Assembly (NCBI RefSeq): GCF_000735135.1
Contig: NZ_JPLZ01000006.1
Location: forward strand, 248,001 to 312,000
DNA length: 64,000 nucleotides
Source: Chryseobacterium sp. FH1
GTDB taxonomy: Bacteria > Bacteroidota > Bacteroidia > Flavobacteriales > Weeksellaceae
Reading direction: 5' to 3'
The notes beneath the pieces are model-generated. The model was not told where the DNA came from. It saw nothing but the letters and a program-made list of their open reading frames with translations, and searched no databases. This document shows positions 1-64,000 of this stretch, piece by piece; the first letter of the stretch is position 1, and each line of letters starts with the position of its first letter. The position numbers and the translations under genes were made by a program.

Positions 1-43
1 TCCCTTTAGGGTCGGGGGAAGGATTTTTCTGATGTAACGATTT

Positions 44-388
44 GCAACTCCAGATGCGGTAGATCTATCTTCTGCATACTTACTTGGTTTTTGTAAGATG
101 TACCCGATACAGAAAAATCCCATTCCCCTCCTCTGGAGGGGTGCCAGCGCCAGCAGGTGGGGTGGTTTTTCACGCCCAGGAGTCATCGCAGATTCGCAAT
201 TTATGACTGTAGTTTAGGCATTTCAAAAGAAAAATTCACAAACCATGCAACTCCAACATACCGTGGATCTATCTTCGGCATCCTTACTTGGTTTTTGTAA
301 GATGTATCCGATACAGAAAAATTCTCATTCCCCTCCTCTGGAGGGGTGCCCGCGCCAGCGGGTGGAGGTGGTTTTTCGCGCCCAGAAG
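44..388. repeat. Pair of diverged direct repeats of about 140 bp
   Basis: Copy 1 runs from about 44 to 185 and copy 2 from about 245 to 388, a period of roughly 200 bp. Both contain TACTTGGTTTTTGTAAGATG, then GATACAGAAAAAT, then CCCCTCCTCTGGAGGGGTGCC, a GC-rich inverted repeat, and end in a GTGGTTTTTC.CGCCCAG block. Many substitutions separate them, so they are old. The GC-rich parts resemble short intergenic repeats scattered in flavobacterial genomes (general knowledge). No gene is supported in 1-487; the ORF possible on the minus strand at 201-410 lies wholly inside the repeats. Confidence 0.8.
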
Positions 389-438
389 ATATCGCTGATT
401 TCCATCCCATAACCTTTCTTTAATATGTTTCAAAACAA

Positions 439-463
439 GAGCCTCTCGAGATACGAGAGGCTC
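439..463 (-). terminator. Rho-independent terminator of the leftward cassette
   Basis: A perfect 10-bp stem, GAGCCTCTCG / CGAGAGGCTC, with a 5-nt loop lies 24 nt beyond the last minus-strand gene (stop at 488). On the minus strand it is followed by a short T-rich run (TGTTTTG). Confidence 0.7.
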
Positions 464-487
464 AGTAGTTCCAGAGTCACTACAACT

Positions 488-679
488 TTATTTCTGAAAC
501 TTGTTTTTAAGGGTTGTGATAAGAGATTTGACCATCAAGGTCGCCACAAAGCTGGAAATACCACCCACCGAGGCCAATATGATGGTCTTGATAAGGTCTT
601 CGCTGTGTATGTTTACAAAGATGGTCAACACCGTTCCAAACGCAGTACTGACTTTCGTTGGGTTATCCACGTAATGCAT
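488..679 (-). CDS. Small membrane protein, last gene of DUF5675 cassette
   Basis: 63-aa protein with one or two hydrophobic segments (about residues 14-24 and 28-48) and a basic C-terminus ending KNKFQK. It is the last gene of a four-gene leftward cassette and ends just before a strong terminator. The company of a DUF5675 protein and a second small membrane protein recalls phage or tailocin lysis genes, so a holin-like role is possible, but no family signature can be seen. The opposite-strand ORF at 425-685 is its shadow. Function not recognised. Confidence 0.6.
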   Translation of the reverse strand: MHYVDNPTKVSTAFGTVLTIFVNIHSEDLIKTIILASVGGISSFVATLMVKSLITTLKNKFQK

Positions 680-693
680 AGCTGATACATTTG

Positions 694-906
694 CTAATCA
701 TCCCTGTGAATGGCGGTTTGACTGATGGCTGAGGCAATACCGCCCGCAACGGCGAGATAACCCGCAGTGGTGATTACAACAGCAGGTAGTGCTATGGGAG
801 CTGTGGCGATCACACCACTGACTGCCGTCAGAAGCAGACCTAGATTTCTTATCACTTTAAAGAATTTCGGAGTGGGCTCCTGAATTCTATCTATTACTTT
901 TTTCAT
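694..906 (-). CDS. Small two-segment membrane protein of DUF5675 cassette
   Basis: 70-aa protein. A basic N-terminus (MKKVIDRIQEPTPKFFKVIRN) is followed by two hydrophobic stretches, about residues 21-40 and 43-60, separated by a short turn. It starts 57 nt after the DUF5675 gene and ends 14 nt before the next small membrane gene, so it is probably co-transcribed with both. Size and topology would suit a holin-like protein; this is inference from context only. Confidence 0.6.
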   Translation of the reverse strand: MKKVIDRIQEPTPKFFKVIRNLGLLLTAVSGVIATAPIALPAVVITTAGYLAVAGGIASAISQTAIHRDD

Positions 907-923
907 AATATGGGGTTTATTGG

Positions 924-960
924 AAAAATCCCTTCCTTTAGGGTTTGAGGGAGGATTTTT
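924..960. repeat. Inverted repeat between cassette genes, related to window start
   Basis: AAAAATCC at 924-931 pairs with GGATTTTT at 953-960; the loop contains CTTTAGGGT. The same motif (TTTAGGGT ... GGATTTTTCT) occurs at 4-30 and is a dispersed intergenic repeat here. On the minus strand it lies after the DUF5675 stop codon and could act as a weak terminator or processing stem. Confidence 0.45.
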
Positions 961-963
961 CTC

Positions 964-1356
964 TTATTTAATGGTTAATGTTATCGTATATCCTTTCTCC
1001 AGATACGGAAAAATGACTTCTTTTAGTCGTTCGAAGGCGATCCGCGATCGGAGGCCTTTTCCTTCACCGGTCAGTTCAGAGACCGGGGCAATGCAACCAT
1101 TCAGTTCTTTCAGGGCATCATTGGCGGGATGAAACAGGATCAGCGCTCTGTTTTTGACATTCACCACTTCCAGATGCCATTTGAATTTTCTGCTATAACG
1201 TTTCTTGAGACGGTAAGTGCCTTCGGGAATGCAGGAGATTCTTTTTTGATTGTCCCGCCAGGGCAATTCGATCGTATGGCAGATCTTGTGACCGTTGACG
1301 GATAAAGTGCCGTTGCTTCCTGTTGGGAAATACTGTCTTTTTAGCACAAGTTCCAT
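964..1356 (-). CDS. DUF5675 family protein
   Basis: 130-aa protein recognised as DUF5675 by its start (MELVLKRQYFPTGSNGTL), the HTIELPW segment, IPEGTYRLKKR, the ILFHPAND stretch and the final GCIAPVS...GKGLRSR...AFERL block. The family is small, occurs in phages, prophages and Bacteroidota genomes, and has no established activity known to me; the conserved ELPW, Gly-rich and Cys/His positions suggest an enzyme-like fold. It begins 2 nt after the stop of the upstream 250-aa gene, so translation is probably coupled. The cassette lies outside the prophage attachment site and is therefore host-borne or a remnant of an older element. Confidence 0.8.
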   Translation of the reverse strand: MELVLKRQYFPTGSNGTLSVNGHKICHTIELPWRDNQKRISCIPEGTYRLKKRYSRKFKWHLEVVNVKNRALILFHPANDALKELNGCIAPVSELTGEGKGLRSRIAFERLKEVIFPYLEKGYTITLTIK

Positions 1357-1358
1357 GG

Positions 1359-2111
1359 TTAGCCAATAACGTCAATGAGCTTCAAAGCATTGTAGGTGCC
1401 ATTCTTCAGCGGGTAGTTCACACCGTTGACTTGTTGGTAGAATTCGACACCTAAAGCCAAAAAGAGCGGGTGGGTGGAATCTTCGGTAAGTTGCAAAGGG
1501 ATATCTAGTGCTGCTGTAAGATGATTGTCCCATGCAATTACATCAGACTCTCCGCTTGGTGCCACATACGTCTCGTTTTCGAAATCGATTTCCATGGCGG
1601 CGGCAGTGAGTTTAAAATGGGTGGTTCCTCCGGGAGCGGTGATCATCTGGGTCGGGACAAACGGTTGGAAGGATATCCCAGCTTCGCCTGTTGCTCTGTC
1701 CAATGTGTTTTCCCACGGCGCGTAGATGGTGTTTCCCAATTTCCCGTTCGCATTGAAATCGAATCCGATCAGAAGTTCCGCCTCGCCATCGATGACGTTT
1801 CTAAGACCTCTCGGATTGGTGGTGTCCATTTGTACTACTTTTACCATTTCCTTGGTCAGCCTGCTCACCATTTTGCTGTCATTGATATTTTGCAAAAGGT
1901 GACGGATAGAATTTCTCAGCACTTTGCCTGCCTTTCCGGCCCGCCCGAATTCAGCACCGTTTTCCCGGGTTCTTTGGAAGGCTGGGTCGTTTCTGATCCT
2001 GTCTGCAGATACGCCACCTTTCTCTCTAGCGAGGTAGCCGTCTTTGGATTTGTAGAAGGTGATGCCTCCGATGGTGCCTCCTAGTTTGATAATACTTCTT
2101 TGTCTTGCCAT
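1359..2111 (-). CDS. Conserved flavobacterial protein (250 aa), first gene of DUF5675 cassette
   Basis: Starts MARQRSIIKLGGTIGGITFY, followed by KDGYLAREKGGVS and PAFQRTRENGAEFGRAGKAGK. This N-terminal pattern belongs to a protein that recurs in Bacteroidota genomes, commonly next to DUF5675 genes. The N-terminal third is basic and Gly-rich; the remainder looks like a beta-rich structural domain without signal peptide or membrane segment. Such a composition recalls phage or tailocin structural proteins, but no activity is known to me. The 187-aa plus-strand ORF at 1521-2084 is its shadow. Confidence 0.75.
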   Translation of the reverse strand: MARQRSIIKLGGTIGGITFYKSKDGYLAREKGGVSADRIRNDPAFQRTRENGAEFGRAGKAGKVLRNSIRHLLQNINDSKMVSRLTKEMVKVVQMDTTNPRGLRNVIDGEAELLIGFDFNANGKLGNTIYAPWENTLDRATGEAGISFQPFVPTQMITAPGGTTHFKLTAAAMEIDFENETYVAPSGESDVIAWDNHLTAALDIPLQLTEDSTHPLFLALGVEFYQQVNGVNYPLKNGTYNALKLIDVIG

Positions 2112-2237
2112 TTGTTTTGAGATTTAAGTTAAAATTGGTTTGATTACACTTCAATCATTTTTTTGTTGCAACAGTTTTGATTGATTTCTACAGCAAATTT
2201 TAGCTTAAAAAATAGACCGTCAAAGCCTTGGGTGTTC

Positions 2238-2270
2238 CAGATGTCCTGAATTGACACAGATGTCTTGAAT
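2238..2270. repeat. Two direct repeats at 19-bp period upstream of 2350
   Basis: CAGATGTCCTGAAT at 2238-2251 and CAGATGTCTTGAAT at 2257-2270 differ at one base and are spaced 19 bp, close to two helical turns. They lie about 80 bp upstream of the small plus-strand gene at 2350 and about 130 bp upstream of the leftward cassette, so they could be a regulator binding site for either. The rest of 2112-2349 shows nothing else recognisable. Confidence 0.4.
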
Positions 2271-2349
2271 GATCAGAAAAGACCTGCAGAAAATTTCTTA
2301 ACTTGCATAGATCAGAATAGATAAACCGAACCAAAGGCATACATAGAGT

Positions 2350-2553
2350 ATGGAAAAGAAGATGAACAGGGTGTGCATCTATCCGAAAGACATACAGCTG
2401 ATAACGGGTAAAAGTTATCGCCAGAGTACACGATTGATGCAGAAGATCCGAAAAGATCTCAGCAAACGCCCCAACGAGTTCCTGACAATTGAAGAGTTTT
2501 GCTCTTATTCAGGCATCAAATACGAGCAGTTGGCTCATCTTATCATCGGATAA
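2350..2553 (+). CDS. Small HTH-like protein of a Bacteroidota family
   Basis: 67-aa protein MEKKMNRVCIYPKDIQ... followed by TGKSYRQSTRLMQKIRKDL and FLTIEEFCSYSGIKYEQL. It resembles a small Bacteroidota family found near mobile elements and regulators, with a pattern like a winged-helix/excisionase fold (ITGKS..Y..R.MQKIRK then EFC.Y.GI). A start at residue 5 is also possible. It faces away from the leftward DUF5675 cassette across a 238-bp gap. A DNA-binding role is inferred, not shown. Confidence 0.6.
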   Translation: MEKKMNRVCIYPKDIQLITGKSYRQSTRLMQKIRKDLSKRPNEFLTIEEFCSYSGIKYEQLAHLIIG

Positions 2554-2652
2554 GTTTCAAAGGAAAATATAGTTATTTATCTCTTTTACTCTCTTATGTG
2601 ATCAGGAAACCGGTTCAAAAAGAAGCCTGAATTTTAGTCTGTATAGGATCAA

Positions 2653-2778
2653 ATGCGAAGCAAAAACAAAAGGGCAATTAGACAGGAAGTCTTTGCATCG
2701 ATAGTCGAAAGTATTATAAATGAATTAGGATATGATGGAAAACAATTCATTTCAATCACTTGCACTGATTCATCTTAA
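2653..2778 (+). CDS. Possible 41-aa ORF, maybe truncated
   Basis: Reads MRSKNKRAIRQEVFASIVES... and stops after ITCTDSS. Just beyond the stop, the +2 frame encodes a plausible continuation (LIEEGDDRRYWEYDWI) before its own stop, so this could be a small gene broken by an indel. Codon use is ordinary, but length is short. The rest of 2554-2876 shows no other supportable gene. Confidence 0.3.
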   Translation: MRSKNKRAIRQEVFASIVESIINELGYDGKQFISITCTDSS

Positions 2779-2876
2779 TTGAAGAAGGTGATGATCGAAG
2801 GTATTGGGAATATGATTGGATATGATAAAGATGATCATTCATAAAGGAAACAGAATGACTAGTAACAAGGATAAAA

Positions 2877-2910
2877 AAAAGCAATCTATTGATTTCAATA
2901 GATTGCTTTC
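2877..2910 (-). terminator. tRNA-Leu terminator, now separated from its tRNA
   Basis: AAGCAATCTATTG (2879-2891) pairs perfectly with CAATAGATTGCTT (2896-2908) around a 4-nt loop. On the minus strand the stem is followed by eight T residues (complement of the A run ending at 2880). Before phage insertion the minus-strand tRNA-Leu now at 49488-49569 would have ended only about 8 nt upstream of this hairpin, so it is best read as the tRNA terminator. It may also work in the plus direction. Confidence 0.75.
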
Positions 2911-2917
2911 ATTGTTT

Positions 2918-2932
2918 GTACCCAGTGCCGGA
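2918..2932. other. attL core of the prophage
   Basis: GTACCCAGTGCCGGA, identical to 49487-49501 and including the last bases of the tRNA-Leu gene (T arm and acceptor 3' strand). The flanking bases differ on both sides, so the identity is 15 bp. It marks the left prophage boundary. Confidence 0.85.
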
Positions 2933-2986
2933 GTATTTCGACTAAAGATTGTGACTGATTATTAATAAGTTATAAAAAATTTGTAT

Positions 2987-3295
2987 CTACTTTGTGTCAA
3001 GGTGCTTTTTTAAAATTCTTTTCATCTCTATTAAAATGACTTCTGCTTTGTCATTATTGCTGAAATACACATTTTTTTCCTCTGCAACAATATTCTCGTT
3101 TTCCTCGTAAAATAAACTTTTCAAGTCTGGATTGTATTTTCTGATAAACCAAACTAAAAAATCCATTGGCATTTTTCTTTTTCCGTGCAGATAATGGCCA
3201 ACGGAAACATCACTTATCCCCAATTCTTTACCGATTTCTGTAAAGGATATATCGTTTTTTGTAAAATACAATAAAATTTTCTCTCTGATTTCCAT
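2987..3295 (-). CDS. Phage repressor-like HTH protein (CI/Cro type)
   Basis: About 102 aa when started at MEIREKILLYFTKN; the longer frame to 3415 would run through the palindromic operator and has a non-protein-like N-terminus. Residues about 14-45 form a helix-turn-helix (FTEIGKELGISDVSVGHYL), typical of XRE/CI-like repressors. The remainder is short and charged. It is the only leftward gene at the left end, divergent from the early operon and separated from it by a large perfect palindrome, the normal arrangement of a lysogeny repressor. There is no peptidase domain, so induction is not by LexA-like self-cleavage. Confidence 0.75.
   Translation of the reverse strand: MEIREKILLYFTKNDISFTEIGKELGISDVSVGHYLHGKRKMPMDFLVWFIRKYNPDLKSLFYEENENIVAEEKNVYFSNNDKAEVILIEMKRILKKHLDTK
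2992..3000. promoter_or_regulatory. Candidate integrase arm-type site (left)
   Basis: TTGTGTCAA lies about 60 bp inside the left core and is repeated at 49320-49328 and 49332-49340 near the right core. All three are in the same orientation on the plus strand and partly overlap coding sequence, so chance or codon similarity cannot be excluded. Confidence 0.3.
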
Positions 3296-3324
3296 AGAGT
3301 TACGTGAAAAATTCAACAAATTAC

Positions 3325-3362
3325 ATCTAACATATTGTTTGGTTTCTAACAATATGTTAGAT
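3325..3362. promoter_or_regulatory. Palindromic operator between repressor and early operon
   Basis: ATCTAACATATTGTT (3325-3339) and AACAATATGTTAGAT (3348-3362) are perfect inverted repeats with an 8-nt spacer. The site lies 29 nt upstream of the repressor start and 36 nt upstream of the first early gene, where it can control both. Just to its right, TATAACGATG occurs twice (about 3374 and 3391), a possible second site. Confidence 0.75.
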
Positions 3363-3398
3363 TTGCTAATATATAACGATGTATAACAAAGTATAACG

Positions 3399-3653
3399 AT
3401 GACAAATTTAAGCAAAATTAAGGCTCCAGATAATATTCATTTGAATATTAGCGAAACCTTCGATTTTATTTATGAATGGCTTCCCCGCAATTACGCTAAG
3501 CAGTGTAAAAGAATTCTTCGTGGAAAAGACAAAAAATCGGAAGAATACATTCGTCTGGTAAAGACAAAGCGCATCAACAATCGTAAGATTTACACCGCAC
3601 TTTATCGTATTGCTTTGTTGAATAAAACTCAGATAGAAGAGATATCAAACTAA
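3399..3653 (+). CDS. Small early phage protein, unknown
   Basis: 84-aa protein, the first rightward gene after the operator. It is rich in Lys, Arg and Tyr (KQCKRILRGKDKK...KTKRINNRKIYTALYRIALL), which suits nucleic-acid binding or a Cro-like antagonist, but no HTH is clear. The start codon lies directly after the TATAACGATG repeat, giving a very short leader. No family recognised. Confidence 0.6.
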   Translation: MTNLSKIKAPDNIHLNISETFDFIYEWLPRNYAKQCKRILRGKDKKSEEYIRLVKTKRINNRKIYTALYRIALLNKTQIEEISN

Positions 3654-3669
3654 AATAATTTTTAAACTT

Positions 3670-4218
3670 ATGACCAAAACTAGAATCTATCCAGGGATGC
3701 TCGACAAATCCTTAGAATATTTCCAAGTGCACGACGTAGTTTACTTCCTGCAAAATGGAGTCGTCAAAAAGTTCACAGAACGTGAACATCATTCGGAACT
3801 TCAAGAAGTCATTGACAACGACCGGAAACTTAAAACAGTCCTTACGCAACTCTGCGGACCAGAACCAACACAACAGCAGATGCTGTTGGCAAAATGCAGA
3901 TTTGGAGGATTGGACTTTGAACCCGATTTTAAGGAAGGCAAGTCGTCTCACGATTATAGAGAATGTTCGAAACGTGGCAATTGCATCGGCGAGAACATTG
4001 TCTGCAGACCACCACTGATTAACGGAAAGGAGGTTTCACAGCAAGAACTGAAAATCCTTAGGTACTGTTCCGGAAACACCAAGAACGAAGCGATAGCGTC
4101 AGAAATGAACATCCCATATGGCACACTGACCGTAATGAAAACGAAGATTTACAAGAAATATAATTTCCAAACCAAACAACAATCGGCGACGACCCTTATG
4201 GCGAAAGGCTTATTGTAA
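3670..4218 (+). CDS. LuxR/GerE-type HTH regulator of the phage early region
   Basis: 182 aa. Residues about 121-182 form a LuxR-type DNA-binding domain: VSQQELKILRYCSGNT, then KNEAIASEMNIPYGTLTVMK and a final KQQSATTLMAKGLL. The N-terminal half has no recognised sensor but contains four Cys (RFGG...YRECSKRGNCIGENIVC), possibly a metal or redox site. It follows the 84-aa gene by 16 nt and ends before a strong terminator, so the two form a short first early transcript. It is a candidate activator for later phage promoters. Confidence 0.75.
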   Translation: MTKTRIYPGMLDKSLEYFQVHDVVYFLQNGVVKKFTEREHHSELQEVIDNDRKLKTVLTQLCGPEPTQQQMLLAKCRFGGLDFEPDFKEGKSSHDYRECSKRGNCIGENIVCRPPLINGKEVSQQELKILRYCSGNTKNEAIASEMNIPYGTLTVMKTKIYKKYNFQTKQQSATTLMAKGLL

Positions 4219-4233
4219 TTTTTTCCCTTACCC

Positions 4234-4266
4234 AAGTGCGTCGAGTTTGAGACGACGCACTTTTTA
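4234..4266 (+). terminator. Early terminator after LuxR-type gene
   Basis: AAGTGCGTCG (4234-4243) and CGACGCACTT (4253-4262) form a perfect 10-bp stem followed by TTTTT, 15 nt after the regulator stop codon. Genes beyond it need read-through, antitermination or a separate promoter. Confidence 0.8.
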
Positions 4267-4278
4267 AAATCCAAAATT

Positions 4279-4347
4279 ATGAAAACAATATTCTTAAAAA
4301 TCTGCCTCCGCTTTTCCGATAAACCCATCATCAAAACCCATTGGTAA
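4279..4347 (+). CDS. Possible 22-aa peptide ORF
   Basis: Reads MKTIFLKICLRFSDKPIIKT.. and ends 2 nt before the next small ORF. It starts right after the early terminator. A leader peptide is possible; evidence is only the ORF and its tight spacing. Confidence 0.25.
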   Translation: MKTIFLKICLRFSDKPIIKTHW

Positions 4348-4349
4348 TT

Positions 4350-4484
4350 ATGAAAAAGACCCACAAATTCCACTTTGATGATCGGAAAACAGAAAGCCGA
4401 AACTTTGACCTATCCAACTGCTTTGTCAGTATGAACGGCGTTACCGAGAAAGTAATTGTAAAAATCCTAAATCCTAAAAAATGA
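4350..4484 (+). CDS. Small early phage protein (44 aa)
   Basis: Begins MKKTHKFHFDDRKTESRNFD and ends KILNPKK; its stop overlaps the start of the next gene as ATGA at 4481-4484. This tight overlap and normal codon use support it as a real member of the small-gene string. No family recognised. Confidence 0.5.
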   Translation: MKKTHKFHFDDRKTESRNFDLSNCFVSMNGVTEKVIVKILNPKK

Positions 4485-4738
4485 ATTATTACATCCAAAA
4501 CAAAGATGCCGGATATCTTGGAAACGCAATTTATTTCTGGCGAAAAGGAAACTGCGGATATACCGCAGATTTAAATGAAAGTCAAATTTTCTCAGAGGAA
4601 GAAGCGAAAAGTATATGCAATGGAAATCCATCCAAAAATAAAGCTTGGCCAGTAGAATATATTGATAACAATCAAGGCATTCAGAGGGTTGTTGACAGTC
4701 AATATTTATGCGATGAAAACATTAAAATTTTCGACTGA
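4481..4738 (+). CDS. Small early phage protein (85 aa)
   Basis: Acidic, aromatic-rich protein (MNYYIQNKDAGYLGNAIYFW...). The centre contains SEEEAKSICNGNPSKNKAWP, resembling a small globular fold seen in many Bacteroidota phage proteins that read (Y)hhxNKxxGYLGNsxhhW. It overlaps both neighbours by a few bases, so it is translationally coupled within the early operon. Function unknown. Confidence 0.65.
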   Translation: MNYYIQNKDAGYLGNAIYFWRKGNCGYTADLNESQIFSEEEAKSICNGNPSKNKAWPVEYIDNNQGIQRVVDSQYLCDENIKIFD

Positions 4739-4936
4739 TGGCCACAATAAACAAAAAGCGGAAATACAACGCATCCCACAGATTACGCAAGAAATTGGGG
4801 GGGGGTAATTTTCCCCAACCGTTCCAAAATAATCTACACAGACCTCGATAGCGACATCACAGCTATCCCAGAAGTAAAAATATTAATCCAAGAATTCGGC
4901 TTCATCATCCAGCCGTTATTCTTTCCAAAAATTTAA
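4738..4936 (+). pseudogene. Small phage gene with +1 frameshift in a G9 tract
   Basis: The ATG overlaps the previous stop (TGATG). The frame reads MATINKKRKYNASHRLRKKL up to a run of nine G (4797-4805), then the next frame continues sensibly as VIFPNRSKIIYTDLDSDITA...QPLFFPKI to a stop at 4934-4936. With eight G the whole would be one 65-aa basic protein. As read, translation stops after about 37 residues. The cause may be a genuine mutation, slippage-based phase variation, or a sequencing error in the homopolymer. Function unknown. Confidence 0.65.
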
Positions 4937-4939
4937 ACA

Positions 4940-5398
4940 ATGAGAACTAAAAAATTCAATAAGTACGAGAAGAGAGCAATCTTCAGCAATAGATTAACAC
5001 ATTTTGAAGAAATAATCGATGATTCCACAGTGTACCCTTACCATAAAGAAAAAAAACTTGAAGATGGTTATTTGGTGAATCCAACCTGGGAGTATGAATA
5101 TTTTAGATATGGAATAACTGAAAGCGAAAAGTTTCATTGCTATGCAAAGAGAAGTTCTGAAAGAAAACAAGTCGAGGAGCACGGACTTCGGTCAGACTAC
5201 ACTATTTCTGTTAGTAGATTCAAACAAGATGAAATTCTTAAGATTCCAACAAAAGATATATATCTGTACCCTAAAGAAAAGGAAGTTGATACAGGCTTTT
5301 TTTATATAAAAATTATAGATGCTAAAATATTTATAAAGGAAAATACATTCTGGTGGAATTATGAATTTGAATTTGTAGGAAATTCATTAGAAGCTTAA
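4940..5398 (+). CDS. Unknown phage protein (152 aa)
   Basis: Charged, aromatic-rich protein without signal peptide or membrane segment, starting 3 nt after the frameshifted gene. The middle is Tyr-rich (WEYEYFRYGI) and the C-terminal third alternates hydrophobic and charged residues like beta strands. No family recognised; a plausible accessory early gene. Confidence 0.6.
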   Translation: MRTKKFNKYEKRAIFSNRLTHFEEIIDDSTVYPYHKEKKLEDGYLVNPTWEYEYFRYGITESEKFHCYAKRSSERKQVEEHGLRSDYTISVSRFKQDEILKIPTKDIYLYPKEKEVDTGFFYIKIIDAKIFIKENTFWWNYEFEFVGNSLEA

Positions 5399-5437
5399 AA
5401 GACTAATTTTTTACTTGAATAATTTTAAAAATATATT

Positions 5438-5728
5438 ATGAACTGCGATTGCTTTAAAAATACTGCCCAAAAAATTCTTGATAAAGAAACTTGGGAAAAG
5501 AGAGAGATATTGGATGTGACACACACTGGAATAATGTACACATTTGGCAACAATGCCGGAAAAACAGGTACACTTTCTTATGAGGAATTTGAATTGGAAT
5601 TAGAAGGTTTGAAAAAACCTAAAATAGTTAAGGTTAGTCACACATTTTGCCCTTTTTGTGGTGTTAAGGCTGGAAAATTAGATGAAAACGAACCAGACTC
5701 CAATCCTCTGGAAGATTTCAAAAAATAA
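5438..5728 (+). CDS. Unknown small phage protein with Cys pairs (96 aa)
   Basis: Starts MNCDCFKNTAQKIL and has a late CPFCG motif (about residues 70-74). The N-terminal CDC and the CPFC pair could bind one zinc ion. It sits in the early operon upstream of the primase. No family recognised. Confidence 0.6.
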   Translation: MNCDCFKNTAQKILDKETWEKREILDVTHTGIMYTFGNNAGKTGTLSYEEFELELEGLKKPKIVKVSHTFCPFCGVKAGKLDENEPDSNPLEDFKK

Positions 5729-5749
5729 TATTAAAAATTATCAAAAATA

Positions 5750-5950
5750 ATGGCAACGAAAAAAATAAAAATAGGAACAAAAGTTAAAGCTGGTCGTGAA
5801 CCTAATGAGTTCACAGGAGTGATAGATGGTTTTTTGGAATGGACAAATCCGTTTTCAGCATTTAATAAAAAAGGATTCGATTATATAGTCTTGGCAGATG
5901 ACGATAAAAAGCAATATAAAGTACCGTCAATGCTAGTCCAAGAATTATAA
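5750..5950 (+). CDS. Small basic phage protein (66 aa)
   Basis: Begins MATKKIKIGTKVKAGREP; short beta-strand-like repeats (FTGVIDGFL, DYIVLADDDKKQYKVP) recall small SH3- or KOW-like folds. It ends 33 nt before the primase-helicase gene. Function not known. Confidence 0.55.
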   Translation: MATKKIKIGTKVKAGREPNEFTGVIDGFLEWTNPFSAFNKKGFDYIVLADDDKKQYKVPSMLVQEL

Positions 5951-5983
5951 AAACTCCATAACCAACAAACTCAATCCACAAGA

Positions 5984-8953
5984 ATGTCTTTCCTAATAAA
6001 AGCTGACGACGTACTTTCCGCATCCAATGGCGGACTGGAAATATTCCTCGAAATATTCAATATCAAGGACCCGAAAAAACACTTTCAAATCCGTGATGAT
6101 GATGATTCCTTTTCTGCAAAACTCAGAGAAAGCAAAGGTGTTTTCTGGGTCAAGGATTACGGCGATGTGAATGGTTTCTATTCCAAGTCAAAAGATGCCA
6201 TCAATGCCTATGCTCACGAGCGCGCTTTGAGTTATTTCGAAGCCTTGAGACTTTTGGCGTCGCAATATGGCGTTATCTCAGAAGCCAAAGCGGAGAGAGT
6301 GGACTTGATGCGCACCTGCAGACTTTTCGAATATCAGGGAAGACTGAATGCTGAAGGTTACGAAATCAAAACAAAAGAATTCACAGCGGAAGAGTTGCAG
6401 ACTTTAGGACCATTGGTGACTGCTGAGCTTTGCAAAAAAATGGGATTCCATTCCGTTGCAGAATATTCCTGGCTCAAGGAACCGGAAGAAGGCGAGGACG
6501 GTTTTGGCGATCCGAAAATGAACAAAGTGATTACCAAGCGCTCAGATGACAGCTATCCGATTTTTGCCTACATAGAACCGGAAAAGAAAGTCACTTATTC
6601 TGATAAGGATGGAAAACCGCAGAATTTCATTATCAAAGAATTTGCGAAAATCTTGCAACCAAAAGACACGAAATTCCGATTCCGGTATTTTGGAAGCAAA
6701 GGTCAAGACCATATTTTCGGGATGGATTTCGTGGAGAAACTTCCGAAACCAATGATTGAGAAAGAAGAGGAAGATGATGAAGGGAATGTAACGATTGTAA
6801 AATCTCAGGCTTCCAAACATCCGAGGTTATTCATTTGCTCAGGCGAACGTGATTCAATCAATATGGCATCCACAGGAGCGCCTGTGGTCTGGTTCAATTC
6901 CGAGACAGCGAACATCAATCCTTTGATGATAAAGAAGCTCTACACCTTAGCGGATGAAATCATCAACGTTCCGGATATCGACCCGACAGGAATCGAAGCT
7001 TCCAAAAAATTAGCTTTGGAATTCATCAACATCAGAACAGTCTGGCTTCCGGAATCGCTGACGAAAAAAAACAGCTGGAAGGGAAAACCGCTAAAGGATT
7101 TCACAGATTACGTGAAAGAACTTTACAATCCGGATGATGAGAACAATCAGGAGTTTTACCGCCGATTCAATACGTTGGTGGATAATGCAAGGCCTGCCAA
7201 GTTCTGGGATGAAGCCCGCACGATAAAAGACGGCAAAGCAGTCGGACCGGTGCGATACAATATCCATTATTTGAATGCCTTCCACTTCCTTACGCTCAAT
7301 GGATTTTACAGGATGCGGGATCCGCACCAGTCGGATTTATATTATTTCGTTAGGCAGGACAAGCACATCATCAAACCGCAGACCGCTCAGGACATCAAAT
7401 CCTTTTTCATCGATTTTCTTTTGGAAAAGCAAAAGGAGAACGGAAAAAGATTCTATCCGGATGAGTTAATTAATATGCTCTACGCATCCGAAGCGGTTTC
7501 CGACAAGAAGCTGAGCAGTTTGGAACTCAAAGATTTTGATTTCTCAGACAATACGGAATCTGCGCAATATATGTTCTTTGATAAGTTCATCTGGCAGGTC
7601 ACCAAAGACGGCGTGAAGCAACTCAGCAAAGGCTATCCGCGTTACGTTTACGAAGAAAATATTCTAAACAATATCATCAAAAAACAATGGAGAAAAACAG
7701 TCGATTCATCTTCTATCAAAATCGAAGAAGATTATTTCAAAATCTTCAAAGACAAAGAGGGAAACTGGGATATCATTATCAACGAAAAAAACTGTGATTT
7801 TCTCAATTACCTCATAAATGCCAGCCGTGTCCATCACAAGAAGGAACGGGAAAGAGTTCCGCCAGCGCTGTGGGAAGCGTACATCAAAAAGAATAAGTTC
7901 TCCATAGATGGCGGATTGATACACGAGGACAATCCGGAACTTGGATTTTCATTGACAAAAGATGAGATCTACGAACAGAAGATGCACCTTATCAATAAGA
8001 TTTTTTCTTACGGATATCTTGGCCACAACTACAAGCAAGGTTCGAAAGCGTGGATGGTGTATGCGATGGACAATGAAGTTTCCGAGGAAGGAAAGTCTGA
8101 AGGTAGAACCGGAAAGTCTTTGATGTTGCACAGAGCGATGTTCATCTTCAAAAAAGCGGAATACATCGGTTCCAGAAATCCAAAGGTAATTGATAACGAA
8201 TTTCTCTTTGGACGGGTTACAGAGCATACCAAATATCTTTTGTTTGATGATGCGCACAAGACTTTTCCATTCAACAGATTGTTTACTTGGATTTCCGGTG
8301 ATTTGAATGTGAGTGTGAAGAACAAGGATGGCTTTGTGATTCCTTTCTTCAACTCTGGGAAGTTTGCGTACTCCACCAACTTTGCTCCGCTGGATCTGGA
8401 TGATTCCACGAAAGACAGGATTCTCTTTATGGCATTTTCCAATTGGTACCACGGTCCGAAACCGGATATGCCGGCACACAAGCCAATCAATGATTTTGGT
8501 TATGAATTCTTCAACGGTTGGGATAAAGTTCAATGGAACAAATTCTTTAACTGCACCGCACAATGTTGGAGCTTCTTTCTTTCGACAGACGAAAAGATTG
8601 GCGCTCCGGAGAACAACATCAGACTGAGGAACATTATGGGGGAAATGGGTGTGAGCTTCTACGAGTGGGCGCTGGATTATTTCGCCAAAGAAAATCTCAA
8701 TAGAGATATCATCAAGAAACGAGCGTTGGAAGACCTTACGACCAAGAAATCAAATCTTAAGAACATTTCATCAACCGAGTTCAAAAAACGTCTGGAATAC
8801 TACTGCGAGATATCCGGCTTGACATTGAATCCAGCGACAATGATAACCGACAAAAAGAACAACCGAATTATGAGATTCATCGAGAATCAAACGCAGGAAG
8901 TTCTCTATGTAACAGATAACCAAAAAGCCGTGGAAGCGGAGGAATTAATATGA
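5984..8953 (+). CDS. Phage primase-helicase (Toprim plus SF3-like/DUF5906 ATPase)
   Basis: 989 aa. The N-terminus (about 1-100) looks like a CHC2-type domain but lacks zinc-binding Cys. A Toprim domain follows: SGERDS at about 284 supplies the Glu and DIDPTG at about 330 the Asp pair. The C-terminal half holds an SF3/DUF5906-like ATPase with a P-loop GRTGKS near 706 and a Walker B strand LLFDDA near 751. It would prime and unwind DNA at the phage origin. It overlaps the next gene as ATGA, so expression is coupled. Length is large but normal for fused primase-helicases of Bacteroidota phages. Confidence 0.85.
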   Translation: MSFLIKADDVLSASNGGLEIFLEIFNIKDPKKHFQIRDDDDSFSAKLRESKGVFWVKDYGDVNGFYSKSKDAINAYAHERALSYFEALRLLASQYGVISEAKAERVDLMRTCRLFEYQGRLNAEGYEIKTKEFTAEELQTLGPLVTAELCKKMGFHSVAEYSWLKEPEEGEDGFGDPKMNKVITKRSDDSYPIFAYIEPEKKVTYSDKDGKPQNFIIKEFAKILQPKDTKFRFRYFGSKGQDHIFGMDFVEKLPKPMIEKEEEDDEGNVTIVKSQASKHPRLFICSGERDSINMASTGAPVVWFNSETANINPLMIKKLYTLADEIINVPDIDPTGIEASKKLALEFINIRTVWLPESLTKKNSWKGKPLKDFTDYVKELYNPDDENNQEFYRRFNTLVDNARPAKFWDEARTIKDGKAVGPVRYNIHYLNAFHFLTLNGFYRMRDPHQSDLYYFVRQDKHIIKPQTAQDIKSFFIDFLLEKQKENGKRFYPDELINMLYASEAVSDKKLSSLELKDFDFSDNTESAQYMFFDKFIWQVTKDGVKQLSKGYPRYVYEENILNNIIKKQWRKTVDSSSIKIEEDYFKIFKDKEGNWDIIINEKNCDFLNYLINASRVHHKKERERVPPALWEAYIKKNKFSIDGGLIHEDNPELGFSLTKDEIYEQKMHLINKIFSYGYLGHNYKQGSKAWMVYAMDNEVSEEGKSEGRTGKSLMLHRAMFIFKKAEYIGSRNPKVIDNEFLFGRVTEHTKYLLFDDAHKTFPFNRLFTWISGDLNVSVKNKDGFVIPFFNSGKFAYSTNFAPLDLDDSTKDRILFMAFSNWYHGPKPDMPAHKPINDFGYEFFNGWDKVQWNKFFNCTAQCWSFFLSTDEKIGAPENNIRLRNIMGEMGVSFYEWALDYFAKENLNRDIIKKRALEDLTTKKSNLKNISSTEFKKRLEYYCEISGLTLNPATMITDKKNNRIMRFIENQTQEVLYVTDNQKAVEAEELI

Positions 8954-9786
8954 AAGAAGATATAATTTGTTGGTGGTCAGGTGGAGTAACGTCCGCTGTT
9001 GCCGTCTGGTTAGCAATCCAAATTTTTGGAATTGAAAGATGCCGAATAATTTTTATTGATACGTTCAATGAACATAAAGATACTTACAGATTTAAAGATG
9101 ATTGTGAAAGATGGTATGGAAAAGAAATTGAAACCATAACTGCCATTGGTATTGAATTTCAAAAGATTCAGGATGTTTGGATGCGATTTAAAAATTTGCA
9201 AACTGCAACCGGTGCAAATTGTTCAACATATCTGAAAAGAAGGGTGCGAGAAAAATGGGAGAAAGAAAATCCGAATTATACACATCAGGTTTTCGGATTT
9301 GATATTTCAGAAGCAAGTAGGGCAATTTCAATGAAACTTAATAATCCACATACCAAACCAATATTTCCACTTCTTTTTAACGCTTTGACAAAAAAGAAAT
9401 GTATTGAAGAATTGCAATTCAATTTCATTCCCATTCCAATAATGTATTTCCTTGGATTCCATAATAATAATTGTTTCGGAACCGGATGTGTTCAGGGTGG
9501 AATTGGTTACTGGCAGAAAATGTTCAAGGAATTTAGAATTAAATTTTTGAGAATGGCAGTTATTGAAAGATGGCTTTCTGATTTGGTGGATGAACCCGTA
9601 ACTATCAATAAAGACCAGAGCAAAATGGCAAAGAAAAAACCAGAAAAGGAACAATTGGTTTTTCTGGTTCATAATCCAAAATTTCCTAACAATAAATGTT
9701 TAGCAGATTTCAAGCCTCAGAAAATAGAATCGCTTATGGAATGTAGCGGATTCTGTGGAACCAATGATTTAAAAGCCGTAGTGTAA
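8950..9786 (+). CDS. PP-loop ATPase, PAPS-reductase-like
   Basis: 278 aa. The PP-loop SGGVTSA lies at about residues 10-16, the nucleotide-binding signature of PAPS reductase/DndC/tRNA-thiolation ATPases. Several Cys are arranged as ANCSTYLKRR, CFGTGC and ECSGFC, compatible with an Fe-S or metal site. There is no clear substrate domain. It is coupled to the primase (ATGA overlap) and followed by a methyltransferase gene, so a role in phage DNA or tRNA modification, or in blocking host defence, is inferred. It could equally be a sulfur-metabolism accessory gene. Confidence 0.75.
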   Translation: MKEDIICWWSGGVTSAVAVWLAIQIFGIERCRIIFIDTFNEHKDTYRFKDDCERWYGKEIETITAIGIEFQKIQDVWMRFKNLQTATGANCSTYLKRRVREKWEKENPNYTHQVFGFDISEASRAISMKLNNPHTKPIFPLLFNALTKKKCIEELQFNFIPIPIMYFLGFHNNNCFGTGCVQGGIGYWQKMFKEFRIKFLRMAVIERWLSDLVDEPVTINKDQSKMAKKKPEKEQLVFLVHNPKFPNNKCLADFKPQKIESLMECSGFCGTNDLKAVV

Positions 9787-10181
9787 TGGACCCAATAAAA
9801 AACAACGCCTTAGGAACCACGTTTTCCGGAACCAAAAAGATTCCGGTGACGCTTCTGGCAAGCAAGGATTATGGCTTCATCAATTTTCATATTGCGCTGG
9901 CAGATTATGAAATTGTAGGCGCGCATCTTTTGAAATCGGATGAGTGGATATATGGTCTTTATTTCGGTGCCAATTATTACGGCTACCTCTATTTGGGAGA
10001 AAAGCTGACGCTGGAGCAACAGATGAATTGCATAAGGGATTATCTCCCAAAGGACAGAAATGAGCTTACGAACTTCAAAGTCCTCTACAACAAAAGAATA
10101 GACTACTACGAATCCACCGCAGACTCTTTCGTAATCGCCGGAGAAATTAATAATAGAAAAGTAATTGTAAAATCTAAGTAA
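9786..10181 (+). CDS. Unknown phage protein (131 aa)
   Basis: Starts on the A of the preceding stop codon and ends on the A of the next start, so it is tightly coupled between the PP-loop gene and the methyltransferase. Contains KDYGFINFHIALADYE and GANYYGYLYLGEKL. No membrane segment or motif recognised. Its position suggests a partner of the modification enzymes, without direct evidence. Confidence 0.6.
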   Translation: MDPIKNNALGTTFSGTKKIPVTLLASKDYGFINFHIALADYEIVGAHLLKSDEWIYGLYFGANYYGYLYLGEKLTLEQQMNCIRDYLPKDRNELTNFKVLYNKRIDYYESTADSFVIAGEINNRKVIVKSK

Positions 10182-10828
10182 TGAAAGTATTGAATTTATG
10201 TGCTGGAATTGGAGGTAACTCCCATAAGTGGGAAAACTGCGAAGTTACCGCGGTAGAAAATGACCCAAAGATTGCTGGGATTTATCAAAAGCTAAATCCT
10301 ACTCACACGGTAGTAATCGCTGATGCTTACGAATATTTTAAAGATAACCATCAAAACTTTGAATTTGCCTGGTGGTCTCCACCTTGTCAGAAGCATTCAA
10401 AAATGATGAAAGCAACCCGGCATAAAGTTGCAGATTACCCAGACTTCAAATTGTATGAAGTAATTGTTTTCTGCCAACATTTTTATAAAGGAAAATGGAT
10501 TGTCGAAAACGTAATGCCTTATTACCAGCCGTTGATTCATCCAACAAAAAAAATAGGAAGACATCTTTTCTGGTCAAATTTCGAAATCGAAGCCGACGAA
10601 GTAAAGCAACCTAAAGGATTTATAACAAAATCAAGTTTGCAAGGAAAAAAAGATATGATGGAATGGTTGGGATTGCACTTCAACGAAGTTGTTTACTATA
10701 AAAAAAATCATTGTCCAGTTCAGATTCTTCGGAATTGTGTTCATCCGGATTTGGGGAAGCAAATTTTTGACTCGTTCATTAAAAATATAAACAATGACAA
10801 AAACAAAATTCAAAGTTTGGGATGTTGA
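10181..10828 (+). CDS. Compact DNA cytosine-5 methyltransferase
   Basis: 215 aa. Motif I (LNLCAGIGGNSHKW, residues 3-16), motif II acidic residue (VTAVENDP), motif IV SPPCQKHS near 67 with the catalytic Cys, motif VI VENV near 109, motif VIII GRHLFWSN, and motif X NCVHPDLG near the C-terminus are all present. The normal Gly-Phe after PCQ is replaced by Lys-His, and the target-recognition region between VIII and X is only about 45 residues, much shorter than in typical enzymes. It would protect phage DNA from restriction. The last 35 bp overlap the YopX gene. Confidence 0.82.
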   Translation: MKVLNLCAGIGGNSHKWENCEVTAVENDPKIAGIYQKLNPTHTVVIADAYEYFKDNHQNFEFAWWSPPCQKHSKMMKATRHKVADYPDFKLYEVIVFCQHFYKGKWIVENVMPYYQPLIHPTKKIGRHLFWSNFEIEADEVKQPKGFITKSSLQGKKDMMEWLGLHFNEVVYYKKNHCPVQILRNCVHPDLGKQIFDSFIKNINNDKNKIQSLGC

Positions 10829-11156
10829 CCAAAATAAGATGTTCTACGATGCTTTAGAACTTGTGGCAAAAGGAACAATGCAGACTTTCCAGTTTCAAAA
10901 CACATCTTCTGATAATCTGATTTGGTTGCAGTTCATTGGTTTGTTGGATAAGAACAAAAAAGAAATCTACAAAGGCGATATCCTAAAAACAGAAACAGGT
11001 AAGCTGATGGTTGTATCGTGGTCAGAAAAGTTTGCATCATTTGTTTTAATCAGAGAAGAATGGGCTTTTGCACATTGGTTCGGTGAAAGTTGCAATGCAG
11101 ATGATTGTGAAATCGTTGGCAATATCTATCAGAATCCAGAATTATTACCCAATTAA
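10794..11156 (+). CDS. YopX family protein
   Basis: 120 aa with the YopX pattern: FKVWDVDQNKMFY at the start, QFIGLLDKNKKEIYKGDIL in the centre and CEIVGNIYQNPELL at the end. The family is common in phages and mobile elements of Firmicutes and Bacteroidota and has no established function. It overlaps the methyltransferase gene by 35 bp. Confidence 0.85.
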   Translation: MTKTKFKVWDVDQNKMFYDALELVAKGTMQTFQFQNTSSDNLIWLQFIGLLDKNKKEIYKGDILKTETGKLMVVSWSEKFASFVLIREEWAFAHWFGESCNADDCEIVGNIYQNPELLPN

Positions 11157-11166
11157 AAATTTTAAA

Positions 11167-11445
11167 ATGAAAATAGCAGGTTGCGTTATTAGAAAAATTA
11201 TCGAAAAAAGTCCAAAATATTTCGAAGCCGAATATAAAGGATATCACATTTATGTTAGTACAAATCACGGATTTGGAAAACCAAAAGATAAAAATCTTAA
11301 AAGATTCAACATTGAAGTAACTCATATTGAATCTGGGATTTATGGCGTGAATACTTGGGAAGATTTCGAAACAATTGAAAAAGCGATTGAATATGCATTA
11401 GAAGGTTCATTGCTTGCAAAAAATACACTTCCAAAACCTAAATAA
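11167..11445 (+). CDS. Unknown small phage protein (92 aa)
   Basis: The start at MKIAGCVIRKIIEKSP is chosen because the longer frame from 11068 lies inside YopX. Has two beta-like segments (FEAEYKGYHIYVSTN, KRFNIEVTHIESGIYGVNTW) and a C-terminal helix with a basic tail. No family recognised. Confidence 0.6.
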   Translation: MKIAGCVIRKIIEKSPKYFEAEYKGYHIYVSTNHGFGKPKDKNLKRFNIEVTHIESGIYGVNTWEDFETIEKAIEYALEGSLLAKNTLPKPK

Positions 11446-11446
11446 T

Positions 11447-11656
11447 ATGAAACTACTCATTTTCCCCGAAGACATAGAGATTTATAAAATTTCTAAAAAG
11501 ATTGTCGAACTCAACGAAAAAATAGAGGGTCTGGAATGCGAAAGACTTCAAGGCGTGATAGATAACAATCTCTACCTGAGAACACTCGCAGAAGACCAAC
11601 TACGAGAGGCCAAAGCCGAGCGCAACAAAAAACTGGAAGAACTCAAAAATATCTGA
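11447..11656 (+). CDS. Small coiled-coil phage protein (69 aa)
   Basis: MKLLIFPEDIEIYKISKKIV is followed by a helix rich in Glu, Lys and Leu through the C-terminus, likely a coiled coil. Starts 1 nt after the preceding stop and overlaps the next start (TGATG). Function unknown. Confidence 0.6.
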   Translation: MKLLIFPEDIEIYKISKKIVELNEKIEGLECERLQGVIDNNLYLRTLAEDQLREAKAERNKKLEELKNI

Positions 11657-11868
11657 TGATGGAAAACTTTTTAGAACCACCAAAATACTCAGAAGAGTCA
11701 CTCATCAAGGTAATCCGGCAGACCACAGATATAGATGACCTCTGTCGCCTTGGCAAACTTCTCACAGCGCTGGAAAGTGCCGGAGACTTTACCATCACGC
11801 TCCGGATGCGGATGGAAATAGATGTCACGCACGCGCAACACATCTACGGAAAAAGAACAAATCAATAA
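11656..11868 (+). CDS. Small phage protein (70 aa)
   Basis: Two successive ATG codons (11656 and 11659) can start it. Mostly helical: SEESLIKVIRQTTDIDDLCR then LGKLLTALESAG. Coupled to the upstream gene. No family recognised. Confidence 0.55.
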   Translation: MMENFLEPPKYSEESLIKVIRQTTDIDDLCRLGKLLTALESAGDFTITLRMRMEIDVTHAQHIYGKRTNQ

Positions 11869-11898
11869 ATCAATTAGTATTTAAATACCCAAAACATT

Positions 11899-12228
11899 AT
11901 GGACATAAAAGGAAAAGTACTCAGAATCGGCGCATTGGAAGAGAAAGGCGCTAGCAACTTCAAAACTCAGGATGTTTTCCTGGACAGAACCAGAAAAGAT
12001 GATTACTCAGATAAGGTTTTTCCCAATTTTACAAAGCTCACATTTCTGGGAGATAAGACCGCGCTGGTAGATAAGATTACCGTTGGCGACGTTGTGACAG
12101 CAAAGTTCAATATCAACGGACGATTCTTCACACACGACGGCAAAGAGCTCTTTAACCAGGACCTAGCGGTTTTCGAAATCACAGTGGATAGAAAAGCGGA
12201 ACCGGTTGCGGAGAATAGTATTGTTTAA
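11899..12228 (+). CDS. DUF3127 family, single-strand-DNA-binding-like protein
   Basis: 109 aa matching the DUF3127 pattern of Bacteroidota: MDIKGKVLRIG at the start, then NFKTQDVFLDR, FTKLTFLGDKTALVDK, GDVVTAKFNINGR. The family has an OB-like beta pattern and is usually found with phage or plasmid replication genes; a role as single-strand DNA-binding protein is the common proposal. It fits the early replication region here and is followed by a strong terminator. Confidence 0.75.
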   Translation: MDIKGKVLRIGALEEKGASNFKTQDVFLDRTRKDDYSDKVFPNFTKLTFLGDKTALVDKITVGDVVTAKFNINGRFFTHDGKELFNQDLAVFEITVDRKAEPVAENSIV

Positions 12229-12234
12229 TCTACT

Positions 12235-12269
12235 ATCAACTACTAATTGATTTATAATTAGTAGTTGAT
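12235..12269 (+). terminator. Terminator after DUF3127 gene
   Basis: ATCAACTACTAATT (12235-12248) and AATTAGTAGTTGAT (12256-12269) are a perfect 14-bp inverted repeat with a 7-nt loop, followed by TTTAAAA. Probably ends the replication transcript. Confidence 0.75.
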
Positions 12270-12288
12270 TTTAAAAATAATTTGACTT

Positions 12289-12723
12289 ATGGCAAACACC
12301 CGAATTGTAAAAATAGTTTTTGAAGACGGTTCCGATTATGAATTCAAAGAACTTCCAAAAGAACATTTTGAACAAAAATATCCAGGAAATAAACATTGGA
12401 TTAATTTTAAATTCAATCGTCAATATCCGGATTTTGAAGAAAGAATAATTTCAGATTTACGGTTGGATGTTGAAGAATATGCAATTGAGCAATATAGCCT
12501 GATTCCAAAGCGTGACCAGAAAAAAGTAGATGACTTTGACGATGATGAGATAGAAGCTGAGTTCATCAACAGAGGATTAACCATCGAAGACCATCATATT
12601 CAAAATGAGAATATCACCAACGATAGTTTCGTCACGAGATTCATCAACGTTATCAACCGAGGTAACGATGCCGAGATTGAAAACGCACTTACAATGCTTG
12701 AAAAAAATTACAGGATAAAATGA
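12289..12723 (+). CDS. Unknown acidic phage protein (144 aa)
   Basis: MANTRIVKIVFEDGSDYEFK is a beta-hairpin-like start; the centre is strongly acidic (KVDDFDDDEIEAEF) and the C-terminus helical. It follows the DUF3127 terminator and is coupled by ATGA overlap to the next small zinc-ribbon ORF. Function unknown. Confidence 0.6.
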   Translation: MANTRIVKIVFEDGSDYEFKELPKEHFEQKYPGNKHWINFKFNRQYPDFEERIISDLRLDVEEYAIEQYSLIPKRDQKKVDDFDDDEIEAEFINRGLTIEDHHIQNENITNDSFVTRFINVINRGNDAEIENALTMLEKNYRIK

Positions 12724-12845
12724 TTTTCATTTACCTAAACCACGAAATCTGGCGCATCTGCATCTATTGCAAATCTGAATTTGACTGGAAGAAAAATCCA
12801 GACTGCAGATGTCCGGACTGTGGGAAATATTTAGATTATTTATAA
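12720..12845 (+). CDS. Small zinc-ribbon protein (41 aa)
   Basis: Start overlaps the previous stop (ATGA). Residues 14-17 are CIYC and residues 29-34 are CRCPDC, a two-knuckle zinc ribbon. Tiny proteins of this type are common in phage early regions, with roles in DNA binding or host takeover; no specific function can be given. Confidence 0.6.
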   Translation: MIFIYLNHEIWRICIYCKSEFDWKKNPDCRCPDCGKYLDYL

Positions 12846-12852
12846 AGAAATT

Positions 12853-13197
12853 ATGGCAACAATCAAAGACTATCTCAAAACCATTAAGGAAATTTTCACG
12901 CTGGGAAATGCGCAAATGCTTAAGAAAATGCACAACGAAATTTTTGAAGCAGATGTGGAAAAACTGACAGGACGTTGCAATTTTCTATCAGCCAAAAAAG
13001 CGATATCGGAAATTCCTGTTCACAAGTGGACTATTTTTTTAAACTGTTTAAAATATGGCTTGTCGCCTGAGGATGCAATCAAGTGCACAGATAACATTTT
13101 CATAGGAGCAGAGAAATCACCTTTAAGTGCTGATGATATATTTTTCTTCGCTCAACGATATGGAAAATTAGAAACCTTTATTAACCTAAAAAAATAA
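12853..13197 (+). CDS. Unknown phage protein (114 aa)
   Basis: Helical, starting MATIKDYLKTIKEIFTLG; contains GRCNFLSAKKAI and KWTIFLNCLKYGLSPEDAI. Seven nucleotides after the zinc-ribbon ORF. No family recognised. Confidence 0.55.
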   Translation: MATIKDYLKTIKEIFTLGNAQMLKKMHNEIFEADVEKLTGRCNFLSAKKAISEIPVHKWTIFLNCLKYGLSPEDAIKCTDNIFIGAEKSPLSADDIFFFAQRYGKLETFINLKK

Positions 13198-13209
13198 TAA
13201 ATTTACATT

Positions 13210-13440
13210 ATGGACAAACCAACAGACTTTTTAATTGAATGCAACAATCCTCACGCATTCGATAAAACTATTCAACAACTGGGTCCCGCAGTTTTACTTG
13301 ATGGCGGAACCAAAGGAAATTATATCAAGAAAGAAGGATATTACGTGATGCGTGTATTTATGAACTCTGGTTATATAAAATTCGCAGTAGAATCTCAGGG
13401 CTACGGCAAAATAATAAAAGAATTGGAAGAATTACTGTAG
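13210..13440 (+). CDS. Unknown phage protein (76 aa), end of early region
   Basis: MDKPTDFLIECNNPHAFDKT, later a beta-rich centre (GYYVMRVFMNSGYIKFAVES) and a C-terminal helix. It is the last gene before a strong terminator and a 490-bp noncoding stretch. Function unknown. Confidence 0.55.
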   Translation: MDKPTDFLIECNNPHAFDKTIQQLGPAVLLDGGTKGNYIKKEGYYVMRVFMNSGYIKFAVESQGYGKIIKELEELL

Positions 13441-13464
13441 AGTTTCATTTTATGTTATTAATCC

Positions 13465-13498
13465 AATCCCACTGTATTTCCATACAGTGGGATTTCTT
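13465..13498 (+). terminator. Strong terminator at end of early region
   Basis: AATCCCACTGTAT (13465-13477) and ATACAGTGGGATT (13482-13494) form a perfect 13-bp stem with a TTCC loop, followed by TCTTTT. It lies 24 nt after the last early gene. Confidence 0.85.
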
Positions 13499-13622
13499 TT
13501 GCGCAATACTTACCATATCGTGACATTTCTTAGCAACACCGCAATTCAGACTTTTCCGGCAATCTCCGCTCACCGCCGTCTGAGTTTTCCCCCTTACCCC
13601 TAGCTATTAATGTCAAAAATTT

Positions 13623-13852
13623 TGTAATAATGTAATTAATAAGGCGGAAAGCGTTTTGTAATGCTGTGGTAAAGGCTTTATATATTACATTATTATATTT
13701 ATTAATTGTAATTTAAAGAAGTCATTACAAAAAAAATGTAATGTAATAAAGCCTTTTTCAGACCTTACAAAAATTACAAAAGCACATTACAAAGTGTTGT
13801 GAAGTTTAACGTTCTGACAATCAAAGAATTATTACAACCTTACAGAATTACA
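13623..13852. repeat. Cluster of 12 TGTAAT/ATTACA hexamers, candidate origin or control region
   Basis: Exact TGTAAT or its complement ATTACA begins at 13623, 13631, 13657, 13684, 13707, 13724, 13737, 13742, 13773, 13786, 13831 and 13847, in both orientations. AAAGGCTTTA at about 13671 and TAAAGCCTTT at about 13746 form a longer inverted pair around the central AT-rich part. The stretch is noncoding and lies at the border of replication and late genes. Repeated sites in AT-rich DNA suit an initiator-bound replication origin or a cooperative regulator. The remainder of 13499-13929 shows no gene. Confidence 0.55.
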
Positions 13853-13935
13853 TAAAAAAGGATGAAAATTTTCATCTGTCAAAACATTATGTTAGAAAAT
13901 AAACATTTTGTTAATTATTATATTTATATTTGGAC

Positions 13936-14376
13936 GTGGAATTTCTTAGAAAAATAGCAAATAACAACATCCGAAAACTTGAACTGCTTTCAGTGTTGAA
14001 TAGTGACCCGTTGGAATTGGTTCCCATGGAAGGCGATTTTTCAAAAAACAAACCCATCAATACCAATCTGGACAAACTTTATTTCACGGCCGGCTATGCA
14101 GAACTATCGGAATCCGGAGAAGATACCGATGCCGGATATAAGTATGAGCAGGAATTTGGATTTGGTTTCCCTACCAATGACGACCGAAAAAAGATTCTCC
14201 AGCGTTACCGTTTCCTAAAACTGATTAGGATTCATCTCTGCAACGGCAAAACGATAGAGCTTGGCAGGAATGATTATCGTCAGAATAAGCCAATGGTCGG
14301 GACCTTCAACACAGACAAAAATTTTACAGAACTCAATTTCAAGATATCAACGATTTTCCCATACGAGGCTAAATGA
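13936..14376 (+). CDS. Unknown phage protein (about 146-148 aa)
   Basis: No ATG is available. TTG at 13930 or GTG at 13936 could start it; a TAnnTTTG promoter-like box (TATATTTG, 13925-13932) overlaps the TTG, so GTG is preferred, probably with little or no leader. Protein starts VEFLRKIANNNIRKLELL. The body contains LYFTAGYAEL, FGFGFPTNDDRKK and LIRIHLCNGKTIELGRND. It is coupled by ATGA to the next gene and opens the late or middle region. Function unknown. Confidence 0.6.
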   Translation: MEFLRKIANNNIRKLELLSVLNSDPLELVPMEGDFSKNKPINTNLDKLYFTAGYAELSESGEDTDAGYKYEQEFGFGFPTNDDRKKILQRYRFLKLIRIHLCNGKTIELGRNDYRQNKPMVGTFNTDKNFTELNFKISTIFPYEAK

Positions 14377-14927
14377 ATCTAATTCCCTTCCGGCTTTCTC
14401 CGCATCTGATACATTACTTCTTTCAGGAGTTTGAAGGAAGCGTAAAGAAATATGCCGGAAAGGAAGTAAAGACAATCAAGATAGAACCGGACGGATTCAT
14501 CGGAAAATTCATAGTTTCCAATCTCCGGAAGATAGATTATCCGGTAAAAAATATCTCAAGCTTCAATCTCTTCATAGAGATGACGACAATTAAGTCCAAG
14601 CGTTGGTGCAGTAAGCAAAATCTTTTCAAACGTGAGGATCTTTCCAATTCCTATGTCGAACTTCCTGCAGAACTGATGGAAGATGTGGAAGAAATGCTGG
14701 AAGACATTCTCCGCCACAATTTCTATTATTATGTTCTGGGTTACATCAAAGGCGATGACGGAAAAGTGATGCGCGGAATTCGCCAGTTTATGGATGAATA
14801 TTCACTTTGGGATTACGAATTCAATCTTTCCCAATTAAGCCGTCTTTTCTACCGGATGAAAAATGAAGGACCGGCGACCCGTCTTCAAAACAAAGGAATG
14901 TACCACGTGAAATATTCCGGCAAGTAA
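14373..14927 (+). CDS. Unknown phage protein (184 aa)
   Basis: Overlaps the previous gene by 4 nt. Contains IPFRLSPHLIHYFFQEFEGS near the start and a helical acidic stretch (AELMEDVEEMLEDILRHNF), with NFYYYVLGYIKG in the middle. No membrane segment. Its stop is 3 nt before a TGCGTCACAC promoter, so it ends a transcription unit. Family not recognised. Confidence 0.6.
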   Translation: MNLIPFRLSPHLIHYFFQEFEGSVKKYAGKEVKTIKIEPDGFIGKFIVSNLRKIDYPVKNISSFNLFIEMTTIKSKRWCSKQNLFKREDLSNSYVELPAELMEDVEEMLEDILRHNFYYYVLGYIKGDDGKVMRGIRQFMDEYSLWDYEFNLSQLSRLFYRMKNEGPATRLQNKGMYHVKYSGK

Positions 14928-14930
14928 TCC

Positions 14931-14968
14931 TGCGTCACACTTTAATTTTCCTTTACAAATTAGTTTTG
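14931..14968 (+). promoter_or_regulatory. Phage late promoter 1 (TGCGTCACAC - N20 - TAGTTTTG)
   Basis: TGCGTCACAC at 14931-14940, 20-nt spacer, TAGTTTTG at 14961-14968, then 16 nt to the start codon of the CotH-like gene. It is one of five such sites with identical spacing. The downstream box is a perfect TAnnTTTG; the upstream block replaces the usual TTG. Confidence 0.7.
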
Positions 14969-14984
14969 CTGGAAACTAATATCG

Positions 14985-17324
14985 ATGTCAAGTACTACTG
15001 ATAAAATCAATCAATTAATTCCGGATAACAACAAAGGACTCGTCAAACCCGTGGATTTGAGGAAGAGTTTTGCTTTGATTGATAACAGAATTGCCATGTT
15101 TGAAAATGGCACAAAAGGTATTCTGAAAATTGCAGATGCCAAACCTGATGCGGATGCTATTGGAATTTATAACCTGCCAGATTTCGGGGAATATGTTAAT
15201 TTGATTCCTATTGTTCCAATTGGCGAGGACTCGCCATCAGAATTACCAATTACCACCACTGACGGATATTATAACGCCGTCTATTTTGATGGCGAAACTT
15301 TTTTTCAAATAAAGTCTACGGTTGCCAGTTTATCAGAACTCAAAGATTGGAACGAAGATTCTGGAAGTTTCCCTATGACTAGGGTTTTTGAAGAGAATAT
15401 CTACAGGGTCAAGCTAGGTGAATCTGTCACCATTCAAGACATCCCTGGGCAGTCCGAAAAATGGGAAATCATAGGCATTGACGGTGTGAAAGTTGAAAAT
15501 GAAGAATTTTTGAAAGCCTGGGTTGACAAGGATGGTCTACTTCTCTTTGGGATAAGAAATGACGGTTCATTATATTCTGCAACCTTCGATTTTGAAAAGA
15601 ACAAAGTACTCACGGAAATTGCATACGATGATGAAAACAGGTTAGAATATACACGAGATTCTGAGGGGAAACTAGTTAAATCTGTAGAAGCTGACGGTAC
15701 CAATTATTTACCTATAGCACGGATAGATAACCTTGAGTTAGGCGGAATATTCCTAAAGGAAAAAGCCTTGGAAGATCTGGGAAAATCTTTGAAGACCGCA
15801 GGATTTGGCGGAGGTAAAGGTGATCAGACCGATAATACCTATATACAGCTTCCTATTCCAAAGACTATCGCATTTGTCAACTTCGAAATCAATCCTGACG
15901 AGTTACCTACCTTCAAAGGGTTCGACATTGATACTACTATGCAGTACTGGGACAAAGAAGGCAATTTCTATCAAAAAGATATAGTTCTTTCGGTTCAAGG
16001 TACATCATCAGCCGGACACTTGCGCAAGAACTTCACAATCGATTATAAAGATGCTACTATCCGTTATGAGAATTGGGCTGAACGTGATTCATACTATCTG
16101 AAATCGTTCTATACGGACGCTTTCAGAGGTCAATGTGTGATGGCTTACAGATTGTTTAAAGATGTTATCAACACACGTCCTTATAATCAAAGAAAAGCCT
16201 TCTATTCGGACTATCAAGCCCCAAATTACTGGAACGCAAAAGGCGCTATCCAGACAGATATGTCAAGCGGTGCCAATTATGTTGCAGACGGTTTTCCGGT
16301 CGCGATTCATTGCAATGGAGAATTTTATGGGGTCTACACAATCGTTCAAAAAAAGCACCGTGATAATTTCGATATGAAAAAGGGCACGGCAAAACACGTT
16401 TGGCTGGATGGTATGTTGGCCTATGATTTCTTCAACGGAAATATTATCTGGACGGATTTCGAAGTCCGTAATCCAGGAATAGACTTCGACATCAACGGGC
16501 TACCATACAATGGAGATTTCCCCACGGAAATTCCAGCTTCACCAACAAAGAATTATATCATCGCACTGAGTAATTACGTCAATCAGATAGATGCTCTCAC
16601 CACGACCGCGAGAAAGGCAAAATTTCTGGAATACTTTGATCTCAATGGAATAATGGATTATTTCCTTTTTTCAAACTTGGTAGTAAACTTTGACGGCTTT
16701 GCCAAAAACTGGCAATTCTACACTAAGGATGGTGTTAAATGGTCCATAGCACTTCACGACCTTGATAACATCTTCGGTCAATTCTGGAAAGGCAATATTA
16801 TTTTAGTGGACGAAATCCCGACAAAGATATACGGGTTAGGCGCAAAAGATCCTACCAAATATATGCACTCGCATTTTATGGACGAAACAAAACTGCGTTA
16901 CAAGCAATTAAGAGACTCAGGAATATTTTCCGCTGATTATATTACTGATAAACTCAAAGAATGGTTGGATGGAATCACTTATCCAATGCTTAAAAATGAC
17001 CTTGATAAATGGAAGGATACGCCATCATTTAGAAACTCGAAGACCAATCCTAATTGGGTCGCATACGCAATGGACGAGAGCAATCTAGCAGGTGTTCAAT
17101 CTTGGAATAGCGCGACTAATTACGCTGTCGGGGCAAAGTGTAAGATGGCATTATTGGATGATGTTTACGGATTCAAGGCATTGACCGCGAATACAAATGT
17201 AAATCCGGTAACGGGAAGTTACGAGACCTATCCGCCAGACCTCGGCTTCTTTAACTCCATCGACAGAGTTAGACAAACGATCATACAAAGAATAGCATTG
17301 ATGGATGCAACCTATAATTATTAA
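14985..17324 (+). CDS. Tail protein with CotH-kinase-like domain
   Basis: 779 aa. The N-terminal part (about 1-290, INQLIPDNNKGLVKPVDLRK...) resembles the attachment region of Bacteroidota phage tail fibres. From about 335 it reads like the CotH family: GTSSAGHLRKNFTIDY, CNGEFYGVYTIVQKKHRDNF near 445, NFDGFAKNWQFY, and HDLDNIFG near 591 corresponding to the CotH metal-binding D-x-D. CotH proteins are atypical kinases known for phosphorylating spore-coat proteins. Placed first in the fibre/lysis block, it is probably a virion tail protein. Whether it keeps kinase activity cannot be told from sequence. Confidence 0.75.
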   Translation: MSSTTDKINQLIPDNNKGLVKPVDLRKSFALIDNRIAMFENGTKGILKIADAKPDADAIGIYNLPDFGEYVNLIPIVPIGEDSPSELPITTTDGYYNAVYFDGETFFQIKSTVASLSELKDWNEDSGSFPMTRVFEENIYRVKLGESVTIQDIPGQSEKWEIIGIDGVKVENEEFLKAWVDKDGLLLFGIRNDGSLYSATFDFEKNKVLTEIAYDDENRLEYTRDSEGKLVKSVEADGTNYLPIARIDNLELGGIFLKEKALEDLGKSLKTAGFGGGKGDQTDNTYIQLPIPKTIAFVNFEINPDELPTFKGFDIDTTMQYWDKEGNFYQKDIVLSVQGTSSAGHLRKNFTIDYKDATIRYENWAERDSYYLKSFYTDAFRGQCVMAYRLFKDVINTRPYNQRKAFYSDYQAPNYWNAKGAIQTDMSSGANYVADGFPVAIHCNGEFYGVYTIVQKKHRDNFDMKKGTAKHVWLDGMLAYDFFNGNIIWTDFEVRNPGIDFDINGLPYNGDFPTEIPASPTKNYIIALSNYVNQIDALTTTARKAKFLEYFDLNGIMDYFLFSNLVVNFDGFAKNWQFYTKDGVKWSIALHDLDNIFGQFWKGNIILVDEIPTKIYGLGAKDPTKYMHSHFMDETKLRYKQLRDSGIFSADYITDKLKEWLDGITYPMLKNDLDKWKDTPSFRNSKTNPNWVAYAMDESNLAGVQSWNSATNYAVGAKCKMALLDDVYGFKALTANTNVNPVTGSYETYPPDLGFFNSIDRVRQTIIQRIALMDATYNY

Positions 17325-17335
17325 AAAACTTCACA

Positions 17336-18493
17336 ATGAATAAATGTTTAGTAACAACCTTGCCTGGTGTAGCAGTTTCGGGCAATTTGAAAAAGCTTAA
17401 TGAGATCATATTTAATTTCGTTGAGCGCCCTAACTGGGTCGCTGGTAATTCCAATTATGTAGTTATCAATATCGCTACTATCACCGCTGTGAAGTTTACG
17501 ATTGAAGATGGTTATTTCACTGACAATCTGGGGAATAATACGGGTACCACTTTTACTACTGTTACGGGAAACAACTCCATCATTATGAGAGTTGCCGGAA
17601 GCAATGCAAAGTTGAGATGTGAGAATAAATATTACATCAGTTATTTTGGTCTGCCATTTACGCCATTTTGCACGCCATTCAATGGTATCATTCCGAAGTA
17701 TATTCCAGCGATAGATTCCATAGAATTGAAGTATCTCACCAATCTGCAATACTTCAACGTTGGAATGCACTTTATGATCACCGGAGAGGCAAGCAACATC
17801 AATGGCGAGAGCTTCATCTACTACAACGCTTTCAATCCAAACTACGTCATCGATGTTTCATACAATAATTACAAGCAACCATTGATCGGTAGTGGTTATA
17901 ATATCATCAAAGGTGCAAATCTGAAAGAGTTTACAACTGGTTTCTTTGCTATAGACTTCAACATAAACGATTTCAACGACGATATAGAGATCATCGACTT
18001 TTGGGACGGCGTTTTGAAAGGTGATATAACTAACAAAAGATTTAACAAGATTAGAAGGTTGAATCTTGGTTTTGCCTTAACATTCAAGCCTTTTGAAGTA
18101 ACTGGAGATGTAGATTTCTTGACCTATGACAATCCTAATGACATTATGATAAACTTTAGGAACGCGCCTCAATTGAAAGGCAATGTAGGTGGTTTTGGAA
18201 AGCGTTGCTATCTCTTTATCTCGAATGGGATTTCTGAATTTACCTATACTCAAGGCACTGCAAGAACGCACATCATGGCGCTGAACAATGTAAAGCTTAC
18301 TAGTGGATTAGATAATTATCTGATTGATATGGCATCATTGCCTATTAATCCTGGCGTTGATACCGGAATGTACAACTCGGGTTCTGAGAAGATCATCAGT
18401 CTGATAGGTGAGAGAACATCTGCATCTAACTCGGCTGTTTCCACTCTAGTGAGCAAAGGCTTTGTTGTCATCATCAACGGTTTACCAACATAA
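17336..18493 (+). CDS. Probable tail fibre / receptor-binding protein
   Basis: 385 aa, beta-rich, Asn- and Gly-rich, without signal peptide or Cys clusters. Series of short strands such as NLQYFNVGMHFMITGEAS, and repeated aromatic/Asn turns, suggest a repetitive beta structure (solenoid or fibre). It starts 11 nt after the CotH-like tail gene and precedes the lysis genes. Receptor binding is inferred from position and composition only. Confidence 0.6.
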   Translation: MNKCLVTTLPGVAVSGNLKKLNEIIFNFVERPNWVAGNSNYVVINIATITAVKFTIEDGYFTDNLGNNTGTTFTTVTGNNSIIMRVAGSNAKLRCENKYYISYFGLPFTPFCTPFNGIIPKYIPAIDSIELKYLTNLQYFNVGMHFMITGEASNINGESFIYYNAFNPNYVIDVSYNNYKQPLIGSGYNIIKGANLKEFTTGFFAIDFNINDFNDDIEIIDFWDGVLKGDITNKRFNKIRRLNLGFALTFKPFEVTGDVDFLTYDNPNDIMINFRNAPQLKGNVGGFGKRCYLFISNGISEFTYTQGTARTHIMALNNVKLTSGLDNYLIDMASLPINPGVDTGMYNSGSEKIISLIGERTSASNSAVSTLVSKGFVVIINGLPT

Positions 18494-18503
18494 AAAACAT
18501 ACA

Positions 18504-18659
18504 ATGGAAAAGTACAACGTAATCTATAAGGACACGCAACACATCGGCACTTTCAAAGGTGGAGAAATCAATTTGCCAACTGGTTTTTCAGTAAAGGTTT
18601 TCGACACGATCGAGGAAGCTGAAGAATTTGTGAAGGAAAATCTTAGCACTTCAAAATGA
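18504..18659 (+). CDS. Small phage protein (51 aa)
   Basis: Start at MEKYNVIYKDTQHIGTF chosen over an upstream start inside the previous gene. A beta hairpin followed by an acidic helix (TIEEAEEFVKENL). Ends 1 nt before the TM-coiled-coil gene. Similar small proteins follow tail fibres in Bacteroidota phages. Function unknown. Confidence 0.55.
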   Translation: MEKYNVIYKDTQHIGTFKGGEINLPTGFSVKVFDTIEEAEEFVKENLSTSK

Positions 18660-18660
18660 A

Positions 18661-18972
18661 ATGGATAACAAAATATCAGCATTTGACAAACTCACTGGGA
18701 TCTTCCAAAAAAGACCCATCGCAAGTATGGCGGTGGTTCTTTTCATCTCGCTATATGTGTGCTACAAGGTAGTAACATCTACCTATCAGGAGCAATTGAA
18801 GCAAGCTCGTAAGGATGCTGATGTTTGTGAGGACGAGAATAGAAAATTGATTTATAATCTACTAATAAAAAATAAGATTATCGATGCCAACAGAGAGTTG
18901 GATAAAGTCGCAGACAGTGTGATAAAGCACGATACGCCCGAAGCAGTTGAAATTATTAAAGATCAGAAATAA
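18661..18972 (+). CDS. Inner-membrane coiled-coil protein, possible i-spanin
   Basis: 103 aa. One transmembrane segment at about 20-37 (IASMAVVLFISLYVCYKV), then a charged helical periplasmic-type tail, predicted coiled coil. This is the topology of Rz-like i-spanins. It is followed by a second anchored coiled-coil protein, a muramidase and a lipoprotein, so a lysis function is likely. No family signature visible. Confidence 0.6.
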   Translation: MDNKISAFDKLTGIFQKRPIASMAVVLFISLYVCYKVVTSTYQEQLKQARKDADVCEDENRKLIYNLLIKNKIIDANRELDKVADSVIKHDTPEAVEIIKDQK

Positions 18973-19670
18973 TGAACAAAAAAAACATTTTAATAGGAAT
19001 TATGGTATTTGTGATCGCAGTACTTGCGTTGAATACCGTTGAAGGTTGGTTTACTTTTTCCAAAGAAGAAAAACTTGCCGATGAATCGAAAATTGAGAAA
19101 CCGCAATTGCCTGACCTTGATTTTTACACAAATGCAATTGACAGTACTTTGCATGCCAATTTCGAGACAAACAAAGGGATCGACCCTAAAAACTATATCA
19201 CTCACAAACATTACAGTTATGTGAGCGACACGCTTGCACCTGCTCTCAAAATAAAAATGAACGAGGTGAAAGAATTGACACAGGTCAGGGCAAAATTGGA
19301 AGATAAGGTAAAAGCACAACAGGTAGAGATTGATGCTAATAAAAACAAAGTTTACCACTACAAAACAAAGTTTTTCGAAGCCACAGCAACCGATGCAGAC
19401 AGCTCTTTGAAATATGCCTACAATGCGGAAATCAACCTTTTGAAATATGATAAAAAAGAATCTCTTTTGAAAGGGAAGAAGACTTACATCGATATTTCAA
19501 GTCCTGATAAAAATATGAAGATTAACGGTGTTGAGAATTTCATAAAGGATATTTCTTCACCGCCTACAAAGTTTGGTTTAGGCGTTCAAGCTGGATATGG
19601 CTTGAATTCCGAAATGAAAATATCTCCTTACATCGGCGTTGGAGTGAGTTATAATTTAATTAGATTCTAA
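18972..19670 (+). CDS. Membrane-anchored periplasmic protein, DUF6808-like, lysis region
   Basis: 232 aa. An N-terminal membrane segment at about 6-24 is followed by a linker, a coiled coil at about 90-125 (MNEVKELTQVRAKLEDKVKA) and a C-terminus that ends in alternating strands (GLGVQAGYGLNSEMKISPY...SYNLIRF), like a pair of outer-membrane-barrel strands. Such a layout, one anchor in the inner membrane and a C-terminus suited to the outer membrane, could bridge the two as a spanin. It is also compatible with the DUF6808-type proteins of Bacteroidota phages. Overlaps both neighbours by 1 nt. Confidence 0.6.
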   Translation: MNKKNILIGIMVFVIAVLALNTVEGWFTFSKEEKLADESKIEKPQLPDLDFYTNAIDSTLHANFETNKGIDPKNYITHKHYSYVSDTLAPALKIKMNEVKELTQVRAKLEDKVKAQQVEIDANKNKVYHYKTKFFEATATDADSSLKYAYNAEINLLKYDKKESLLKGKKTYIDISSPDKNMKINGVENFIKDISSPPTKFGLGVQAGYGLNSEMKISPYIGVGVSYNLIRF

Positions 19671-20083
19671 TGGCAAAACATAGCATAGCATACAAAAAAA
19701 CCGCTGGAAACGAGGGCGGTTGGAATCACGTTAAAGGTGATAACGGTGGCGAAACTTATAAAGGAATAGCAAGAAATTATCATCCGAAATGGGAGGGTTG
19801 GAAATTGGTTGACAAGGCAAAACCATTGAAACATAATCAAATCATCAAAAATGATGAGCTTGACAAATTGGTAGTTTCTTTCTACAAAAAAAACTTCTGG
19901 GACGTCATTGGTGGTGACCAAATCGAAGATCAATTAACAGCTGATACTCTTTACGATTTTGGAGTTAATTCCGGTCACGGTCGCTCGATTCAAAACATTC
20001 AAGAAGTTCTTGGATTGCCTAAAACTGGCAAAATCACAAAAGAACTTTTGTCCGCAATTAATAATCCTGAAAAATATTTATAA
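19670..20083 (+). CDS. Endolysin, GH108 N-acetylmuramidase
   Basis: 137 aa. The EGG motif with catalytic Glu15 (AGNEGGWNHVKGDNGGETYKG) is the signature of the GH108 muramidases, which cut peptidoglycan. A PG-binding-like tail follows (ADTLYDFGVNSGHGRSIQNI...). It is shorter than the usual about 170 aa, mainly in the tail. There is no signal peptide, so export needs a holin. Its start overlaps the stop of the upstream spanin-like gene. Confidence 0.88.
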   Translation: MAKHSIAYKKTAGNEGGWNHVKGDNGGETYKGIARNYHPKWEGWKLVDKAKPLKHNQIIKNDELDKLVVSFYKKNFWDVIGGDQIEDQLTADTLYDFGVNSGHGRSIQNIQEVLGLPKTGKITKELLSAINNPEKYL

Positions 20084-20457
20084 TGAAAAATTTAATTTTA
20101 ATTCTCGTCATTTTTTTATCAGTCTTTTCTTGCAAAAGAAATGACGTGAAACCACCTGTTGTTAATGAATCTGTCATTGTTGTAGATTCATTTCCCGTGA
20201 TTGTGAAAGATACAGTTCAAATAGATTTTGGCTATCAAAAAAAATATGATTCATTGCTTGTTTTGAACTTGCGGAAAGATTTTAAAATAGACAGTTTAAC
20301 CGGTTTTAATAATAAAATAGCCAAAGATCTACTGCATCATAAATTGATAATCAAAAACGCTCAGTACTATCTCAATATTACAATCAAAAACCCATCTCAA
20401 GATAAATTTCTGAAAGGATGGATGAGACGAGCTTTAAACCAAGAAACCGTAAAGTAA
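20083..20457 (+). CDS. Lipoprotein, possible o-spanin
   Basis: 124 aa with a lipoprotein signal peptide: hydrophobic residues 4-15 then SVFSCKR, the Cys at about 17 being the acylation site. The mature part is charged, partly helical. A small outer-membrane lipoprotein directly after an endolysin matches the Rz1/o-spanin arrangement. The preceding anchored proteins would be its inner-membrane partners. Alternatively it is an accessory lipoprotein. Confidence 0.6.
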   Translation: MKNLILILVIFLSVFSCKRNDVKPPVVNESVIVVDSFPVIVKDTVQIDFGYQKKYDSLLVLNLRKDFKIDSLTGFNNKIAKDLLHHKLIIKNAQYYLNITIKNPSQDKFLKGWMRRALNQETVK

Positions 20458-21287
20458 TGAACTGCAACGCCAAACAACACAACCTTTGCCGACTAATCCA
20501 AAATTCCTACAAATCGCCTTTGTTGGCTTTTGGCGATCTTGATGTTTCTGCGGATGCTGTGACTTTGAAAATTTACACAGACCAGTTTAGCAGAATTTTG
20601 AAGCAAGAATTTAGTGGTCAAATTGATACTGAAAATAGGTTCTACTTTCCGGAATTTAATTTGCCAAAGTCTGACAACTATTTTTACGAGATCATATGGA
20701 ACCACCTTGGCAGAAATTACCTCGTAGTTTTCGGTAAATACGAAGTCAAGACAAAAGCAAATGATTGCGGTTGTGGAGATAAGTCTGATGTCATTAATAT
20801 TTCCGTCAATGATGGCGATACAGTTTTCAATGTATCATTCTCGCAAACTGTGCTTAATGTTGGCGGTGATGGTGATCCAGGTATTCCAGGTCCGAAAGGT
20901 GAAAAGGGCGATAAAGGTGATCCGTTTTTATATTCAGATTTCACTGCTGAACAATTAGCTTCTTTGAAAGGGGAAAAAGGCGATCGTGGTGATGATGGAA
21001 TTGATGGAATTCAAGGTGAACGGGGCGAAAAAGGTGCTACTATTATTCAAGGTACGACAATGCCTACTGGTGTTATTGCTACGGATGGGGATATGTATAT
21101 CAATGTTTTAACCGGCGATACTTTCATTAATGTGTTAGGAAATTGGAATCAAACGGGAAACATCAAGGGAGTCAAGGGCGATTCTGGGAATAATGGGACA
21201 TCAGTATTGGTTATTTTAGCACCTGATGAAGCGACGGCGAAAGCTTTGAGCATTTTAAATCCTAACAATGTTTATCACTGGATATAA
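20457..21287 (+). CDS. Phage fibre protein with collagen-like repeats
   Basis: 276 aa when started at MNCNAKQHNLCRL, whose ATG overlaps the previous stop; the longer frame from 20418 lies inside it. Two Gly-X-Y blocks are visible, GDPGIPGPKGEKGDKGDP at about 142-159 and a second (GEKGDRGDDGIDG...GERGEKG) at about 173-193. Before them is a DCGCGDKSD Cys-rich turn. Collagen-like repeats are common in tail fibres and give trimeric stalks. It probably forms a tail fibre with the next gene. Confidence 0.8.
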   Translation: MNCNAKQHNLCRLIQNSYKSPLLAFGDLDVSADAVTLKIYTDQFSRILKQEFSGQIDTENRFYFPEFNLPKSDNYFYEIIWNHLGRNYLVVFGKYEVKTKANDCGCGDKSDVINISVNDGDTVFNVSFSQTVLNVGGDGDPGIPGPKGEKGDKGDPFLYSDFTAEQLASLKGEKGDRGDDGIDGIQGERGEKGATIIQGTTMPTGVIATDGDMYINVLTGDTFINVLGNWNQTGNIKGVKGDSGNNGTSVLVILAPDEATAKALSILNPNNVYHWI

Positions 21288-22159
21288 TGGGAGCTGTCAA
21301 AAATTCAGGTGTTTTTAAAGGAGTTGCTGTTAATGGTCAAATCGTTAAGGGTTTGGTTAAAAATGGTGTGGTATTCTGGAGGCAACAATCTTATGATGTC
21401 TCTACACAGGCAATCATTGATTCTGCCAATTCTAAAGGCTATCCATTGCCGGTTAATCTAACGCCTTTGGATAATTTCATCCGAAATTTGAAAACTATTT
21501 CGAGTGGTAACTTTTGGGAAAAAAGGGATTCAATATTTATTTCTTCAATCATCGGTAATTCGGTAAACTACCACGGATTCAGAAAATTAAATCTAAAAAA
21601 TCCATCAGGACAAGAGCGTGTTTTTTATGGTGGTTTATCGCTCAATTCTTATGGAGGAATTCAAGGTAACGGTACCAATGCTTATACTGATCACGTTACA
21701 CTTGTTAACGAATACATCAACTTTAAACAAAATGATGCTGGTTTGATTGTTGTAAAAAGCTTGGATGCATCGGGTATTATCGTGGCAGGATTAAACTCAA
21801 ACAGCTTGTCAATTATATTAAGGGGAAATCTTTCAACTAATGTAAGGTTGAATACATTAACTGTAACTCCTTCTTTTGATAGTGGAGGGTTTGGTACTAT
21901 CGGATCGTCAAAAAATTCTATTTCCTCGCAAGTTTGTTATAATAAAGCAATATCCGCAAATCATACAGTCACATCTTTGTCGGTTCCCGCGAATGCAGTA
22001 ATACAAGAATTTAGAAATAGTGCTAATACGGCGGTTTATTACGCTATAGATAGCTTGATAACATTAATTGGAGCAAGCTACACACAAGAAGAATTTTTAC
22101 AATTTAGGACTTATTTCAATCAATATCTTGTAGAATCGGGATTTTCATCCATAGCATAA
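21287..22159 (+). CDS. Probable tail-fibre tip or receptor-binding protein (290 aa)
   Basis: Starts MGAVKNSGVFKGVAVNGQIV, a beta-repeat-like N-terminus, followed by a Gly/Asn/Ser-rich beta body (SLNSYGGIQGNGTNAYTDH). Overlaps the collagen-like gene by 1 nt. Position and composition suggest a host-binding tip. No family recognised. Confidence 0.6.
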   Translation: MGAVKNSGVFKGVAVNGQIVKGLVKNGVVFWRQQSYDVSTQAIIDSANSKGYPLPVNLTPLDNFIRNLKTISSGNFWEKRDSIFISSIIGNSVNYHGFRKLNLKNPSGQERVFYGGLSLNSYGGIQGNGTNAYTDHVTLVNEYINFKQNDAGLIVVKSLDASGIIVAGLNSNSLSIILRGNLSTNVRLNTLTVTPSFDSGGFGTIGSSKNSISSQVCYNKAISANHTVTSLSVPANAVIQEFRNSANTAVYYAIDSLITLIGASYTQEEFLQFRTYFNQYLVESGFSSIA

Positions 22160-22171
22160 ACAATTATAACA

Positions 22172-22369
22172 ATGGTAATAGCAATAATAAGTGCTGATAA
22201 AGCACACGAATTAAAAGGGAAGGTTTTCGAAAATGAAATCCTCTACAATCCCAATCAATTAGAAGATGGCAGATGGTTTATTTCGCTTCCTGAAGCGCAA
22301 TATCTAAACGCTTCTGATATTGTAGAATTATTTGACTTCGTTCGGGTGGATGATGAAAGCGAGATATAG
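22172..22369 (+). CDS. Small phage protein (65 aa)
   Basis: MVIAIISADKAHELKGKVFE ... SDIVELFDFVRVDDESEI. Acidic, compact, of a kind found after tail-fibre genes in related phages (possible chaperone). Its stop codon lies in the loop of a terminator hairpin. Confidence 0.6.
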   Translation: MVIAIISADKAHELKGKVFENEILYNPNQLEDGRWFISLPEAQYLNASDIVELFDFVRVDDESEI

Positions 22370-22386
22370 TCTCGCTTTTTTATTTT
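22356..22386 (+). terminator. Terminator overlapping the 3' end of the 65-aa gene
   Basis: AAAGCGAGA (22356-22364) and TCTCGCTTT (22370-22378) with the TAG stop in the loop, followed by TTTTATTTTG. It closes the fibre/lysis transcription unit that begins at promoter 14931. Confidence 0.85.
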
Positions 22387-22445
22387 GTTACAATTTTTAA
22401 CAAGAATTATTTTTCCATTGTTCAGAAATTTGACAACTTTGGAGA

Positions 22446-22775
22446 ATGGAAATTAGTGGAACAATACTTATAGTTGGACCTAATTATATTAGGATAAGAA
22501 CCGTCAAGAAAAAGCAAGAAATAGATGTCTTCTTTCCAGACAGTAAGGCTAAGGCTATGGAAGCCTTATATGAGCCAAATATGGGTACAACAATAGAAGT
22601 AGAAGTTCAATCTTTTGAATTTGAAAATGTGAGATATGCTAAATTTTGGGCGGTTTTTGTTATTAGACCTCGAGCAAGAAGATTAGACGATTGTCCACAT
22701 ATGGCAGCAATCAATTGGAAGAATCTTACTGATACACTATACAAGCCCGAAGATAGAGATTCATCAGATTTTTAA
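22446..22775 (+). CDS. Unknown protein (109 aa) in an intermodule gap
   Basis: MEISGTILIVGPNYIRIRTV, beta-rich first half, no motif. It is isolated from the fibre unit by a terminator and overlaps the convergent minus-strand gene by 4 nt. A Bacteroidota-type box (AACTTTGG) lies right before the start, but no good -33 is seen. Looks like a moron-type insert. Confidence 0.5.
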   Translation: MEISGTILIVGPNYIRIRTVKKKQEIDVFFPDSKAKAMEALYEPNMGTTIEVEVQSFEFENVRYAKFWAVFVIRPRARRLDDCPHMAAINWKNLTDTLYKPEDRDSSDF

Positions 22776-22972
22776 TTATTTGTCAAATACCCAAACCATA
22801 GAATCACATCTAATCTTGGCACTCTTCCTTCTTTCAAAGAAAAATATATAATATTTCCCTCTCTTCGATAATGCCAGTCTTCTGCCATCGTCAATCCCAT
22901 TACGCCGTTTTCAAGATGTGATATGATATCGTCAATCACATCGGTCTGTTGACTTATTTTAAATTCTCTCAT
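22772..22972 (-). CDS. Small minus-strand protein (66 aa), possible moron
   Basis: The only leftward gene between the repressor and the right end of the late region except a doubtful ORF at 40.4 kb. Sequence MREFKISQQTDVIDDIISHL ... LKEGRVPRLDVILWFGYL. It faces the 109-aa gene tail to tail with 4 nt overlap. Independent orientation inside a late operon is typical of lysogenically expressed accessory genes. Function unknown. Confidence 0.5.
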   Translation of the reverse strand: MREFKISQQTDVIDDIISHLENGVMGLTMAEDWHYRREGNIIYFSLKEGRVPRLDVILWFGYLTNN

Positions 22973-23044
22973 TCTTCAAAATTACCAAAGACATAAAAGA
23001 GTTGGTTACGGGTTTCCGTAATTCGTTAAAATAACAATTTCCCC

Positions 23045-23082
23045 TGCGTCACACTTTTTTTTTTGCCGGTAAATCATCTTTG
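23045..23082 (+). promoter_or_regulatory. Phage late promoter 2 (TGCGTCACAC - N20 - CATCTTTG)
   Basis: TGCGTCACAC at 23045-23054, a 20-nt spacer starting with ten T, CATCTTTG at 23075-23082. Only 5 nt separate the box from the ATG of the protease gene, so the transcript may be leaderless. Confidence 0.7.
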
Positions 23083-23087
23083 CCGGT

Positions 23088-23954
23088 ATGAAAGTCAATC
23101 ATCTTATTTCCGACATTCTGCGAGGTCCCTGGTTGGTAAATCCAGAGGCTGTTTCGCAATATGAGCAACTTGCCAATAACTATTTGACGGGTAAATTCAA
23201 AGGTGCATCAATCAACAGGACAGAAATTCTTGCGGCCGCCAATTCTTATACTGTTGGCTCCGGAAAATCAAGCGAACCTGAAAAAAGAATTGTTAAAATT
23301 CCGATGCGTGGTATTTTGGCCGCTTACGGTGACGATTGTATGCTTGGCGCAGATGATTATCTGCAGATTTTCCGCGCATACAATAACAACGATTCCGTTG
23401 CGGCGGTCATTCTTGATATCGATGGTCCAGGATCATCAGTATCCGCCATCAATATGATGAAGGAATTTGCATCGGAAAAAAAGAAACCTTTCATTGGGTT
23501 GCTCAATACTGCCTACTCCGGTCATTATTGGTCTGGTTGTTTGATTTGTGACCATCTGATGGCCTACGGAAATATATCTTCTGGTTTTGGCTCTATCGGA
23601 GTTCTTTCGATGGTTGTTGACAATAGAAAAGCAATGGAGAAAGAAGGCTACAGTGTGATGATGATCCGCGCACCACAGTCAACGACCAAAGCACAACAAG
23701 GAAAAGATTTCTACGAAGGCAAAGATGAAGAATTCAGAGCATCGTTGGAGGAAGAAATGAGACCGATGGCAGATGCATTTATCAAGGATATCAAAGCTTT
23801 GAGACCAAAGCTTGACCATTCCGCACCAGGAGTTTTCACCGGATCGACTTTCAATGCAAAAGATGCTTTAAAATATGGTTTGATCGATAGCATCGGAGAC
23901 GAAAAAAAAGCAATCGAGCGCGCAAAAATACTAATAGAACTTTACGAAAATTAA
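23088..23954 (+). CDS. Prohead protease, S49/SppA-like
   Basis: 288 aa. The serine-protease core of the S49 family is visible: LDIDGPGSSVSAINMM near 110, AYSGHYWSG near 143 with the likely nucleophile Ser, and SGFGSIGVLSMVVDN near 170. No signal peptide. Located immediately before the capsid gene, it is expected to process capsid or scaffold during assembly. It opens the head transcription unit. Confidence 0.85.
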   Translation: MKVNHLISDILRGPWLVNPEAVSQYEQLANNYLTGKFKGASINRTEILAAANSYTVGSGKSSEPEKRIVKIPMRGILAAYGDDCMLGADDYLQIFRAYNNNDSVAAVILDIDGPGSSVSAINMMKEFASEKKKPFIGLLNTAYSGHYWSGCLICDHLMAYGNISSGFGSIGVLSMVVDNRKAMEKEGYSVMMIRAPQSTTKAQQGKDFYEGKDEEFRASLEEEMRPMADAFIKDIKALRPKLDHSAPGVFTGSTFNAKDALKYGLIDSIGDEKKAIERAKILIELYEN

Positions 23955-23977
23955 TAACCCTATAACTCAATTTCATT

Positions 23978-26122
23978 ATGAAAAAAACAAAATTCGCTGC
24001 GGTGATGGCGTTCATCTATACCGCACTCGGAATTACAGAACTGCCAAAAGGAGAGTCCGGAGAATTGGCATTTTCTGAAGATCAGGACAAAACATTGCAA
24101 GAGCAATTTGGCGGACAGTACGATATGGCAATCAAGGCGGCCAAAGATGTCTTGGCGGAAGAGTCTGGATTGGATGCTCAGAAAAAGGCGGCTTTGGATG
24201 CTTTGGCTGGAGCTGTCGGAGAAGATCCGGAAAAAACTACTACGGAAACTGTTGTGACTGCTGCAACGGAGAAAATCAAAGAGCAGGAAAAAACCATCGA
24301 AAAACTTGGTGCTCAACCAGAAGCTGACAATGTTATGAACAGAATCATAAAAGGCGCAAAAACGGCTGGCGTTGCTTCTTTTTTGGCGGCAACTACCGCA
24401 ACGCAACTTTTCGGAATGCCAAATGCAGAATTCTCAAGAACTGCTCCGTGGAACGAAAGAGCTTACAATGAACTGACTGGAGAAAAAACAGCAGCCGTAA
24501 CAGATTTCAATGATGTATCTACGGTTACAAAATTGAATGCAGATCTTAAAGAATTCTATACTAAAAATCCGGAAGTTCTTAGAGACCTGAAAAAAAACAC
24601 TTTCGGTCTTCCTGCTTTCTGGCCAAAACGCTTCAATGTTGTAAATGAAATCACAGATGCTGTGATTGATGTTGCTAACGTAACTCAAGGAAGAAAACCA
24701 GATTGGTCTCCGAATCCGGAGTTTATGATCGAAGCAGAAAAAAGAAAGAACTATCCGGTTCAGATTGATATTGAATTCTCAGGATATCAATTGCAACAAT
24801 TTGAGTCTGCTTGGATTAATACATTGTTTGACTTCAACGGATCTTCGCCTTACAAAACATCTTTCGTTGCTTATTTGGTAAAGAAAATTGACGAACAGGC
24901 AAGACTAGAGGACAGGATTTCTTCTATCAATGGCGTGTATGTTTTCAAACCTGCAGGAATCAAATCCAAAGGTTATTTCCTTAACAGACAAAATGGTCTT
25001 AGATATCAACTTTGGAAGTTCAGAGATCTTGACAAAAAGATTATTGCCTTCAAATCTAAGTTAGGACAATTGACGGTTGCAAATGCCTATGACTATTTTG
25101 CAGAATATGCACTTTGGTTGAAAAATGATGTGAGAACTCAGACTGGTTTGAAGATTTATATTTCTCAGCAGATATTAAATGGATATAATGCTGGTTATAA
25201 ATTGGCTAATTCGTTGAACCAGGATTATGACGGAAATAAACTTAACTATATTGATGGTTATTCAAATTTGCAGTTCGTTGTTCTGACAGATCTGGAAGGT
25301 ACAAATGCTTTCTTTATGACAGACGAAAACAATGTTGAGATCTTGGAAAATGTACCAAATGAAAAATCGATCTATAGATTTGAGTATTTGAAAAGAAATA
25401 CTTACATCCATGCAGATTATTATCAGGCGGCAGCATTTGTTTTTGCAGGTTTCAAATTACCGGCAAACTCTCCATTCTTGGGTCAGGCGCAATTCATCTG
25501 GATGAATGATGCTCCATTGTTTTCGAAAGATTTTACGGTACCAATGTATGGAACTGTTCTATCAACGCCTGTTAGTGTTGATTTCAACAGAATCCGCACA
25601 GATATCAATCTATTGTCGGATGTTGTCACTGTCAAAACTTCACTTACTGCTGGACAGATCGTGAAAATTGAAGGTAATACAGGTCAGTTGACCAATTCTA
25701 AAATAATCAAAAAAACTGGCGGAAACGGTGGTAATTTAGATTTGACAGCGGATTTTGATCCTAAATCTGGCGGTAGTTTGACATTAGTTGTTACAGCTGA
25801 TGGTGGTTTGAAAGAGTTGAAAAGAACCACTGCCCCAGATGCTCCATCTGCAAAAGCAATTGACTTCACAGGAACTGCAATCGATTATGTGAATGGAACA
25901 GAATTCATCTACAAAGGAACAGCAGATGCAACCTTGACAGATATTCTTAATGGACAGGAAGGTGCAGAAGTGAAGATTTACGGCCAAGCCACAAATTCTT
26001 TGACTGTCGCCGACGTGGTTGGTAAGATTGACGTAACTGCAAGCTACGATCTGGATGCGCCGGAAAAATTCATCGTACTTAAAAAATTCGATGGAATCTG
26101 GTTCGAGATATCCAGAGGATAA
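23978..26122 (+). CDS. Major capsid protein, probably fused to scaffold and decoration domains
   Basis: 714 aa. The N-terminal 120 residues are charged and helical (KTLQEQFGGQYDMAIKAAKD, KIKEQEKTIEKLG), as expected of a delta/scaffold domain removed by the protease. The central 120-560 is the likely capsid fold. The C-terminus (about 545-714) is a beta-rich Thr/Val/Gly-rich region, possibly a surface decoration domain. Assignment is by position 23 nt after the protease and by composition; no HK97 sequence motif is obvious. Confidence 0.65.
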   Translation: MKKTKFAAVMAFIYTALGITELPKGESGELAFSEDQDKTLQEQFGGQYDMAIKAAKDVLAEESGLDAQKKAALDALAGAVGEDPEKTTTETVVTAATEKIKEQEKTIEKLGAQPEADNVMNRIIKGAKTAGVASFLAATTATQLFGMPNAEFSRTAPWNERAYNELTGEKTAAVTDFNDVSTVTKLNADLKEFYTKNPEVLRDLKKNTFGLPAFWPKRFNVVNEITDAVIDVANVTQGRKPDWSPNPEFMIEAEKRKNYPVQIDIEFSGYQLQQFESAWINTLFDFNGSSPYKTSFVAYLVKKIDEQARLEDRISSINGVYVFKPAGIKSKGYFLNRQNGLRYQLWKFRDLDKKIIAFKSKLGQLTVANAYDYFAEYALWLKNDVRTQTGLKIYISQQILNGYNAGYKLANSLNQDYDGNKLNYIDGYSNLQFVVLTDLEGTNAFFMTDENNVEILENVPNEKSIYRFEYLKRNTYIHADYYQAAAFVFAGFKLPANSPFLGQAQFIWMNDAPLFSKDFTVPMYGTVLSTPVSVDFNRIRTDINLLSDVVTVKTSLTAGQIVKIEGNTGQLTNSKIIKKTGGNGGNLDLTADFDPKSGGSLTLVVTADGGLKELKRTTAPDAPSAKAIDFTGTAIDYVNGTEFIYKGTADATLTDILNGQEGAEVKIYGQATNSLTVADVVGKIDVTASYDLDAPEKFIVLKKFDGIWFEISRG

Positions 26123-26130
26123 AAACAAAT

Positions 26131-26156
26131 AAAGCCGTCAACTCGGCGGTTTTATT
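26131..26156 (+). terminator. Weak hairpin after the capsid gene
   Basis: AAAGCCG (26131-26137) and CGGCGGTTTT (26144-26153) pair imperfectly (4-bp GC core), followed by ATTTTTC. Could attenuate transcription after the highly expressed capsid gene. Confidence 0.4.
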
Positions 26157-26190
26157 TTTCATAAATTTTTAATCTACAAAAACTAATAAT

Positions 26191-27048
26191 ATGTCTTTCG
26201 AATTACCAGTTGGACAACTGAAAAAACCAAAATCGGGAGCAGGCGGTCCTAGCTTTTCAAACAGCAGACCGGTCTATGCCATCCCTGTGGATATGTTTAC
26301 TGAAAACGGATATCCGGCAACTGACGAGAAAAAAGTCAGAATGTTGGAAAATATTGTTCTTCAGGCGGGCGCTGTCCCTTTTGATCTCTATCTTACTTCG
26401 GGTACAAAAGATTACACCGTAGAAGTAGAAGGTGATCAGGATGCAGAATCTTTCAAGAAAAAAGTAGTTGGAAATTTCCCTGGTGACGAAACTGAAGCCA
26501 CGGAATTTGCGGTGAATAATCTTGCAAAAGGTTTTGTCCTAGTTGCCGGCAAATGTAAATCCGGATTAGCGTCAAAAGTGATAGGTGATCTTTGTAATCC
26601 TTTGTATTTGAAACCTAGCTTCCAAGCCAATAATCAGAAAACAGGATTTGTTTTCACATTTGAGCAAACGAATGGTGACGAGCATATGCACAGAGATTAC
26701 TTCGGAACACTTCCAACAGAAGAAACCGTATCTCCAGTATTTCCACCAACTGCCATTCAGGTTTTAGCCTCTGACTACAATGTCGTAAAAGTTGCTGTGG
26801 GTACTGCGTCCACAGTTATCGCCTTTACAAGTGTAACCAAAGATGCTGATGCTGTTTTTACAGTTGTTGGACAAGATGTAGACTCTACCAAAGCAGGCAC
26901 ACTTTCCTCTACAACAGATTTTGTTGGAAACATCATCGTTTTGCTGAAAAATGGCGTGAGCTGGAAATCTTTGGCTGGAGCTTCTATTTCCTTCAAGGTT
27001 TTCAAAAACGGAACAAAAACCTTCTTGATAGAAACCAATAGAAAATAG
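26191..27048 (+). CDS. Phage structural protein (285 aa), possible tail tube or decoration protein
   Basis: Starts MSFELPVGQLKKPKSGAGG. The C-terminal 100 residues are Thr/Val-rich strands (AVFTVVGQDVDSTKAGTLSS), an Ig-like pattern. Lies between capsid and connector genes and ends before a terminator/promoter hairpin. High expression and a structural role are inferred. No family recognised. Confidence 0.55.
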   Translation: MSFELPVGQLKKPKSGAGGPSFSNSRPVYAIPVDMFTENGYPATDEKKVRMLENIVLQAGAVPFDLYLTSGTKDYTVEVEGDQDAESFKKKVVGNFPGDETEATEFAVNNLAKGFVLVAGKCKSGLASKVIGDLCNPLYLKPSFQANNQKTGFVFTFEQTNGDEHMHRDYFGTLPTEETVSPVFPPTAIQVLASDYNVVKVAVGTASTVIAFTSVTKDADAVFTVVGQDVDSTKAGTLSSTTDFVGNIIVLLKNGVSWKSLAGASISFKVFKNGTKTFLIETNRK

Positions 27049-27073
27049 TTTTTCTTATTTAAGTTGTTATATG

Positions 27074-27104
27074 AATGCGTCACACTTTTTTGGTGTGACG
27101 CATT
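27074..27104. terminator. Hairpin that contains late promoter 3
   Basis: AATGCGTCACAC (27074-27085) and GTGTGACGCATT (27093-27104) are perfect 12-bp arms around TTTTTTG. Followed by TTAATTT, it can end the structural-gene transcript. The left arm is also the TGCGTCACAC promoter block, and the right arm carries its reverse complement. Confidence 0.65.
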
Positions 27105-27113
27105 TTAATTTCG
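27076..27113 (+). promoter_or_regulatory. Phage late promoter 3 (TGCGTCACAC - N20 - TAATTTCG)
   Basis: TGCGTCACAC at 27076-27085, 20-nt spacer, TAATTTCG at 27106-27113 (one mismatch to TAnnTTTG). The ATG of the next gene is 4 nt further, so the transcript may be leaderless. Confidence 0.65.
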
Positions 27114-27117
27114 CACT

Positions 27118-27405
27118 ATGGCGAAGACAATTAGCACTTTGAAAGCAATCAGTATTATGAGACAGTTGTCCCGTGATAAAGTGCCATTCAATATTTCCTT
27201 TTGTTCACTTAATGAAAGTGACGGAATATCAGAAGGTTTGAAGTCGGAAACTAAAGTAATATTGATGCAGGGTTATCGCAGAAATCAATCCGAAAAACAC
27301 GAAGTACTGATCAGTTTTCTCCGCACCGAAAGCAATGAAAGAAGACAATTCTATCTGCCATTACTGATGGAATTTAACGGAATAAAAATCAAAAATGACA
27401 GATAA
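27118..27405 (+). CDS. Small phage protein (95 aa) before portal
   Basis: MAKTISTLKAISIMRQLSRD ... beta-rich, ending NGIKIKNDR. Overlaps the portal-like gene by 11 nt. Conserved position suggests a head or connector accessory protein. Function unknown. Confidence 0.6.
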   Translation: MAKTISTLKAISIMRQLSRDKVPFNISFCSLNESDGISEGLKSETKVILMQGYRRNQSEKHEVLISFLRTESNERRQFYLPLLMEFNGIKIKNDR

Positions 27406-28786
27406 TTTAACAATAGAACGATATGGTCAGGATGCTGTGGTCTCTACACCTGTGGCGGTTTTTTCCTACGAGGTAGAAAAGAATGTTGTCGATCCACGTG
27501 ACACCAATTTTACACCGCGTCAGGATTCTCCATATTTATATTCTGAGGCTTTTCAATTTTCTGATAACTTGCAGATATTGCCGTACGGTGACAGAAATGA
27601 TATGCCGACTTTGCTTCGAGATGTTGTTTCTGCAAATCCTAATATTCTGGGAGTTTTCGAAAAAAAGCAAGGTTTGCTCTGGGGCGGAGGTCCATTGCTT
27701 TACAAAGAACAATTTGTAAAAGTTGATAACAAAAGTGTCCGCGTTAGAGAATGGCAGGAAAACAAACAGATTCAGGATTGGTTGGATTCTTGGGATTACC
27801 TTGATTATTTGCTGGCGACCATCACAGATTTTAATTTTATCCAGGGTTCTTTTTCAAAATTTAGAAGAGAAAACAGCATCAATTCATCCGGAAAGAAATT
27901 CATTCATTCATTAGAACATCTCAATCCGGCTTGGACAAGATTGGCAAAAAAGGTCAATGTCCAGAAACCGACACACGCCATTTTTACAGAGTTTTGGCAA
28001 AATCAGAATGCTTTGGATTATCAGATCTATGATCTTTTCAATATGTCAGATCCTTTTGCAAAACCAAATAGTGTGATGTTCAGCAGAACGATGACTTTCG
28101 CGACTGATTTTTACGCGATCCCAACAATTTACGGAGCTTTGGAATGGATTAGAAGATCGACCGCAATTCCATTGATATTAAAAGCGCTTTCCAAAAATTC
28201 CATCAATGCAAAATATCACGTGACTTCTCCAGCCAAATTCTGGGATGACAAAAGAAAACAGTTGGAAGAAAAAGCAGAAGCCGAAGGAAAAGATTATGAT
28301 GAGAGAGATTTAATTGCCTACGAACGTGAATTGTTCAAAACGATTATGAGTACTCTATCCAGTGATGATAATGTTGGAAAGATCTGGCATACAAAGAATC
28401 TTTTGATAGTTGACGGAATGAACATCCTTGAGCAAGGCTGGTCCATCAAACCAATCGACCAGAATATCAAAGATTTTGTTGCCACTCAGATTAGTATTGG
28501 AAACAAAGCAGATTCCGCAGTTTCCGCCGCATTGGGAATTCATAAGTCCATTGCCGGAATATCATCGGAAGGAAGCGCAGACAGCGGTTCAGAACAACTT
28601 TACGCTTATCTGATGTACAAGCTTATCGGTGTCGATATTCCAGAATACATCGTAACTAAAGCAATCAATGCGGCGATAAAAGCCAACTTTCCAAACATAG
28701 ATCTCAAACTTGGATTCTACCACGAGGAAGCGCAACGCCAGGAAGACCAAAGTTCTAAAGACCGTGTAAAAAACAACGTAGCATAA
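27395..28786 (+). CDS. Probable portal protein
   Basis: 463 aa. Layout fits phage portals: an extended N-terminus, LPYGDRNDMPTLLRDVV and NILGVFEKKQGLLWGGGPL, a central alpha/beta clip region, KIWHTKNLLIVDGMN, and a helical C-terminus (FVATQISIGNKADSAVSAAL, EEAQRQEDQSSKDR). Size is right for a siphovirus portal. Assignment is by pattern and place after the capsid, no certain family motif. Coupled to the next gene by a 1-nt overlap. Confidence 0.65.
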   Translation: MTDNLTIERYGQDAVVSTPVAVFSYEVEKNVVDPRDTNFTPRQDSPYLYSEAFQFSDNLQILPYGDRNDMPTLLRDVVSANPNILGVFEKKQGLLWGGGPLLYKEQFVKVDNKSVRVREWQENKQIQDWLDSWDYLDYLLATITDFNFIQGSFSKFRRENSINSSGKKFIHSLEHLNPAWTRLAKKVNVQKPTHAIFTEFWQNQNALDYQIYDLFNMSDPFAKPNSVMFSRTMTFATDFYAIPTIYGALEWIRRSTAIPLILKALSKNSINAKYHVTSPAKFWDDKRKQLEEKAEAEGKDYDERDLIAYERELFKTIMSTLSSDDNVGKIWHTKNLLIVDGMNILEQGWSIKPIDQNIKDFVATQISIGNKADSAVSAALGIHKSIAGISSEGSADSGSEQLYAYLMYKLIGVDIPEYIVTKAINAAIKANFPNIDLKLGFYHEEAQRQEDQSSKDRVKNNVA

Positions 28787-29742
28787 TGAAATTACTATTT
28801 GATAAAAGTGACGAAAGTGGTGCGGAGTTGCACGATATCCTTGGATTTGTAGATGCTGGTTTTTCGATGACTCAGATTCTTCCGTACATCCGGAAATCTA
28901 CAAGAGAACTCATCAAGTGGATTGGCGAAAACAATTACGAGAAAGCGATTGAACTGTATGAAAATGGAGATTCGGAAGATGAATTTCTAATTTTTGTCAG
29001 ATATGCAATTTCCTTAGGCGCTTTCCGTGAGTTTATGCCACTCAGTGATATTTCCTTCACAACATCCGGACGACAGTTCCGTGCAGATGACCATATGAAA
29101 GCACCTTGGGAATGGCAGATTGATAAATCGGATGAAGCTTTGGAAAGGTCTTATTACGCATCCTTGGATGAAGTGATTTGCCACATCATAGAAAATTATG
29201 AAGAGCCTTTGCTGATAGAAATTTCGGAAGAGGAAGGTTCTGCAGAAGCCGAAGAAATCAAATTCGATTTACCGCCAAGAATCAAGACCATCAAAGAATT
29301 GTGTGTGAGCAGTCTGGATGTTTTCCAGGATTCGGTGAAGATCAATGATTCCTATTTGTTGTTTTTCAATCTGGTTCCATCTCTTAAGCTGGCGGAAAAT
29401 CAATTACTGAAGACCAGAACCGGTGCAAAATTCGAGGAATACAAAGAAAACACACAATCACATATCCGAGAACTGATGCAGACGATTTGCGTCTATTTCG
29501 CAATGGCTGACGGCTTGAAAAAGAATTCAGTACAACTGTTCCCGAAATCAGTTTTCCAGGAAAATAAAAATGGAAGAAACTCTGCGAAACGATTGGATAT
29601 AGAAGCAACGGTTCTTTACTACAACGAGCAAAACAAAATTTTGCTTGCTGATCTGGAAAAGGCCGTCGCAAAAGATAAAAATAGACCCATCACCGGAAGC
29701 CTTATCAACTTTGGTTGTGATGATGCTTTTGTAACAATGTAA
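28786..29742 (+). CDS. Head-tail connector-region protein (318 aa), DUF6712-like
   Basis: Mostly helical, ending in a short beta segment. Contains LTTSGRQFRADDHMKAPWEW-like stretch (FTTSGRQFRADDHMKAPWEW) and a long helix before YFAMADGLKK. The pattern resembles the DUF6712 proteins of Bacteroidota phages that lie after the portal; this match is tentative. Role in head completion is inferred from context. Confidence 0.5.
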   Translation: MKLLFDKSDESGAELHDILGFVDAGFSMTQILPYIRKSTRELIKWIGENNYEKAIELYENGDSEDEFLIFVRYAISLGAFREFMPLSDISFTTSGRQFRADDHMKAPWEWQIDKSDEALERSYYASLDEVICHIIENYEEPLLIEISEEEGSAEAEEIKFDLPPRIKTIKELCVSSLDVFQDSVKINDSYLLFFNLVPSLKLAENQLLKTRTGAKFEEYKENTQSHIRELMQTICVYFAMADGLKKNSVQLFPKSVFQENKNGRNSAKRLDIEATVLYYNEQNKILLADLEKAVAKDKNRPITGSLINFGCDDAFVTM

Positions 29743-29752
29743 AAAAAAGTAA

Positions 29753-30109
29753 ATGGAAGTAACAGAATTAAGAATCGGAAACAATGTTTTGCACAATGGG
29801 AAAATTAAAACTATAAATGCAATTGAAAAGTTCGCGGTGAATTTTGAAAAAGAAGATCCCGAATTAACATTAAATTACTCAGATGAAATTGAGCCTATTT
29901 TAATTTCTGAGGAATGGCTTTTAAAATTTGGATTTATGAGGTTACCTTGGGGTTTGGTTAAAGGCTCTCTTTTATTCAAAGACCAAAACCACGAGTGTAA
30001 AGTCCTTACATTGGAAGTGGGTAATGGATTCAGGACGACGGTCACTTACATTCATCAGCTTCAAAATCTTTATTTCACTTTAGCAGGAGAAGAATTATGC
30101 ACTCAATAG
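29753..30109 (+). CDS. ELRIGN-type Bacteroidota protein (118 aa)
   Basis: Begins MEVTELRIGNNVLHNGKI, with ISEEWLLKFGF and a final YIHQLQNLYFTLAGEEL. This N-terminal ELRIGN and EWLLKFGF pattern belongs to a small-protein family common in Bacteroidota prophages and conjugative elements. No function is known to me. Overlaps the next gene by 13 nt. Confidence 0.65.
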   Translation: MEVTELRIGNNVLHNGKIKTINAIEKFAVNFEKEDPELTLNYSDEIEPILISEEWLLKFGFMRLPWGLVKGSLLFKDQNHECKVLTLEVGNGFRTTVTYIHQLQNLYFTLAGEELCTQ

Positions 30110-30966
30110 AAGTCAAAGAACTTAACAAAAGATTCTGGATTCCGGAGAATCTTGCAGAATGCAAACGCAAGCAATACCTTGATATGTCCAAACTGGTTTT
30201 GATGTATCAGATGGCGGAGATTTCCAAGGAGCAATTCAGAGTTTTGGCACTGTACAATCTGATGAATATGGTGTATTCGGAAAGTGAGTTGCCAAATGTC
30301 CAGGAAGAAAAATGGCAGAACATCTATATCTGTTCAGAACTCATCGATTCATTTTTCCACGTGGATGATGCTGGTGTGATGCATCTGGTTCAGGATTACA
30401 TACACAATCCCGTGAAAGTTGTCAGCTACAAGGCAATGACTTTTAAAGGACCAAAAGACGGTTTTCAGGATATCACCTGGAAGCAGTTGGTGGATGGTTT
30501 TGGCGAGGTAGATGCTTTTTTGCAGGATGGCAAAGTGGAAAGATTGGTAAGGCTTTTCGCGATGTTTTATTTGTCACCGAGATCTCAGTACGGAAAGTTC
30601 GATATGGACAGAAGATTGAAATTCTTTGATCAATTGGATATCCGCTATGTATATTCATTTTATCTGCTTTTCCTGTCATTTAGAAAATTCCTGCGGGAAC
30701 AATCTGTGATAAAGATTGACGGCCGTGAGATAGATTTCACAATCCTTTTCGATGGTTCTGCCAACACAGGCGAGGAAGTATCGATTGATCTTCCGGAATT
30801 AGGTTTCCGATCCACCAGTTTCCAATTGGCAGAAAGCGGTGTTTTTGGTCCCAAAGAAATGCTGGACCAGACCAACGCCTGGGATGTCCTGACAAATATC
30901 TACGATATGGTCGTTCGAAACAAAAAGAAAGAAGCGGAAATGGAAGCTCAAAAAAATAAGAAATAA
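30097..30966 (+). CDS. Phage tail-region protein (289 aa), unknown
   Basis: Helical with several aromatic-rich segments (YVYSFYLLFLSFRKFLREQS at about 188-207) and a basic coiled C-terminus (RNKKKEAEMEAQKNKK). It lies between connector and tail-completion type genes, where tail-assembly chaperones are often found; the length and helical nature would allow this, but there is no evidence of a frameshift product. Function unknown. Confidence 0.5.
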   Translation: MHSIEVKELNKRFWIPENLAECKRKQYLDMSKLVLMYQMAEISKEQFRVLALYNLMNMVYSESELPNVQEEKWQNIYICSELIDSFFHVDDAGVMHLVQDYIHNPVKVVSYKAMTFKGPKDGFQDITWKQLVDGFGEVDAFLQDGKVERLVRLFAMFYLSPRSQYGKFDMDRRLKFFDQLDIRYVYSFYLLFLSFRKFLREQSVIKIDGREIDFTILFDGSANTGEEVSIDLPELGFRSTSFQLAESGVFGPKEMLDQTNAWDVLTNIYDMVVRNKKKEAEMEAQKNKK

Positions 30967-31424
30967 TGATATCACTACAGCAACTCCGAGAAGCTCTTGC
31001 CGAAATAAAATCACAGATTCCACAAATCAATAGGATTGAGAGAGTAGGGACGGATGATCAGTTTGTGAGTAGTCTCAAAGATCACAAAATCACGGACAAT
31101 GCATTGCTTGTTTCCGTGACACCATCATATCAAAGTTTCGGCAATGAAGGATTCCAGGGATATTATTCTTACCTGCAGTTTTTTATCCTTAATAAAATTG
31201 ATTATAAAAAGCAGAAAGCCGTTGACGAGCAGGAAAAACTACAACCGATTGTCTTGGATTTTGTGGAAAAACTCAGCGAATATTCTGACGGGGAATGCGA
31301 GATTTTTGGCGAGATAGATTTTGAAAATTACAAGCTGATGCCTATTACCAATATTGCAGAATGTTGTGGCTGGGAAATCCAGTTGGAAGACAAATCAAAC
31401 TCAGGAATCAATGGACTTACTTAA
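30966..31424 (+). CDS. Probable tail completion protein (152 aa)
   Basis: Size and alternating alpha/beta pattern (MISLQQLREALAEIKSQIP, NALLVSVTPSYQSFG, YLQFFILNKI) resemble tail-terminator proteins. Starts 1 nt before the end of the previous gene and overlaps the next by 14 nt. Assignment is contextual. Confidence 0.5.
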   Translation: MISLQQLREALAEIKSQIPQINRIERVGTDDQFVSSLKDHKITDNALLVSVTPSYQSFGNEGFQGYYSYLQFFILNKIDYKKQKAVDEQEKLQPIVLDFVEKLSEYSDGECEIFGEIDFENYKLMPITNIAECCGWEIQLEDKSNSGINGLT

Positions 31425-31788
31425 ACAACGGGAAAATGAAGGGATTGCCATCTTTCGAGCCTTTGCCGAGCGCACGCTTAAACAGCACGCCCAACAGATC
31501 AAAGATCATCAGGATGCGGTTCTTTCCGGCTTTTCCGATTCAGTTTGGAATGGTGTTCAGATCCAATCGAGTGATGTGAGTATTGACATGAAGTTGCCCA
31601 AGGCGCTCAGGTTCATAGATATGAAGACACGTTTCAAAAAATCTACCAACGAAACAATCCAGAAAAAGCATTACGATGTGTACAACCGGATCATCATGGG
31701 GAATTATCACGGCATTCTGATGGATCTCACTTATGGAATGACGGAGGCTGTGGTCGCTGAGATGAAGAAAAATTTTAGATTGAAATAA
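31411..31788 (+). CDS. Phage tail-region protein (125 aa)
   Basis: Start at MDLLKQRENEGIAIFRAFAE; a longer frame from 31354 lies within the previous gene. Helical N-terminus, then DMKLPKALRFIDMKTR. The final GMTEAVVAEMKKNFRLK is amphipathic. Small head-tail joining proteins are similar in size, but no motif is clear. A weak hairpin (31786-31812) follows. Confidence 0.5.
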   Translation: MDLLKQRENEGIAIFRAFAERTLKQHAQQIKDHQDAVLSGFSDSVWNGVQIQSSDVSIDMKLPKALRFIDMKTRFKKSTNETIQKKHYDVYNRIIMGNYHGILMDLTYGMTEAVVAEMKKNFRLK

Positions 31789-31830
31789 AGCCTGATGAAT
31801 TCAGACTTTTATATTAGAGGATAAAAAAAA

Positions 31831-31884
31831 GGAACAAATTTGTTCCAAAATATTTGCATAGGAACAAAATCGTTCCTATATTTG
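31831..31884 (+). promoter_or_regulatory. hicAB promoter with two palindromic operators
   Basis: GGAACAAATTTGTTCC at 31831-31846 is a perfect 16-bp palindrome; a second related site, AGGAACAAAATCGTTCCT, lies at 31860-31877. TTG at 31854-31856, a 20-nt spacer and TATATTTG at 31877-31884 make a standard Bacteroidota promoter, and operator 2 fills the spacer, so a bound HicB would block it. Confidence 0.8.
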
Positions 31885-31923
31885 TATTGTCGTTAGGGAA
31901 GACGATCTTTAAATTCAACGTTT

Positions 31924-32109
31924 ATGAAAATTTCAGAATTACTCAAGGTCCTAAAAAAGGACAGTTGGTATCTGCATAAGAATGGCTCCCGTCATGATCT
32001 ATACAGACACCCAACAAAACCAGGGCAAATTGCTGTTCCAAGACATAGTTCGCAAGAAATTGCAAAAGGTACTGAACAGCAAATTTTGAAAGATGCGGGG
32101 CTTAAATAG
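31924..32109 (+). CDS. hicA: Toxin HicA
   Basis: 61 aa, typical HicA size. Reads MKISELLKVLKKDSWYLHKN, then GSRHDLYRHPTK and VPRHSSQEIAKGTEQQIL. The GS.H core carries the conserved His of this mRNA interferase family (double-stranded-RNA-binding fold). Preceded by an operator-controlled promoter and followed 61 nt later by HicB, forming a toxin-antitoxin pair inside the late operon. Confidence 0.88.
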   Translation: MKISELLKVLKKDSWYLHKNGSRHDLYRHPTKPGQIAVPRHSSQEIAKGTEQQILKDAGLK

Positions 32110-32170
32110 CCCTCCATCTTTTTTTCAAAAAAATCCTTAATAAATTTAACTAGACAAATAAAAACAAAGT

Positions 32171-32575
32171 ATGGATATCATTAAAGTAATTCTAGAAAAA
32201 ACAAACACAGGATACAGTGCTTATGCACCGGATGAGAAAGGTTTAGTTACTGCTGGAAATACTTTTGACGAAATTAAAGAGAACTTTAATGAAGTCATAG
32301 ATTTACAGGCAGAATATCTAGAAGAAACTAATAACAAAGAAGACGCCTCGAGACTGAAAAAAGCAAAATTGGAATTCTATTTAGATGTAGAGCAGTTTTT
32401 CGAACATTTTAGTATGATCAACAAAACAGCATTTGCCCACTACATCGGGATGAATGATAGCCAATTAAGAAAAATTAGCAATAATATTGTTCCGCTATCT
32501 TCAACTAAAGCATTGCAGATTCAAAATGGATTGCATACTTTAGCTAAAGATTTGAGTTCAGTACACTTTGCTTAG
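32171..32575 (+). CDS. hicB: Antitoxin HicB
   Basis: 134 aa. N-terminal partial RNase-H-like domain (TGYSAYAPDEKGLVTAGNT, ITFDEIKENFNEVIDL pattern) that neutralises HicA, and a C-terminal HTH (KTAFAHYIGMNDSQLRKISN) that would bind the two palindromes upstream of hicA. This gives the usual autoregulation. The pair is probably active in the lysogen and may maintain the prophage or exclude other phages. Confidence 0.85.
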   Translation: MDIIKVILEKTNTGYSAYAPDEKGLVTAGNTFDEIKENFNEVIDLQAEYLEETNNKEDASRLKKAKLEFYLDVEQFFEHFSMINKTAFAHYIGMNDSQLRKISNNIVPLSSTKALQIQNGLHTLAKDLSSVHFA

Positions 32576-32613
32576 AACCAACTCTGAAATTTTATAAACA
32601 AAAATTCCCTCCG

Positions 32614-32644
32614 AAGCACTACAGAAATGTAGTGCTTTTTTTAT
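32614..32644 (+). terminator. Terminator after hicAB
   Basis: AAGCACTACA (32614-32623) and TGTAGTGCTT (32628-32637), GAAA tetraloop, followed by TTTTTTATT. A textbook terminator that isolates hicAB from the next unit. Confidence 0.9.
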
Positions 32645-32728
32645 TGCCTAAATGGCTGATGCAAAACGTTTTTAGCGCAAAATGTATAACGATAATTTTT
32701 TTCTTATTTTTAGAGAAAATTATATACT

Positions 32729-33118
32729 ATGAAAAAACTGTTATTAGTTGCCTTTTTTTTAATTGCAAACTCTGCCTTTGCGCAGGAAACACCAAAGTAT
32801 GTTTATGCCGAGATTTTGGGAGAATCCAGATTACTGAGCAATAAGATTACTGTATCGATTGATTACGGTCAGGCAACATCCTTTTTCCAAAGCAACAAAG
32901 TGAAAAATGAAGATGGTTCCAATAGAATTTTTAATTCTATGGTAGATGCGATGAATTATATGGGCGCGCTAAGTTGGGAGTTTCAGCAGGCATACGTTGT
33001 GACCATTGGTCAACAAAACGTTTATCATTGGTTGATGAGAAAAGAATTTTCAAAACTTGATCAGTCGGTTCAGGATGAAATGAAAAAGAATTTTCCTACA
33101 AAAAGAGACCTAAATTAA
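32729..33118 (+). CDS. Secreted protein (129 aa), prophage accessory gene
   Basis: Cleavable signal peptide at 1-19 (MKKLLLVAFFLIANSAFA then QETP). Mature part about 110 residues: YVYAEILGESRLLSNKITVS, YMGALSWEFQQAY. The tail, HWLMRKEF..., is basic. No family recognised. It is transcribed with the following signal-peptide protein and lies in the prophage between a terminator and a small-gene unit, suggesting a lysogenic conversion gene. Confidence 0.65.
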   Translation: MKKLLLVAFFLIANSAFAQETPKYVYAEILGESRLLSNKITVSIDYGQATSFFQSNKVKNEDGSNRIFNSMVDAMNYMGALSWEFQQAYVVTIGQQNVYHWLMRKEFSKLDQSVQDEMKKNFPTKRDLN

Positions 33119-33119
33119 G

Positions 33120-34076
33120 ATGAAAAAACTGTTATTAGTATTCAGCTTCTTGTTTTCTATACTTTTGTTTTCTCAGATTGACTCACTTATAGAATTTAAT
33201 TCAGTAAAAGTTTATGACGATTCATTTATAGGATTAGAAGTGATAGCTCTACCACGAAGTGAAAATGATTTAACAAGAAATTTTCCAATAGAATTATTTT
33301 CAGATGGTAAATTTCAGAATTCAAAAAATTCGGAAGAATATATTCAAAAAATTAGTGGTAAAAAATTCAAGATTTATGATTTAAAGACAACAGAAAAATC
33401 AACAGAATTTTATTTCACTAATAACGAAACTGTATTTCGTTGGAGAAAGTCAAATTTATCATATATGAATTACGAAAGATTTCTATTGTCAAGTCCTTTC
33501 TACGAACGAATCAAAAAAAAAATATCAAACCAAACCTTTGTTTATGCTGATCAAGAATTTCAATTTGATAATAATTCGAATATTGATTCGAGTGCGATTA
33601 AAAAATTTGTAACAAAATCTATCGATTTTTATCCTCCAAACAATAAGGGTTCTAGGACATATTTACCTTTAATAATAGCTTCTGATATAAACAATAAGGA
33701 AACTATCTTTAATGTTTTTGATTTTAGTTTTAATAAATATTACAAAGGTGAATTGTATGATTTAGCTTTGGAATTAAAAGCTTTGAAAGAAAAGAGAAAG
33801 CAAATAATTGAGAAAAAAGAAAATGAAATCAGGTATTCAAGTCTAATTAAGAAATATGGAAAAAGTATTGGTCAAAAAATTTTTGAAGGCGAAATTTGGA
33901 TTGGAATGAATAGGCAGATGTTGCTGGATTCTAAAGGAAAGCCAACACGGATAGGATTAATTACAGAAACAAAATATGGCACATCATCACAATATATTTA
34001 TGAAGATGAATTTTTTAAAACATTAACCTATGTTTATTTGGAAAACGGAAAAGTAAATGCAATCCAGTATAATTGA
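33120..34076 (+). CDS. Secreted protein (318 aa), prophage accessory gene
   Basis: Signal peptide MKKLLLVFSFLFSILLFSQ, then a charged, Lys/Asn-rich body with low GC. Near the C-terminus the stretch GEIWIGMNRQMLLDSKGKPT, followed by YLENGKVNAIQ, resembles SmpA/OmlA- or DUF-type outer-membrane assembly domains. It starts 1 nt after the preceding stop. Base composition and Lys content differ from the structural genes, consistent with a moron acquired from another source. Function unknown. Confidence 0.65.
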   Translation: MKKLLLVFSFLFSILLFSQIDSLIEFNSVKVYDDSFIGLEVIALPRSENDLTRNFPIELFSDGKFQNSKNSEEYIQKISGKKFKIYDLKTTEKSTEFYFTNNETVFRWRKSNLSYMNYERFLLSSPFYERIKKKISNQTFVYADQEFQFDNNSNIDSSAIKKFVTKSIDFYPPNNKGSRTYLPLIIASDINNKETIFNVFDFSFNKYYKGELYDLALELKALKEKRKQIIEKKENEIRYSSLIKKYGKSIGQKIFEGEIWIGMNRQMLLDSKGKPTRIGLITETKYGTSSQYIYEDEFFKTLTYVYLENGKVNAIQYN

Positions 34077-34093
34077 TTTTTTTAAAATTTTAC

Positions 34094-34124
34094 TTGTGCA
34101 TTAAAAAAAAATATTGCATTTTTG
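34094..34124 (+). promoter_or_regulatory. Promoter candidate upstream of the 34.3-kb small genes
   Basis: TTG at 34094-34096, 20-nt spacer, CATTTTTG at 34117-34124. Nothing firm is encoded in 34125-34320; an open frame there lacks an ATG/GTG start and may be a leader or short ORF. Confidence 0.45.
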
Positions 34125-34320
34125 TAAAGCTAAATCAAACTGACGAAGAAGAAGTCTAAAAAAATCTTCACTCAACTTTTTTACGAAATATACAAGCTAG
34201 TCTTGATAAGTATTGGAAATCTTCTTCGGATGGTTTGGTTTAGCGACACCAAGAAAGTCAAGGCTTTTGTCTTTTTTTTTCTTGGTTTATTTGAAAATAA
34301 CTTTTTTAAAATAAATCAAA

Positions 34321-34527
34321 ATGCTAAACCAAACCAAACAAAAACCAGTAACAAAAAAAGACTCACTAGTAGTAGCTTTTCAAGATTTCAACGGCGTTTA
34401 TCTCGCCAAGATCTCCAATGCGAAAGACAAAGAAACACACGCTTTTGGCGCTACCAAATGCCTAGCTGAGCAAAACGCCATCAGCAACTACAATCTAAAG
34501 TATAATACAGCGTATTATAATATGTAA
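34321..34527 (+). CDS. Small phage protein (68 aa)
   Basis: MLNQTKQKPVTKKDSLVVAF followed by QDFNGVYLAKISNAKDKETH. Compact beta-alpha pattern with AFGATKCLAEQNAISNYN at the end. Chosen over an overlapping frame at 34203-34469, which has a poorer composition. Function unknown. Confidence 0.5.
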   Translation: MLNQTKQKPVTKKDSLVVAFQDFNGVYLAKISNAKDKETHAFGATKCLAEQNAISNYNLKYNTAYYNM

Positions 34528-34543
34528 CTAATACAATTATACT

Positions 34544-34834
34544 ATGAATACTTATGCTTTTACACGACCGGCCACAGGCTATCCGATTGATGATTTCCAA
34601 ATGAGGATCTCAGAATTGTTCCTTCGTCTCCAAACCGACCTTGGCGGTGTAGAGAGAATCAACGATGTTTTGTTTCGTATGTTCGAACTGGCTTTTCCGC
34701 TGGCAACCGAGCAGGAACTGAAAGACTTTACCAAACTGCAAGGCGCAGCACGATGTATGAATATCCTCATAGATGAGCATACAGAAGCTATTTTCGACTT
34801 GCAAAAAGAACAGGAAGAATATGACAAACGTTAA
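34544..34834 (+). CDS. Helical phage protein (96 aa)
   Basis: Mainly helical: ISELFLRLQTDLGGVERIND, LFRMFELAFPLATEQELKDF. The C-terminus (IFDLQKEQEEYDKR) is a coiled-coil-like helix. Overlaps the next gene by 14 nt. No family recognised. Confidence 0.55.
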   Translation: MNTYAFTRPATGYPIDDFQMRISELFLRLQTDLGGVERINDVLFRMFELAFPLATEQELKDFTKLQGAARCMNILIDEHTEAIFDLQKEQEEYDKR

Positions 34835-34991
34835 GTCCTACTACAGAAATATCGAAGACCTCATATCTATTGAGGGAATCTTTGTAAAGAAACAAAGTCT
34901 TTGGTATAGAGAAAATGGCATTGTAATTTTGGAAAATCCTGAAATCTTTGCGACTGCAGGATTCAATCACAAAGATTTTTTATACGCTTAG
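34821..34991 (+). CDS. Small phage protein (56 aa)
   Basis: Start at MTNVKSYYRNIEDLISIEGI, overlapping the previous gene; ends FATAGFNHKDFLYA. Followed by a strong terminator. Function unknown. Confidence 0.5.
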   Translation: MTNVKSYYRNIEDLISIEGIFVKKQSLWYRENGIVILENPEIFATAGFNHKDFLYA

Positions 34992-35018
34992 TTTATTGGC
35001 TCTAATGCCGATTGTTGT

Positions 35019-35056
35019 TAGGTCGTCTGCTCAAACCAGACGGCCTATTTTTATTT
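35019..35056 (+). terminator. Terminator after the small-gene unit
   Basis: AGGTCGTCTG (35020-35029) pairs with CAGACGGCCT (35037-35046, one G-T pair) and is followed by ATTTTTATTTT. Confidence 0.85.
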
Positions 35057-35086
35057 TGTCAATATTATAAAAGAATCTTATTTTTG
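35056..35086 (+). promoter_or_regulatory. Host-type promoter of the 209-aa membrane gene
   Basis: TTG at 35056-35058, 20-nt spacer, TATTTTTG at 35079-35086, a full match to TTG-N20-TAnnTTTG. The gene starts 33 nt downstream. Because it uses the host consensus, expression in the lysogen is likely. Confidence 0.65.
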
Positions 35087-35119
35087 CGGGATTATTATTT
35101 AACAAAACTAAAAATAACT

Positions 35120-35749
35120 ATGAATAATTTATTTAATAAGCGCTACTCAATTAGGATGGTCTGGCTAATTTTTATCTTGTTGGCACTGGTATTTTGCTGT
35201 GTTTTTTTATCTTTCAAATTTATGGGATGGAAAACCTCTGCATCTTTAGATTATACTGTAAAAATTACTTTATCTATTTTAGCTTTTTTGACATTGATTT
35301 ATCATATGCATAATTTAGAAAATCAGATTAAAACACAGGAAAATAGTAACAAGCAGAATTTGGCAAAATATACATACGATATTTGTGCAGATTTTCGCAA
35401 ACCAGGAATGATGGAAATTAATGAAGACATAAGATGTTTAATTATCAGTCAATCTGATAATTTGAAATCTCAAAATATTCATAAATTTTTAGCCCATATT
35501 GATGATCCTGCAAATAGAAAAGATAGACAAGCTGTTATTATTACACTCAATTATTTTGAAAGTATATCTGCAATGGCCTTAGCTGGAGATTTAGACTTGA
35601 ATATTGTAAAGAGATTATTTGGCAAACTTTTTGGTCGTTATTATTTGAAATTTGCACCTTTCATTTTATCAATCCAACAAGAGAGCGCTAAAAGTTGGTG
35701 TAATTTTGAAAAATTAGCATTAAAATGGATAAATGAGGAAAAGATGTAA
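35120..35749 (+). CDS. Membrane protein, DUF4760-like, lysogen-expressed moron
   Basis: 209 aa; start at MNNLFNKRYSIRMVWLIFIL. Two transmembrane segments, about 13-31 and 42-62, are followed by a cytosolic helical domain with NYFESISAMALAGDLDLNIVK, the pattern of DUF4760-type proteins. It has its own host-type promoter and a terminator before it, as expected of a gene expressed in the lysogen. A superinfection-exclusion or defence role is possible but unproven. Confidence 0.6.
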   Translation: MNNLFNKRYSIRMVWLIFILLALVFCCVFLSFKFMGWKTSASLDYTVKITLSILAFLTLIYHMHNLENQIKTQENSNKQNLAKYTYDICADFRKPGMMEINEDIRCLIISQSDNLKSQNIHKFLAHIDDPANRKDRQAVIITLNYFESISAMALAGDLDLNIVKRLFGKLFGRYYLKFAPFILSIQQESAKSWCNFEKLALKWINEEKM

Positions 35750-35758
35750 TTAATTTGT

Positions 35759-35904
35759 TATATTTGACCGACCTAAATACTTTAAAAACTAAACATTATG
35801 GCAATTTCCAACGAAAGACTAGATTATTACGGTTTCTAATCCGTAAAATCAAAAAGAAAAAAAGTAACAATCAACAAGGCCTCCATTATTTGGAGGTCTT
35901 TTTT
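35759..35904 (+). ncRNA. Short terminated transcript candidate with a 13-aa ORF
   Basis: TATATTTG at 35759-35766 could be a -7 box (no good -33). The region holds ATGGCAATTTCC... encoding MAISNERLDYYGF* near 35798 and ends at a terminator: AAGGCCTCCA (35876-35885), TTATT, TGGAGGTCTT (35891-35900), TTTT. It may be a small RNA, a peptide gene or only the tail of the membrane gene. The longer ORF at 35755-35943 reads into promoter 4 and is not supported. Confidence 0.35.
35876..35904 (+). terminator. Terminator before late promoter 4
   Basis: 10-bp stem AAGGCCTCCA / TGGAGGTCTT with TTATT loop followed by TTTT, 2 nt before the TGCGTCACAC block. It insulates the membrane gene from the next late unit. 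Confidence 0.85.
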
Positions 35905-35905
35905 G

Positions 35906-35943
35906 TGCGTCACACTTTTGGCGAACGCCGTATTTTACTTTAG
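35906..35943 (+). promoter_or_regulatory. Phage late promoter 4 (TGCGTCACAC - N20 - TACTTTAG)
   Basis: TGCGTCACAC at 35906-35915, 20-nt spacer, TACTTTAG at 35936-35943 (one mismatch to TAnnTTTG). The membrane-protein gene starts 15 nt further on. Confidence 0.7.
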
Positions 35944-35958
35944 CAGAAAATAAGACAG

Positions 35959-36336
35959 ATGTCCCAATCACATAAATTTTCTTACTGGTTTCAATTTTTG
36001 ATTCTTATCGTTAATGTTTTCATGTTTACTTTTTTCGGAAGCTTTGGCAGTGCTATCACGGTTCTGCTTTGGCTTCCGTTTTTTGTTTCTGAGATCATCA
36101 TTCTGGAAAAGCAGAGAAGGACGCCACGCGAACAGATTTTCTATCACAAATCTTGCCTTTTTGGATTTCTGGATTTGGGATTTGCATTGTCATTTTTAAC
36201 GCTGTTTGCACTTCAAATCTATCATATCATTGTTCAAACTGATTTTGCGGTCAATCAATATTTTCTTATCACACTTTTCACCTATACATTAATCCGAAAA
36301 ATTTACATCTATAAAAACTATTCCTATGAAAAATAA
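35959..36336 (+). CDS. Phage membrane protein with four segments, holin candidate
   Basis: 125 aa. Hydrophobic segments at about 9-28, 29-46, 66-86 and 92-112, with a basic C-terminus (RKIYIYKNYSYEK). Small polytopic proteins of this kind can be holins, needed for the GH108 endolysin, which has no signal peptide. It opens the packaging/tail late unit from promoter 4. Overlaps the next gene by 11 nt. Confidence 0.55.
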   Translation: MSQSHKFSYWFQFLILIVNVFMFTFFGSFGSAITVLLWLPFFVSEIIILEKQRRTPREQIFYHKSCLFGFLDLGFALSFLTLFALQIYHIIVQTDFAVNQYFLITLFTYTLIRKIYIYKNYSYEK

Positions 36337-37252
36337 GGTTATCAAAGTTCTGAAAGATTCAGAATCCTCTCAAGTTCAGAAATATAATGAACTGCTCGAT
36401 TTTATATCGAGATCTACAAAAAACACCAATCTGGTAAGAACATTCCAGACGGGTTTTAGTCCGTCAAAATATGACCAGCTGGAGCATCAGGTTAAGAAAC
36501 AATTCGAGATCTCGGATCTCGATATCTATAATTTCCAAGATGAAGAAAACAATCAAGTCCAAGAACTTACTGCAACAGGCGCTGACCAAGGAAACGGAGA
36601 CCAAACACAATCCAATCTGGAACCGGAAAACAAACTTCACATCGCCCTTGCCGGAAACGAACCAGCGCAGGAAGGATTAAAAATTCGTGATGAATATGAA
36701 TTTTTGAATGACACCAATTGTCCGGAAGAATTTCACATTCTTGTAGGCCAGAAGATCACGGCGTGGAAAGAATTTGCTAAAGAGCATCAGCAATTGGCAA
36801 TCATCTTAAGTCCGGAAGAAGCTGAGACCGAAGAAGGAAAAGCTATTTTAACGGAATTCGCAGAGCTGTCTGACGAGGAAAAAGAAGAAGTTATCTACCA
36901 GTTAGCAAAATCTACCGTAGAAAATTTCCAGCTGAATGCCGATATCAAAAACGAATTGGATTTCTACAAAGAGCAGGGAAGAGTTCTTGGTAAACATCCA
37001 AAACTGAAATTCCTTTCAATGAAACAGGAAATCTATGAGATGTCAGAAGCTGATTTGATAAATCACAGAAACAACGGACAGAAAAATGTTTCCAAAATCA
37101 AAAAAGAATTGGAAGCAGAACCAGGAAAAGAATCTGCTTTGGAAAGATTGGAAAACTGGGAATACAGAGTGAAAATCGTTCTGGAAAGATTGGCAACAGA
37201 ATTTCCACCAAAGGAACCTTCGAAGCCAGTCAAAACTATTACTAAAAAATAA
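36326..37252 (+). CDS. Coiled-coil phage protein (308 aa), unknown
   Basis: Acidic and helical, with two long heptad-like regions (about 160-200 and 240-290, e.g. SKIKKELEAEPGKESALERL). Central LLLVGQ-like segment reads NCPEEFHILVGQKITAWKEF. Such proteins before terminase genes may be tail- or head-associated scaffolds. No family recognised. Confidence 0.55.
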   Translation: MKNKVIKVLKDSESSQVQKYNELLDFISRSTKNTNLVRTFQTGFSPSKYDQLEHQVKKQFEISDLDIYNFQDEENNQVQELTATGADQGNGDQTQSNLEPENKLHIALAGNEPAQEGLKIRDEYEFLNDTNCPEEFHILVGQKITAWKEFAKEHQQLAIILSPEEAETEEGKAILTEFAELSDEEKEEVIYQLAKSTVENFQLNADIKNELDFYKEQGRVLGKHPKLKFLSMKQEIYEMSEADLINHRNNGQKNVSKIKKELEAEPGKESALERLENWEYRVKIVLERLATEFPPKEPSKPVKTITKK

Positions 37253-37290
37253 GGTTTGGGAAGCCTATTTAAAACCCGAAAAATAATAAA

Positions 37291-37518
37291 ATGGAAGAAT
37301 TAACATTTGGACAAAAAGCCGTTGGATTAAATTTTAATCCATCTGGAGATGACAAGGTTGGACAAGTTAAACAAACATTTGCTACTTTAATTGATAACGT
37401 GGTTAACGAGCATGAATCACCATCAATATTAAAAAATTTGTTTCAAGAGATGGCTGTGAAAAGCCTTGTTTCTGCACAGATGGCTGTTGTTAAGTTTATT
37501 ACTTATTCAGAAAATTAA
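37291..37518 (+). CDS. Probable Acb2/Tad1-type cyclic-nucleotide sponge (anti-CBASS/anti-Thoeris)
   Basis: 75 aa. The start FGQKAVGLNFNPSGDDKVGQ and the end AQMAVVKFITYSEN match the pattern of the Bacteroidota branch of the Acb2/Tad1 hairpin family (DUF7681): FGEKAVGxxFNPS, a helical hairpin, then xAQMWxVKxxTW. Characterised Acb2 and Tad1 proteins bind cyclic oligonucleotides or gcADPR produced by CBASS and Thoeris and block those defences. The usual Trp after AQM is Ala here, and the linker is short. The match is recalled from sequence pattern, not computed. It sits beside terminase genes in a late unit. Confidence 0.6.
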   Translation: MEELTFGQKAVGLNFNPSGDDKVGQVKQTFATLIDNVVNEHESPSILKNLFQEMAVKSLVSAQMAVVKFITYSEN

Positions 37519-37546
37519 AGGGGGTAGAAACTAGTAACCAAAAACT

Positions 37547-37568
37547 AAGGCGGAGCAATCCGCCTTTA
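37547..37568 (+). terminator. Hairpin before small terminase
   Basis: AAGGCGGA (37547-37554), GCAA loop, TCCGCCTT (37559-37566) with only a short T run. Probably a weak terminator or attenuator; the downstream genes lack a separate recognisable promoter. Confidence 0.5.
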
Positions 37569-37586
37569 CCTCTATAATACCATCAG

Positions 37587-37931
37587 ATGAATCAATCCGA
37601 AGATCTTATCCCATTTGTAAAACCATATATCGAACTCTCTCAGGAAGAATTTGAAAAGGTTATGATTTTGGCTGAATCCGGCATTTTCGCTTCGAGAATT
37701 GCTGAGATCCTTCAGAAAGACAAACGTCTTTTTATGCTGGATTGGAAACGCAACGGCACGCCCGTTTTCCTCGCATATTACAAAGGATTGGAGAAAGCAA
37801 AGGCGGATGTCAACGCAAAATTGCTCAAGAAAGCCAGAAAAGGAAATGTGACCGCAGCGCAACAGATGGAAAAGATATGGCAGGAACAAAAACTAAACGA
37901 TATCAAAGAAGAAATATTCAACAGTGAGTGA
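37587..37931 (+). CDS. Terminase small subunit-like protein
   Basis: 114 aa. An HTH-like N-terminal half (ESGIFASRIAEILQKDKRLF) and a helical C-terminus (KGNVTAAQQMEKIWQEQKLN) match the build of small terminases, which bind the packaging site. It lies upstream of the large terminase with one gene in between. Overlaps the next gene by 8 nt. Confidence 0.65.
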   Translation: MNQSEDLIPFVKPYIELSQEEFEKVMILAESGIFASRIAEILQKDKRLFMLDWKRNGTPVFLAYYKGLEKAKADVNAKLLKKARKGNVTAAQQMEKIWQEQKLNDIKEEIFNSE

Positions 37932-38541
37932 TCGATTTGAAAATATAACCATAGAAGACCTTTACGAATTTCTGGAATTTGGCGATATGACCAAAGCACC
38001 ACAGGAACTCGTAGATTATATGTTGATGCTGGAAATGATATGGGGAATGCACAAGAGAATGTTCGATTTTCCAAACAATGAAGCCATCATCACGCATTTG
38101 GTGTTGACCCAAGGTTACAAAAGACCGAAGGCGAGACAGCTTCTCAAAGACGCATTGGAATATTTCTCACGGGAAAACCAACTTTCCAAAGAAACTTGGC
38201 GCTCCATCGTAGCAGAAAAAGGAATGCAGTCTTTTGTTGCCGGAATCAGAATGGCCAGAAACTCCAGAGATATCAAAGATTCGGTTTGGATTCTTTTGGA
38301 ACTCGGAAAATTTCTTGGTTGGGATGTTCCGGATGCAGAAAAACCAGACGAAAATTTCCTGCGACAAATGCAGATCGTAACTGCAGATATCGAAATGTTC
38401 GATTTGCCGAAAGTAGACCGTCGGGAAATCGGAAGATGGATAGACGCACTTCCGGAAGTTTCCGAAAAAATGAAAGCCAAAGCCAAAGCAGAAGTTGACG
38501 GTGTTCCATTCAAATTACTTAAAAATATGGATAATGAATAA
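37924..38541 (+). CDS. Packaging-region helical protein (205 aa)
   Basis: All-helical; contains QGYKRPKARQLLKDALEYFS and RSIVAEKGMQSFVAGIRMAR, then a C-terminal KPDENFLRQMQIVTADIEMF. Conserved position between small and large terminase in Bacteroidota phages suggests a packaging or terminase-accessory role. No motif identified. Confidence 0.55.
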   Translation: MSDRFENITIEDLYEFLEFGDMTKAPQELVDYMLMLEMIWGMHKRMFDFPNNEAIITHLVLTQGYKRPKARQLLKDALEYFSRENQLSKETWRSIVAEKGMQSFVAGIRMARNSRDIKDSVWILLELGKFLGWDVPDAEKPDENFLRQMQIVTADIEMFDLPKVDRREIGRWIDALPEVSEKMKAKAKAEVDGVPFKLLKNMDNE

Positions 38542-38629
38542 ACCAAAAATTCCAGCGGACAGAGAAGAATACACACCTGGTTGCCTGGGCTTTGTAATGA
38601 TTTTTCTTCTGATTATAATATTAATATGA
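38534..38629 (+). CDS. Tiny membrane protein (31 aa) overlapping terminase start
   Basis: Start at 38534 overlaps the previous stop; the stop overlaps the terminase start as ATGA. Reads MNKPKIPADREEYTPGCLGF then a TM-like hydrophobic end (VMIFLLIIILI). Overlaps on both sides and a clean TM segment support it as real. Function unknown; it may be a small holin-related or regulatory peptide. Confidence 0.45.
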   Translation: MNKPKIPADREEYTPGCLGFVMIFLLIIILI

Positions 38630-40356
38630 GTAATCGGATTTTCGAAGATAAAAACGGCAAGTTTGGAGGAAAGGCAGAGTTTGTTTATGCAAATCCGGCG
38701 CATATCTTCTGCGAAGTCGTGGACCCGAAAGATCTCTTCATAGTTGCTGGCCGTGCAACCGGAAAAACCACGACAATATTAGCCAGAAGATCGATCCGAA
38801 TTTCAAAATCAATGCCTGGAGCCTACTTTGCTTTTGTTGGCGATTACTACTCAAATTTACTTTCCAACACAGTACCAACATATATAGATGGTCTTAAAGA
38901 TGCAGGTCTAGAAGAAGGAAAACATTTTGTCCTGAACGAAAGACCGCCTGCGCATTTTGACCAGCCTTACAAATCTCCATTAAGTTACAAGCATACAATA
39001 TCCTGGGCAAATGGTTGTTTTGAGAAATTAGTTTCGATGGATATTGTTTCGTCAGCGGCCGGAGATTCCTTCCAGCATATCAAAGGTGATGAAACAAAAT
39101 ATCTTGATAAAACTAAGATTGATAAGCTTCTGCCTGCGAATCGTGGACAGAGAATGCGCTTCGAGGGCTCCACGTATTACCGTGGGGTAACATTTACCAC
39201 GGATATGCCTAATGTTCTTGCACCAAACGAATACGATTGGATTCTTGATATGGAAGCCAATATGGACACAGAGCAGATTAAGACTGTTATCTATGCCTCA
39301 TTAGTTGTCAATGAGATAAAAATGGCGCTCCGTGATGCTTATTTCAAAAATGACAGGGCGGAATATGAGAAGCAAAAAAAATCTTACTACCGATGGAATG
39401 AAAGATTGTACCGCGCGCGCGTCGGTTCAACTTGTTTTCATGTGATCTCTTCTTTTGCTAATGCGGATATTCTTACTTTGGACTGGTTTCAGGACCAGCT
39501 GAATCTTTCCGGAATAGAAGGCTTCAAGGCTGCAATACTTTCTATGAAACAAGAATTGAAAGCAGGAGAAAAATTCTATCCACAGTTTGAACCAAAACAT
39601 CTTTATGATGATGGTTTAGTTTCTACATTTTATGATTCGACTGGATTTGGTGAAGAAAAAAAACTGAACAGCACAGGACTTAAATATTGCCTCACTAACC
39701 AGCATCTTGAAGGCGGAATGGATTTTGGAAAAATGATGTCTTTAATTATTGGTCAAAAGCAGGGTTGGAGCCAAAGAATTCTTAAGAATTTCCACAGGTT
39801 AGGCAAGGATAATATAGAATTTCTAGCGCAGGATTTTATCGAATTTTTTCAATACCATAAGAGAAAGCACCTGAAGCTTTATCACGACCGATCCGGAAAT
39901 CAAAACCGAAGCTTTGGAAAAGATATGGCAACACTTTTCAAAAAATTGGTAGAGGGTGGCGAAATTAATGGCATTAAACAAGGCTGGAAAGTAGAATTGA
40001 TGTCTGTTGGACAGGGAACTATCTACCAATTTGAAGAATACAATCTCGTAAACCAGATGTTTTCTGAAATCAATCCTGCGTTACCTCGAATTTTAATTGA
40101 TAAATTCCAATGCTTGGAGTTGATTTCATCGATTAGTTTGGCCAAAATTGTTATTGATAAAAATAAACGTGGAGAAACTCAGCTGAATAAAAATAAAACT
40201 TCGGAAAGTATGCCGTTAAAAAGTCTGCCGATGTTCTCAACAAACTACTCTGATGCTTTCAAATATTATTTTTGCCGACCAGAATATATGAAAGAAGCTG
40301 CGAGCCGACTTGGATCTTCCAATTCTTACGCACCAATCATTCATAGTTTGAGTTAA
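38626..40356 (+). CDS. Terminase large subunit
   Basis: 576 aa from the ATG at 38626 (MSNRIFEDKNGKFGGK), preferred over an upstream start because it overlaps the 31-aa ORF by ATGA. The ATPase P-loop is AGRATGKT near residue 43. Later motifs are GSTYYRGVTFTTDMPN near 185, MDFGKMMSLIIGQ near 365 (nuclease-type Asp) and YHDRSGNQNRSFGKDM near 420. Drives DNA packaging into the procapsid. It is followed by a strong terminator. Confidence 0.85.
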   Translation: MSNRIFEDKNGKFGGKAEFVYANPAHIFCEVVDPKDLFIVAGRATGKTTTILARRSIRISKSMPGAYFAFVGDYYSNLLSNTVPTYIDGLKDAGLEEGKHFVLNERPPAHFDQPYKSPLSYKHTISWANGCFEKLVSMDIVSSAAGDSFQHIKGDETKYLDKTKIDKLLPANRGQRMRFEGSTYYRGVTFTTDMPNVLAPNEYDWILDMEANMDTEQIKTVIYASLVVNEIKMALRDAYFKNDRAEYEKQKKSYYRWNERLYRARVGSTCFHVISSFANADILTLDWFQDQLNLSGIEGFKAAILSMKQELKAGEKFYPQFEPKHLYDDGLVSTFYDSTGFGEEKKLNSTGLKYCLTNQHLEGGMDFGKMMSLIIGQKQGWSQRILKNFHRLGKDNIEFLAQDFIEFFQYHKRKHLKLYHDRSGNQNRSFGKDMATLFKKLVEGGEINGIKQGWKVELMSVGQGTIYQFEEYNLVNQMFSEINPALPRILIDKFQCLELISSISLAKIVIDKNKRGETQLNKNKTSESMPLKSLPMFSTNYSDAFKYYFCRPEYMKEAASRLGSSNSYAPIIHSLS

Positions 40357-40407
40357 AAATTAATTTATCTTTGCAATCGATGAACGTCATAAGTCATCAA
40401 AATTATT

Positions 40408-40581
40408 TTATCTAGCGGAGCAGTCGAGTGCTCCGCTATTTTTTTTTGCATAAATCCTCAAAACTTCATTATTATTTTTTTTCGCCAAATCTACGTTCGC
40501 ATTGCAGAGAATTTCGCTTTCATCAATTTGTAATTCGCATTTCCAGCAAACCACTTTCACCACTACATTTTTAAAATCCAT
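40408..40581 (-). CDS. Possible 57-aa minus-strand ORF with CxxC
   Basis: Reads MDFKNVVVKVVCWKCELQID, then ILCNANVDLAKKNNNEV and a C-terminus that runs through the terminase terminator. On the minus strand a TACCTTTG box lies 15 nt upstream of the ATG. Cysteines as CWKC and LC suggest a metal site. Only moderate evidence; it may be a noncoding stretch. Confidence 0.35.
   Translation of the reverse strand: MDFKNVVVKVVCWKCELQIDESEILCNANVDLAKKNNNEVLRIYAKKNSGALDCSAR
40413..40450 (+). terminator. Strong terminator after terminase
   Basis: TAGCGGAGCA (40413-40422) and TGCTCCGCTA (40429-40438) form a 10-bp stem, loop GTCGAG, followed by ten T residues. Lies 57 nt after the terminase stop codon. 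A TATCTTTG box at 40366-40373 might give a short RNA of about 70 nt. Confidence 0.9.
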
Positions 40582-40910
40582 TTTCGCAATTCCAAAGGTA
40601 TCTTTTCAAAATAAAGAAAGGATTTCGCCTTTTTTTATGCCGTAAATATTTCAAAAATGACCAGAAACACATCATAAAACCACCCTACAAAAATTATCAA
40701 AATCGTTAATTATTTGATTGTCAATAGATAAACCCTATCGGTTTTCGAAAATTTTCCGCTTGTTTGACGTTTCTGCCCGCCCCGCTCAAAGGCTGTTTTC
40801 GCGACCGCAGGGGCAAAAAAACGAGGGAAATATGGCGAAAATCCGATGGATAGGCGGTTTTGGAGGTTATTGATAAATGCGATGAGCGGTTGGTGATTGA
40901 GGGCGAAAAC
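40582..40910. other. Noncoding stretch between terminase and tape measure
   Basis: About 330 bp without a convincing gene. The right half (40740-40910) is clearly richer in GC than neighbours, with CCCGCCCCGCTC and CGACCGCAGGGGC blocks. The minus-strand frame 40710-40943 covers it but reads as low-complexity arginine/phenylalanine-rich sequence and runs through promoter 5. It might hold a packaging (cos/pac) site, which would be expected near the terminase genes, but no symmetry supports this. Confidence 0.4.
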
Positions 40911-40948
40911 TGCGTCACAATTTTGCTCGCGCACCTTCACCACCTTGC
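40911..40948 (+). promoter_or_regulatory. Phage late promoter 5 (TGCGTCACAA - N20 - CACCTTGC)
   Basis: TGCGTCACAA at 40911-40920, 20-nt spacer, CACCTTGC at 40941-40948, the most diverged member (A, T, T of the box kept). Located 15 nt upstream of the tape-measure start. Confidence 0.5.
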
Positions 40949-40963
40949 GGTCAAACTAAGACC

Positions 40964-43900
40964 ATGGCAAGTAAACAGATCCGTGATGAGATAATGCGGA
41001 TGACCATCGTTGTCAACTCAGACAAAGGACAACAGGAAATCTATAATCTTAAGAAAGCGAATGATGCATTGGCTTCCAGCACCGCTGACTTGGAAAAGAA
41101 GAAGGCGGCGCTGGGAAGGCGAAACAAAGCCAACTCGGATGAGTTTGATAAGTTGACCCAAGAGATCAAGCAAAACAACGCCTCCATCGATGCCAATAAG
41201 GATAAGATGGAGAAGCTTCGTGGCGAATTGGATCTGACCCAGATGACCATGGGGCAATTGCGGAAAGAAGCCGAACTGCTCAAACGTCAACTAAAGGAAG
41301 TAATACCAGGCACCGAACCTGCCAAGCAACTACAGGCAGAGTTGGATAAGGTGAATGCTCGAATGGGTATTGTGAAGAAGGGAGCTGAAGATTCGGCACT
41401 TTCCTTCAAGAATCTATCGGAGCGCTTCAATCACTATTCGGGGATGATGACAGCTTTCGTGGCTATCCTTGTAGGTTTTGGCGTTTCCGTTCAAGCTATT
41501 ATCGACCGTAATAACAAGATGGCCGATGCCATGTCCGGCATTGAGAAGACCACGGGTATGGCACGCAAGGAAGTGGAAGAGCTCACACGGTCTTTCTCTG
41601 ACTTTGATACCAGGACCAGCAAACTAGATCTCATGAAGATTGCGGAAGTAGGCGGACGTCTAGGTATAGCAAAAGCTGATATTGCAGATTTTACACGTGA
41701 GGTGGATAAAGCATATGTGGCGTTAGGAGACAGTTGGTCTGGTGGAGTTGATGCATTAGCTGATTCATTAGGTAAGATTGCCAGTCTCTATAGTGAGACG
41801 AGAGATTTACCGATTGCAGATTCTATCAACATGATTGGTTCTGCGCTTAATGAGTTGGCTGCGCAAGGGTCAAGTAGTGAACAGAATATTGCTGATTTTG
41901 TTACGAGGCTTGGTTCTTTGCCTACTGCCTCTAAACCTGCCCTTAATACATTGTTAGGATTCGGTTCTGCATTTGAAGAATTTGGAATCAATAGTGAAAT
42001 AGCATCTTCTGGATTTGGTAAGTTTATTCGTGTGGCTTCGAACAATGCTGAAGGTTTTGCAAAAGTAATGCGCAGACCGGTGCAAGAAGTTAAAGATTTA
42101 ATTAATACAGATCCTGCGGAATTCTTCCTTCAATTCTCTGACGGTCTTAAAGGTCTTGAAGGTACTGATCTTCAAAATGTACTTGATAAATTGAAATTAT
42201 CTGATAATGAAGTACAGCGTGTAATTGGTGCTGCAACTGCTAATACAGATCGCTTTAGAGATAGTGTTGAAATAGCTAACCAAGCAGTAGAGGAAGGTAC
42301 TTCACTTCAAAATGAGTTCAATAAAGTAAATAACAACACGGCAGCAATCTATGAAAAAATTCAAAAGAGAATTGGAGATGTTTTCGTAAGTAAAACTATC
42401 GCGGATTTCATTAATACTTCTGTTACACTTTTCGGGCAGTTCATCGGCGTTGTAGAAGATGCAAACGGTGCTATAACTAAATATAGAAACTTTCTTTTGG
42501 TTCTTGTCAAGATTGTAGCTATTACAACAGCGACATTCATAGGAATGAATGTTGTGACGGGCGTTTACAACGGTTTGATGAAAACAGCAATAGAGAGGGT
42601 GCTGGGACTGACGGTCGTAGAAAAAGCCAGACAAATAGTTACAGGATTAGGAAATGGCATTAATACACTTTATACAGCTGGTTTAGCATTGATGGGATAT
42701 GCCTATGCTAAAGTAGCAAAAGATACTGCACAAGCTACATTTGCTCTGAGAGGGTTTTCTGCAGCTTTAACTGCTAATCCAATAGGAGCAGTAGTAACAT
42801 TAGTATTTTTAGCGGCGTCTGCATATTATTTATTAAGTGATTCTGTAGATGAAAGTGCTGATTCGCTTGAAAACCAAGCAAAGCAAATGAGCTTCACAGG
42901 CGAGGTTTCTAAACGTGTGATGGATGAGCAGGCAAAATCGGTAGGAGACTTTAAAAGCAAAATAGATCCCCTGATTATGGTTTTGAAAGATGAGCATTCC
43001 AGTCTTCAAGATCGTAAGAATGCTTATAATGAATTAATTAAAATTTCACCATCGTTTCAAGGCACATTGGATGCGGAATTTCGTGCTACTTCCCGTCTTG
43101 ACGCTATTTATAGTTCTTTGGTTAATAAAATTAAGGATGCAGCTAAAGCTAGAGCTTTACAAGGCATGTTAGATGAACAATATGAAAAGAGAGAAAAAAT
43201 CCAAGGTTCTGCGGATTTAGCAAACGAAGCCAAAGATAAACAAAGTCCTAGCACAGATGTTACTATTCCAGGAAGTACCATAAAACTTAAAAATAGCTAC
43301 ACTCAAGATCCTGGTAGTGCGGGAAAAATTGAGCTTATAAGTAAAATAGCAGAAGACGCCAATAAAAAATTGGAAGAGGTAGATGGTAATATTAATTCTT
43401 TATCAAAGAAAATAGCTGATTTAACAGTTAAGAATTCTGATTATGACACTTCTGATCCAGATGATGAAAAGGCGGCAAAGAAATTAGAAAAAGAACGTTT
43501 AGCGGCGGAGCGTAAAGCTCAGATTTTAGCAGAGCGACATCAAAAAGAAATGGACCGTTTGAAAGCCGACGGAGAAAAAGCCGCAGAATTGGCGCGCCAA
43601 ATCGAACTTGATACGACGGATGCCATTGTAGAAGCTATGGATGAAGGTTTTGAGAAAGAAATGTCTCAATTATTTATTCAAGAAGAGCGTAAAAAAGCTG
43701 AGTTGGATAAAAAGAAAATTGGCAAGTCAGAATTTGATATTCTTCAGAGAAAAATTGATGCGGCCAAAGGCGAGGATAAGGCTCTTTTCGAAGCTTTGAA
43801 GCAATCTTGGACTTCCAACAACCAAGCGTTGGAAGATGAGAAAGAAGCACAGGCTCAAGTCTTTGCAATGAAGCGAAAAACTATTACTGCTAAATATCAA

Positions 43901-45283
43901 AATGAAGATTTAAAAACTCAGGAAGATGATTTTCAGGAAAAATTAAAAAGACTTAAGCGATTACAAAATGAAGAATTAGGCACTTACGAAAACCTTGAGC
44001 AATTAAAAGAAGGTCTCAAAGGTCGGGTTTCCGATAAAGAACTTAAAGAAATCAAAACGTGGGAAGAGGGTAAGAAGAAACTTGGTAAAGTTTATCAGCA
44101 GCAGGAATTGGAGATGCTTACAACTCATCTTCAAGAGATGGTCTCAATGTATGAAGGTCTGGACATGTCTATTCTTTCAGAAAAACAGAAAAAAGAGGTT
44201 ACAAAACGACTTGAGGAAGTTCGAGATAAAGTTGCCGAGGTTGCATCCAAAAAGCAAGATCTTGCCAATGGTGATGATGATAAAGGTAAAAAATTAGGTA
44301 AATCCAAGAAAAAAGGAAAAACGGACATCTTAGGAATGTCCACTGATGACTGGAAAGATTTTTATGATAATATAAAAAACGGCGAGAACGTTATCGAAAG
44401 TCTAACAGCGGCGGTTGGTCTTTTGCAAAATGCATTCGGTCAATATTATGCCTTGGTTCAAGCTAAGGAGCAAGCAAAGATCGTACAAGTTGAACGCGGA
44501 GCTAGGATTGAAGAAACTAGATTAAAAGCAAAATTAGACAGAGGTCAAATAAATCAAGAACAATATGATGCTGCTATTCAAAAGTTAAATGAGGAGACTG
44601 ATAGAAAAAAAGCAACATTGGAATATGAAGCAGCAAAACGACAAAGAAAAGTCCAAATTGGACAGGCAATTGTTAGTACGGCAATGGCAGTTCTTAACGC
44701 ATTAAACACACAGCCTTTCTTTCCATTAGGGTTGGCCATGGGTGCAGTTGCGACTGCGGCGGGAGCTCTGCAATTAGCAACCATTATGGCTACACCACTT
44801 CCAGAAGCACCAGGTTACGAGCAAGGTTTTGGTATGGAGTACGATATGAGAAGAGAGCAGGATGGTAAAAAATTCCGAGTTCAGAGAAAACCGCTTAAAT
44901 CTGGCGAAGTTTACCGACCTACGCATTTTATTGCTGGTGAAAAAGGTACTGAGCTGGTTATAGACTCGCCAACATATAGTCGTTTTCGTCCGGAAGTGAA
45001 AAACATCCTTAGAAACGAGATCGCATCATCACGAGGTTTCGAAGGTGGTTATTATCCATATTTGGAAAACAACAGCGTGTCAAATTCTGGAAGTACAAGC
45101 CCGTCAGTCTCAACACCGGACAATTCAACAATGACTGGAGTTATCGAAAGAAATACCGAGGCTTTGAACAAAGTCGCAGGAACGAAATTCCGCGCTTATC
45201 TGGTGAAGGATATGGACACTGCAAAAGATATAATCGACGTGACAGAAGAATATAACAGCTATAAAAACTCAGCAAGAAAATGA
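40964..45283 (+). CDS. Tail tape measure protein
   Basis: 1439 aa, the longest gene of the prophage. Long coiled-coil at about 20-140, hydrophobic segments at about 510-540 and 605-625, another long coiled coil at about 860-1100 and a hydrophobic stretch near 1245-1270. This layout and the size define tape measure proteins of siphoviruses, which set tail length; 1439 residues suggests roughly 200 nm (rule of about 0.15 nm per residue). No lytic domain is visible. Overlaps the next gene by 4 nt. Confidence 0.9.
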   Translation: MASKQIRDEIMRMTIVVNSDKGQQEIYNLKKANDALASSTADLEKKKAALGRRNKANSDEFDKLTQEIKQNNASIDANKDKMEKLRGELDLTQMTMGQLRKEAELLKRQLKEVIPGTEPAKQLQAELDKVNARMGIVKKGAEDSALSFKNLSERFNHYSGMMTAFVAILVGFGVSVQAIIDRNNKMADAMSGIEKTTGMARKEVEELTRSFSDFDTRTSKLDLMKIAEVGGRLGIAKADIADFTREVDKAYVALGDSWSGGVDALADSLGKIASLYSETRDLPIADSINMIGSALNELAAQGSSSEQNIADFVTRLGSLPTASKPALNTLLGFGSAFEEFGINSEIASSGFGKFIRVASNNAEGFAKVMRRPVQEVKDLINTDPAEFFLQFSDGLKGLEGTDLQNVLDKLKLSDNEVQRVIGAATANTDRFRDSVEIANQAVEEGTSLQNEFNKVNNNTAAIYEKIQKRIGDVFVSKTIADFINTSVTLFGQFIGVVEDANGAITKYRNFLLVLVKIVAITTATFIGMNVVTGVYNGLMKTAIERVLGLTVVEKARQIVTGLGNGINTLYTAGLALMGYAYAKVAKDTAQATFALRGFSAALTANPIGAVVTLVFLAASAYYLLSDSVDESADSLENQAKQMSFTGEVSKRVMDEQAKSVGDFKSKIDPLIMVLKDEHSSLQDRKNAYNELIKISPSFQGTLDAEFRATSRLDAIYSSLVNKIKDAAKARALQGMLDEQYEKREKIQGSADLANEAKDKQSPSTDVTIPGSTIKLKNSYTQDPGSAGKIELISKIAEDANKKLEEVDGNINSLSKKIADLTVKNSDYDTSDPDDEKAAKKLEKERLAAERKAQILAERHQKEMDRLKADGEKAAELARQIELDTTDAIVEAMDEGFEKEMSQLFIQEERKKAELDKKKIGKSEFDILQRKIDAAKGEDKALFEALKQSWTSNNQALEDEKEAQAQVFAMKRKTITAKYQNEDLKTQEDDFQEKLKRLKRLQNEELGTYENLEQLKEGLKGRVSDKELKEIKTWEEGKKKLGKVYQQQELEMLTTHLQEMVSMYEGLDMSILSEKQKKEVTKRLEEVRDKVAEVASKKQDLANGDDDKGKKLGKSKKKGKTDILGMSTDDWKDFYDNIKNGENVIESLTAAVGLLQNAFGQYYALVQAKEQAKIVQVERGARIEETRLKAKLDRGQINQEQYDAAIQKLNEETDRKKATLEYEAAKRQRKVQIGQAIVSTAMAVLNALNTQPFFPLGLAMGAVATAAGALQLATIMATPLPEAPGYEQGFGMEYDMRREQDGKKFRVQRKPLKSGEVYRPTHFIAGEKGTELVIDSPTYSRFRPEVKNILRNEIASSRGFEGGYYPYLENNSVSNSGSTSPSVSTPDNSTMTGVIERNTEALNKVAGTKFRAYLVKDMDTAKDIIDVTEEYNSYKNSARK

Positions 45284-46368
45284 TAGAAAGCACACCAAAA
45301 ACGGAAAAAATCAGCAATAATTTTGAAATTTTGAATTTTTGTCTGGATGATAATTTTTTATCATTCTATAATTCAGAAGCAATTTTCGTCAACGTGATTT
45401 ACAAGGTCGAAAAACTGGGAGAAATTTACGATTTCGAATCACAGTTTGCGCTTAAATCAGGAAATTTCAAATATAATCCAGGAGAGGACATTCAAGCATA
45501 TGCGGTTTTGACAGACGAGCAAATCGATAGTTTTTTCAATAATCTAGAGTTGGATATCGCACCGGTGAAAGTTGATTTCAAAATCCAATTTCTGGATGGT
45601 TCTTACAACGTTTTGGAAGAATTTGAAATCAAGGATTTGCTTTTTCATGCTGGATACAAATCTTGCATTCCTGCAGATGGCTCCATTATCGAAAGGAGCT
45701 TGAATTTCAATTCGATTTTGCCTTTTGCATATTTTTATCCGACTCAGAACATAGCGTTTGATTTCAAAGGAAAAGAGGTCGTTTTTGACAAGCAAAAAGA
45801 AAGCGCACCAAACAACATCTATCAATTGTTGTTTTCGCAAAATGCGGGTCAAAACTTAATTCCAAGAGCGTTTTCGGATGGTTTTTCAGATGGTTTCAAT
45901 TCGAAGGAAAATACATATCCGGAGGCGTTCTATAATTATGAGGAAGCTTACATTCATCATATTAGATCGTCTTATGACGTGAAGGCAATAAACTATCCTT
46001 TGTCGATGGATTCGTATAATATTATGTGGATAAATGAAAGCAATATCTTCCAATGCCTGTCATTTTCCGGAAAGAAAAATAAATCAATCAAACTGACTAA
46101 TTTTTTCAATGAATATGCAAAGAATTTCCGCGAAAGAAAAGCTGGAAGTTTGAAAAATACATCTTTGAAACTGAATCTTGGGTGGTCACTTTTTTCTGAA
46201 ATTCCACTTTTGAAAGATCTTTCCACTTCCAAAATCGCTTGGATTTTTGAAAACGATATTAATGAAAAAATAGAAATGTATTGCACTTCCGAAGAATTGA
46301 CGATAGAAGACAGTTACATGGAGTTGACCGAAGATTACACCTTAGAATTTGAACTTGATGAAAAATAG
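45280..46368 (+). CDS. Distal tail protein candidate (362 aa)
   Basis: Beta-rich with many aromatic residues; hydrophobic strand-turn repeats, e.g. NFEILNFCLDDNFLSFYN. Immediately follows the tape measure, the usual place of the distal tail (Dit-like) protein. It overlaps the next gene by 20 nt. No family motif is certain. Confidence 0.6.
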   Translation: MIESTPKTEKISNNFEILNFCLDDNFLSFYNSEAIFVNVIYKVEKLGEIYDFESQFALKSGNFKYNPGEDIQAYAVLTDEQIDSFFNNLELDIAPVKVDFKIQFLDGSYNVLEEFEIKDLLFHAGYKSCIPADGSIIERSLNFNSILPFAYFYPTQNIAFDFKGKEVVFDKQKESAPNNIYQLLFSQNAGQNLIPRAFSDGFSDGFNSKENTYPEAFYNYEEAYIHHIRSSYDVKAINYPLSMDSYNIMWINESNIFQCLSFSGKKNKSIKLTNFFNEYAKNFRERKAGSLKNTSLKLNLGWSLFSEIPLLKDLSTSKIAWIFENDINEKIEMYCTSEELTIEDSYMELTEDYTLEFELDEK

Positions 46369-48184
46369 CAGTATTTTTTTTACCGAAATATCCGGAAAAT
46401 ACGTTTTGCCGGTGCCAAGAACCGGATTTACAATCAATGACGAGAACAGCGAGTTTTCCGAAGATATTCTTGTAGAATGGACTTATCCTTACAATATCTA
46501 TCAAACTGATTTGATCAAAAGAATTTTCCCAGATTATCTAAATCCCAATGCGAAAAAAAGAAAGGAGGACAAAGGGTATATCAATGTTGACGGAGTGGTT
46601 TCGCCTTGCATCATTAAGTTTCTTGGTGGTCAGCTGAAGGAGTTGAAAGTTCAGTTTGAATTTGGCGTTGGAGTTTTGGGAATTATGGACAAAAACCTTT
46701 CTGAGATTGATTTTGGAACTTTAGAAACAGACGGTCTGTATGATCACATCGACGCCAATATTGGGAAAATATATCCGGAGATTGATATTTGCTTTCCGAG
46801 AATTATAAATAGTAAGTATTTTGAAGGTTTTTTAAATGAAAATGATCTTTATGGTGGTAGATTTATATTCAATGATAGTAATATTTACGATGGTGAATCT
46901 GCGAATCGAATTCTACGAAATGAATTCGCGGAAAAAGGACAAGTTATCTTTAATCAGATAAAACCTATTCCTTATCTGCTTTTTATTATCAAAAGAGCAT
47001 TTTTGAATGAAGATTTGATTGTTAAAGGAGATATTTTGGAAGATGAATATGTTCAGCAAATATGCGTTGATCAAAATAATATTGCAGATTCAAAATCAAA
47101 TTATGACTCAAAAAAAATGCCTTTGAAAAACAACGGTGTTGATATCATTAATTATGAAAAGAAAGAAGAGTTTGAAATTATAGGAAGATATGTTTTGTCT
47201 GCCGAAATTTTTAATATTGTACCTGATGAAGCTGAAGTGAAAATTGAACTATTTGATAAAACAAATAACGTGTTACTATTCAATTTTTACCGCAAAGGTA
47301 AAGAGTATGTTGGCGAGACAGCTCCTGAAAGCACAATCGTAACATATAATACTGAAACCTTTGAAAGTCCAATAATTGTAGAATATAAAGTATGGTTTAA
47401 CAATGTAACTTATTATATCAATGATCCAGGCAATACTTATGATGTTTATTTGAATCCTGTTGGGAAGTCTTTTTTTCAACTTCCTGTTAACCTAGAATTA
47501 AATAAATATATGCCGGAGGCTACATTCAAGGAGATTTTCAACATGGTTTTAAAATTGAGAAATTACGTAGTGACAATTACGTCGAAGAATGAAGTTTTCA
47601 TTAATTACAATCTCAATGAACCACCAACGGATTATTTGAATTTGGAATTTAGCGAGCAGATAAATCCCGAAATCCTTGCTAATGACCGCTCAGATTTTGT
47701 TCTTACTTATTCCGCTCCTGAGGAATTAGGATTTTCCGATTATTTGGTCAAAAACAAGACTTTGGAAGAAGTACAAAAAGGCGATTTTCCAAAAGCGTCG
47801 CTTATTGAATTGAATGCTTATCCTCTAAAGAATTTAACTGGAATCGGTTATGTAGGAAATTTGAAATTGGAAGAACCGGAATCGGAGGTCAAAGGAATTG
47901 CGCTATTTAGATATTCAGGATTACAAGATTTTGGCTATAATAATGGAATTTCGATAGAAAATATGATGCAAAGTGTTTATGACCGAATTGATAATTACAT
48001 TGAAAATCGTTTGAATTGCGACCTTATGAAATGGTCTTTTTTGACCAAACGAAGATTGTCTAATCTAAATTCACAGATGCCAATCTATGCCTATGGCTGT
48101 TTCCATAAGGTCAAAACCATCATCAAGACTTTTTATGAAGACAATCTCACAAAGTATGATATTGAGACCGAAAACCGTTACTAA
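46349..48184 (+). CDS. Tail tip / tail-associated protein candidate (611 aa)
   Basis: Beta-rich, N-terminal half with strands (PVPRTGFTINDENSEFSEDI) and a C-terminal helical end (SIENMMQSVYDRIDNYIENR). Third gene of the tail-end block after tape measure and Dit-like protein, the usual place of the tail-tip hub. It ends 4 nt inside the convergent integrase gene. Function inferred from synteny. Confidence 0.6.
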   Translation: MNLMKNSSIFFTEISGKYVLPVPRTGFTINDENSEFSEDILVEWTYPYNIYQTDLIKRIFPDYLNPNAKKRKEDKGYINVDGVVSPCIIKFLGGQLKELKVQFEFGVGVLGIMDKNLSEIDFGTLETDGLYDHIDANIGKIYPEIDICFPRIINSKYFEGFLNENDLYGGRFIFNDSNIYDGESANRILRNEFAEKGQVIFNQIKPIPYLLFIIKRAFLNEDLIVKGDILEDEYVQQICVDQNNIADSKSNYDSKKMPLKNNGVDIINYEKKEEFEIIGRYVLSAEIFNIVPDEAEVKIELFDKTNNVLLFNFYRKGKEYVGETAPESTIVTYNTETFESPIIVEYKVWFNNVTYYINDPGNTYDVYLNPVGKSFFQLPVNLELNKYMPEATFKEIFNMVLKLRNYVVTITSKNEVFINYNLNEPPTDYLNLEFSEQINPEILANDRSDFVLTYSAPEELGFSDYLVKNKTLEEVQKGDFPKASLIELNAYPLKNLTGIGYVGNLKLEEPESEVKGIALFRYSGLQDFGYNNGISIENMMQSVYDRIDNYIENRLNCDLMKWSFLTKRRLSNLNSQMPIYAYGCFHKVKTIIKTFYEDNLTKYDIETENRY

Positions 48185-49365
48185 TAGGTAACGGTTTCAA
48201 GTCCTTCCATTTCTTCACCTTCGACCAGATGCGTGTAAATCAAAGTATTGCTGATATTTGAGTGGCCAAGTAGTTTTTTGAGACCAATAACATCTTTTGT
48301 ATTTCTGTAGTAAGTTGTCGCGAAAGTATGCCGGCCAACATGCATGGTTAGCTTTTTACTTATTTTGCAACGCTCTGCAATTATTTTTAGATGCGCATTT
48401 ATTTTCTGCTCCACTATTTTCACTTTGAAAAGATCTGGATTGTGAAGCAAAAGTTTTTTTCCATCTTCATTCAATCTCATTGATTGGAAATTACCCGTTT
48501 TTTGATGGTTGAATTGAAAAACGCCGTGCAAAATTTCCTCTCTTTTTCTTTGTTGAATATCGGAAATTCTTAATCCTGTGTAGCAACTGAAGAGAAAGTA
48601 ACCGAGTGGAAGTTTATGAGATTCCTGGATGAATTCATTATAATAATAGTTGATCAGTTTTTTTACTTCATCCGGCATCAGATAAACTCTTCCTTGCTTT
48701 GCAAATCTGATCTTCAAATCTTCCATTTCAATTCCGATTCTAATGCCTTTTTTAACTGCCAGGTTTAGAAATTTCTTCATACATTTTACATCAGAAAAAT
48801 AAGTCACTTCGCTATTCTTATTGTATTTTTTTCGATATCCCAAAAAGAAATTTTCATCAATTTTATGAAACGGAATTTCTGACTTGTACTCAGATAATTT
48901 TTTCAGAACAGAATTATGGTTTTTCAAAGTCTGCTTCGAATAGCTTTGGAGACTTAGATGATGGCGATAAAAGGAAATGAAATCGAAATCCGGAGAACTA
49001 GTTTGGAATTCTTCAATCATTGTTTCAGCGTCTAAAAATTGCTCTCTTAGAATGAACGTAGTTTTAATTTGAACCAGCTTTGCTTCTATATTTTCCAAGA
49101 CCAAGTTGTATGCATTTGATATTTCTTGGATATGCTTATCTGAAGATTTTTTTAGTCGTTGTTTTTTCGGGTCCCAAAGTGATGGATTTATTTTTATTTC
49201 AATCGGATATCTGATTCTTTTTTTTGAATCACGAACGTCCAGATAAATTAAGCATTTTCCTTCCTTGTCTTGATAAGTTCTAAGGCTAAATCTGTATGAT
49301 GTTGTCACAAAAATTTTTTTTGTGTCAAACCTTGTGTCAAAAATTGAGTTTCTCTGTAAAAGCAT
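48181..49365 (-). CDS. Phage tyrosine integrase
   Basis: 394 aa from the ATG at 49365 (MLLQRNSIFDTRFDTKK); a TTG at 49398 would add 11 residues but lies in an inverted repeat. N-terminal arm-binding part, SAM-like core-binding domain (about 105-200), and catalytic domain with Arg in CYTGLRISD near 263, HVGRHTF near 340 and Tyr in LIYTHL near 377. It catalyses recombination between attP and the tRNA-Leu attB. It lies 122 nt from the core, convergent with the tail genes. Confidence 0.9.
   Translation of the reverse strand: MLLQRNSIFDTRFDTKKIFVTTSYRFSLRTYQDKEGKCLIYLDVRDSKKRIRYPIEIKINPSLWDPKKQRLKKSSDKHIQEISNAYNLVLENIEAKLVQIKTTFILREQFLDAETMIEEFQTSSPDFDFISFYRHHLSLQSYSKQTLKNHNSVLKKLSEYKSEIPFHKIDENFFLGYRKKYNKNSEVTYFSDVKCMKKFLNLAVKKGIRIGIEMEDLKIRFAKQGRVYLMPDEVKKLINYYYNEFIQESHKLPLGYFLFSCYTGLRISDIQQRKREEILHGVFQFNHQKTGNFQSMRLNEDGKKLLLHNPDLFKVKIVEQKINAHLKIIAERCKISKKLTMHVGRHTFATTYYRNTKDVIGLKKLLGHSNISNTLIYTHLVEGEEMEGLETVTY
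49320..49340. promoter_or_regulatory. Two candidate integrase arm-type sites (right)
   Basis: TTGTGTCAA at 49320-49328 and at 49332-49340, the same 9-mer as at 2992-3000, about 150 bp inside the right core. They lie in the N-terminal coding part of the integrase. Confidence 0.35.
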
Positions 49366-49399
49366 TGTTGTTGATATTTGTATAAATATTGACAACAAT
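49364..49399. promoter_or_regulatory. Inverted repeat over the integrase start
   Basis: ATTGTTGTTGATATTT (49364-49379) and AAATATTGACAACAAT (49384-49399) are inverted repeats with two mismatches. They cover the integrase start codon and leader, a likely site for autoregulation or excisionase binding. A second inverted pair, GGGAAAAACA (49432-49441) and TGTTTTTCCC (49471-49480), lies between it and the core. Confidence 0.5.
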
Positions 49400-49486
49400 T
49401 GGCTGTATATCGCCTATGGGAAAAGAAAAAAGGGAAAAACATACTTTCCACTGAATTCAGTCTATTGTAATGTTTTTCCCTTGAGA

Positions 49487-49501
49487 GTACCCAGTGCCGG
49501 A
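49487..49501. other. attR core of the prophage
   Basis: GTACCCAGTGCCGGA, identical to 2918-2932. It is the 3' end of the intact tRNA-Leu gene. Confidence 0.88.
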
Positions 49502-49569
49502 ATCGAACCGGCACATCTTTCGATACTAGAGTTTGAGTCTAGCGCGTCTACCAATTCCGCCAACTGGGC
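49488..49569 (-). tRNA. tRNA-Leu (anticodon CAA)
   Basis: The minus strand begins GCCCAGTTGGCGGAATTGG, with the long Leu D loop region (TAGACGCGCTAG), anticodon stem CTAGA/TCTAG with loop CTCAAAC (anticodon CAA), a variable arm and T arm GCCGGTTCGATTCCGGC. The acceptor 3' strand is ACTGGGT then A73; CCA is not encoded. Type II structure is complete. Its 3' end is the attachment site, restored by the phage. Confidence 0.95.
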
Positions 49570-49686
49570 TGATGTTTGTTTTAAATTGGTGTGCAAATAT
49601 AGAAATATTTTTCAGTCGATAAAAATGATTTTCAAATTAATTGCTATTTATTTTTTAACGAACTGTAAATCAAATTATATTTTTTT

Positions 49687-50454
49687 CTAAAATTCAATTT
49701 CCAACCCGTCATAAGCGAGATGAACGTTATCCGGAAGCTCATTTTCCACTTCATCGTGGAAGCCCAAGTGATGACTGATGTGGATCAAGTAGGTTTTTTT
49801 CGGTTTAAGTTCCTCAACCAGATCCAAAACTTCTGGTAAAATAAAATGCGAATGATGAGGTTCTGTTTTTCTGAGGCAATTGATGATAAAGAAATCCAGG
49901 TTTTTCAACTTCTCTTTTTCCTTGTCATTGATTTTGTTGGCATCGGTGACATAGGCCAGATTCTTAAATTTAAACCCAAGAATATTAATTTCGGAATGAA
50001 TGATGTCAATCGGCTGAACTGCCACTTCATCAAATAATTTGAAATCAGCCTCAATTTCAAATAAATCAAAACTTGGCGCGCCTGGATATTTTTGATCTGA
50101 GAAAGCATAAGGAAAACGTTCTTTGATTTCTATCCCAACCCGAGAATTGCAATAGATCGGCATCGAAGCTTTATTTTTAAAAATCAAAGGTCGCAAATCA
50201 TCCAACCCAATAATATGGTCATTATGCTCGTGTGTGATCAGAACAGCATCTATCTGCTCCTCGCCATTGGTCAACATTTGTTGGCGAAAATCGGGTCCAC
50301 AGTCAATTAATATTTTCTTTCCAGAGTCAGAAGTTACCAATGCGGAGGTACGCAATCGCTTGTCTTTGATGTTGTTGGAGAGACAAACCGGATGATGGCT
50401 GCCGATGACTGGAATGCCTTGTGAAGTTCCGGTTCCTAAAAATTTTAAAAGCAT
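49687..50454 (-). CDS. MBL-fold metallo-hydrolase (PhnP/RNase Z-like)
   Basis: 255 aa. N-terminal LGTGTSQGIP, then THEHNDHIIGLDDLRP carrying the HxHxDH metal site, DCGPDF before it, and later HSEINILGF and ISHHLGFHDE with further His ligands. Similar to the PhnP-type phosphodiesterase group of MBL proteins. No signal peptide, so cytoplasmic. The adjoining GTG-start gene is divergent, 51 bp away. Substrate unknown. Confidence 0.85.
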   Translation of the reverse strand: MLLKFLGTGTSQGIPVIGSHHPVCLSNNIKDKRLRTSALVTSDSGKKILIDCGPDFRQQMLTNGEEQIDAVLITHEHNDHIIGLDDLRPLIFKNKASMPIYCNSRVGIEIKERFPYAFSDQKYPGAPSFDLFEIEADFKLFDEVAVQPIDIIHSEINILGFKFKNLAYVTDANKINDKEKEKLKNLDFFIINCLRKTEPHHSHFILPEVLDLVEELKPKKTYLIHISHHLGFHDEVENELPDNVHLAYDGLEIEF

Positions 50455-50505
50455 TTTTATTTTTGCTGTTATTTTGGTAAATTTACAAAATAAATCTAAT
50501 TCTTC

Positions 50506-51933
50506 GTGATAAAGCCAAAACTTACCCCTAAGCAGAAAGCATTAGCCATCAATTTAGATTCATCCATCTACGGTACTTTTGCGGAGATAGGAGCGGGTCA
50601 AGAAACTGTGAGACATTTTTTCCGAGCTGGTGGTGCTTCTCAAACGATTGCAAAAGCAATGTCTGCTTATGATAAGGACTTTAGTGATGCCATCTACGGC
50701 ACAGAAAACAAAAACAGGTACGTAACGCAAAACCGTCTCCGTAAAATGTTGCGCTACGAAATGGCGCTCATAGAAGAGAGGATCCCGAGAGAGAAAAATC
50801 CGGGGAAAAAGTTCTTTTCCTACGCCAATACCGTTACTACAATTAATTTTGATAAAACTTCCAAAGGCCATGGCTGGGTCGGCATCAGATACCAGAATGC
50901 TGAGCAGGAAGAATACAATGAGATCGTGATCCACGTCAAATTCAAGGAGATCAATCCGACTTTGCAACAGGAAACTTTGGGAAGTCTGGGGGTAAACTTG
51001 ATTTACGGCGCTTATTTTTATATTGATAATCCAAGAGTTCTAGTAGAATCTTTGTATGATGACCTATCGTTGGATCGTTTGGAAATTGATATGATCGACT
51101 TCAGCGGACCCGCTTTCCAATATGTGGACAACCGTTTGATGAGTCTTCAATTGGTAAAATTGGGAATGACGGACGCAGTGATCTTCAACTCTCAAGGAAA
51201 CAATATGTTGCCGGCAGATATTCTCTACAAGAAAAATATTTTCGCGGTGAGAGGAAGTTTCCGTCCCGTGACGCGTGTGAACATTGATATGTTTGAGCAC
51301 GGTTTGCAAATGTTCAGTCAGGATAATGCCTGCGACCGCGAGAATACGCAGATTCTTTTCGAAATTACGATTTCAAATCTCCGGGCTTCCGGTGATATTG
51401 ACGAGCGGGATTTCCTTGACAGAGTCGATATTTTGGGGACTTTAGGTTACACGGTGATGATTTCCAATTTCTCCGAATATTACAGAATGGTGGATTATTT
51501 CTCATCGTTTACCAATCAACATATTGGCGTTGCAATGGGCGTTAACAACCTTTTGGACGTTTTCGATGAGGAATATTACAAGAATCTCCCAGGCGGAATT
51601 TTGGAAGCCTTTGGCAAGTTCTTCAAAAAGGATATGCGCGTTTATCTGTATCCTTACAAAGATCCAGAAAATGGCGAATTGCTGACTTCTGAAAACCTGA
51701 AGGTTCACGACAATTTGAAAGAATTATACAAATATTTCAAGCTCAACAAGAGAATTGTGGACATCGACGACTACAATCCGAAATTCTTGGAAATCTACTC
51801 TAGAGAGATTTTGAAGAAGATCATCTCCCAAGATCTGGGCTGGGAAGAGGAATTACCAAAAGGCGTGGCAGAAATGATAAAAGAACGAGGAATGTTCGGA
51901 TATAAAGAATTAACTTTCGACGGATTAAAATAA
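50506..51933 (+). CDS. Conserved Bacteroidota cytoplasmic protein (475 aa)
   Basis: GTG start, giving MIKPKLTPKQKALAINLDSS. Characteristic segments are GTFAEIGAGQETVRHFFRAG, SAYDKDFSDAIYGT, GWVGIRYQN and FKEINPTLQQETLG. This family is highly conserved in Bacteroidota and is variously annotated (nicotinate-nucleotide adenylyltransferase, TonB-related) without support I can see: no signal peptide, no barrel pattern and no nucleotidyltransferase HxGH motif. Real function unknown. It overlaps no gene and is followed 4 nt later by the GAF protein. Confidence 0.75.
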   Translation: MIKPKLTPKQKALAINLDSSIYGTFAEIGAGQETVRHFFRAGGASQTIAKAMSAYDKDFSDAIYGTENKNRYVTQNRLRKMLRYEMALIEERIPREKNPGKKFFSYANTVTTINFDKTSKGHGWVGIRYQNAEQEEYNEIVIHVKFKEINPTLQQETLGSLGVNLIYGAYFYIDNPRVLVESLYDDLSLDRLEIDMIDFSGPAFQYVDNRLMSLQLVKLGMTDAVIFNSQGNNMLPADILYKKNIFAVRGSFRPVTRVNIDMFEHGLQMFSQDNACDRENTQILFEITISNLRASGDIDERDFLDRVDILGTLGYTVMISNFSEYYRMVDYFSSFTNQHIGVAMGVNNLLDVFDEEYYKNLPGGILEAFGKFFKKDMRVYLYPYKDPENGELLTSENLKVHDNLKELYKYFKLNKRIVDIDDYNPKFLEIYSREILKKIISQDLGWEEELPKGVAEMIKERGMFGYKELTFDGLK

Positions 51934-51937
51934 AACA

Positions 51938-52384
51938 ATGGTAGAGCTAAAAAAACGACTTTCAATTATCTTGGAAAGTCCACAAGATACAAATGTCAAA
52001 CTTCTGAAGATCTGCCAAGTTTTGGATAGAGAAATCCCATATTACAACTGGACAGGCTTTTATTTCAAAAACGGCGACAAGGATGAATTGGCTTTGGGAC
52101 CTTACGTTGGTGCGGTTACAGATCACATTATCATTCCATTTGGAAAGGGAATTTGCGGTCAGGTAGCGGTTTCCGGTGAGACTTTCGTGGTGCCAGATGT
52201 TAAGGCTCAGGATAATTATTTGTCTTGTTCAATTGACACAAAAGCAGAGATTGTGGTTCCAATTTTCAAAGACGGCGAAAACATCGGTCAAATCGATATC
52301 GACAGTCATTCCATCGACCCTTTCACAAAAGATGACGAGGAAATGCTGAAGTGGCTTTGCGATGAGGTTGCGAAGATTTTGTAG
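51938..52384 (+). CDS. GAF-domain protein, free-methionine-(R)-sulfoxide-reductase-like
   Basis: 148 aa, a single GAF domain. The pattern WTGFYF, GKGICGQVA, then NYLSCSID and IVVPIFKDGENIGQIDID is that of fRMsr-type reductases, which reduce free methionine sulfoxide. Cys in GKGICG and NYLSCS match two of the three conserved Cys; the first one (before the IPFGKG strand) is missing. So activity is possible but not certain. Starts 4 nt after the previous gene and is probably in its operon; ends with a terminator. Confidence 0.75.
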   Translation: MVELKKRLSIILESPQDTNVKLLKICQVLDREIPYYNWTGFYFKNGDKDELALGPYVGAVTDHIIIPFGKGICGQVAVSGETFVVPDVKAQDNYLSCSIDTKAEIVVPIFKDGENIGQIDIDSHSIDPFTKDDEEMLKWLCDEVAKIL

Positions 52385-52410
52385 AATATTAAAATCAGAA
52401 TTACAGATAT

Positions 52411-52442
52411 AAAGTCGTAAATTTATTTTGCGACTTTTTTTA
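52411..52442 (+). terminator. Terminator after GAF gene
   Basis: AAAGTCG (52411-52417) and CGACTTT (52431-52437) stem followed by TTTTT; also lies at the end of the convergent minus-strand gene. Confidence 0.7.
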
Positions 52443-52455
52443 CAATTTAATTTTG

Positions 52456-53181
52456 CTAATTAATTTCCTCCAACAGCTTTCGATAATATTCCCCACACTT
52501 AGCCAAGTGAGATCCATACCACGAAAAAGCCTCGCCATCCACAATCATAATTTTCTGATCAACACAAACATCCTGAATTTCCGCAATATGTTTTTCTTTA
52601 AAAGGAAAAGGCTCTGACGAAAGGAAAATAAAATCCGCTTCTTTCAAATCCTTCAATCGAACTTCGGGATAACGTTTTTGGTCTTTAAACAAATTTTCAA
52701 ATCCCAATTCTTCCAAGATCCTCGATATAAAAGTGTCGCCACCAACCGTCATATAAGGATCTTTCCAAATCAAATAAGCGACTTTCAATTTGTTTTCAGG
52801 CTTCGGAATATCAAAAGATTCGTAAGTTTTCAGATTGTAAAATTGCGCTTTTTCTTCCTTCCCAAATAAATGTCCAAGTTGTTTGATCAAATAATAATTG
52901 TCTTCCAAAGTCTCCACATTCGTTACCAAAACTTTGAAGTCTTTCATCAATTCTTCAACCTGTTCTTTCACATTTTCTTCCTTGTTGGCAATGATAAGGT
53001 CGGGTTTTAAAGCTTTGATTTTATCAATATTAAGGTTCTTCGTTCCGCCAATGATCTCAACATCTGTGACTTGCTCTTTCGGATGAATGCAGAATTTTGT
53101 CCTTCCAATTATTTCATTAGAAGTCAAACCCAAATCAAACAAGGTTTCCGTAATCGATGGAACTAGTGAAACTACTTTCAT
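52456..53181 (-). CDS. BtuF-like periplasmic-type binding protein without signal peptide
   Basis: 241 aa starting directly at MKVVSLVPSITETLFDLGLT, the family start, with GRTKFCIHP, IGGTKNLNID and LKPDLIIANKEENV, followed by a C-terminal lobe (PYMTVGGDTFISRILEELGF). This is the cobalamin/siderophore (BtuF, helical-backbone) class. Unlike transporter-linked members it has no signal peptide, and no ABC genes are next to it, so a cytoplasmic role is likely. Function not settled. Confidence 0.75.
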   Translation of the reverse strand: MKVVSLVPSITETLFDLGLTSNEIIGRTKFCIHPKEQVTDVEIIGGTKNLNIDKIKALKPDLIIANKEENVKEQVEELMKDFKVLVTNVETLEDNYYLIKQLGHLFGKEEKAQFYNLKTYESFDIPKPENKLKVAYLIWKDPYMTVGGDTFISRILEELGFENLFKDQKRYPEVRLKDLKEADFIFLSSEPFPFKEKHIAEIQDVCVDQKIMIVDGEAFSWYGSHLAKCGEYYRKLLEEIN

Positions 53182-53204
53182 TAATATGAAAATCTAATTT
53201 GTAA

Positions 53205-53280
53205 AACGCTTCGACTCCGCTCAGTGTGACAATATTATTACTTTTAAAGATGTCAGTCTGAGGCTCTCGAAGACATATTA
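53205..53280. repeat. Dispersed flavobacterial intergenic repeat
   Basis: CGCTTCGACTCCGCTCAGTGTGAC and, 45 bp on, CAGTCTGAGGCTCTCGAAGAC: the two blocks are partly complementary (CTTCGA...TCGAAG), a short imperfect stem. A related block (TCAGGCTGAGGCGAAG ... GAGCTTGACGAAGGG) lies at 58187-58230. Such elements are scattered between genes in this group. Confidence 0.6.
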
Positions 53281-53284
53281 ACAA

Positions 53285-53322
53285 AAAACTCTCTCAAAAA
53301 TAAACATTTCTGAGAGAGTTTT
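53285..53322 (-). terminator. Terminator after DUF5606 gene
   Basis: AAAACTCTCTCA (53285-53296) and TGAGAGAGTTTT (53311-53322), 14-nt loop; the minus strand continues TTTTTTGTTAA. Ends the ruvX-def-DUF5606 operon. Confidence 0.8.
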
Positions 53323-53377
53323 ATAAATTTAAAACTAATCAATTTTCTCCCTTTAGAGTAGGGGAAAGAAAATTTAA

Positions 53378-53947
53378 CTAATCTTCTTTTTTAGTGGTTT
53401 TCTTAGCAACTGGTTTTTTAGCTGGCTTTTCTTCAGTAGCTTCTGCTTTTTCAGTTTTCTTAGCAGGCACTTTTTTAGCCACTGGTTTTTTCTCAGTTGC
53501 TTCTTCAGTTCCTTTTGCCTCTTCTGCTTTTTCTTCAGCTGGAGCTTCCGGTTTTACAAAACTTTCTGGTGTGATGTAACCTGCTTTGTGCAAAAGGTTG
53601 TACCATTGCGCCAATTTCTTGATGTCAGATTCGTAAACTCTTTCCAAATCGTAGTTTGGAAGAGATGCAGACATAAATTCTCTTAGCTCGTCGCCAGAAG
53701 ATTTGTGGCTGATGGTCGCTTTATAATCGTAGTTTTTTGCAACATTTTCAAAAACTTCGAACAAAGGAACCTCTTTGTCAAATGTAAACATTGCAATATT
53801 ATCCAAAAGGCTCACTTGGCTGGAGTTGGAGATGCTTGTTTTCTTTTTGGTAGAGATATCCTCAACGATAAATCCGTTCTTAAGTTGAGAAACCAATTTG
53901 AAAAGTCCCGGTTTTCCGGAGATTGAAATAATTTTTTCTAACTGCAT
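53378..53947 (-). CDS. DUF5606 family protein
   Basis: 189 aa. N-terminal MQLEKIISISGKPGLFKLVS and FIVEDISTKKKTSI are typical of DUF5606; YNLLHKAGYITPESF ends the conserved core. The C-terminal 55 residues are a low-complexity Ala/Lys/Glu tail (PVAKKVPAKKTEKAEATEEK). Conserved in Flavobacteriia next to def and ruvX. Function unknown. Confidence 0.85.
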   Translation of the reverse strand: MQLEKIISISGKPGLFKLVSQLKNGFIVEDISTKKKTSISNSSQVSLLDNIAMFTFDKEVPLFEVFENVAKNYDYKATISHKSSGDELREFMSASLPNYDLERVYESDIKKLAQWYNLLHKAGYITPESFVKPEAPAEEKAEEAKGTEEATEKKPVAKKVPAKKTEKAEATEEKPAKKPVAKKTTKKED

Positions 53948-54055
53948 TTTAGTATGTTTTCTTTAATCTATTTTAACTTAGTTGATAGTTGTCTGTTAAT
54001 GGTTGATTGATTCGAATTGAGAAAACTTCCATCTTCCCGCATCCAATTTCCATCT

Positions 54056-54628
54056 TTACTTCGGAAACCTCATTTTGTAATTCACGCTCACGTCGCCGTT
54101 TGCAATTTTTTGAAGTTTTCCTTTTACGATTTTTTTCTTCAAAGCGCTCAAGTGATCTGTAAAAAGAATTCCTTCGATATGGTCGTACTCGTGCTGGATT
54201 ACTCTCGCTCTGATGTCCTGAAAAGTATCGGTATGTTTAACGAAATTTTCGTCGTAATATTCTATTTTGATGGTCGATTTGCGCTTCACGTCCTCACGAA
54301 CTTCCGGAATGCTGAGACAACCTTCGTTGAATTTCCATTCCTCGCCAGACTCTTCCAAGATTTTTGCATTGATGAACACTTTTTTGAAGTCTTTCAATTC
54401 GTCCGCAATATCTTCATAATCCTCGTCATCCGCAAGAGGCGAAACATCGATGATGAAAAGACGGATGTCCAAACCGATCTGAGGCGCCGCCAAACCAATT
54501 CCGTTGGCACCGTTCATCGTATCGAACATATTTTCGATAAGTGTTTTCAGCTCAGGATAATCTTTGTTGATTTCCTGTGCTTTTTTTCTCAAAACAGAGT
54601 CGCCAAAGGCTCTAATTGGTAAAATCAT
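54056..54628 (-). CDS. def: Peptide deformylase
   Basis: 190 aa with the three deformylase motifs: GIGLAAPQIG near 43, EGCLSIPEVR near 100 and QHEYDHIEG near 147. The Cys and two His bind iron or zinc, Glu is catalytic. It removes the formyl group from nascent proteins. It overlaps ruvX by 4 nt and is in its operon. Confidence 0.97.
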   Translation of the reverse strand: MILPIRAFGDSVLRKKAQEINKDYPELKTLIENMFDTMNGANGIGLAAPQIGLDIRLFIIDVSPLADDEDYEDIADELKDFKKVFINAKILEESGEEWKFNEGCLSIPEVREDVKRKSTIKIEYYDENFVKHTDTFQDIRARVIQHEYDHIEGILFTDHLSALKKKIVKGKLQKIANGDVSVNYKMRFPK

Positions 54629-55038
54629 CTTTTTTGTTCTAAAAAATTCTGCAATATGATTGTTGCACTTACTTTGTCGATCAATCCTTTTTCCTGTCTT
54701 TGTTTCTTGTTTTTTCCGCTTTGGCTAATGAAAAACGAAGCCATTTTGGAAGTGAAACGCTCATCGAGACGATTGATCTTTTTATCCGGAAATTCCTTTT
54801 CGAAGCCTGAAATGAATTTCTGGATCTCAGTTTCGATATCGGACATATTGCCTTTCAAATCTATGGGAAGTCCTATCACGATTTCATCTACTTGGTTCTC
54901 GGAAAAATATTTTTTCAGAAAATCCATCAGCTTTGGTGTTTCCACCGTCGTCAGTCCGCTTGCAATGATTTGCATATCGTCTGTCACTGCTATTCCAGTT
55001 CTTGCTTTTCCGTAGTCAATCGACAGGATTTGTCCCAT
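54625..55038 (-). CDS. ruvX: Putative Holliday-junction resolvase / pre-16S rRNA nuclease YqgF
   Basis: 137 aa with the RuvX/YqgF RNase H-like fold: LSIDYGKARTGIAVTD at the start, EIVIGLPIDLKG, DERFTSKMA with the catalytic acids, and DKVSATIILQNFLE at the end. Essential in many bacteria, involved in 16S rRNA maturation. First gene of the ruvX-def-DUF5606 operon. Confidence 0.95.
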   Translation of the reverse strand: MGQILSIDYGKARTGIAVTDDMQIIASGLTTVETPKLMDFLKKYFSENQVDEIVIGLPIDLKGNMSDIETEIQKFISGFEKEFPDKKINRLDERFTSKMASFFISQSGKNKKQRQEKGLIDKVSATIILQNFLEQKR

Positions 55039-55210
55039 AAGTTGGCAAATTTACAAAAATTTTCAGCTTACGGAAATGAGATTGATACAGATTGTAAAAT
55101 CTTTGGCACAAAATCAGTTGCGCTGTATCTTGAGGCGCTTCGATACTTCTTATTTTTGATGAGATTAAGAAAGATTTTTTTTATATTTAATGATTATAAC
55201 ACTTGGATAG

Positions 55211-56500
55211 ATGAAAAAAATGTTTACTACAGTTTTACTTTTGGCAGGCTTGTTTTCCTTCGCACAAAATGGAAGTTTTGACGAACGGATGGAATACGGC
55301 AACAATCAGTTAGATTCCAAAAACTACAAAGAAGCTGTCACCGTTTTCGAAAAGATTTTGACGGAAGATCCCAAAAATGTAAGAGCGTTGAACAATGCCG
55401 GAAGAGCTTATTTCAATAGTAAAAACTTCGAAAAGGCAAAGGAGAAATTCCGATTGGCCGCGTTGTACGCATCGCCGGATGACAAGGAGGATTTGGCTTT
55501 GTATTATTCCAATCTCTCTGCAAGTTACACTTATCTTAATGATGACGAGAAAGCTTATCAATACGCAATCAAAGCATATCTGATGGACGAAGATTCTGAG
55601 CAAAATCTTTGGAACGCCGCATCCAATGCCCAGAATTTTCAGAAGTGTGAAGAAGCCATTAAGCTAATGGACAAAGCGAAGATTGATAAGAAAAATCATT
55701 TTAATTCGCTGTATGGTCGTTGCTACAAAAATCTTGGCGATTACGAAAAGAGCATCAAAAGTTTTACCACGTTTTTTGATAATTATGTTGCAGAAGACGA
55801 TTTCGTGATGTTTGATATTGATGAAGAAAAATATGTTTATCTAGGTGCTCAAATTGCTTTGATGATTAAAAATCTTAAAAACGACGAAAATGTCCAGTAC
55901 AAGGAAAGCACTCTGAAACTCATCAATGAAATTTCTAAATCAGGAAAACGATATGCAATCTTTGAAAAGTTGTTTGATAATGATTTGGTTTGGGAAGATA
56001 AGGAAAGTGCCAAGCCAATCCTGAAAGAGATTTATAAAAACATCGACAAACCGACTTTGTCTGAGAATATCTATCTTTATTACTATCTTCAAGATTACAA
56101 AAAGACGTTGGAGCTTACGAACAAATTTCTGCAAGGCAATCTGGATTCCGAGGAATTGATGCACGGAAGATTTTATGACTATTTGGCTTCTTATCAACTT
56201 CTTCTGCAAGATTTAAAAAAGAATAACAAGGTGGATGACGCAGAAGTGAATGCTGTTGTCACAAAATACAAAAGTGTATTTTCGGAACATAAAGATTACA
56301 ATCGCCCAGACCTCGAAAACAAAAAAGAACTGCAATTGCCGATTTTGAAAACGTTGACAATCGCAAAAAAGTATTTTGAATCTGCCGAAGAGCAAAAGAA
56401 AGTTGCGCCGATATTAATCAAAATCTTAAATAACACACCTCACACAAAATTCAAAAAAGAATTGAATGAATTCCTGTCAAAAGGCGTTCTGGAAAATTAA
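55211..56500 (+). CDS. Secreted TPR protein
   Basis: 429 aa. Signal peptide 1-19 (MKKMFTTVLLLAGLFSFAQ). TPR motifs start at about residue 30 (NNQLDSKNYKEAVTVFEKIL) and continue with RALNNAGRAYFNSKNFEKAK and further helical pairs. A periplasmic protein-interaction role is likely. Cotranscribed with the following membrane protein (14 nt gap). Confidence 0.8.
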   Translation: MKKMFTTVLLLAGLFSFAQNGSFDERMEYGNNQLDSKNYKEAVTVFEKILTEDPKNVRALNNAGRAYFNSKNFEKAKEKFRLAALYASPDDKEDLALYYSNLSASYTYLNDDEKAYQYAIKAYLMDEDSEQNLWNAASNAQNFQKCEEAIKLMDKAKIDKKNHFNSLYGRCYKNLGDYEKSIKSFTTFFDNYVAEDDFVMFDIDEEKYVYLGAQIALMIKNLKNDENVQYKESTLKLINEISKSGKRYAIFEKLFDNDLVWEDKESAKPILKEIYKNIDKPTLSENIYLYYYLQDYKKTLELTNKFLQGNLDSEELMHGRFYDYLASYQLLLQDLKKNNKVDDAEVNAVVTKYKSVFSEHKDYNRPDLENKKELQLPILKTLTIAKKYFESAEEQKKVAPILIKILNNTPHTKFKKELNEFLSKGVLEN

Positions 56501-56514
56501 AAAACAAATAAATT

Positions 56515-57426
56515 ATGGAAAACAACATTAATGAAAATCAAACAAAATCCGAAGAGATTAAAATCAAAAAGAACACACTTTATATCGGTTTAGGCGTTTT
56601 GGCTCTAATCATTGCTGTGATTCTCTTCTTCGTTTTCAAAAAGAAAAATGACCCGGAAACAATCGCTGGAACTGCGAAAAAAGATTCCACAACGCTCGTA
56701 AAAGATTCCGCGAAACTCACGACAGATTCTGCTAAAACGCCTGTCAATTATGATGAATACGGCGAAGAAGGTGCACCATTCAGCGAGTATCGAGTTATTG
56801 CCAACTCCCTGGCTTTACCATCTGGAAAACTGAATTTCGGCGACAAAGTTTACGTGGATGATTCGCGCTCCAACGATTCAAGAAAAGTAGTTTTTCTCGA
56901 TAATCCTTACACCAACAAAAATGCGACGACTTATGAGTTTGACGGCAGTTCGTTCATCAGCGATTATCAGTTTGATGAGTACAAAAAGAATTTTTCTCTG
57001 GCGCCATTTTCCGGTTTGGCATCTGGCGTCAAGAAGATCTTGCTGGAGGACAATTACAGCAACGGAAACAAATATACGATCACTCAAAACGCTGACCGCG
57101 CAAAATCATCAGTGGCTTTCGGCGATTATGATGGCGACGGACTCAAAGATGTCGCGGTGATTCTGGATAATAACGACAAGCAAATCAGCAGAATCCTAAT
57201 CATCTGCACCAACAGCGCAACCAAATTGCCATACACCGCGTTCTCCGAAAATTATACAGACAAAATGCGAATCAACAGTTTCCGAAAAGGCGCATCTGTG
57301 ATTATGAATTCCGACGGATTGGTTTCTTCGCCACAAGACGGAATCATCGGAAATGCAGAGGATTTGAAGATTGCAATCATCTATGATTCAAGTTTGCAAA
57401 AATTCAAAACTTACTATCAGGAATAA
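56515..57426 (+). CDS. Membrane-anchored protein with calcium-type DYDGDG loop
   Basis: 303 aa. Short cytoplasmic N-terminus, transmembrane segment about 23-41, Lys/Thr/Ser-rich linker and a beta-rich outer domain. FGDYDGDGLKDVAVILDNND near 200 is an FG-GAP/EF-hand-like calcium loop. Probably anchored in the inner membrane with the domain in the periplasm. Partner of the upstream TPR protein by operon; function unknown. Confidence 0.7.
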   Translation: MENNINENQTKSEEIKIKKNTLYIGLGVLALIIAVILFFVFKKKNDPETIAGTAKKDSTTLVKDSAKLTTDSAKTPVNYDEYGEEGAPFSEYRVIANSLALPSGKLNFGDKVYVDDSRSNDSRKVVFLDNPYTNKNATTYEFDGSSFISDYQFDEYKKNFSLAPFSGLASGVKKILLEDNYSNGNKYTITQNADRAKSSVAFGDYDGDGLKDVAVILDNNDKQISRILIICTNSATKLPYTAFSENYTDKMRINSFRKGASVIMNSDGLVSSPQDGIIGNAEDLKIAIIYDSSLQKFKTYYQE

Positions 57427-57450
57427 TTTGACATCAATTTGAAAAATAAA

Positions 57451-57507
57451 AATTCATCAAAGTTAAACCCACTGAAAACGGGAATAACTTTGATGAATTT
57501 TTTTTAT
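57451..57507. terminator. Bidirectional terminator
   Basis: AATTCATCAAAGTTA (57451-57465) and TAACTTTGATGAATT (57485-57499) form a 15-bp stem with 19-nt loop, followed by eight T. Serves both convergent units. Confidence 0.85.
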
Positions 57508-57536
57508 TAATGAATCGAAAAATTTGGATTTCAAAT

Positions 57537-58130
57537 CTACTTCTTCATCTCCTCAACCAAAACCTCGATTTTCGCAATATATTTTCCATAGAAATGTTTG
57601 AACCACCAATTTCCGGCAAAGTAGAGCACAAATAAGCCAAACAAAATAGAAAGCAGGAATTTGAAAGCCAAAAGTCCGTCCGTATATTCGTGACTGTAAG
57701 GAATAGACTCAGTTACAATGATGATTTCGCAAACAAAAAATGGAACAAAACTCAGATAGAAAGACAAATAATATTGCTTGTTCAGCGCAAATTGATGCAT
57801 CAAATCTTTTAGCGAATCTAAAGTTCCCAATGTCGGATTGCTGATTTCTTTGTACAATTTAAAAAACTTGCTAAAGAAAAAACCTGTTACCAGCGCCATA
57901 GAAGCTACCAAAACTTCAATGTAAAGTTTGAATCTGAAAGGAATCGGGAAAAACCAAATTACAATCAAGATAATTGGCATCAAAACAACCGTTGACCAAA
58001 ATTCGTGACGCATATTTCTTCGAATCCGTTCCAAGGGATGATGCATCTGTCGCTGTTTTTCTGGCGAAATCTCCGGCGTTTCGGAAACATCTTCCTTATT
58101 CCAAAGTGATTTAAGATTATCGAGTTCCAT
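57537..58130 (-). CDS. Membrane partner of the ECF sigma factor
   Basis: 197 aa. Starts MELDNLKSLWNKEDV, the start of a family of small Bacteroidota membrane proteins encoded after ECF sigma genes. Four hydrophobic segments (about 47-65, 70-90, 122-143, 152-175) then a coiled tail. An anti-sigma role is commonly assumed. It lies 109 nt after the sigma gene with a tandem repeat between. Confidence 0.7.
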   Translation of the reverse strand: MELDNLKSLWNKEDVSETPEISPEKQRQMHHPLERIRRNMRHEFWSTVVLMPIILIVIWFFPIPFRFKLYIEVLVASMALVTGFFFSKFFKLYKEISNPTLGTLDSLKDLMHQFALNKQYYLSFYLSFVPFFVCEIIIVTESIPYSHEYTDGLLAFKFLLSILFGLFVLYFAGNWWFKHFYGKYIAKIEVLVEEMKK

Positions 58131-58134
58131 ATTT

Positions 58135-58171
58135 TTGATAGTTGATAGTTGATAGTTGATAGTTGATAGTT
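58135..58171. repeat. TTGATAG tandem repeat, five copies
   Basis: TTGATAG is repeated exactly five times at 58135-58169 plus TT, between the ECF sigma factor and its membrane partner. Similar GTTGATAGTTG words occur at about 53980. A variable-number tandem repeat that could differ between strains. Confidence 0.8.
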
Positions 58172-58239
58172 CGTGCTGTCTTGAGAATATTTGTCAGGCT
58201 GAGGCGAAGTTTATCCTGAGCTTGACGAAGGGAAGCCCA

Positions 58240-58725
58240 CTATAAGATTAATTCCTTCAGTTTCTCCTTCGCTCTGTTCAGTTTCACCCGCGCATTTCCC
58301 TCCGAGATTCCCATTTGTTCCGCCATTTCCTTCCCCGAAAAATCTTCAAGATAATAAAAAATCAAGGCTTTGTCAATCGGATTTAGTTTTTGGATGGCTT
58401 CGTACATTTGCTTCAGTTTCAGCTCATCTTCCAGATTATAATCTTCCTCTTTGATTCTATAAACCGAAACATCATCGTTTTGGATAAAACTCCGTCGCTT
58501 TTCCGATTTCAAGAAAATAATCGCCGTATTCAATGCAATTCTGTAAAGCCAGGTTGAGAATTCAGACTTCCCTTCGAAGCTCGAAAAAGACTTCCAAACC
58601 TGATAAACAATCTCCTGAAAGAGGTCATTTTGGTCATCACGGTTGTCCATATACATTTTGGAGATTTTGAAAATAATCCCTTTATGTTTATCGATTTTCT
58701 CTAAAAATTCTTTCTCAGAATCCAT
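58240..58725 (-). CDS. ECF-type RNA polymerase sigma factor
   Basis: 161 aa. Region 2: NDLFQEIVYQVWKSFSSFEG and FSTWLYRIALN; region 4: DKALIFYYLEDFSGKEMAEQ and ISEGNARVKLNRAKEKL. Size is normal for the group. It directs transcription in response to a signal, probably via the membrane partner encoded downstream. Confidence 0.92.
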   Translation of the reverse strand: MDSEKEFLEKIDKHKGIIFKISKMYMDNRDDQNDLFQEIVYQVWKSFSSFEGKSEFSTWLYRIALNTAIIFLKSEKRRSFIQNDDVSVYRIKEEDYNLEDELKLKQMYEAIQKLNPIDKALIFYYLEDFSGKEMAEQMGISEGNARVKLNRAKEKLKELIL

Positions 58726-59157
58726 TCTTGCTTTAACTCTATTCGGTTAGTAGAAATAAAAATTATTTGTTACAAAAAAAGTGGAAGACACAAAAAAGCA
58801 AAAGAATCAAATGCTCAAACACTCAAACCCATCAACACTCAAACCCAATTTGGGCGCCTTTATCCGCCTTCCGTTCCCGCTTTTTTTTGCCAAAGCTTAT
58901 CCAGCCACAAAAAAGGATTTCCACTCCTTTAGATTTGCAATAATAAAATATGATTGGAAAATATTAAATTTAGAAAAGAGAAAAGCATTTAATTAAACTT
59001 TGCTCCGCTCCGGGAAAAACCCATGGCTTGATTTAGAATTAAATGCTCTTTCTTTCATTGAGATTCAAATAGAAATTAGGGATCTAAGCCCATTATTAAG
59101 GAGTTGAATTGAATGAAAGTTTCTCTTTCCTTTTGTTTAATTGGTAAATTCAAAATT
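58726..59157. other. Intergenic region with repeat remnants and IS110 left end
   Basis: Positions 58850-58935 hold GGGCGCCTTTATCCGCCTTCC and AAAAAGGATTTCCACTCC, a dispersed intergenic repeat of flavobacteria. From about 58985 to 59157 lies the untranslated left part of the IS110 element, including the stretch where IS110 elements encode a guide (bridge) RNA. No exact terminal boundary can be fixed. The small ORF at 58781-58996 reads through the repeat and is not supported. Confidence 0.5.
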
Positions 59158-59505
59158 ATGAAAAAAACGGCAATCGGCATTGATATCAGTGCAAAGACAC
59201 TTGACATTTGTGTGAAAAGTGAGTGTGGGGAAGCTTTTTTTGTGATAGGAAACGACGTTTCTTCGATCAAGAAGTTTTTAAGACCCTTTAGAAAAAATAT
59301 ACAGGAAATTGTATTGGGCATGGAAAACACGGGCCGCTACAACTGGAATCTGTATGAAGTTCTGGAAGATTTTCAAGGGACGGTCTTTGTAATCAATCCG
59401 CTTCATTTGAGCAAAAGTCTTGGCTTGCAGAGAGGCAAGAATGACAAGGTGGATGCAAAAAGGATCGCAGAATTCATTTTTTCCTTAAGAACCAGTGCGA
59501 GATGA
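59158..59505 (+). pseudogene. IS110 transposase, N-terminal part (DEDD domain)
   Basis: 115 aa from MKKTAIGIDISAKTLDICVK. RuvC-like catalytic residues: Asp in GIDIS, Glu in MENTGRYNW, and Asp/Asp in KNDKVDAKRIAEF. The frame stops at TGA 59503-59505 right after FSLRTSAR, where an intact family member would continue. The following frame carries the rest, so the gene is either split by an indel or read by frameshift at the ATGA overlap. Confidence 0.8.
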
Positions 59506-60158
59506 AACCTTGGGAAGCGAGCCCTGCTTCATTGAAAAAATTGAAGGTTTTGCTATCCGAGCGTCGATCCAAAATAAAGCTTCGAACTGCATTACTGCAA
59601 CAGAACAAGAATTACGCTAATTTAAAGTCGATAGGCCTGGATAGGAAATTAATAAAAATGAACAAGGAGGAAATCGCCCTTCTTTCGCATCATATAGAAT
59701 CTTTGGAAAAGGAAATGGATCTGGTCATCAAATCGGATGGGGAACTAAGTGAAAAGAGTGCCTTGATGCAGAGTATTCCGGGAGTCGGTCGCGTTCTTAC
59801 GTGGATGTTTTTAGCGAAGACAGAAAACTTCAGAAACATTACCACAGCACGGAAAATGGCCTGTTATTCGGGAGTTGTCCCATTTGACCATCAGTCAGGC
59901 AGTTCGATACGGTTTAGGCCACGAGTATCGATGTTCAGCGATAGATCTCTGAAAAGTGTTCTACATCTTGCCTCGATGAGTGTGATACGGTCTGAGAATG
60001 ACTTGCGGAGCTATTACTTGAGAAAAGTGTCTGAAGGAAAGAATAAGATGTTGGTTTTGAACAATATACGCAACAAAATCATTCACCGTATTTTTGCAGT
60101 GGTGAACTCCGGCAGAAATTACGAGAAAAACTACCAAAATAATTTGGTTTGTCCATAG
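59502..60158 (+). pseudogene. IS110 transposase, C-terminal part (Transposase_20 domain)
   Basis: 218 aa starting at an ATG that overlaps the stop of the N-terminal part. The IS110 C-terminal signature is MQSIPGVGRVLTWMFLAKTE, ARKMACYSGVVPFDHQSGSS with the conserved Ser, and SDRSLKSVLHLASMSVIR. Both halves together give about 333 aa, the normal length, so only a single frame change separates the gene from being intact. Confidence 0.8.
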
Positions 60159-60199
60159 AAATCAAGTCGGGCTGCGAATGATGCGGCGCAAAAAAATCT

Positions 60200-60224
60200 T
60201 TGTCAAGGTTCAAAACCTTGACAA
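60200..60224. repeat. Palindrome beyond IS110 right end
   Basis: TTGTCAAGGTT (60200-60210) and AACCTTGACAA (60214-60224), loop CAA. Of the type dispersed in Chryseobacterium-like genomes. After it, about 60250-60310 holds GGGGCGGGCTTTAGTCTGTTT, another dispersed repeat. Confidence 0.65.
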
Positions 60225-60325
60225 GGATAAAATCACATCAAGAATTATCAATAGGGGCGGGCTTTAGTCTGTTTACGAAAGGGTTTTCAAATCAGGCTTT
60301 AGCCAAAACATACAAAATCAGAATT

Positions 60326-62200
60326 ATGAATGTAAAATTCAAATTTATTTTAGGTGCAATTCTTTTTTCAGAGCTCCTGTCTGCACAAAGACAAATGGAA
60401 TATCTGAAACGGGGAATCGTTGCCATACCTTCAGATTCAGGTATTTTTGTAAGTTGGCGTTTGCTTGGCACAGAAGCTCAGAATACTCATTTTGATTTGT
60501 ACCGAACTGAAAATAATTCAACCAGAAAGCTGAACGAAAAACCACTTTCAAACGAAACCAATTTTTTAGATAAAACCGCAGACAAGGCAAAAAACTACAC
60601 CTATTTCGTCAAATCAAATACTCAGGACAAATCGGTTGATATTGATTCTGCAAACTATGTAGCGAATCAAAAACCATATTTTTCAATTCCTCTAAAAACG
60701 CCTGCAGGTTATACGCCAAACGATGCTTCAGTAGCCGATTTGGATGGAGACGGTGAATATGAAATCATCCTTCATCAAACCGGAAGGTCGAAAGACAACA
60801 GCCAGAAAGGAGAAACCGACCCGCCCATTATTCAGGCTTACAAGATGGATGGAAAGCTTTTGTGGGAAATCAATTTAGGCAAAAACATCAGAGAGGGAGC
60901 GCATTATACACAATTTTTAGTCTACGATTTAGACCAGGACGGAAAAGCGGAAATCGTGATGAAGACAGCCGATGGAAGCAGAGATGGCAAAGGAAAATTC
61001 ATTGGCGACCCGACAAAAAATTACGTCAACGAAAACGGAATGATTCTCTCAGGGCCAGAATTTATGACTGTTTTTGATGGAGAAACCGGAGCAGAAATTC
61101 ACACCGTGAATTATGAAGTTCCAAGATTTGCCGGCAGTTTAAATCCAACCGACGAAGAAATGACCGAAACCTGGGGCGATGCGAAAGGAAATAGAATCGA
61201 CAGATTTTTAGGAGCAGTTGCTTATCTGGACGGCAAAACACCGAGCATCATTATGTCGAGAGGTTATTACACCAGAACGGCGATTGCGGCCTGGGATTAT
61301 AAAGATAAAAAACTCAGGTTACGCTGGCTTTTTGATACCGAAAGTTCGGAAGAAAATAAAAAATACCGCGGACAGGGAAATCATAATCTCAGCATTGCAG
61401 ATGTCGATAACGACGGAAAAGACGAAATTGTTTTCGGTGCAATGACCGTTGATGACGACGGAAAAGTGTTGAACAGCACAGGTTTCGGACACGGCGATGC
61501 TTTGCACGTTGGAGATTTAGACCCATCGAATCCCGGACTGGAAATTTTTGATATTCAGGAGAGATTTGATGATGCCGGAGCACATTTCAGAGATGGGAAA
61601 ACAGGAAAAGTTTTATGGAAATTACCATCAACTGTTTACAGTGAATCAAGTAAATTTCAGGGCCCGGGACGGGGTTTGTCTTTGAATATTGACCCACGTT
61701 ATGAAGGTTCGGAATTCTGGGCTGCAGGAGCTGGACTGAAAGGGGTCTATAACACGAAAGGAAAAAAAATCAGCAACAAAAATCCACCAGCGAATATGGG
61801 AATCTATTGGGATGGGGATTTTTTAAGCGAAATTTTGGATGGAACAAACGTATCAAAATGGGACTGGAAAAAAGAAAAATCCAATCTGATTTTTGATGCC
61901 AAAAATTTCCAGTGTGAATCGAATAACGGGACGAAGAAAAATCCGGCCTTGGTGGCTGATTTATTCGGAGACTGGCGTGAAGAGGTGATATACAGAACGG
62001 CCGATAATCAAGAACTGAGAATTTTTTCTACGACCATTCCAACAAAACACAGATTGTACACTTTGATGCATAATCCGCAATATAGATTGAGTATAGTGTG
62101 GCAAAATGTTGGGTACAATCAGCCTCCGCATACCGATTATTATCTGGATGAATCAATTAAAGAAATGCCAAAACCGAATGTTGAAACAGTAAAACCTTAG
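60326..62200 (+). CDS. Rhamnogalacturonan lyase, PL11 family
   Basis: 624 aa from MNVKFKFILGAILFSELLSA (signal peptide about 1-19); the upstream frame reads through repeats and is not used. RGIVAIPSDSGIFVSWRLLG begins the N-terminal beta domain; the beta-propeller core contains calcium loops DLDGDGEYE near 140, DLDQDGKAE near 205 and DVDNDGKDE near 355. PL11 enzymes cut the rhamnogalacturonan I backbone of pectin. It is followed by a GH105 hydrolase and a rhamnose transporter. Confidence 0.9.
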   Translation: MNVKFKFILGAILFSELLSAQRQMEYLKRGIVAIPSDSGIFVSWRLLGTEAQNTHFDLYRTENNSTRKLNEKPLSNETNFLDKTADKAKNYTYFVKSNTQDKSVDIDSANYVANQKPYFSIPLKTPAGYTPNDASVADLDGDGEYEIILHQTGRSKDNSQKGETDPPIIQAYKMDGKLLWEINLGKNIREGAHYTQFLVYDLDQDGKAEIVMKTADGSRDGKGKFIGDPTKNYVNENGMILSGPEFMTVFDGETGAEIHTVNYEVPRFAGSLNPTDEEMTETWGDAKGNRIDRFLGAVAYLDGKTPSIIMSRGYYTRTAIAAWDYKDKKLRLRWLFDTESSEENKKYRGQGNHNLSIADVDNDGKDEIVFGAMTVDDDGKVLNSTGFGHGDALHVGDLDPSNPGLEIFDIQERFDDAGAHFRDGKTGKVLWKLPSTVYSESSKFQGPGRGLSLNIDPRYEGSEFWAAGAGLKGVYNTKGKKISNKNPPANMGIYWDGDFLSEILDGTNVSKWDWKKEKSNLIFDAKNFQCESNNGTKKNPALVADLFGDWREEVIYRTADNQELRIFSTTIPTKHRLYTLMHNPQYRLSIVWQNVGYNQPPHTDYYLDESIKEMPKPNVETVKP

Positions 62201-62232
62201 AATAAAATTAATAAAACAATAAATTAAAATAT

Positions 62233-63396
62233 ATGAAGAGATCATTAATCAAAAATGGATTTTTCGCCTTGATCATCGGAGCTTTGTCCTCTTGTTCAAC
62301 TCAAAAATCAAGCTCTGCAAGCACAGTTGAGCTGCCCAACAAAAAAGAAGTTTTGGAAGTTTCAAGAAGGGCAAATCAATACTTTATGAACAAGTGGCCG
62401 GATACTAAAAAAGAGATTGTCGGCAAAAAGGTTTGGCCGAGCAATCTTTGGACTAGAGCGGTTTATTATGAAGGTTTGATGGCATTACATTCTGTAGATC
62501 CCCAAAAAGAATATTACGACTATGCGATGTCTTGGGCAAACAATCACAACTGGAATTTGCAGCGCGGAACCTATACCCGAAATGCCGATCACCAAGCTTG
62601 CGGCCAAACGTATCTTGACCTTTACGAAATCGATGGAAGAAAACATCCTGAGAGAATTAAAAATGTAAAAGCAGCGATGGACAGTATGATTGCTACCTCC
62701 AAAGTTGATGACTGGTGGTGGATTGACGCGCTTCAAATGTCGATGCCGATTTTTACGAAGTTGGGAAGAATCACAGGTGAGCAAAAATATTTTGATAAAA
62801 ATTATGAAATGTATGCCTATACAAAGTATAAGCACGGTGGAAATGGTCTTTATAATCAAGAAGATAAAATCTGGTGGAGAGATAAAGATTTCGTACCGCC
62901 TTACAAAGAACCCAATGGGGAAGACTGCTACTGGAGCCGAGGAAACGGTTGGGTAGTCGCCGCGTTGGCAAAAACCCTGCATGATACTCCGAAAACTGAT
63001 GCTCATTATCAGGAATATTTGCAAGATTATAAAGATTTGTTAGCAGCATTGCTTCCTATTCAAAGAGAGGATGGCTTCTGGAATGTAAGTTTGCATGATC
63101 CAACGAATTTTGGCGGAAAAGAAACTACCGGAACTGCACTTTTCGTTTACGGAATGGCGTATGGCGTCAATAATAATCTAATTGACAGAGATATTTATCT
63201 TCCGGTTCTTGTTAAAGCATGGAATGCTATGGTGAAAGATTCTGTCCAACCGAACGGATTTTTAGGCTGGGTACAGGGAACAGGGAAAGAGCCGAAAGAT
63301 GGACAGCCGTTAGCAGTAGATAAAATCCCTGATTTTGAAGATTACGGTTTGGGTTGTTTCCTTCTTGCAGGCAGTGAGGTTTATAAATTGGAATAA
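62233..63396 (+). CDS. Unsaturated rhamnogalacturonyl hydrolase, GH105 family lipoprotein
   Basis: 387 aa. Lipoprotein signal with GALSSCST (Cys about residue 21). The GH105 pattern (alpha6/alpha6 barrel) includes NLWTRAVYYEGLMAL, DHQACGQTYLDLYE, WWWIDALQMSMP with the catalytic Asp, and CYWSRGNGWVVAAL. It removes the unsaturated uronic acid left by the PL11 lyase. Lies 32 nt after the lyase and probably in the same operon. Confidence 0.92.
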   Translation: MKRSLIKNGFFALIIGALSSCSTQKSSSASTVELPNKKEVLEVSRRANQYFMNKWPDTKKEIVGKKVWPSNLWTRAVYYEGLMALHSVDPQKEYYDYAMSWANNHNWNLQRGTYTRNADHQACGQTYLDLYEIDGRKHPERIKNVKAAMDSMIATSKVDDWWWIDALQMSMPIFTKLGRITGEQKYFDKNYEMYAYTKYKHGGNGLYNQEDKIWWRDKDFVPPYKEPNGEDCYWSRGNGWVVAALAKTLHDTPKTDAHYQEYLQDYKDLLAALLPIQREDGFWNVSLHDPTNFGGKETTGTALFVYGMAYGVNNNLIDRDIYLPVLVKAWNAMVKDSVQPNGFLGWVQGTGKEPKDGQPLAVDKIPDFEDYGLGCFLLAGSEVYKLE

Positions 63397-63418
63397 TACA
63401 CGCTTTTTGAAATTACAG

Positions 63419-63451
63419 AAGACTTAACTATGAAAATTGTTAAGTCTTTTT
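63419..63451 (+). terminator. Terminator after GH105 gene
   Basis: AAGACTTAAC (63419-63428) and GTTAAGTCTT (63439-63448) followed by TTTTTG. Confidence 0.85.
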
Positions 63452-63636
63452 TGTTGTTTCAAATTCTTAATAATTCAACATAACAGTTACTCAGACTTAC
63501 TTTCGGGGAAATTAACAAAATTAAAATTGTTTGAAAATAAAGATAACAGTCATCAGAATAGCAAGTTGAAAAAAATGTTTGATAAATTATAAAAAATCAT
63601 ATTTTTCAGAACGTTATGCATGACACTACAAGATGC

Positions 63637-63648
63637 GCAATCGATTAC
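63637..63648. promoter_or_regulatory. Possible LacI-type operator upstream of rhaT
   Basis: GCAATCGATTAC contains the perfect 8-bp palindrome AATCGATT with a central CG, typical of LacI-family operators. It lies 37 nt upstream of the rhaT start. The rest of 63452-63685 shows no gene. Suggestive only. Confidence 0.3.
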
Positions 63649-63685
63649 ATGTTGTTAATTTTCAATTTCTAGCAATACAACAATT

Positions 63686-64000
63686 ATGAATGCATTATTA
63701 GGAGTTTTATTCCATTTCTTAGGCGGTTTTTCATCTGGCAGTTTTTATTTGCCTTATAAAAAAGTGAAAGGTTGGCAATGGGAAACATTTTGGTTGATCG
63801 GAGGAACTTTTTCTTGGATCATCGTCCCACCACTGGCCGCATTTCTTACGATTCCAGGATTTTGGGATATCATCAAAAATGAAAGCTCATCTATTTTAGG
63901 ATTGACTTTTCTTTTTGGTGCACTTTGGGGAATTGGTGGTTTTATGTATGGTTTGGGCGTTCGTTATCTTGGTGTAGCTCTAGGAAGCAGTATTATGCTG
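63686..64000 (+). CDS. rhaT: L-rhamnose/proton symporter RhaT (5' part)
   Basis: 105 residues visible before the window ends. MNALLGVLFHFLGGFSSGSF, then YLPYKKVKGWQWETFWLIGG, LFGALWGIGGFMYGLGVRYL and GVALGSSIM are characteristic of RhaT. Hydrophobic segments about 4-20, 34-54, 71-92. It imports L-rhamnose, the product expected from the PL11/GH105 pathway, so this marks the start of a rhamnose catabolism cluster beyond the window. Confidence 0.92.
   Translation, partial: MNALLGVLFHFLGGFSSGSFYLPYKKVKGWQWETFWLIGGTFSWIIVPPLAAFLTIPGFWDIIKNESSSILGLTFLFGALWGIGGFMYGLGVRYLGVALGSSIML

Follow-up and report, generated by a model that had tools for sequence, protein, structure and literature searches.

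By what means does a temperate phage of the Bacteroidota switch on its late genes? Members of this major phylum live in the gut, in soil and in water, and their sigma factor is unusual. In the open-access literature searched, we have found no account of late-gene activation in temperate phages of the phylum. The question is raised by a stretch of 64,000 nucleotides from Chryseobacterium sp. FH1 (hereafter the window), in which an earlier note had marked five copies of one short word, each in front of a late gene block, and had read them as phage-specific late promoters. The region is that of a temperate phage, with a tyrosine integrase gene (48181-49398) beside a tRNA-Leu gene. Its terminase is 44% identical to that of Flavobacterium phages 6H and laban6-1 and 40% identical to that of Cellulophaga phage Ingeline (all Duneviridae), the late modules are similar to those of the same three phages, and judged by the homologous terminase and the late gene order the window phage is a Duneviridae-like temperate phage. 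The early region encodes a PAPS-reductase-like protein (8950-9786) and a C5 cytosine methylase-like protein (10181-10828), which could possibly serve DNA modification against host defence. A HicA/HicB-like gene pair, recognised by its look, lies within the late region (31924-32575), and in the record of Porphyromonas phage018a (018a below) a pair of this kind is annotated in a comparable position.

Five Words at a Fixed Distance From a Host-Like Box

The word TGCGTCACA(C/A) has been found five times on the plus strand, at 14931, 23045, 27076, 35906 and 40911, each copy preceding a late block. The five putative promoters and two features attached to them are the following:

14931..14968, plus strand: late promoter 1, word TGCGTCACAC (14931-14940), N20, box TAGTTTTG (14961-14968)
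23045..23082, plus strand: late promoter 2, word TGCGTCACAC (23045-23054), N20, box CATCTTTG (23075-23082)
27076..27113, plus strand: late promoter 3, word TGCGTCACAC (27076-27085), N20, box TAATTTCG (27106-27113)
35906..35943, plus strand: late promoter 4, word TGCGTCACAC (35906-35915), N20, box TACTTTAG (35936-35943)
40911..40948, plus strand: late promoter 5, word TGCGTCACAA (40911-40920), N20, weak box CACCTTGC (40941-40948)
27093..27102, minus strand: inverted copy of the word (word match), forming a dyad within the late promoter 3 spacer
35880..35905, plus strand: terminator-like hairpin with a T-run, immediately before the late promoter 4 word, at one of the five window sites

The coordinates given earlier for all five sites are correct; the inverted sixth copy was absent from that list. 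Both strands together hold six matches to TGCGTCACAM against 0.14 expected, and at least six were reached in none of 100 shuffles. When one mismatch is allowed in the 9-mer, 12 copies are found against 8.31 expected, and this swamping of the signal indicates that the exact word matters. At exactly N20 from the word, the match to TAnnTTTG is 6, 5, 5, 5 and 3 out of 6 at sites 1 to 5, while a score of at least 5 occurs at 0.94% of plus-strand positions. Scanned over spacings from 10 to 30, the mean box score has its maximum (4.8) at 20, falls to 3.6 at 19 and stays at or below 3.0 elsewhere, which bears out the N20 distance that had been proposed.

The whole 3.98-Mb genome contains 14 matches to the bare 10-mer, six of them in the window and eight elsewhere, and at the four outside places that were inspected the box scores are 1-3. 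The combined pattern GCGTCACA-N21-YAnnTT has exactly five matches in the 3.98 Mb, namely the five sites, and the same pattern read backwards has none. A word equally frequent in the host genome, named earlier as an observation that would speak against phage-specific promoters, is thereby excluded, and a chance origin of the words has been rejected on the shuffles, the genome-wide uniqueness of word plus box and the spacing peak of the box score.

The distance between word and box becomes meaningful when it is compared with the host promoter. The promoter description in PMC6847099 gives a Bacteroidota primary-sigma consensus of -33 TTTG and -7 TAnnTTTG; in Flavobacterium johnsoniae the -7 element is numbered from T-12 to G-5, the transcript starts 4 or 5 nt past that element, and the -33 motif is weak in any case. 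In this numbering the word spans about -42 to -33 and thus lies over the -33 TTTG element, in whose place TCACAC or TCACAA stands; TTTG at -33 has not been found at the window promoters. The -7 box and its distance are accordingly those of the Bacteroidota primary-sigma promoter as described there, the fifth box being weak, whereas a phage word of 9-10 nt covers the -33 position. The earlier proposal of a late promoter element that replaces the -33 element, keeps the host -7 box and implies a phage factor is thus supported, and the same architecture recurs in related phages.

The Late Blocks and Their First Genes

Late promoter 1 lies 4 nt past the stop codon of a candidate regulator gene and before a CotH gene (14985-17324). 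Late promoter 2 precedes an S49 head protease gene (23088-23954), late promoter 3 a gene of 95 aa (27118-27405) followed by the portal gene, late promoter 4 the gene 35959-36336 and the packaging genes, and late promoter 5 the tape measure gene (40964-45283). The identities suggested earlier for the genes of these blocks have held by profile for CotH, the head protease and the tape measure protein. The portal gene owes its name to annotated relatives, Ingeline and Leef_1 among them, the family of the window protein (phrog_22277) being without function in PHROGs, and gene 35959-36336, taken earlier for a four-TM protein, gave no family match in the profile scan.

A T-run hairpin directly 5' of the word has been seen at 8 of 20 sites in the host-family prophages G186a, G280, G084 and G079, compared with 1.2% of 4000 random places, which would suit the beginning of a new transcription unit. 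At the portal block, the ATG (27118) begins 5 nt after the box; the distance is 4-5 nt in the window (27106-27120) and in four relatives (L041, L043, L045 and L047), and the four host-family prophages keep an equally tight spacing. By the rule of PMC6847099, with transcripts starting 4 or 5 nt after the -7 element, the mRNA from which the portal block's first gene is translated would probably have no leader in the window phage and the four relatives.

The dyad formed by the inverted word (27076-27102) is partly kept at the homologous portal-block sites of L041, L045 and L047 and may represent a second binding site or a means of fine control. Its resemblance to an operator raises the possibility that the words are operators for a repressor that would silence the late promoters in the lysogen, and a site over the -33 element could equally serve repression. 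Against this, the distance from word to box is fixed to the base, which is more than an operator needs, these promoters would seem to retain no -33 element once the word is taken away, and the gene of the candidate protein adjoins the late genes, not the immunity region. We regard repression as highly improbable.

Lineage-Specific Words in One Register

Loci of relatives were fetched by homologues of the candidate regulator encoded at 14373-14927, and complete phages were found by terminase. The presence of a regulator relative in 37 of 38 sequence sets is hence by construction for most of them; 6H, laban, Ingeline, Leef_1, BT-TP2 and 018a were found by terminase and are independent in this respect. 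A first scan for repeated words, swamped by A/T-rich words, was used for leads only.

Each of the four host-family prophages has five copies of TGCGTCACAA at N20, with CGCGTCACAA standing at one site of G186a and at one of G084. In the other phages, late genes are preceded by different words in this register (TGTCACA, TGTCTTAA, TGTCCTTT, TGTAACA and others). Phage laban has TATGTCACAA/CATGTCACAA at five sites with N20, and 6H has CATGTCTTAA at four sites with N19-20, a word shared by L021 and L035 (three sites each, N19-20). Three sites each in the same register have been found for CATATCACAA in L019, CATGATACAC in L038, TATGTCACAG in L020 and CATGTCACAG in L022. In Ingeline, five copies of TGTCCTTTTAA have a box at N17 and keep the register in their first eight bases; a further copy, at 33305, has no box. 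Divergent prophages have words of their own, TAGTGA(T/G)GCA in G013, TGTAACA in G032 and G186b, and TTGGCA in G309 and G311; the evidence is weak for the GTCAG set of G215/G214 and for L032 and L036 (one site each in the sequence examined), and a repeated word looked for in G212 was not found. The Duneviridae phages 6H, laban6-1 and Ingeline thus resemble the window phage in promoter layout, in possessing a regulator relative and in a terminase 40-44% identical, and differ from it in their words (TGTCTTAA, TGTCACAA and TGTCCTTTTAA).

With the register fixed, GTCACA ranks first among 180 letter orders in the Flavobacteriia, with 21 loci having at least two sites, the next order having 13; the 31 loci of this count were hand-picked as non-duplicates. 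One word common to all phages has been rejected, because each phage repeats a single word and the lineages differ in theirs. The check in related prophages that had been suggested has given two answers, the same word at N20 in four prophages and other words in the same register in other phages. On the sequences compared, lineage-specific words in one register are what one would expect of promoters recognised by a trans factor that evolves along with them.

The Candidate Activator

Two phage proteins come into question as this factor:

14373..14927, plus strand: candidate late activator, 184 aa, phrog_21888 (no assigned function), proposed from profile, position and predicted fold
3670..4218, plus strand: LuxR-type protein (GerE domain, phrog_10300, by profile), the less likely factor

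The gene 14373-14927 is the last before the first late promoter. Its product matches the phrog_21888 profile as a whole protein (E 2.9e-28, residues 1-175, profile positions 1-171 of 178), and the predicted fold ends in a helix-turn-helix at about residues 129-165, with Y160 in the second helix. Searches gave no named family, and the Pfam, PHROGs and NCBIfam scans no match to the Mor/C family; MotA and AsiA are absent among the PDB sequence or fold matches, though a relation to them may nonetheless exist. Relatives of the protein occur in the terminase-collected phages 6H, laban, Ingeline and Leef_1. The position as last early gene fails in Ingeline, where a word (22912) stands about 10 kb 5' of the regulator gene.

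As to the surroundings, about 490 nt of A/T-rich DNA (13441-13929), in which TGTAAT/ATTACA-like repeats occur and no ORF of 60 aa is listed, stand just 5' of the two genes preceding the late region. Ingeline (L004, 21703-22494) and Leef_1 (L070, 28136-28999) have a second tyrosine recombinase just 5' of the late region, besides the usual integrase. These recombinases were considered as regulators and rejected, as both match integrase families and regulator relatives are present in both phages.

The earlier note had implied a phage factor and offered either the LuxR-type protein or an unknown early gene; the second suggestion fits better, with 14373-14927 as that gene. That the LuxR-type protein reads the word and activates the late genes is conceivable from its DNA-binding domain (GerE) and its homologues in 6H, laban and Ingeline (profile members) and in Leef_1 (E 4e-23). 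Its gene stands next to the likely repressor, close to where the early region begins, BT-TP2 (L068) and 018a (L069), two complete phages with such promoters, gave no match below E 1 to the profile of the LuxR homologues, and the word, the third site aside, is no palindrome, while LuxR-type proteins usually read palindromes. We consider this assignment very unlikely.

Residue 160 and the Word

Among 41 distinct relatives with a clear word (words assigned by hand, near-copies dropped), residue 160 is the sole alignment column that separates the word classes, being Y or F in 36 of 36 phages with an xACA word and D, N, N, E and N in the five with TGTCTTAA. Left out of the 41 rows were G013, G309, G311, G212, G215 and G214, with words outside both classes, as well as Ingeline, Leef_1 and L138-L140. 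At residue 160, G013 has N with a word other than TGTCTTAA, G215/G214 and G212 have M, and G309 and G311 have Y with TTGGCA; the rule is thus not one-to-one, and G013 breaks it when it is read backwards. L141, which is 57% identical to L021, was chosen by its asparagine, and a TGTCTTAA word with a 6/6 box directly after the gene was read afterwards.

A tree of 24 rows, computed with the C-terminal part left out, requires TGTCTTAA to have arisen twice, each time on a supported branch and together with a change at residue 160; the sign test gives p 0.5, as two events cannot reach significance. As a control, any separating column has been found in 0.28% of 5000 random five-row sets and in 16.7% of 1517 related sets, and a column as clean as residue 160 in none of the 5000 random sets and in 1.25% of the related ones.

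These observations also bear on a non-primary sigma factor, of host or phage, as the reader of both word and box. The word does occupy the place where sigma region 4 binds, and the LuxR-type protein of Ingeline matches weakly a family named sigma factor (phrog_3282, E 2e-4). Yet the box keeps the host primary-sigma consensus as given in PMC6847099, the word is not the same in all phage lineages and goes with residue 160 of a phage protein, and word plus box are absent from the rest of the host genome, so that we hold such a factor to be very unlikely.

Proposed Mechanism and Known Systems

It is likely, in our judgement, that the five blocks are late promoters in which the host primary sigma reads the -7 box and the word replaces the -33 element, to be read by a phage activator, most likely the product of 14373-14927. 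The host polymerase with its primary sigma would use the -7 box, and the C-terminal helix-turn-helix of the phage protein would bind the word, dock the host RNA polymerase and supply the missing -33 contact. With the regulator made just before the late phase, all late blocks would start together. Word binding by the protein, activation and the part of the polymerase touched are what we infer; computation has given the word with its register and uniqueness, the architecture of the relatives with their lineage-specific words, the position, spread and predicted fold of the protein, and the covariation of residue 160.

The most likely mode of action is recruitment of the host RNA polymerase through occupation of the -33 region, and the logic of this is known. 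The MotA box of phage T4 likewise replaces an upstream element and leaves the host -10/-7 region in use. The late activator C of phage Mu, whose middle activator is Mor, resembles the proposed protein as one activator made before the late phase that serves several late promoters; the C site of Mu is a dyad, which the window word is not. As PMC6755090 describes the T4 middle promoters with MotA and AsiA, a phage DNA-binding protein turns the host polymerase to phage promoters there as well, whereas the window differs in phylum and sigma factor, in an unrelated-looking protein and in late instead of middle genes. The open-access literature searched has yielded no description of this promoter class, of its phylum-wide spread or of the regulator family.

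Beyond the Flavobacteriia

The word TGTCCTTTT is repeated 5' of six genes in Leef_1 (Helgolandviridae) and of four in Bacteroides phage BT-TP2; in both it is first among 9-mers in a count of upstream words, where 8-mers such as TTGCCTTT (BT-TP2) and TTTAGATG (Leef_1) score above it. In Porphyromonas phage018a this count did not bring up TGTCCTTTT; it was seen by eye before 20312 and 29091, with TGTCCTTTG before 35791 and AGTCCTTTA before 11300. Box distances in these three phages were counted by eye.

A word-blind count over 65 Bacteroidia-type contigs, which are the surroundings of BT-TP2-like and 018a-like regulators, has placed GTCCTTTA at spacer 19 first among repeated words (15 loci), the best unrelated word at any of 11 spacings reaching 5 loci. 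GTC[CT]TT stands in register at 54 of 55 distinct loci, with at least two sites in 44; the corresponding controls gave 18-26 loci (4-7 with at least two sites) in other registers, 25-31 (10-16) for other GTC orders and 33 (18) on the reverse strand. The in-register GTC[CT]TT indicates that the layout, in which the box follows the first base of GTC by 27 nt, extends over phages whose hosts range from Bacteroides to Flavobacterium. The relation between the regulators themselves is at best remote, hhalign giving for phrog_21888 against those of BT-TP2 and 018a probabilities of 2% and 18%, and of 73% with fuller profiles; their predicted elements come in the same order.

It is conceivable that temperate phages of the Bacteroidota share one old late-transcription system, in which one small regulator of a new family replaces sigma region 4 on the divergent host polymerase and reads a private word that drifts with a few residues of the recognition helix. 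We put this wider reading somewhat below an even chance, given how distant the Bacteroidia regulators are from phrog_21888. The analysis provides a named promoter class with a rule to find it in unannotated prophages, a proposed function for phrog_21888, and natural pairs of regulator and word for studying the evolution of DNA recognition. If the shared system is true, each phage lineage would have its own password for its late genes.
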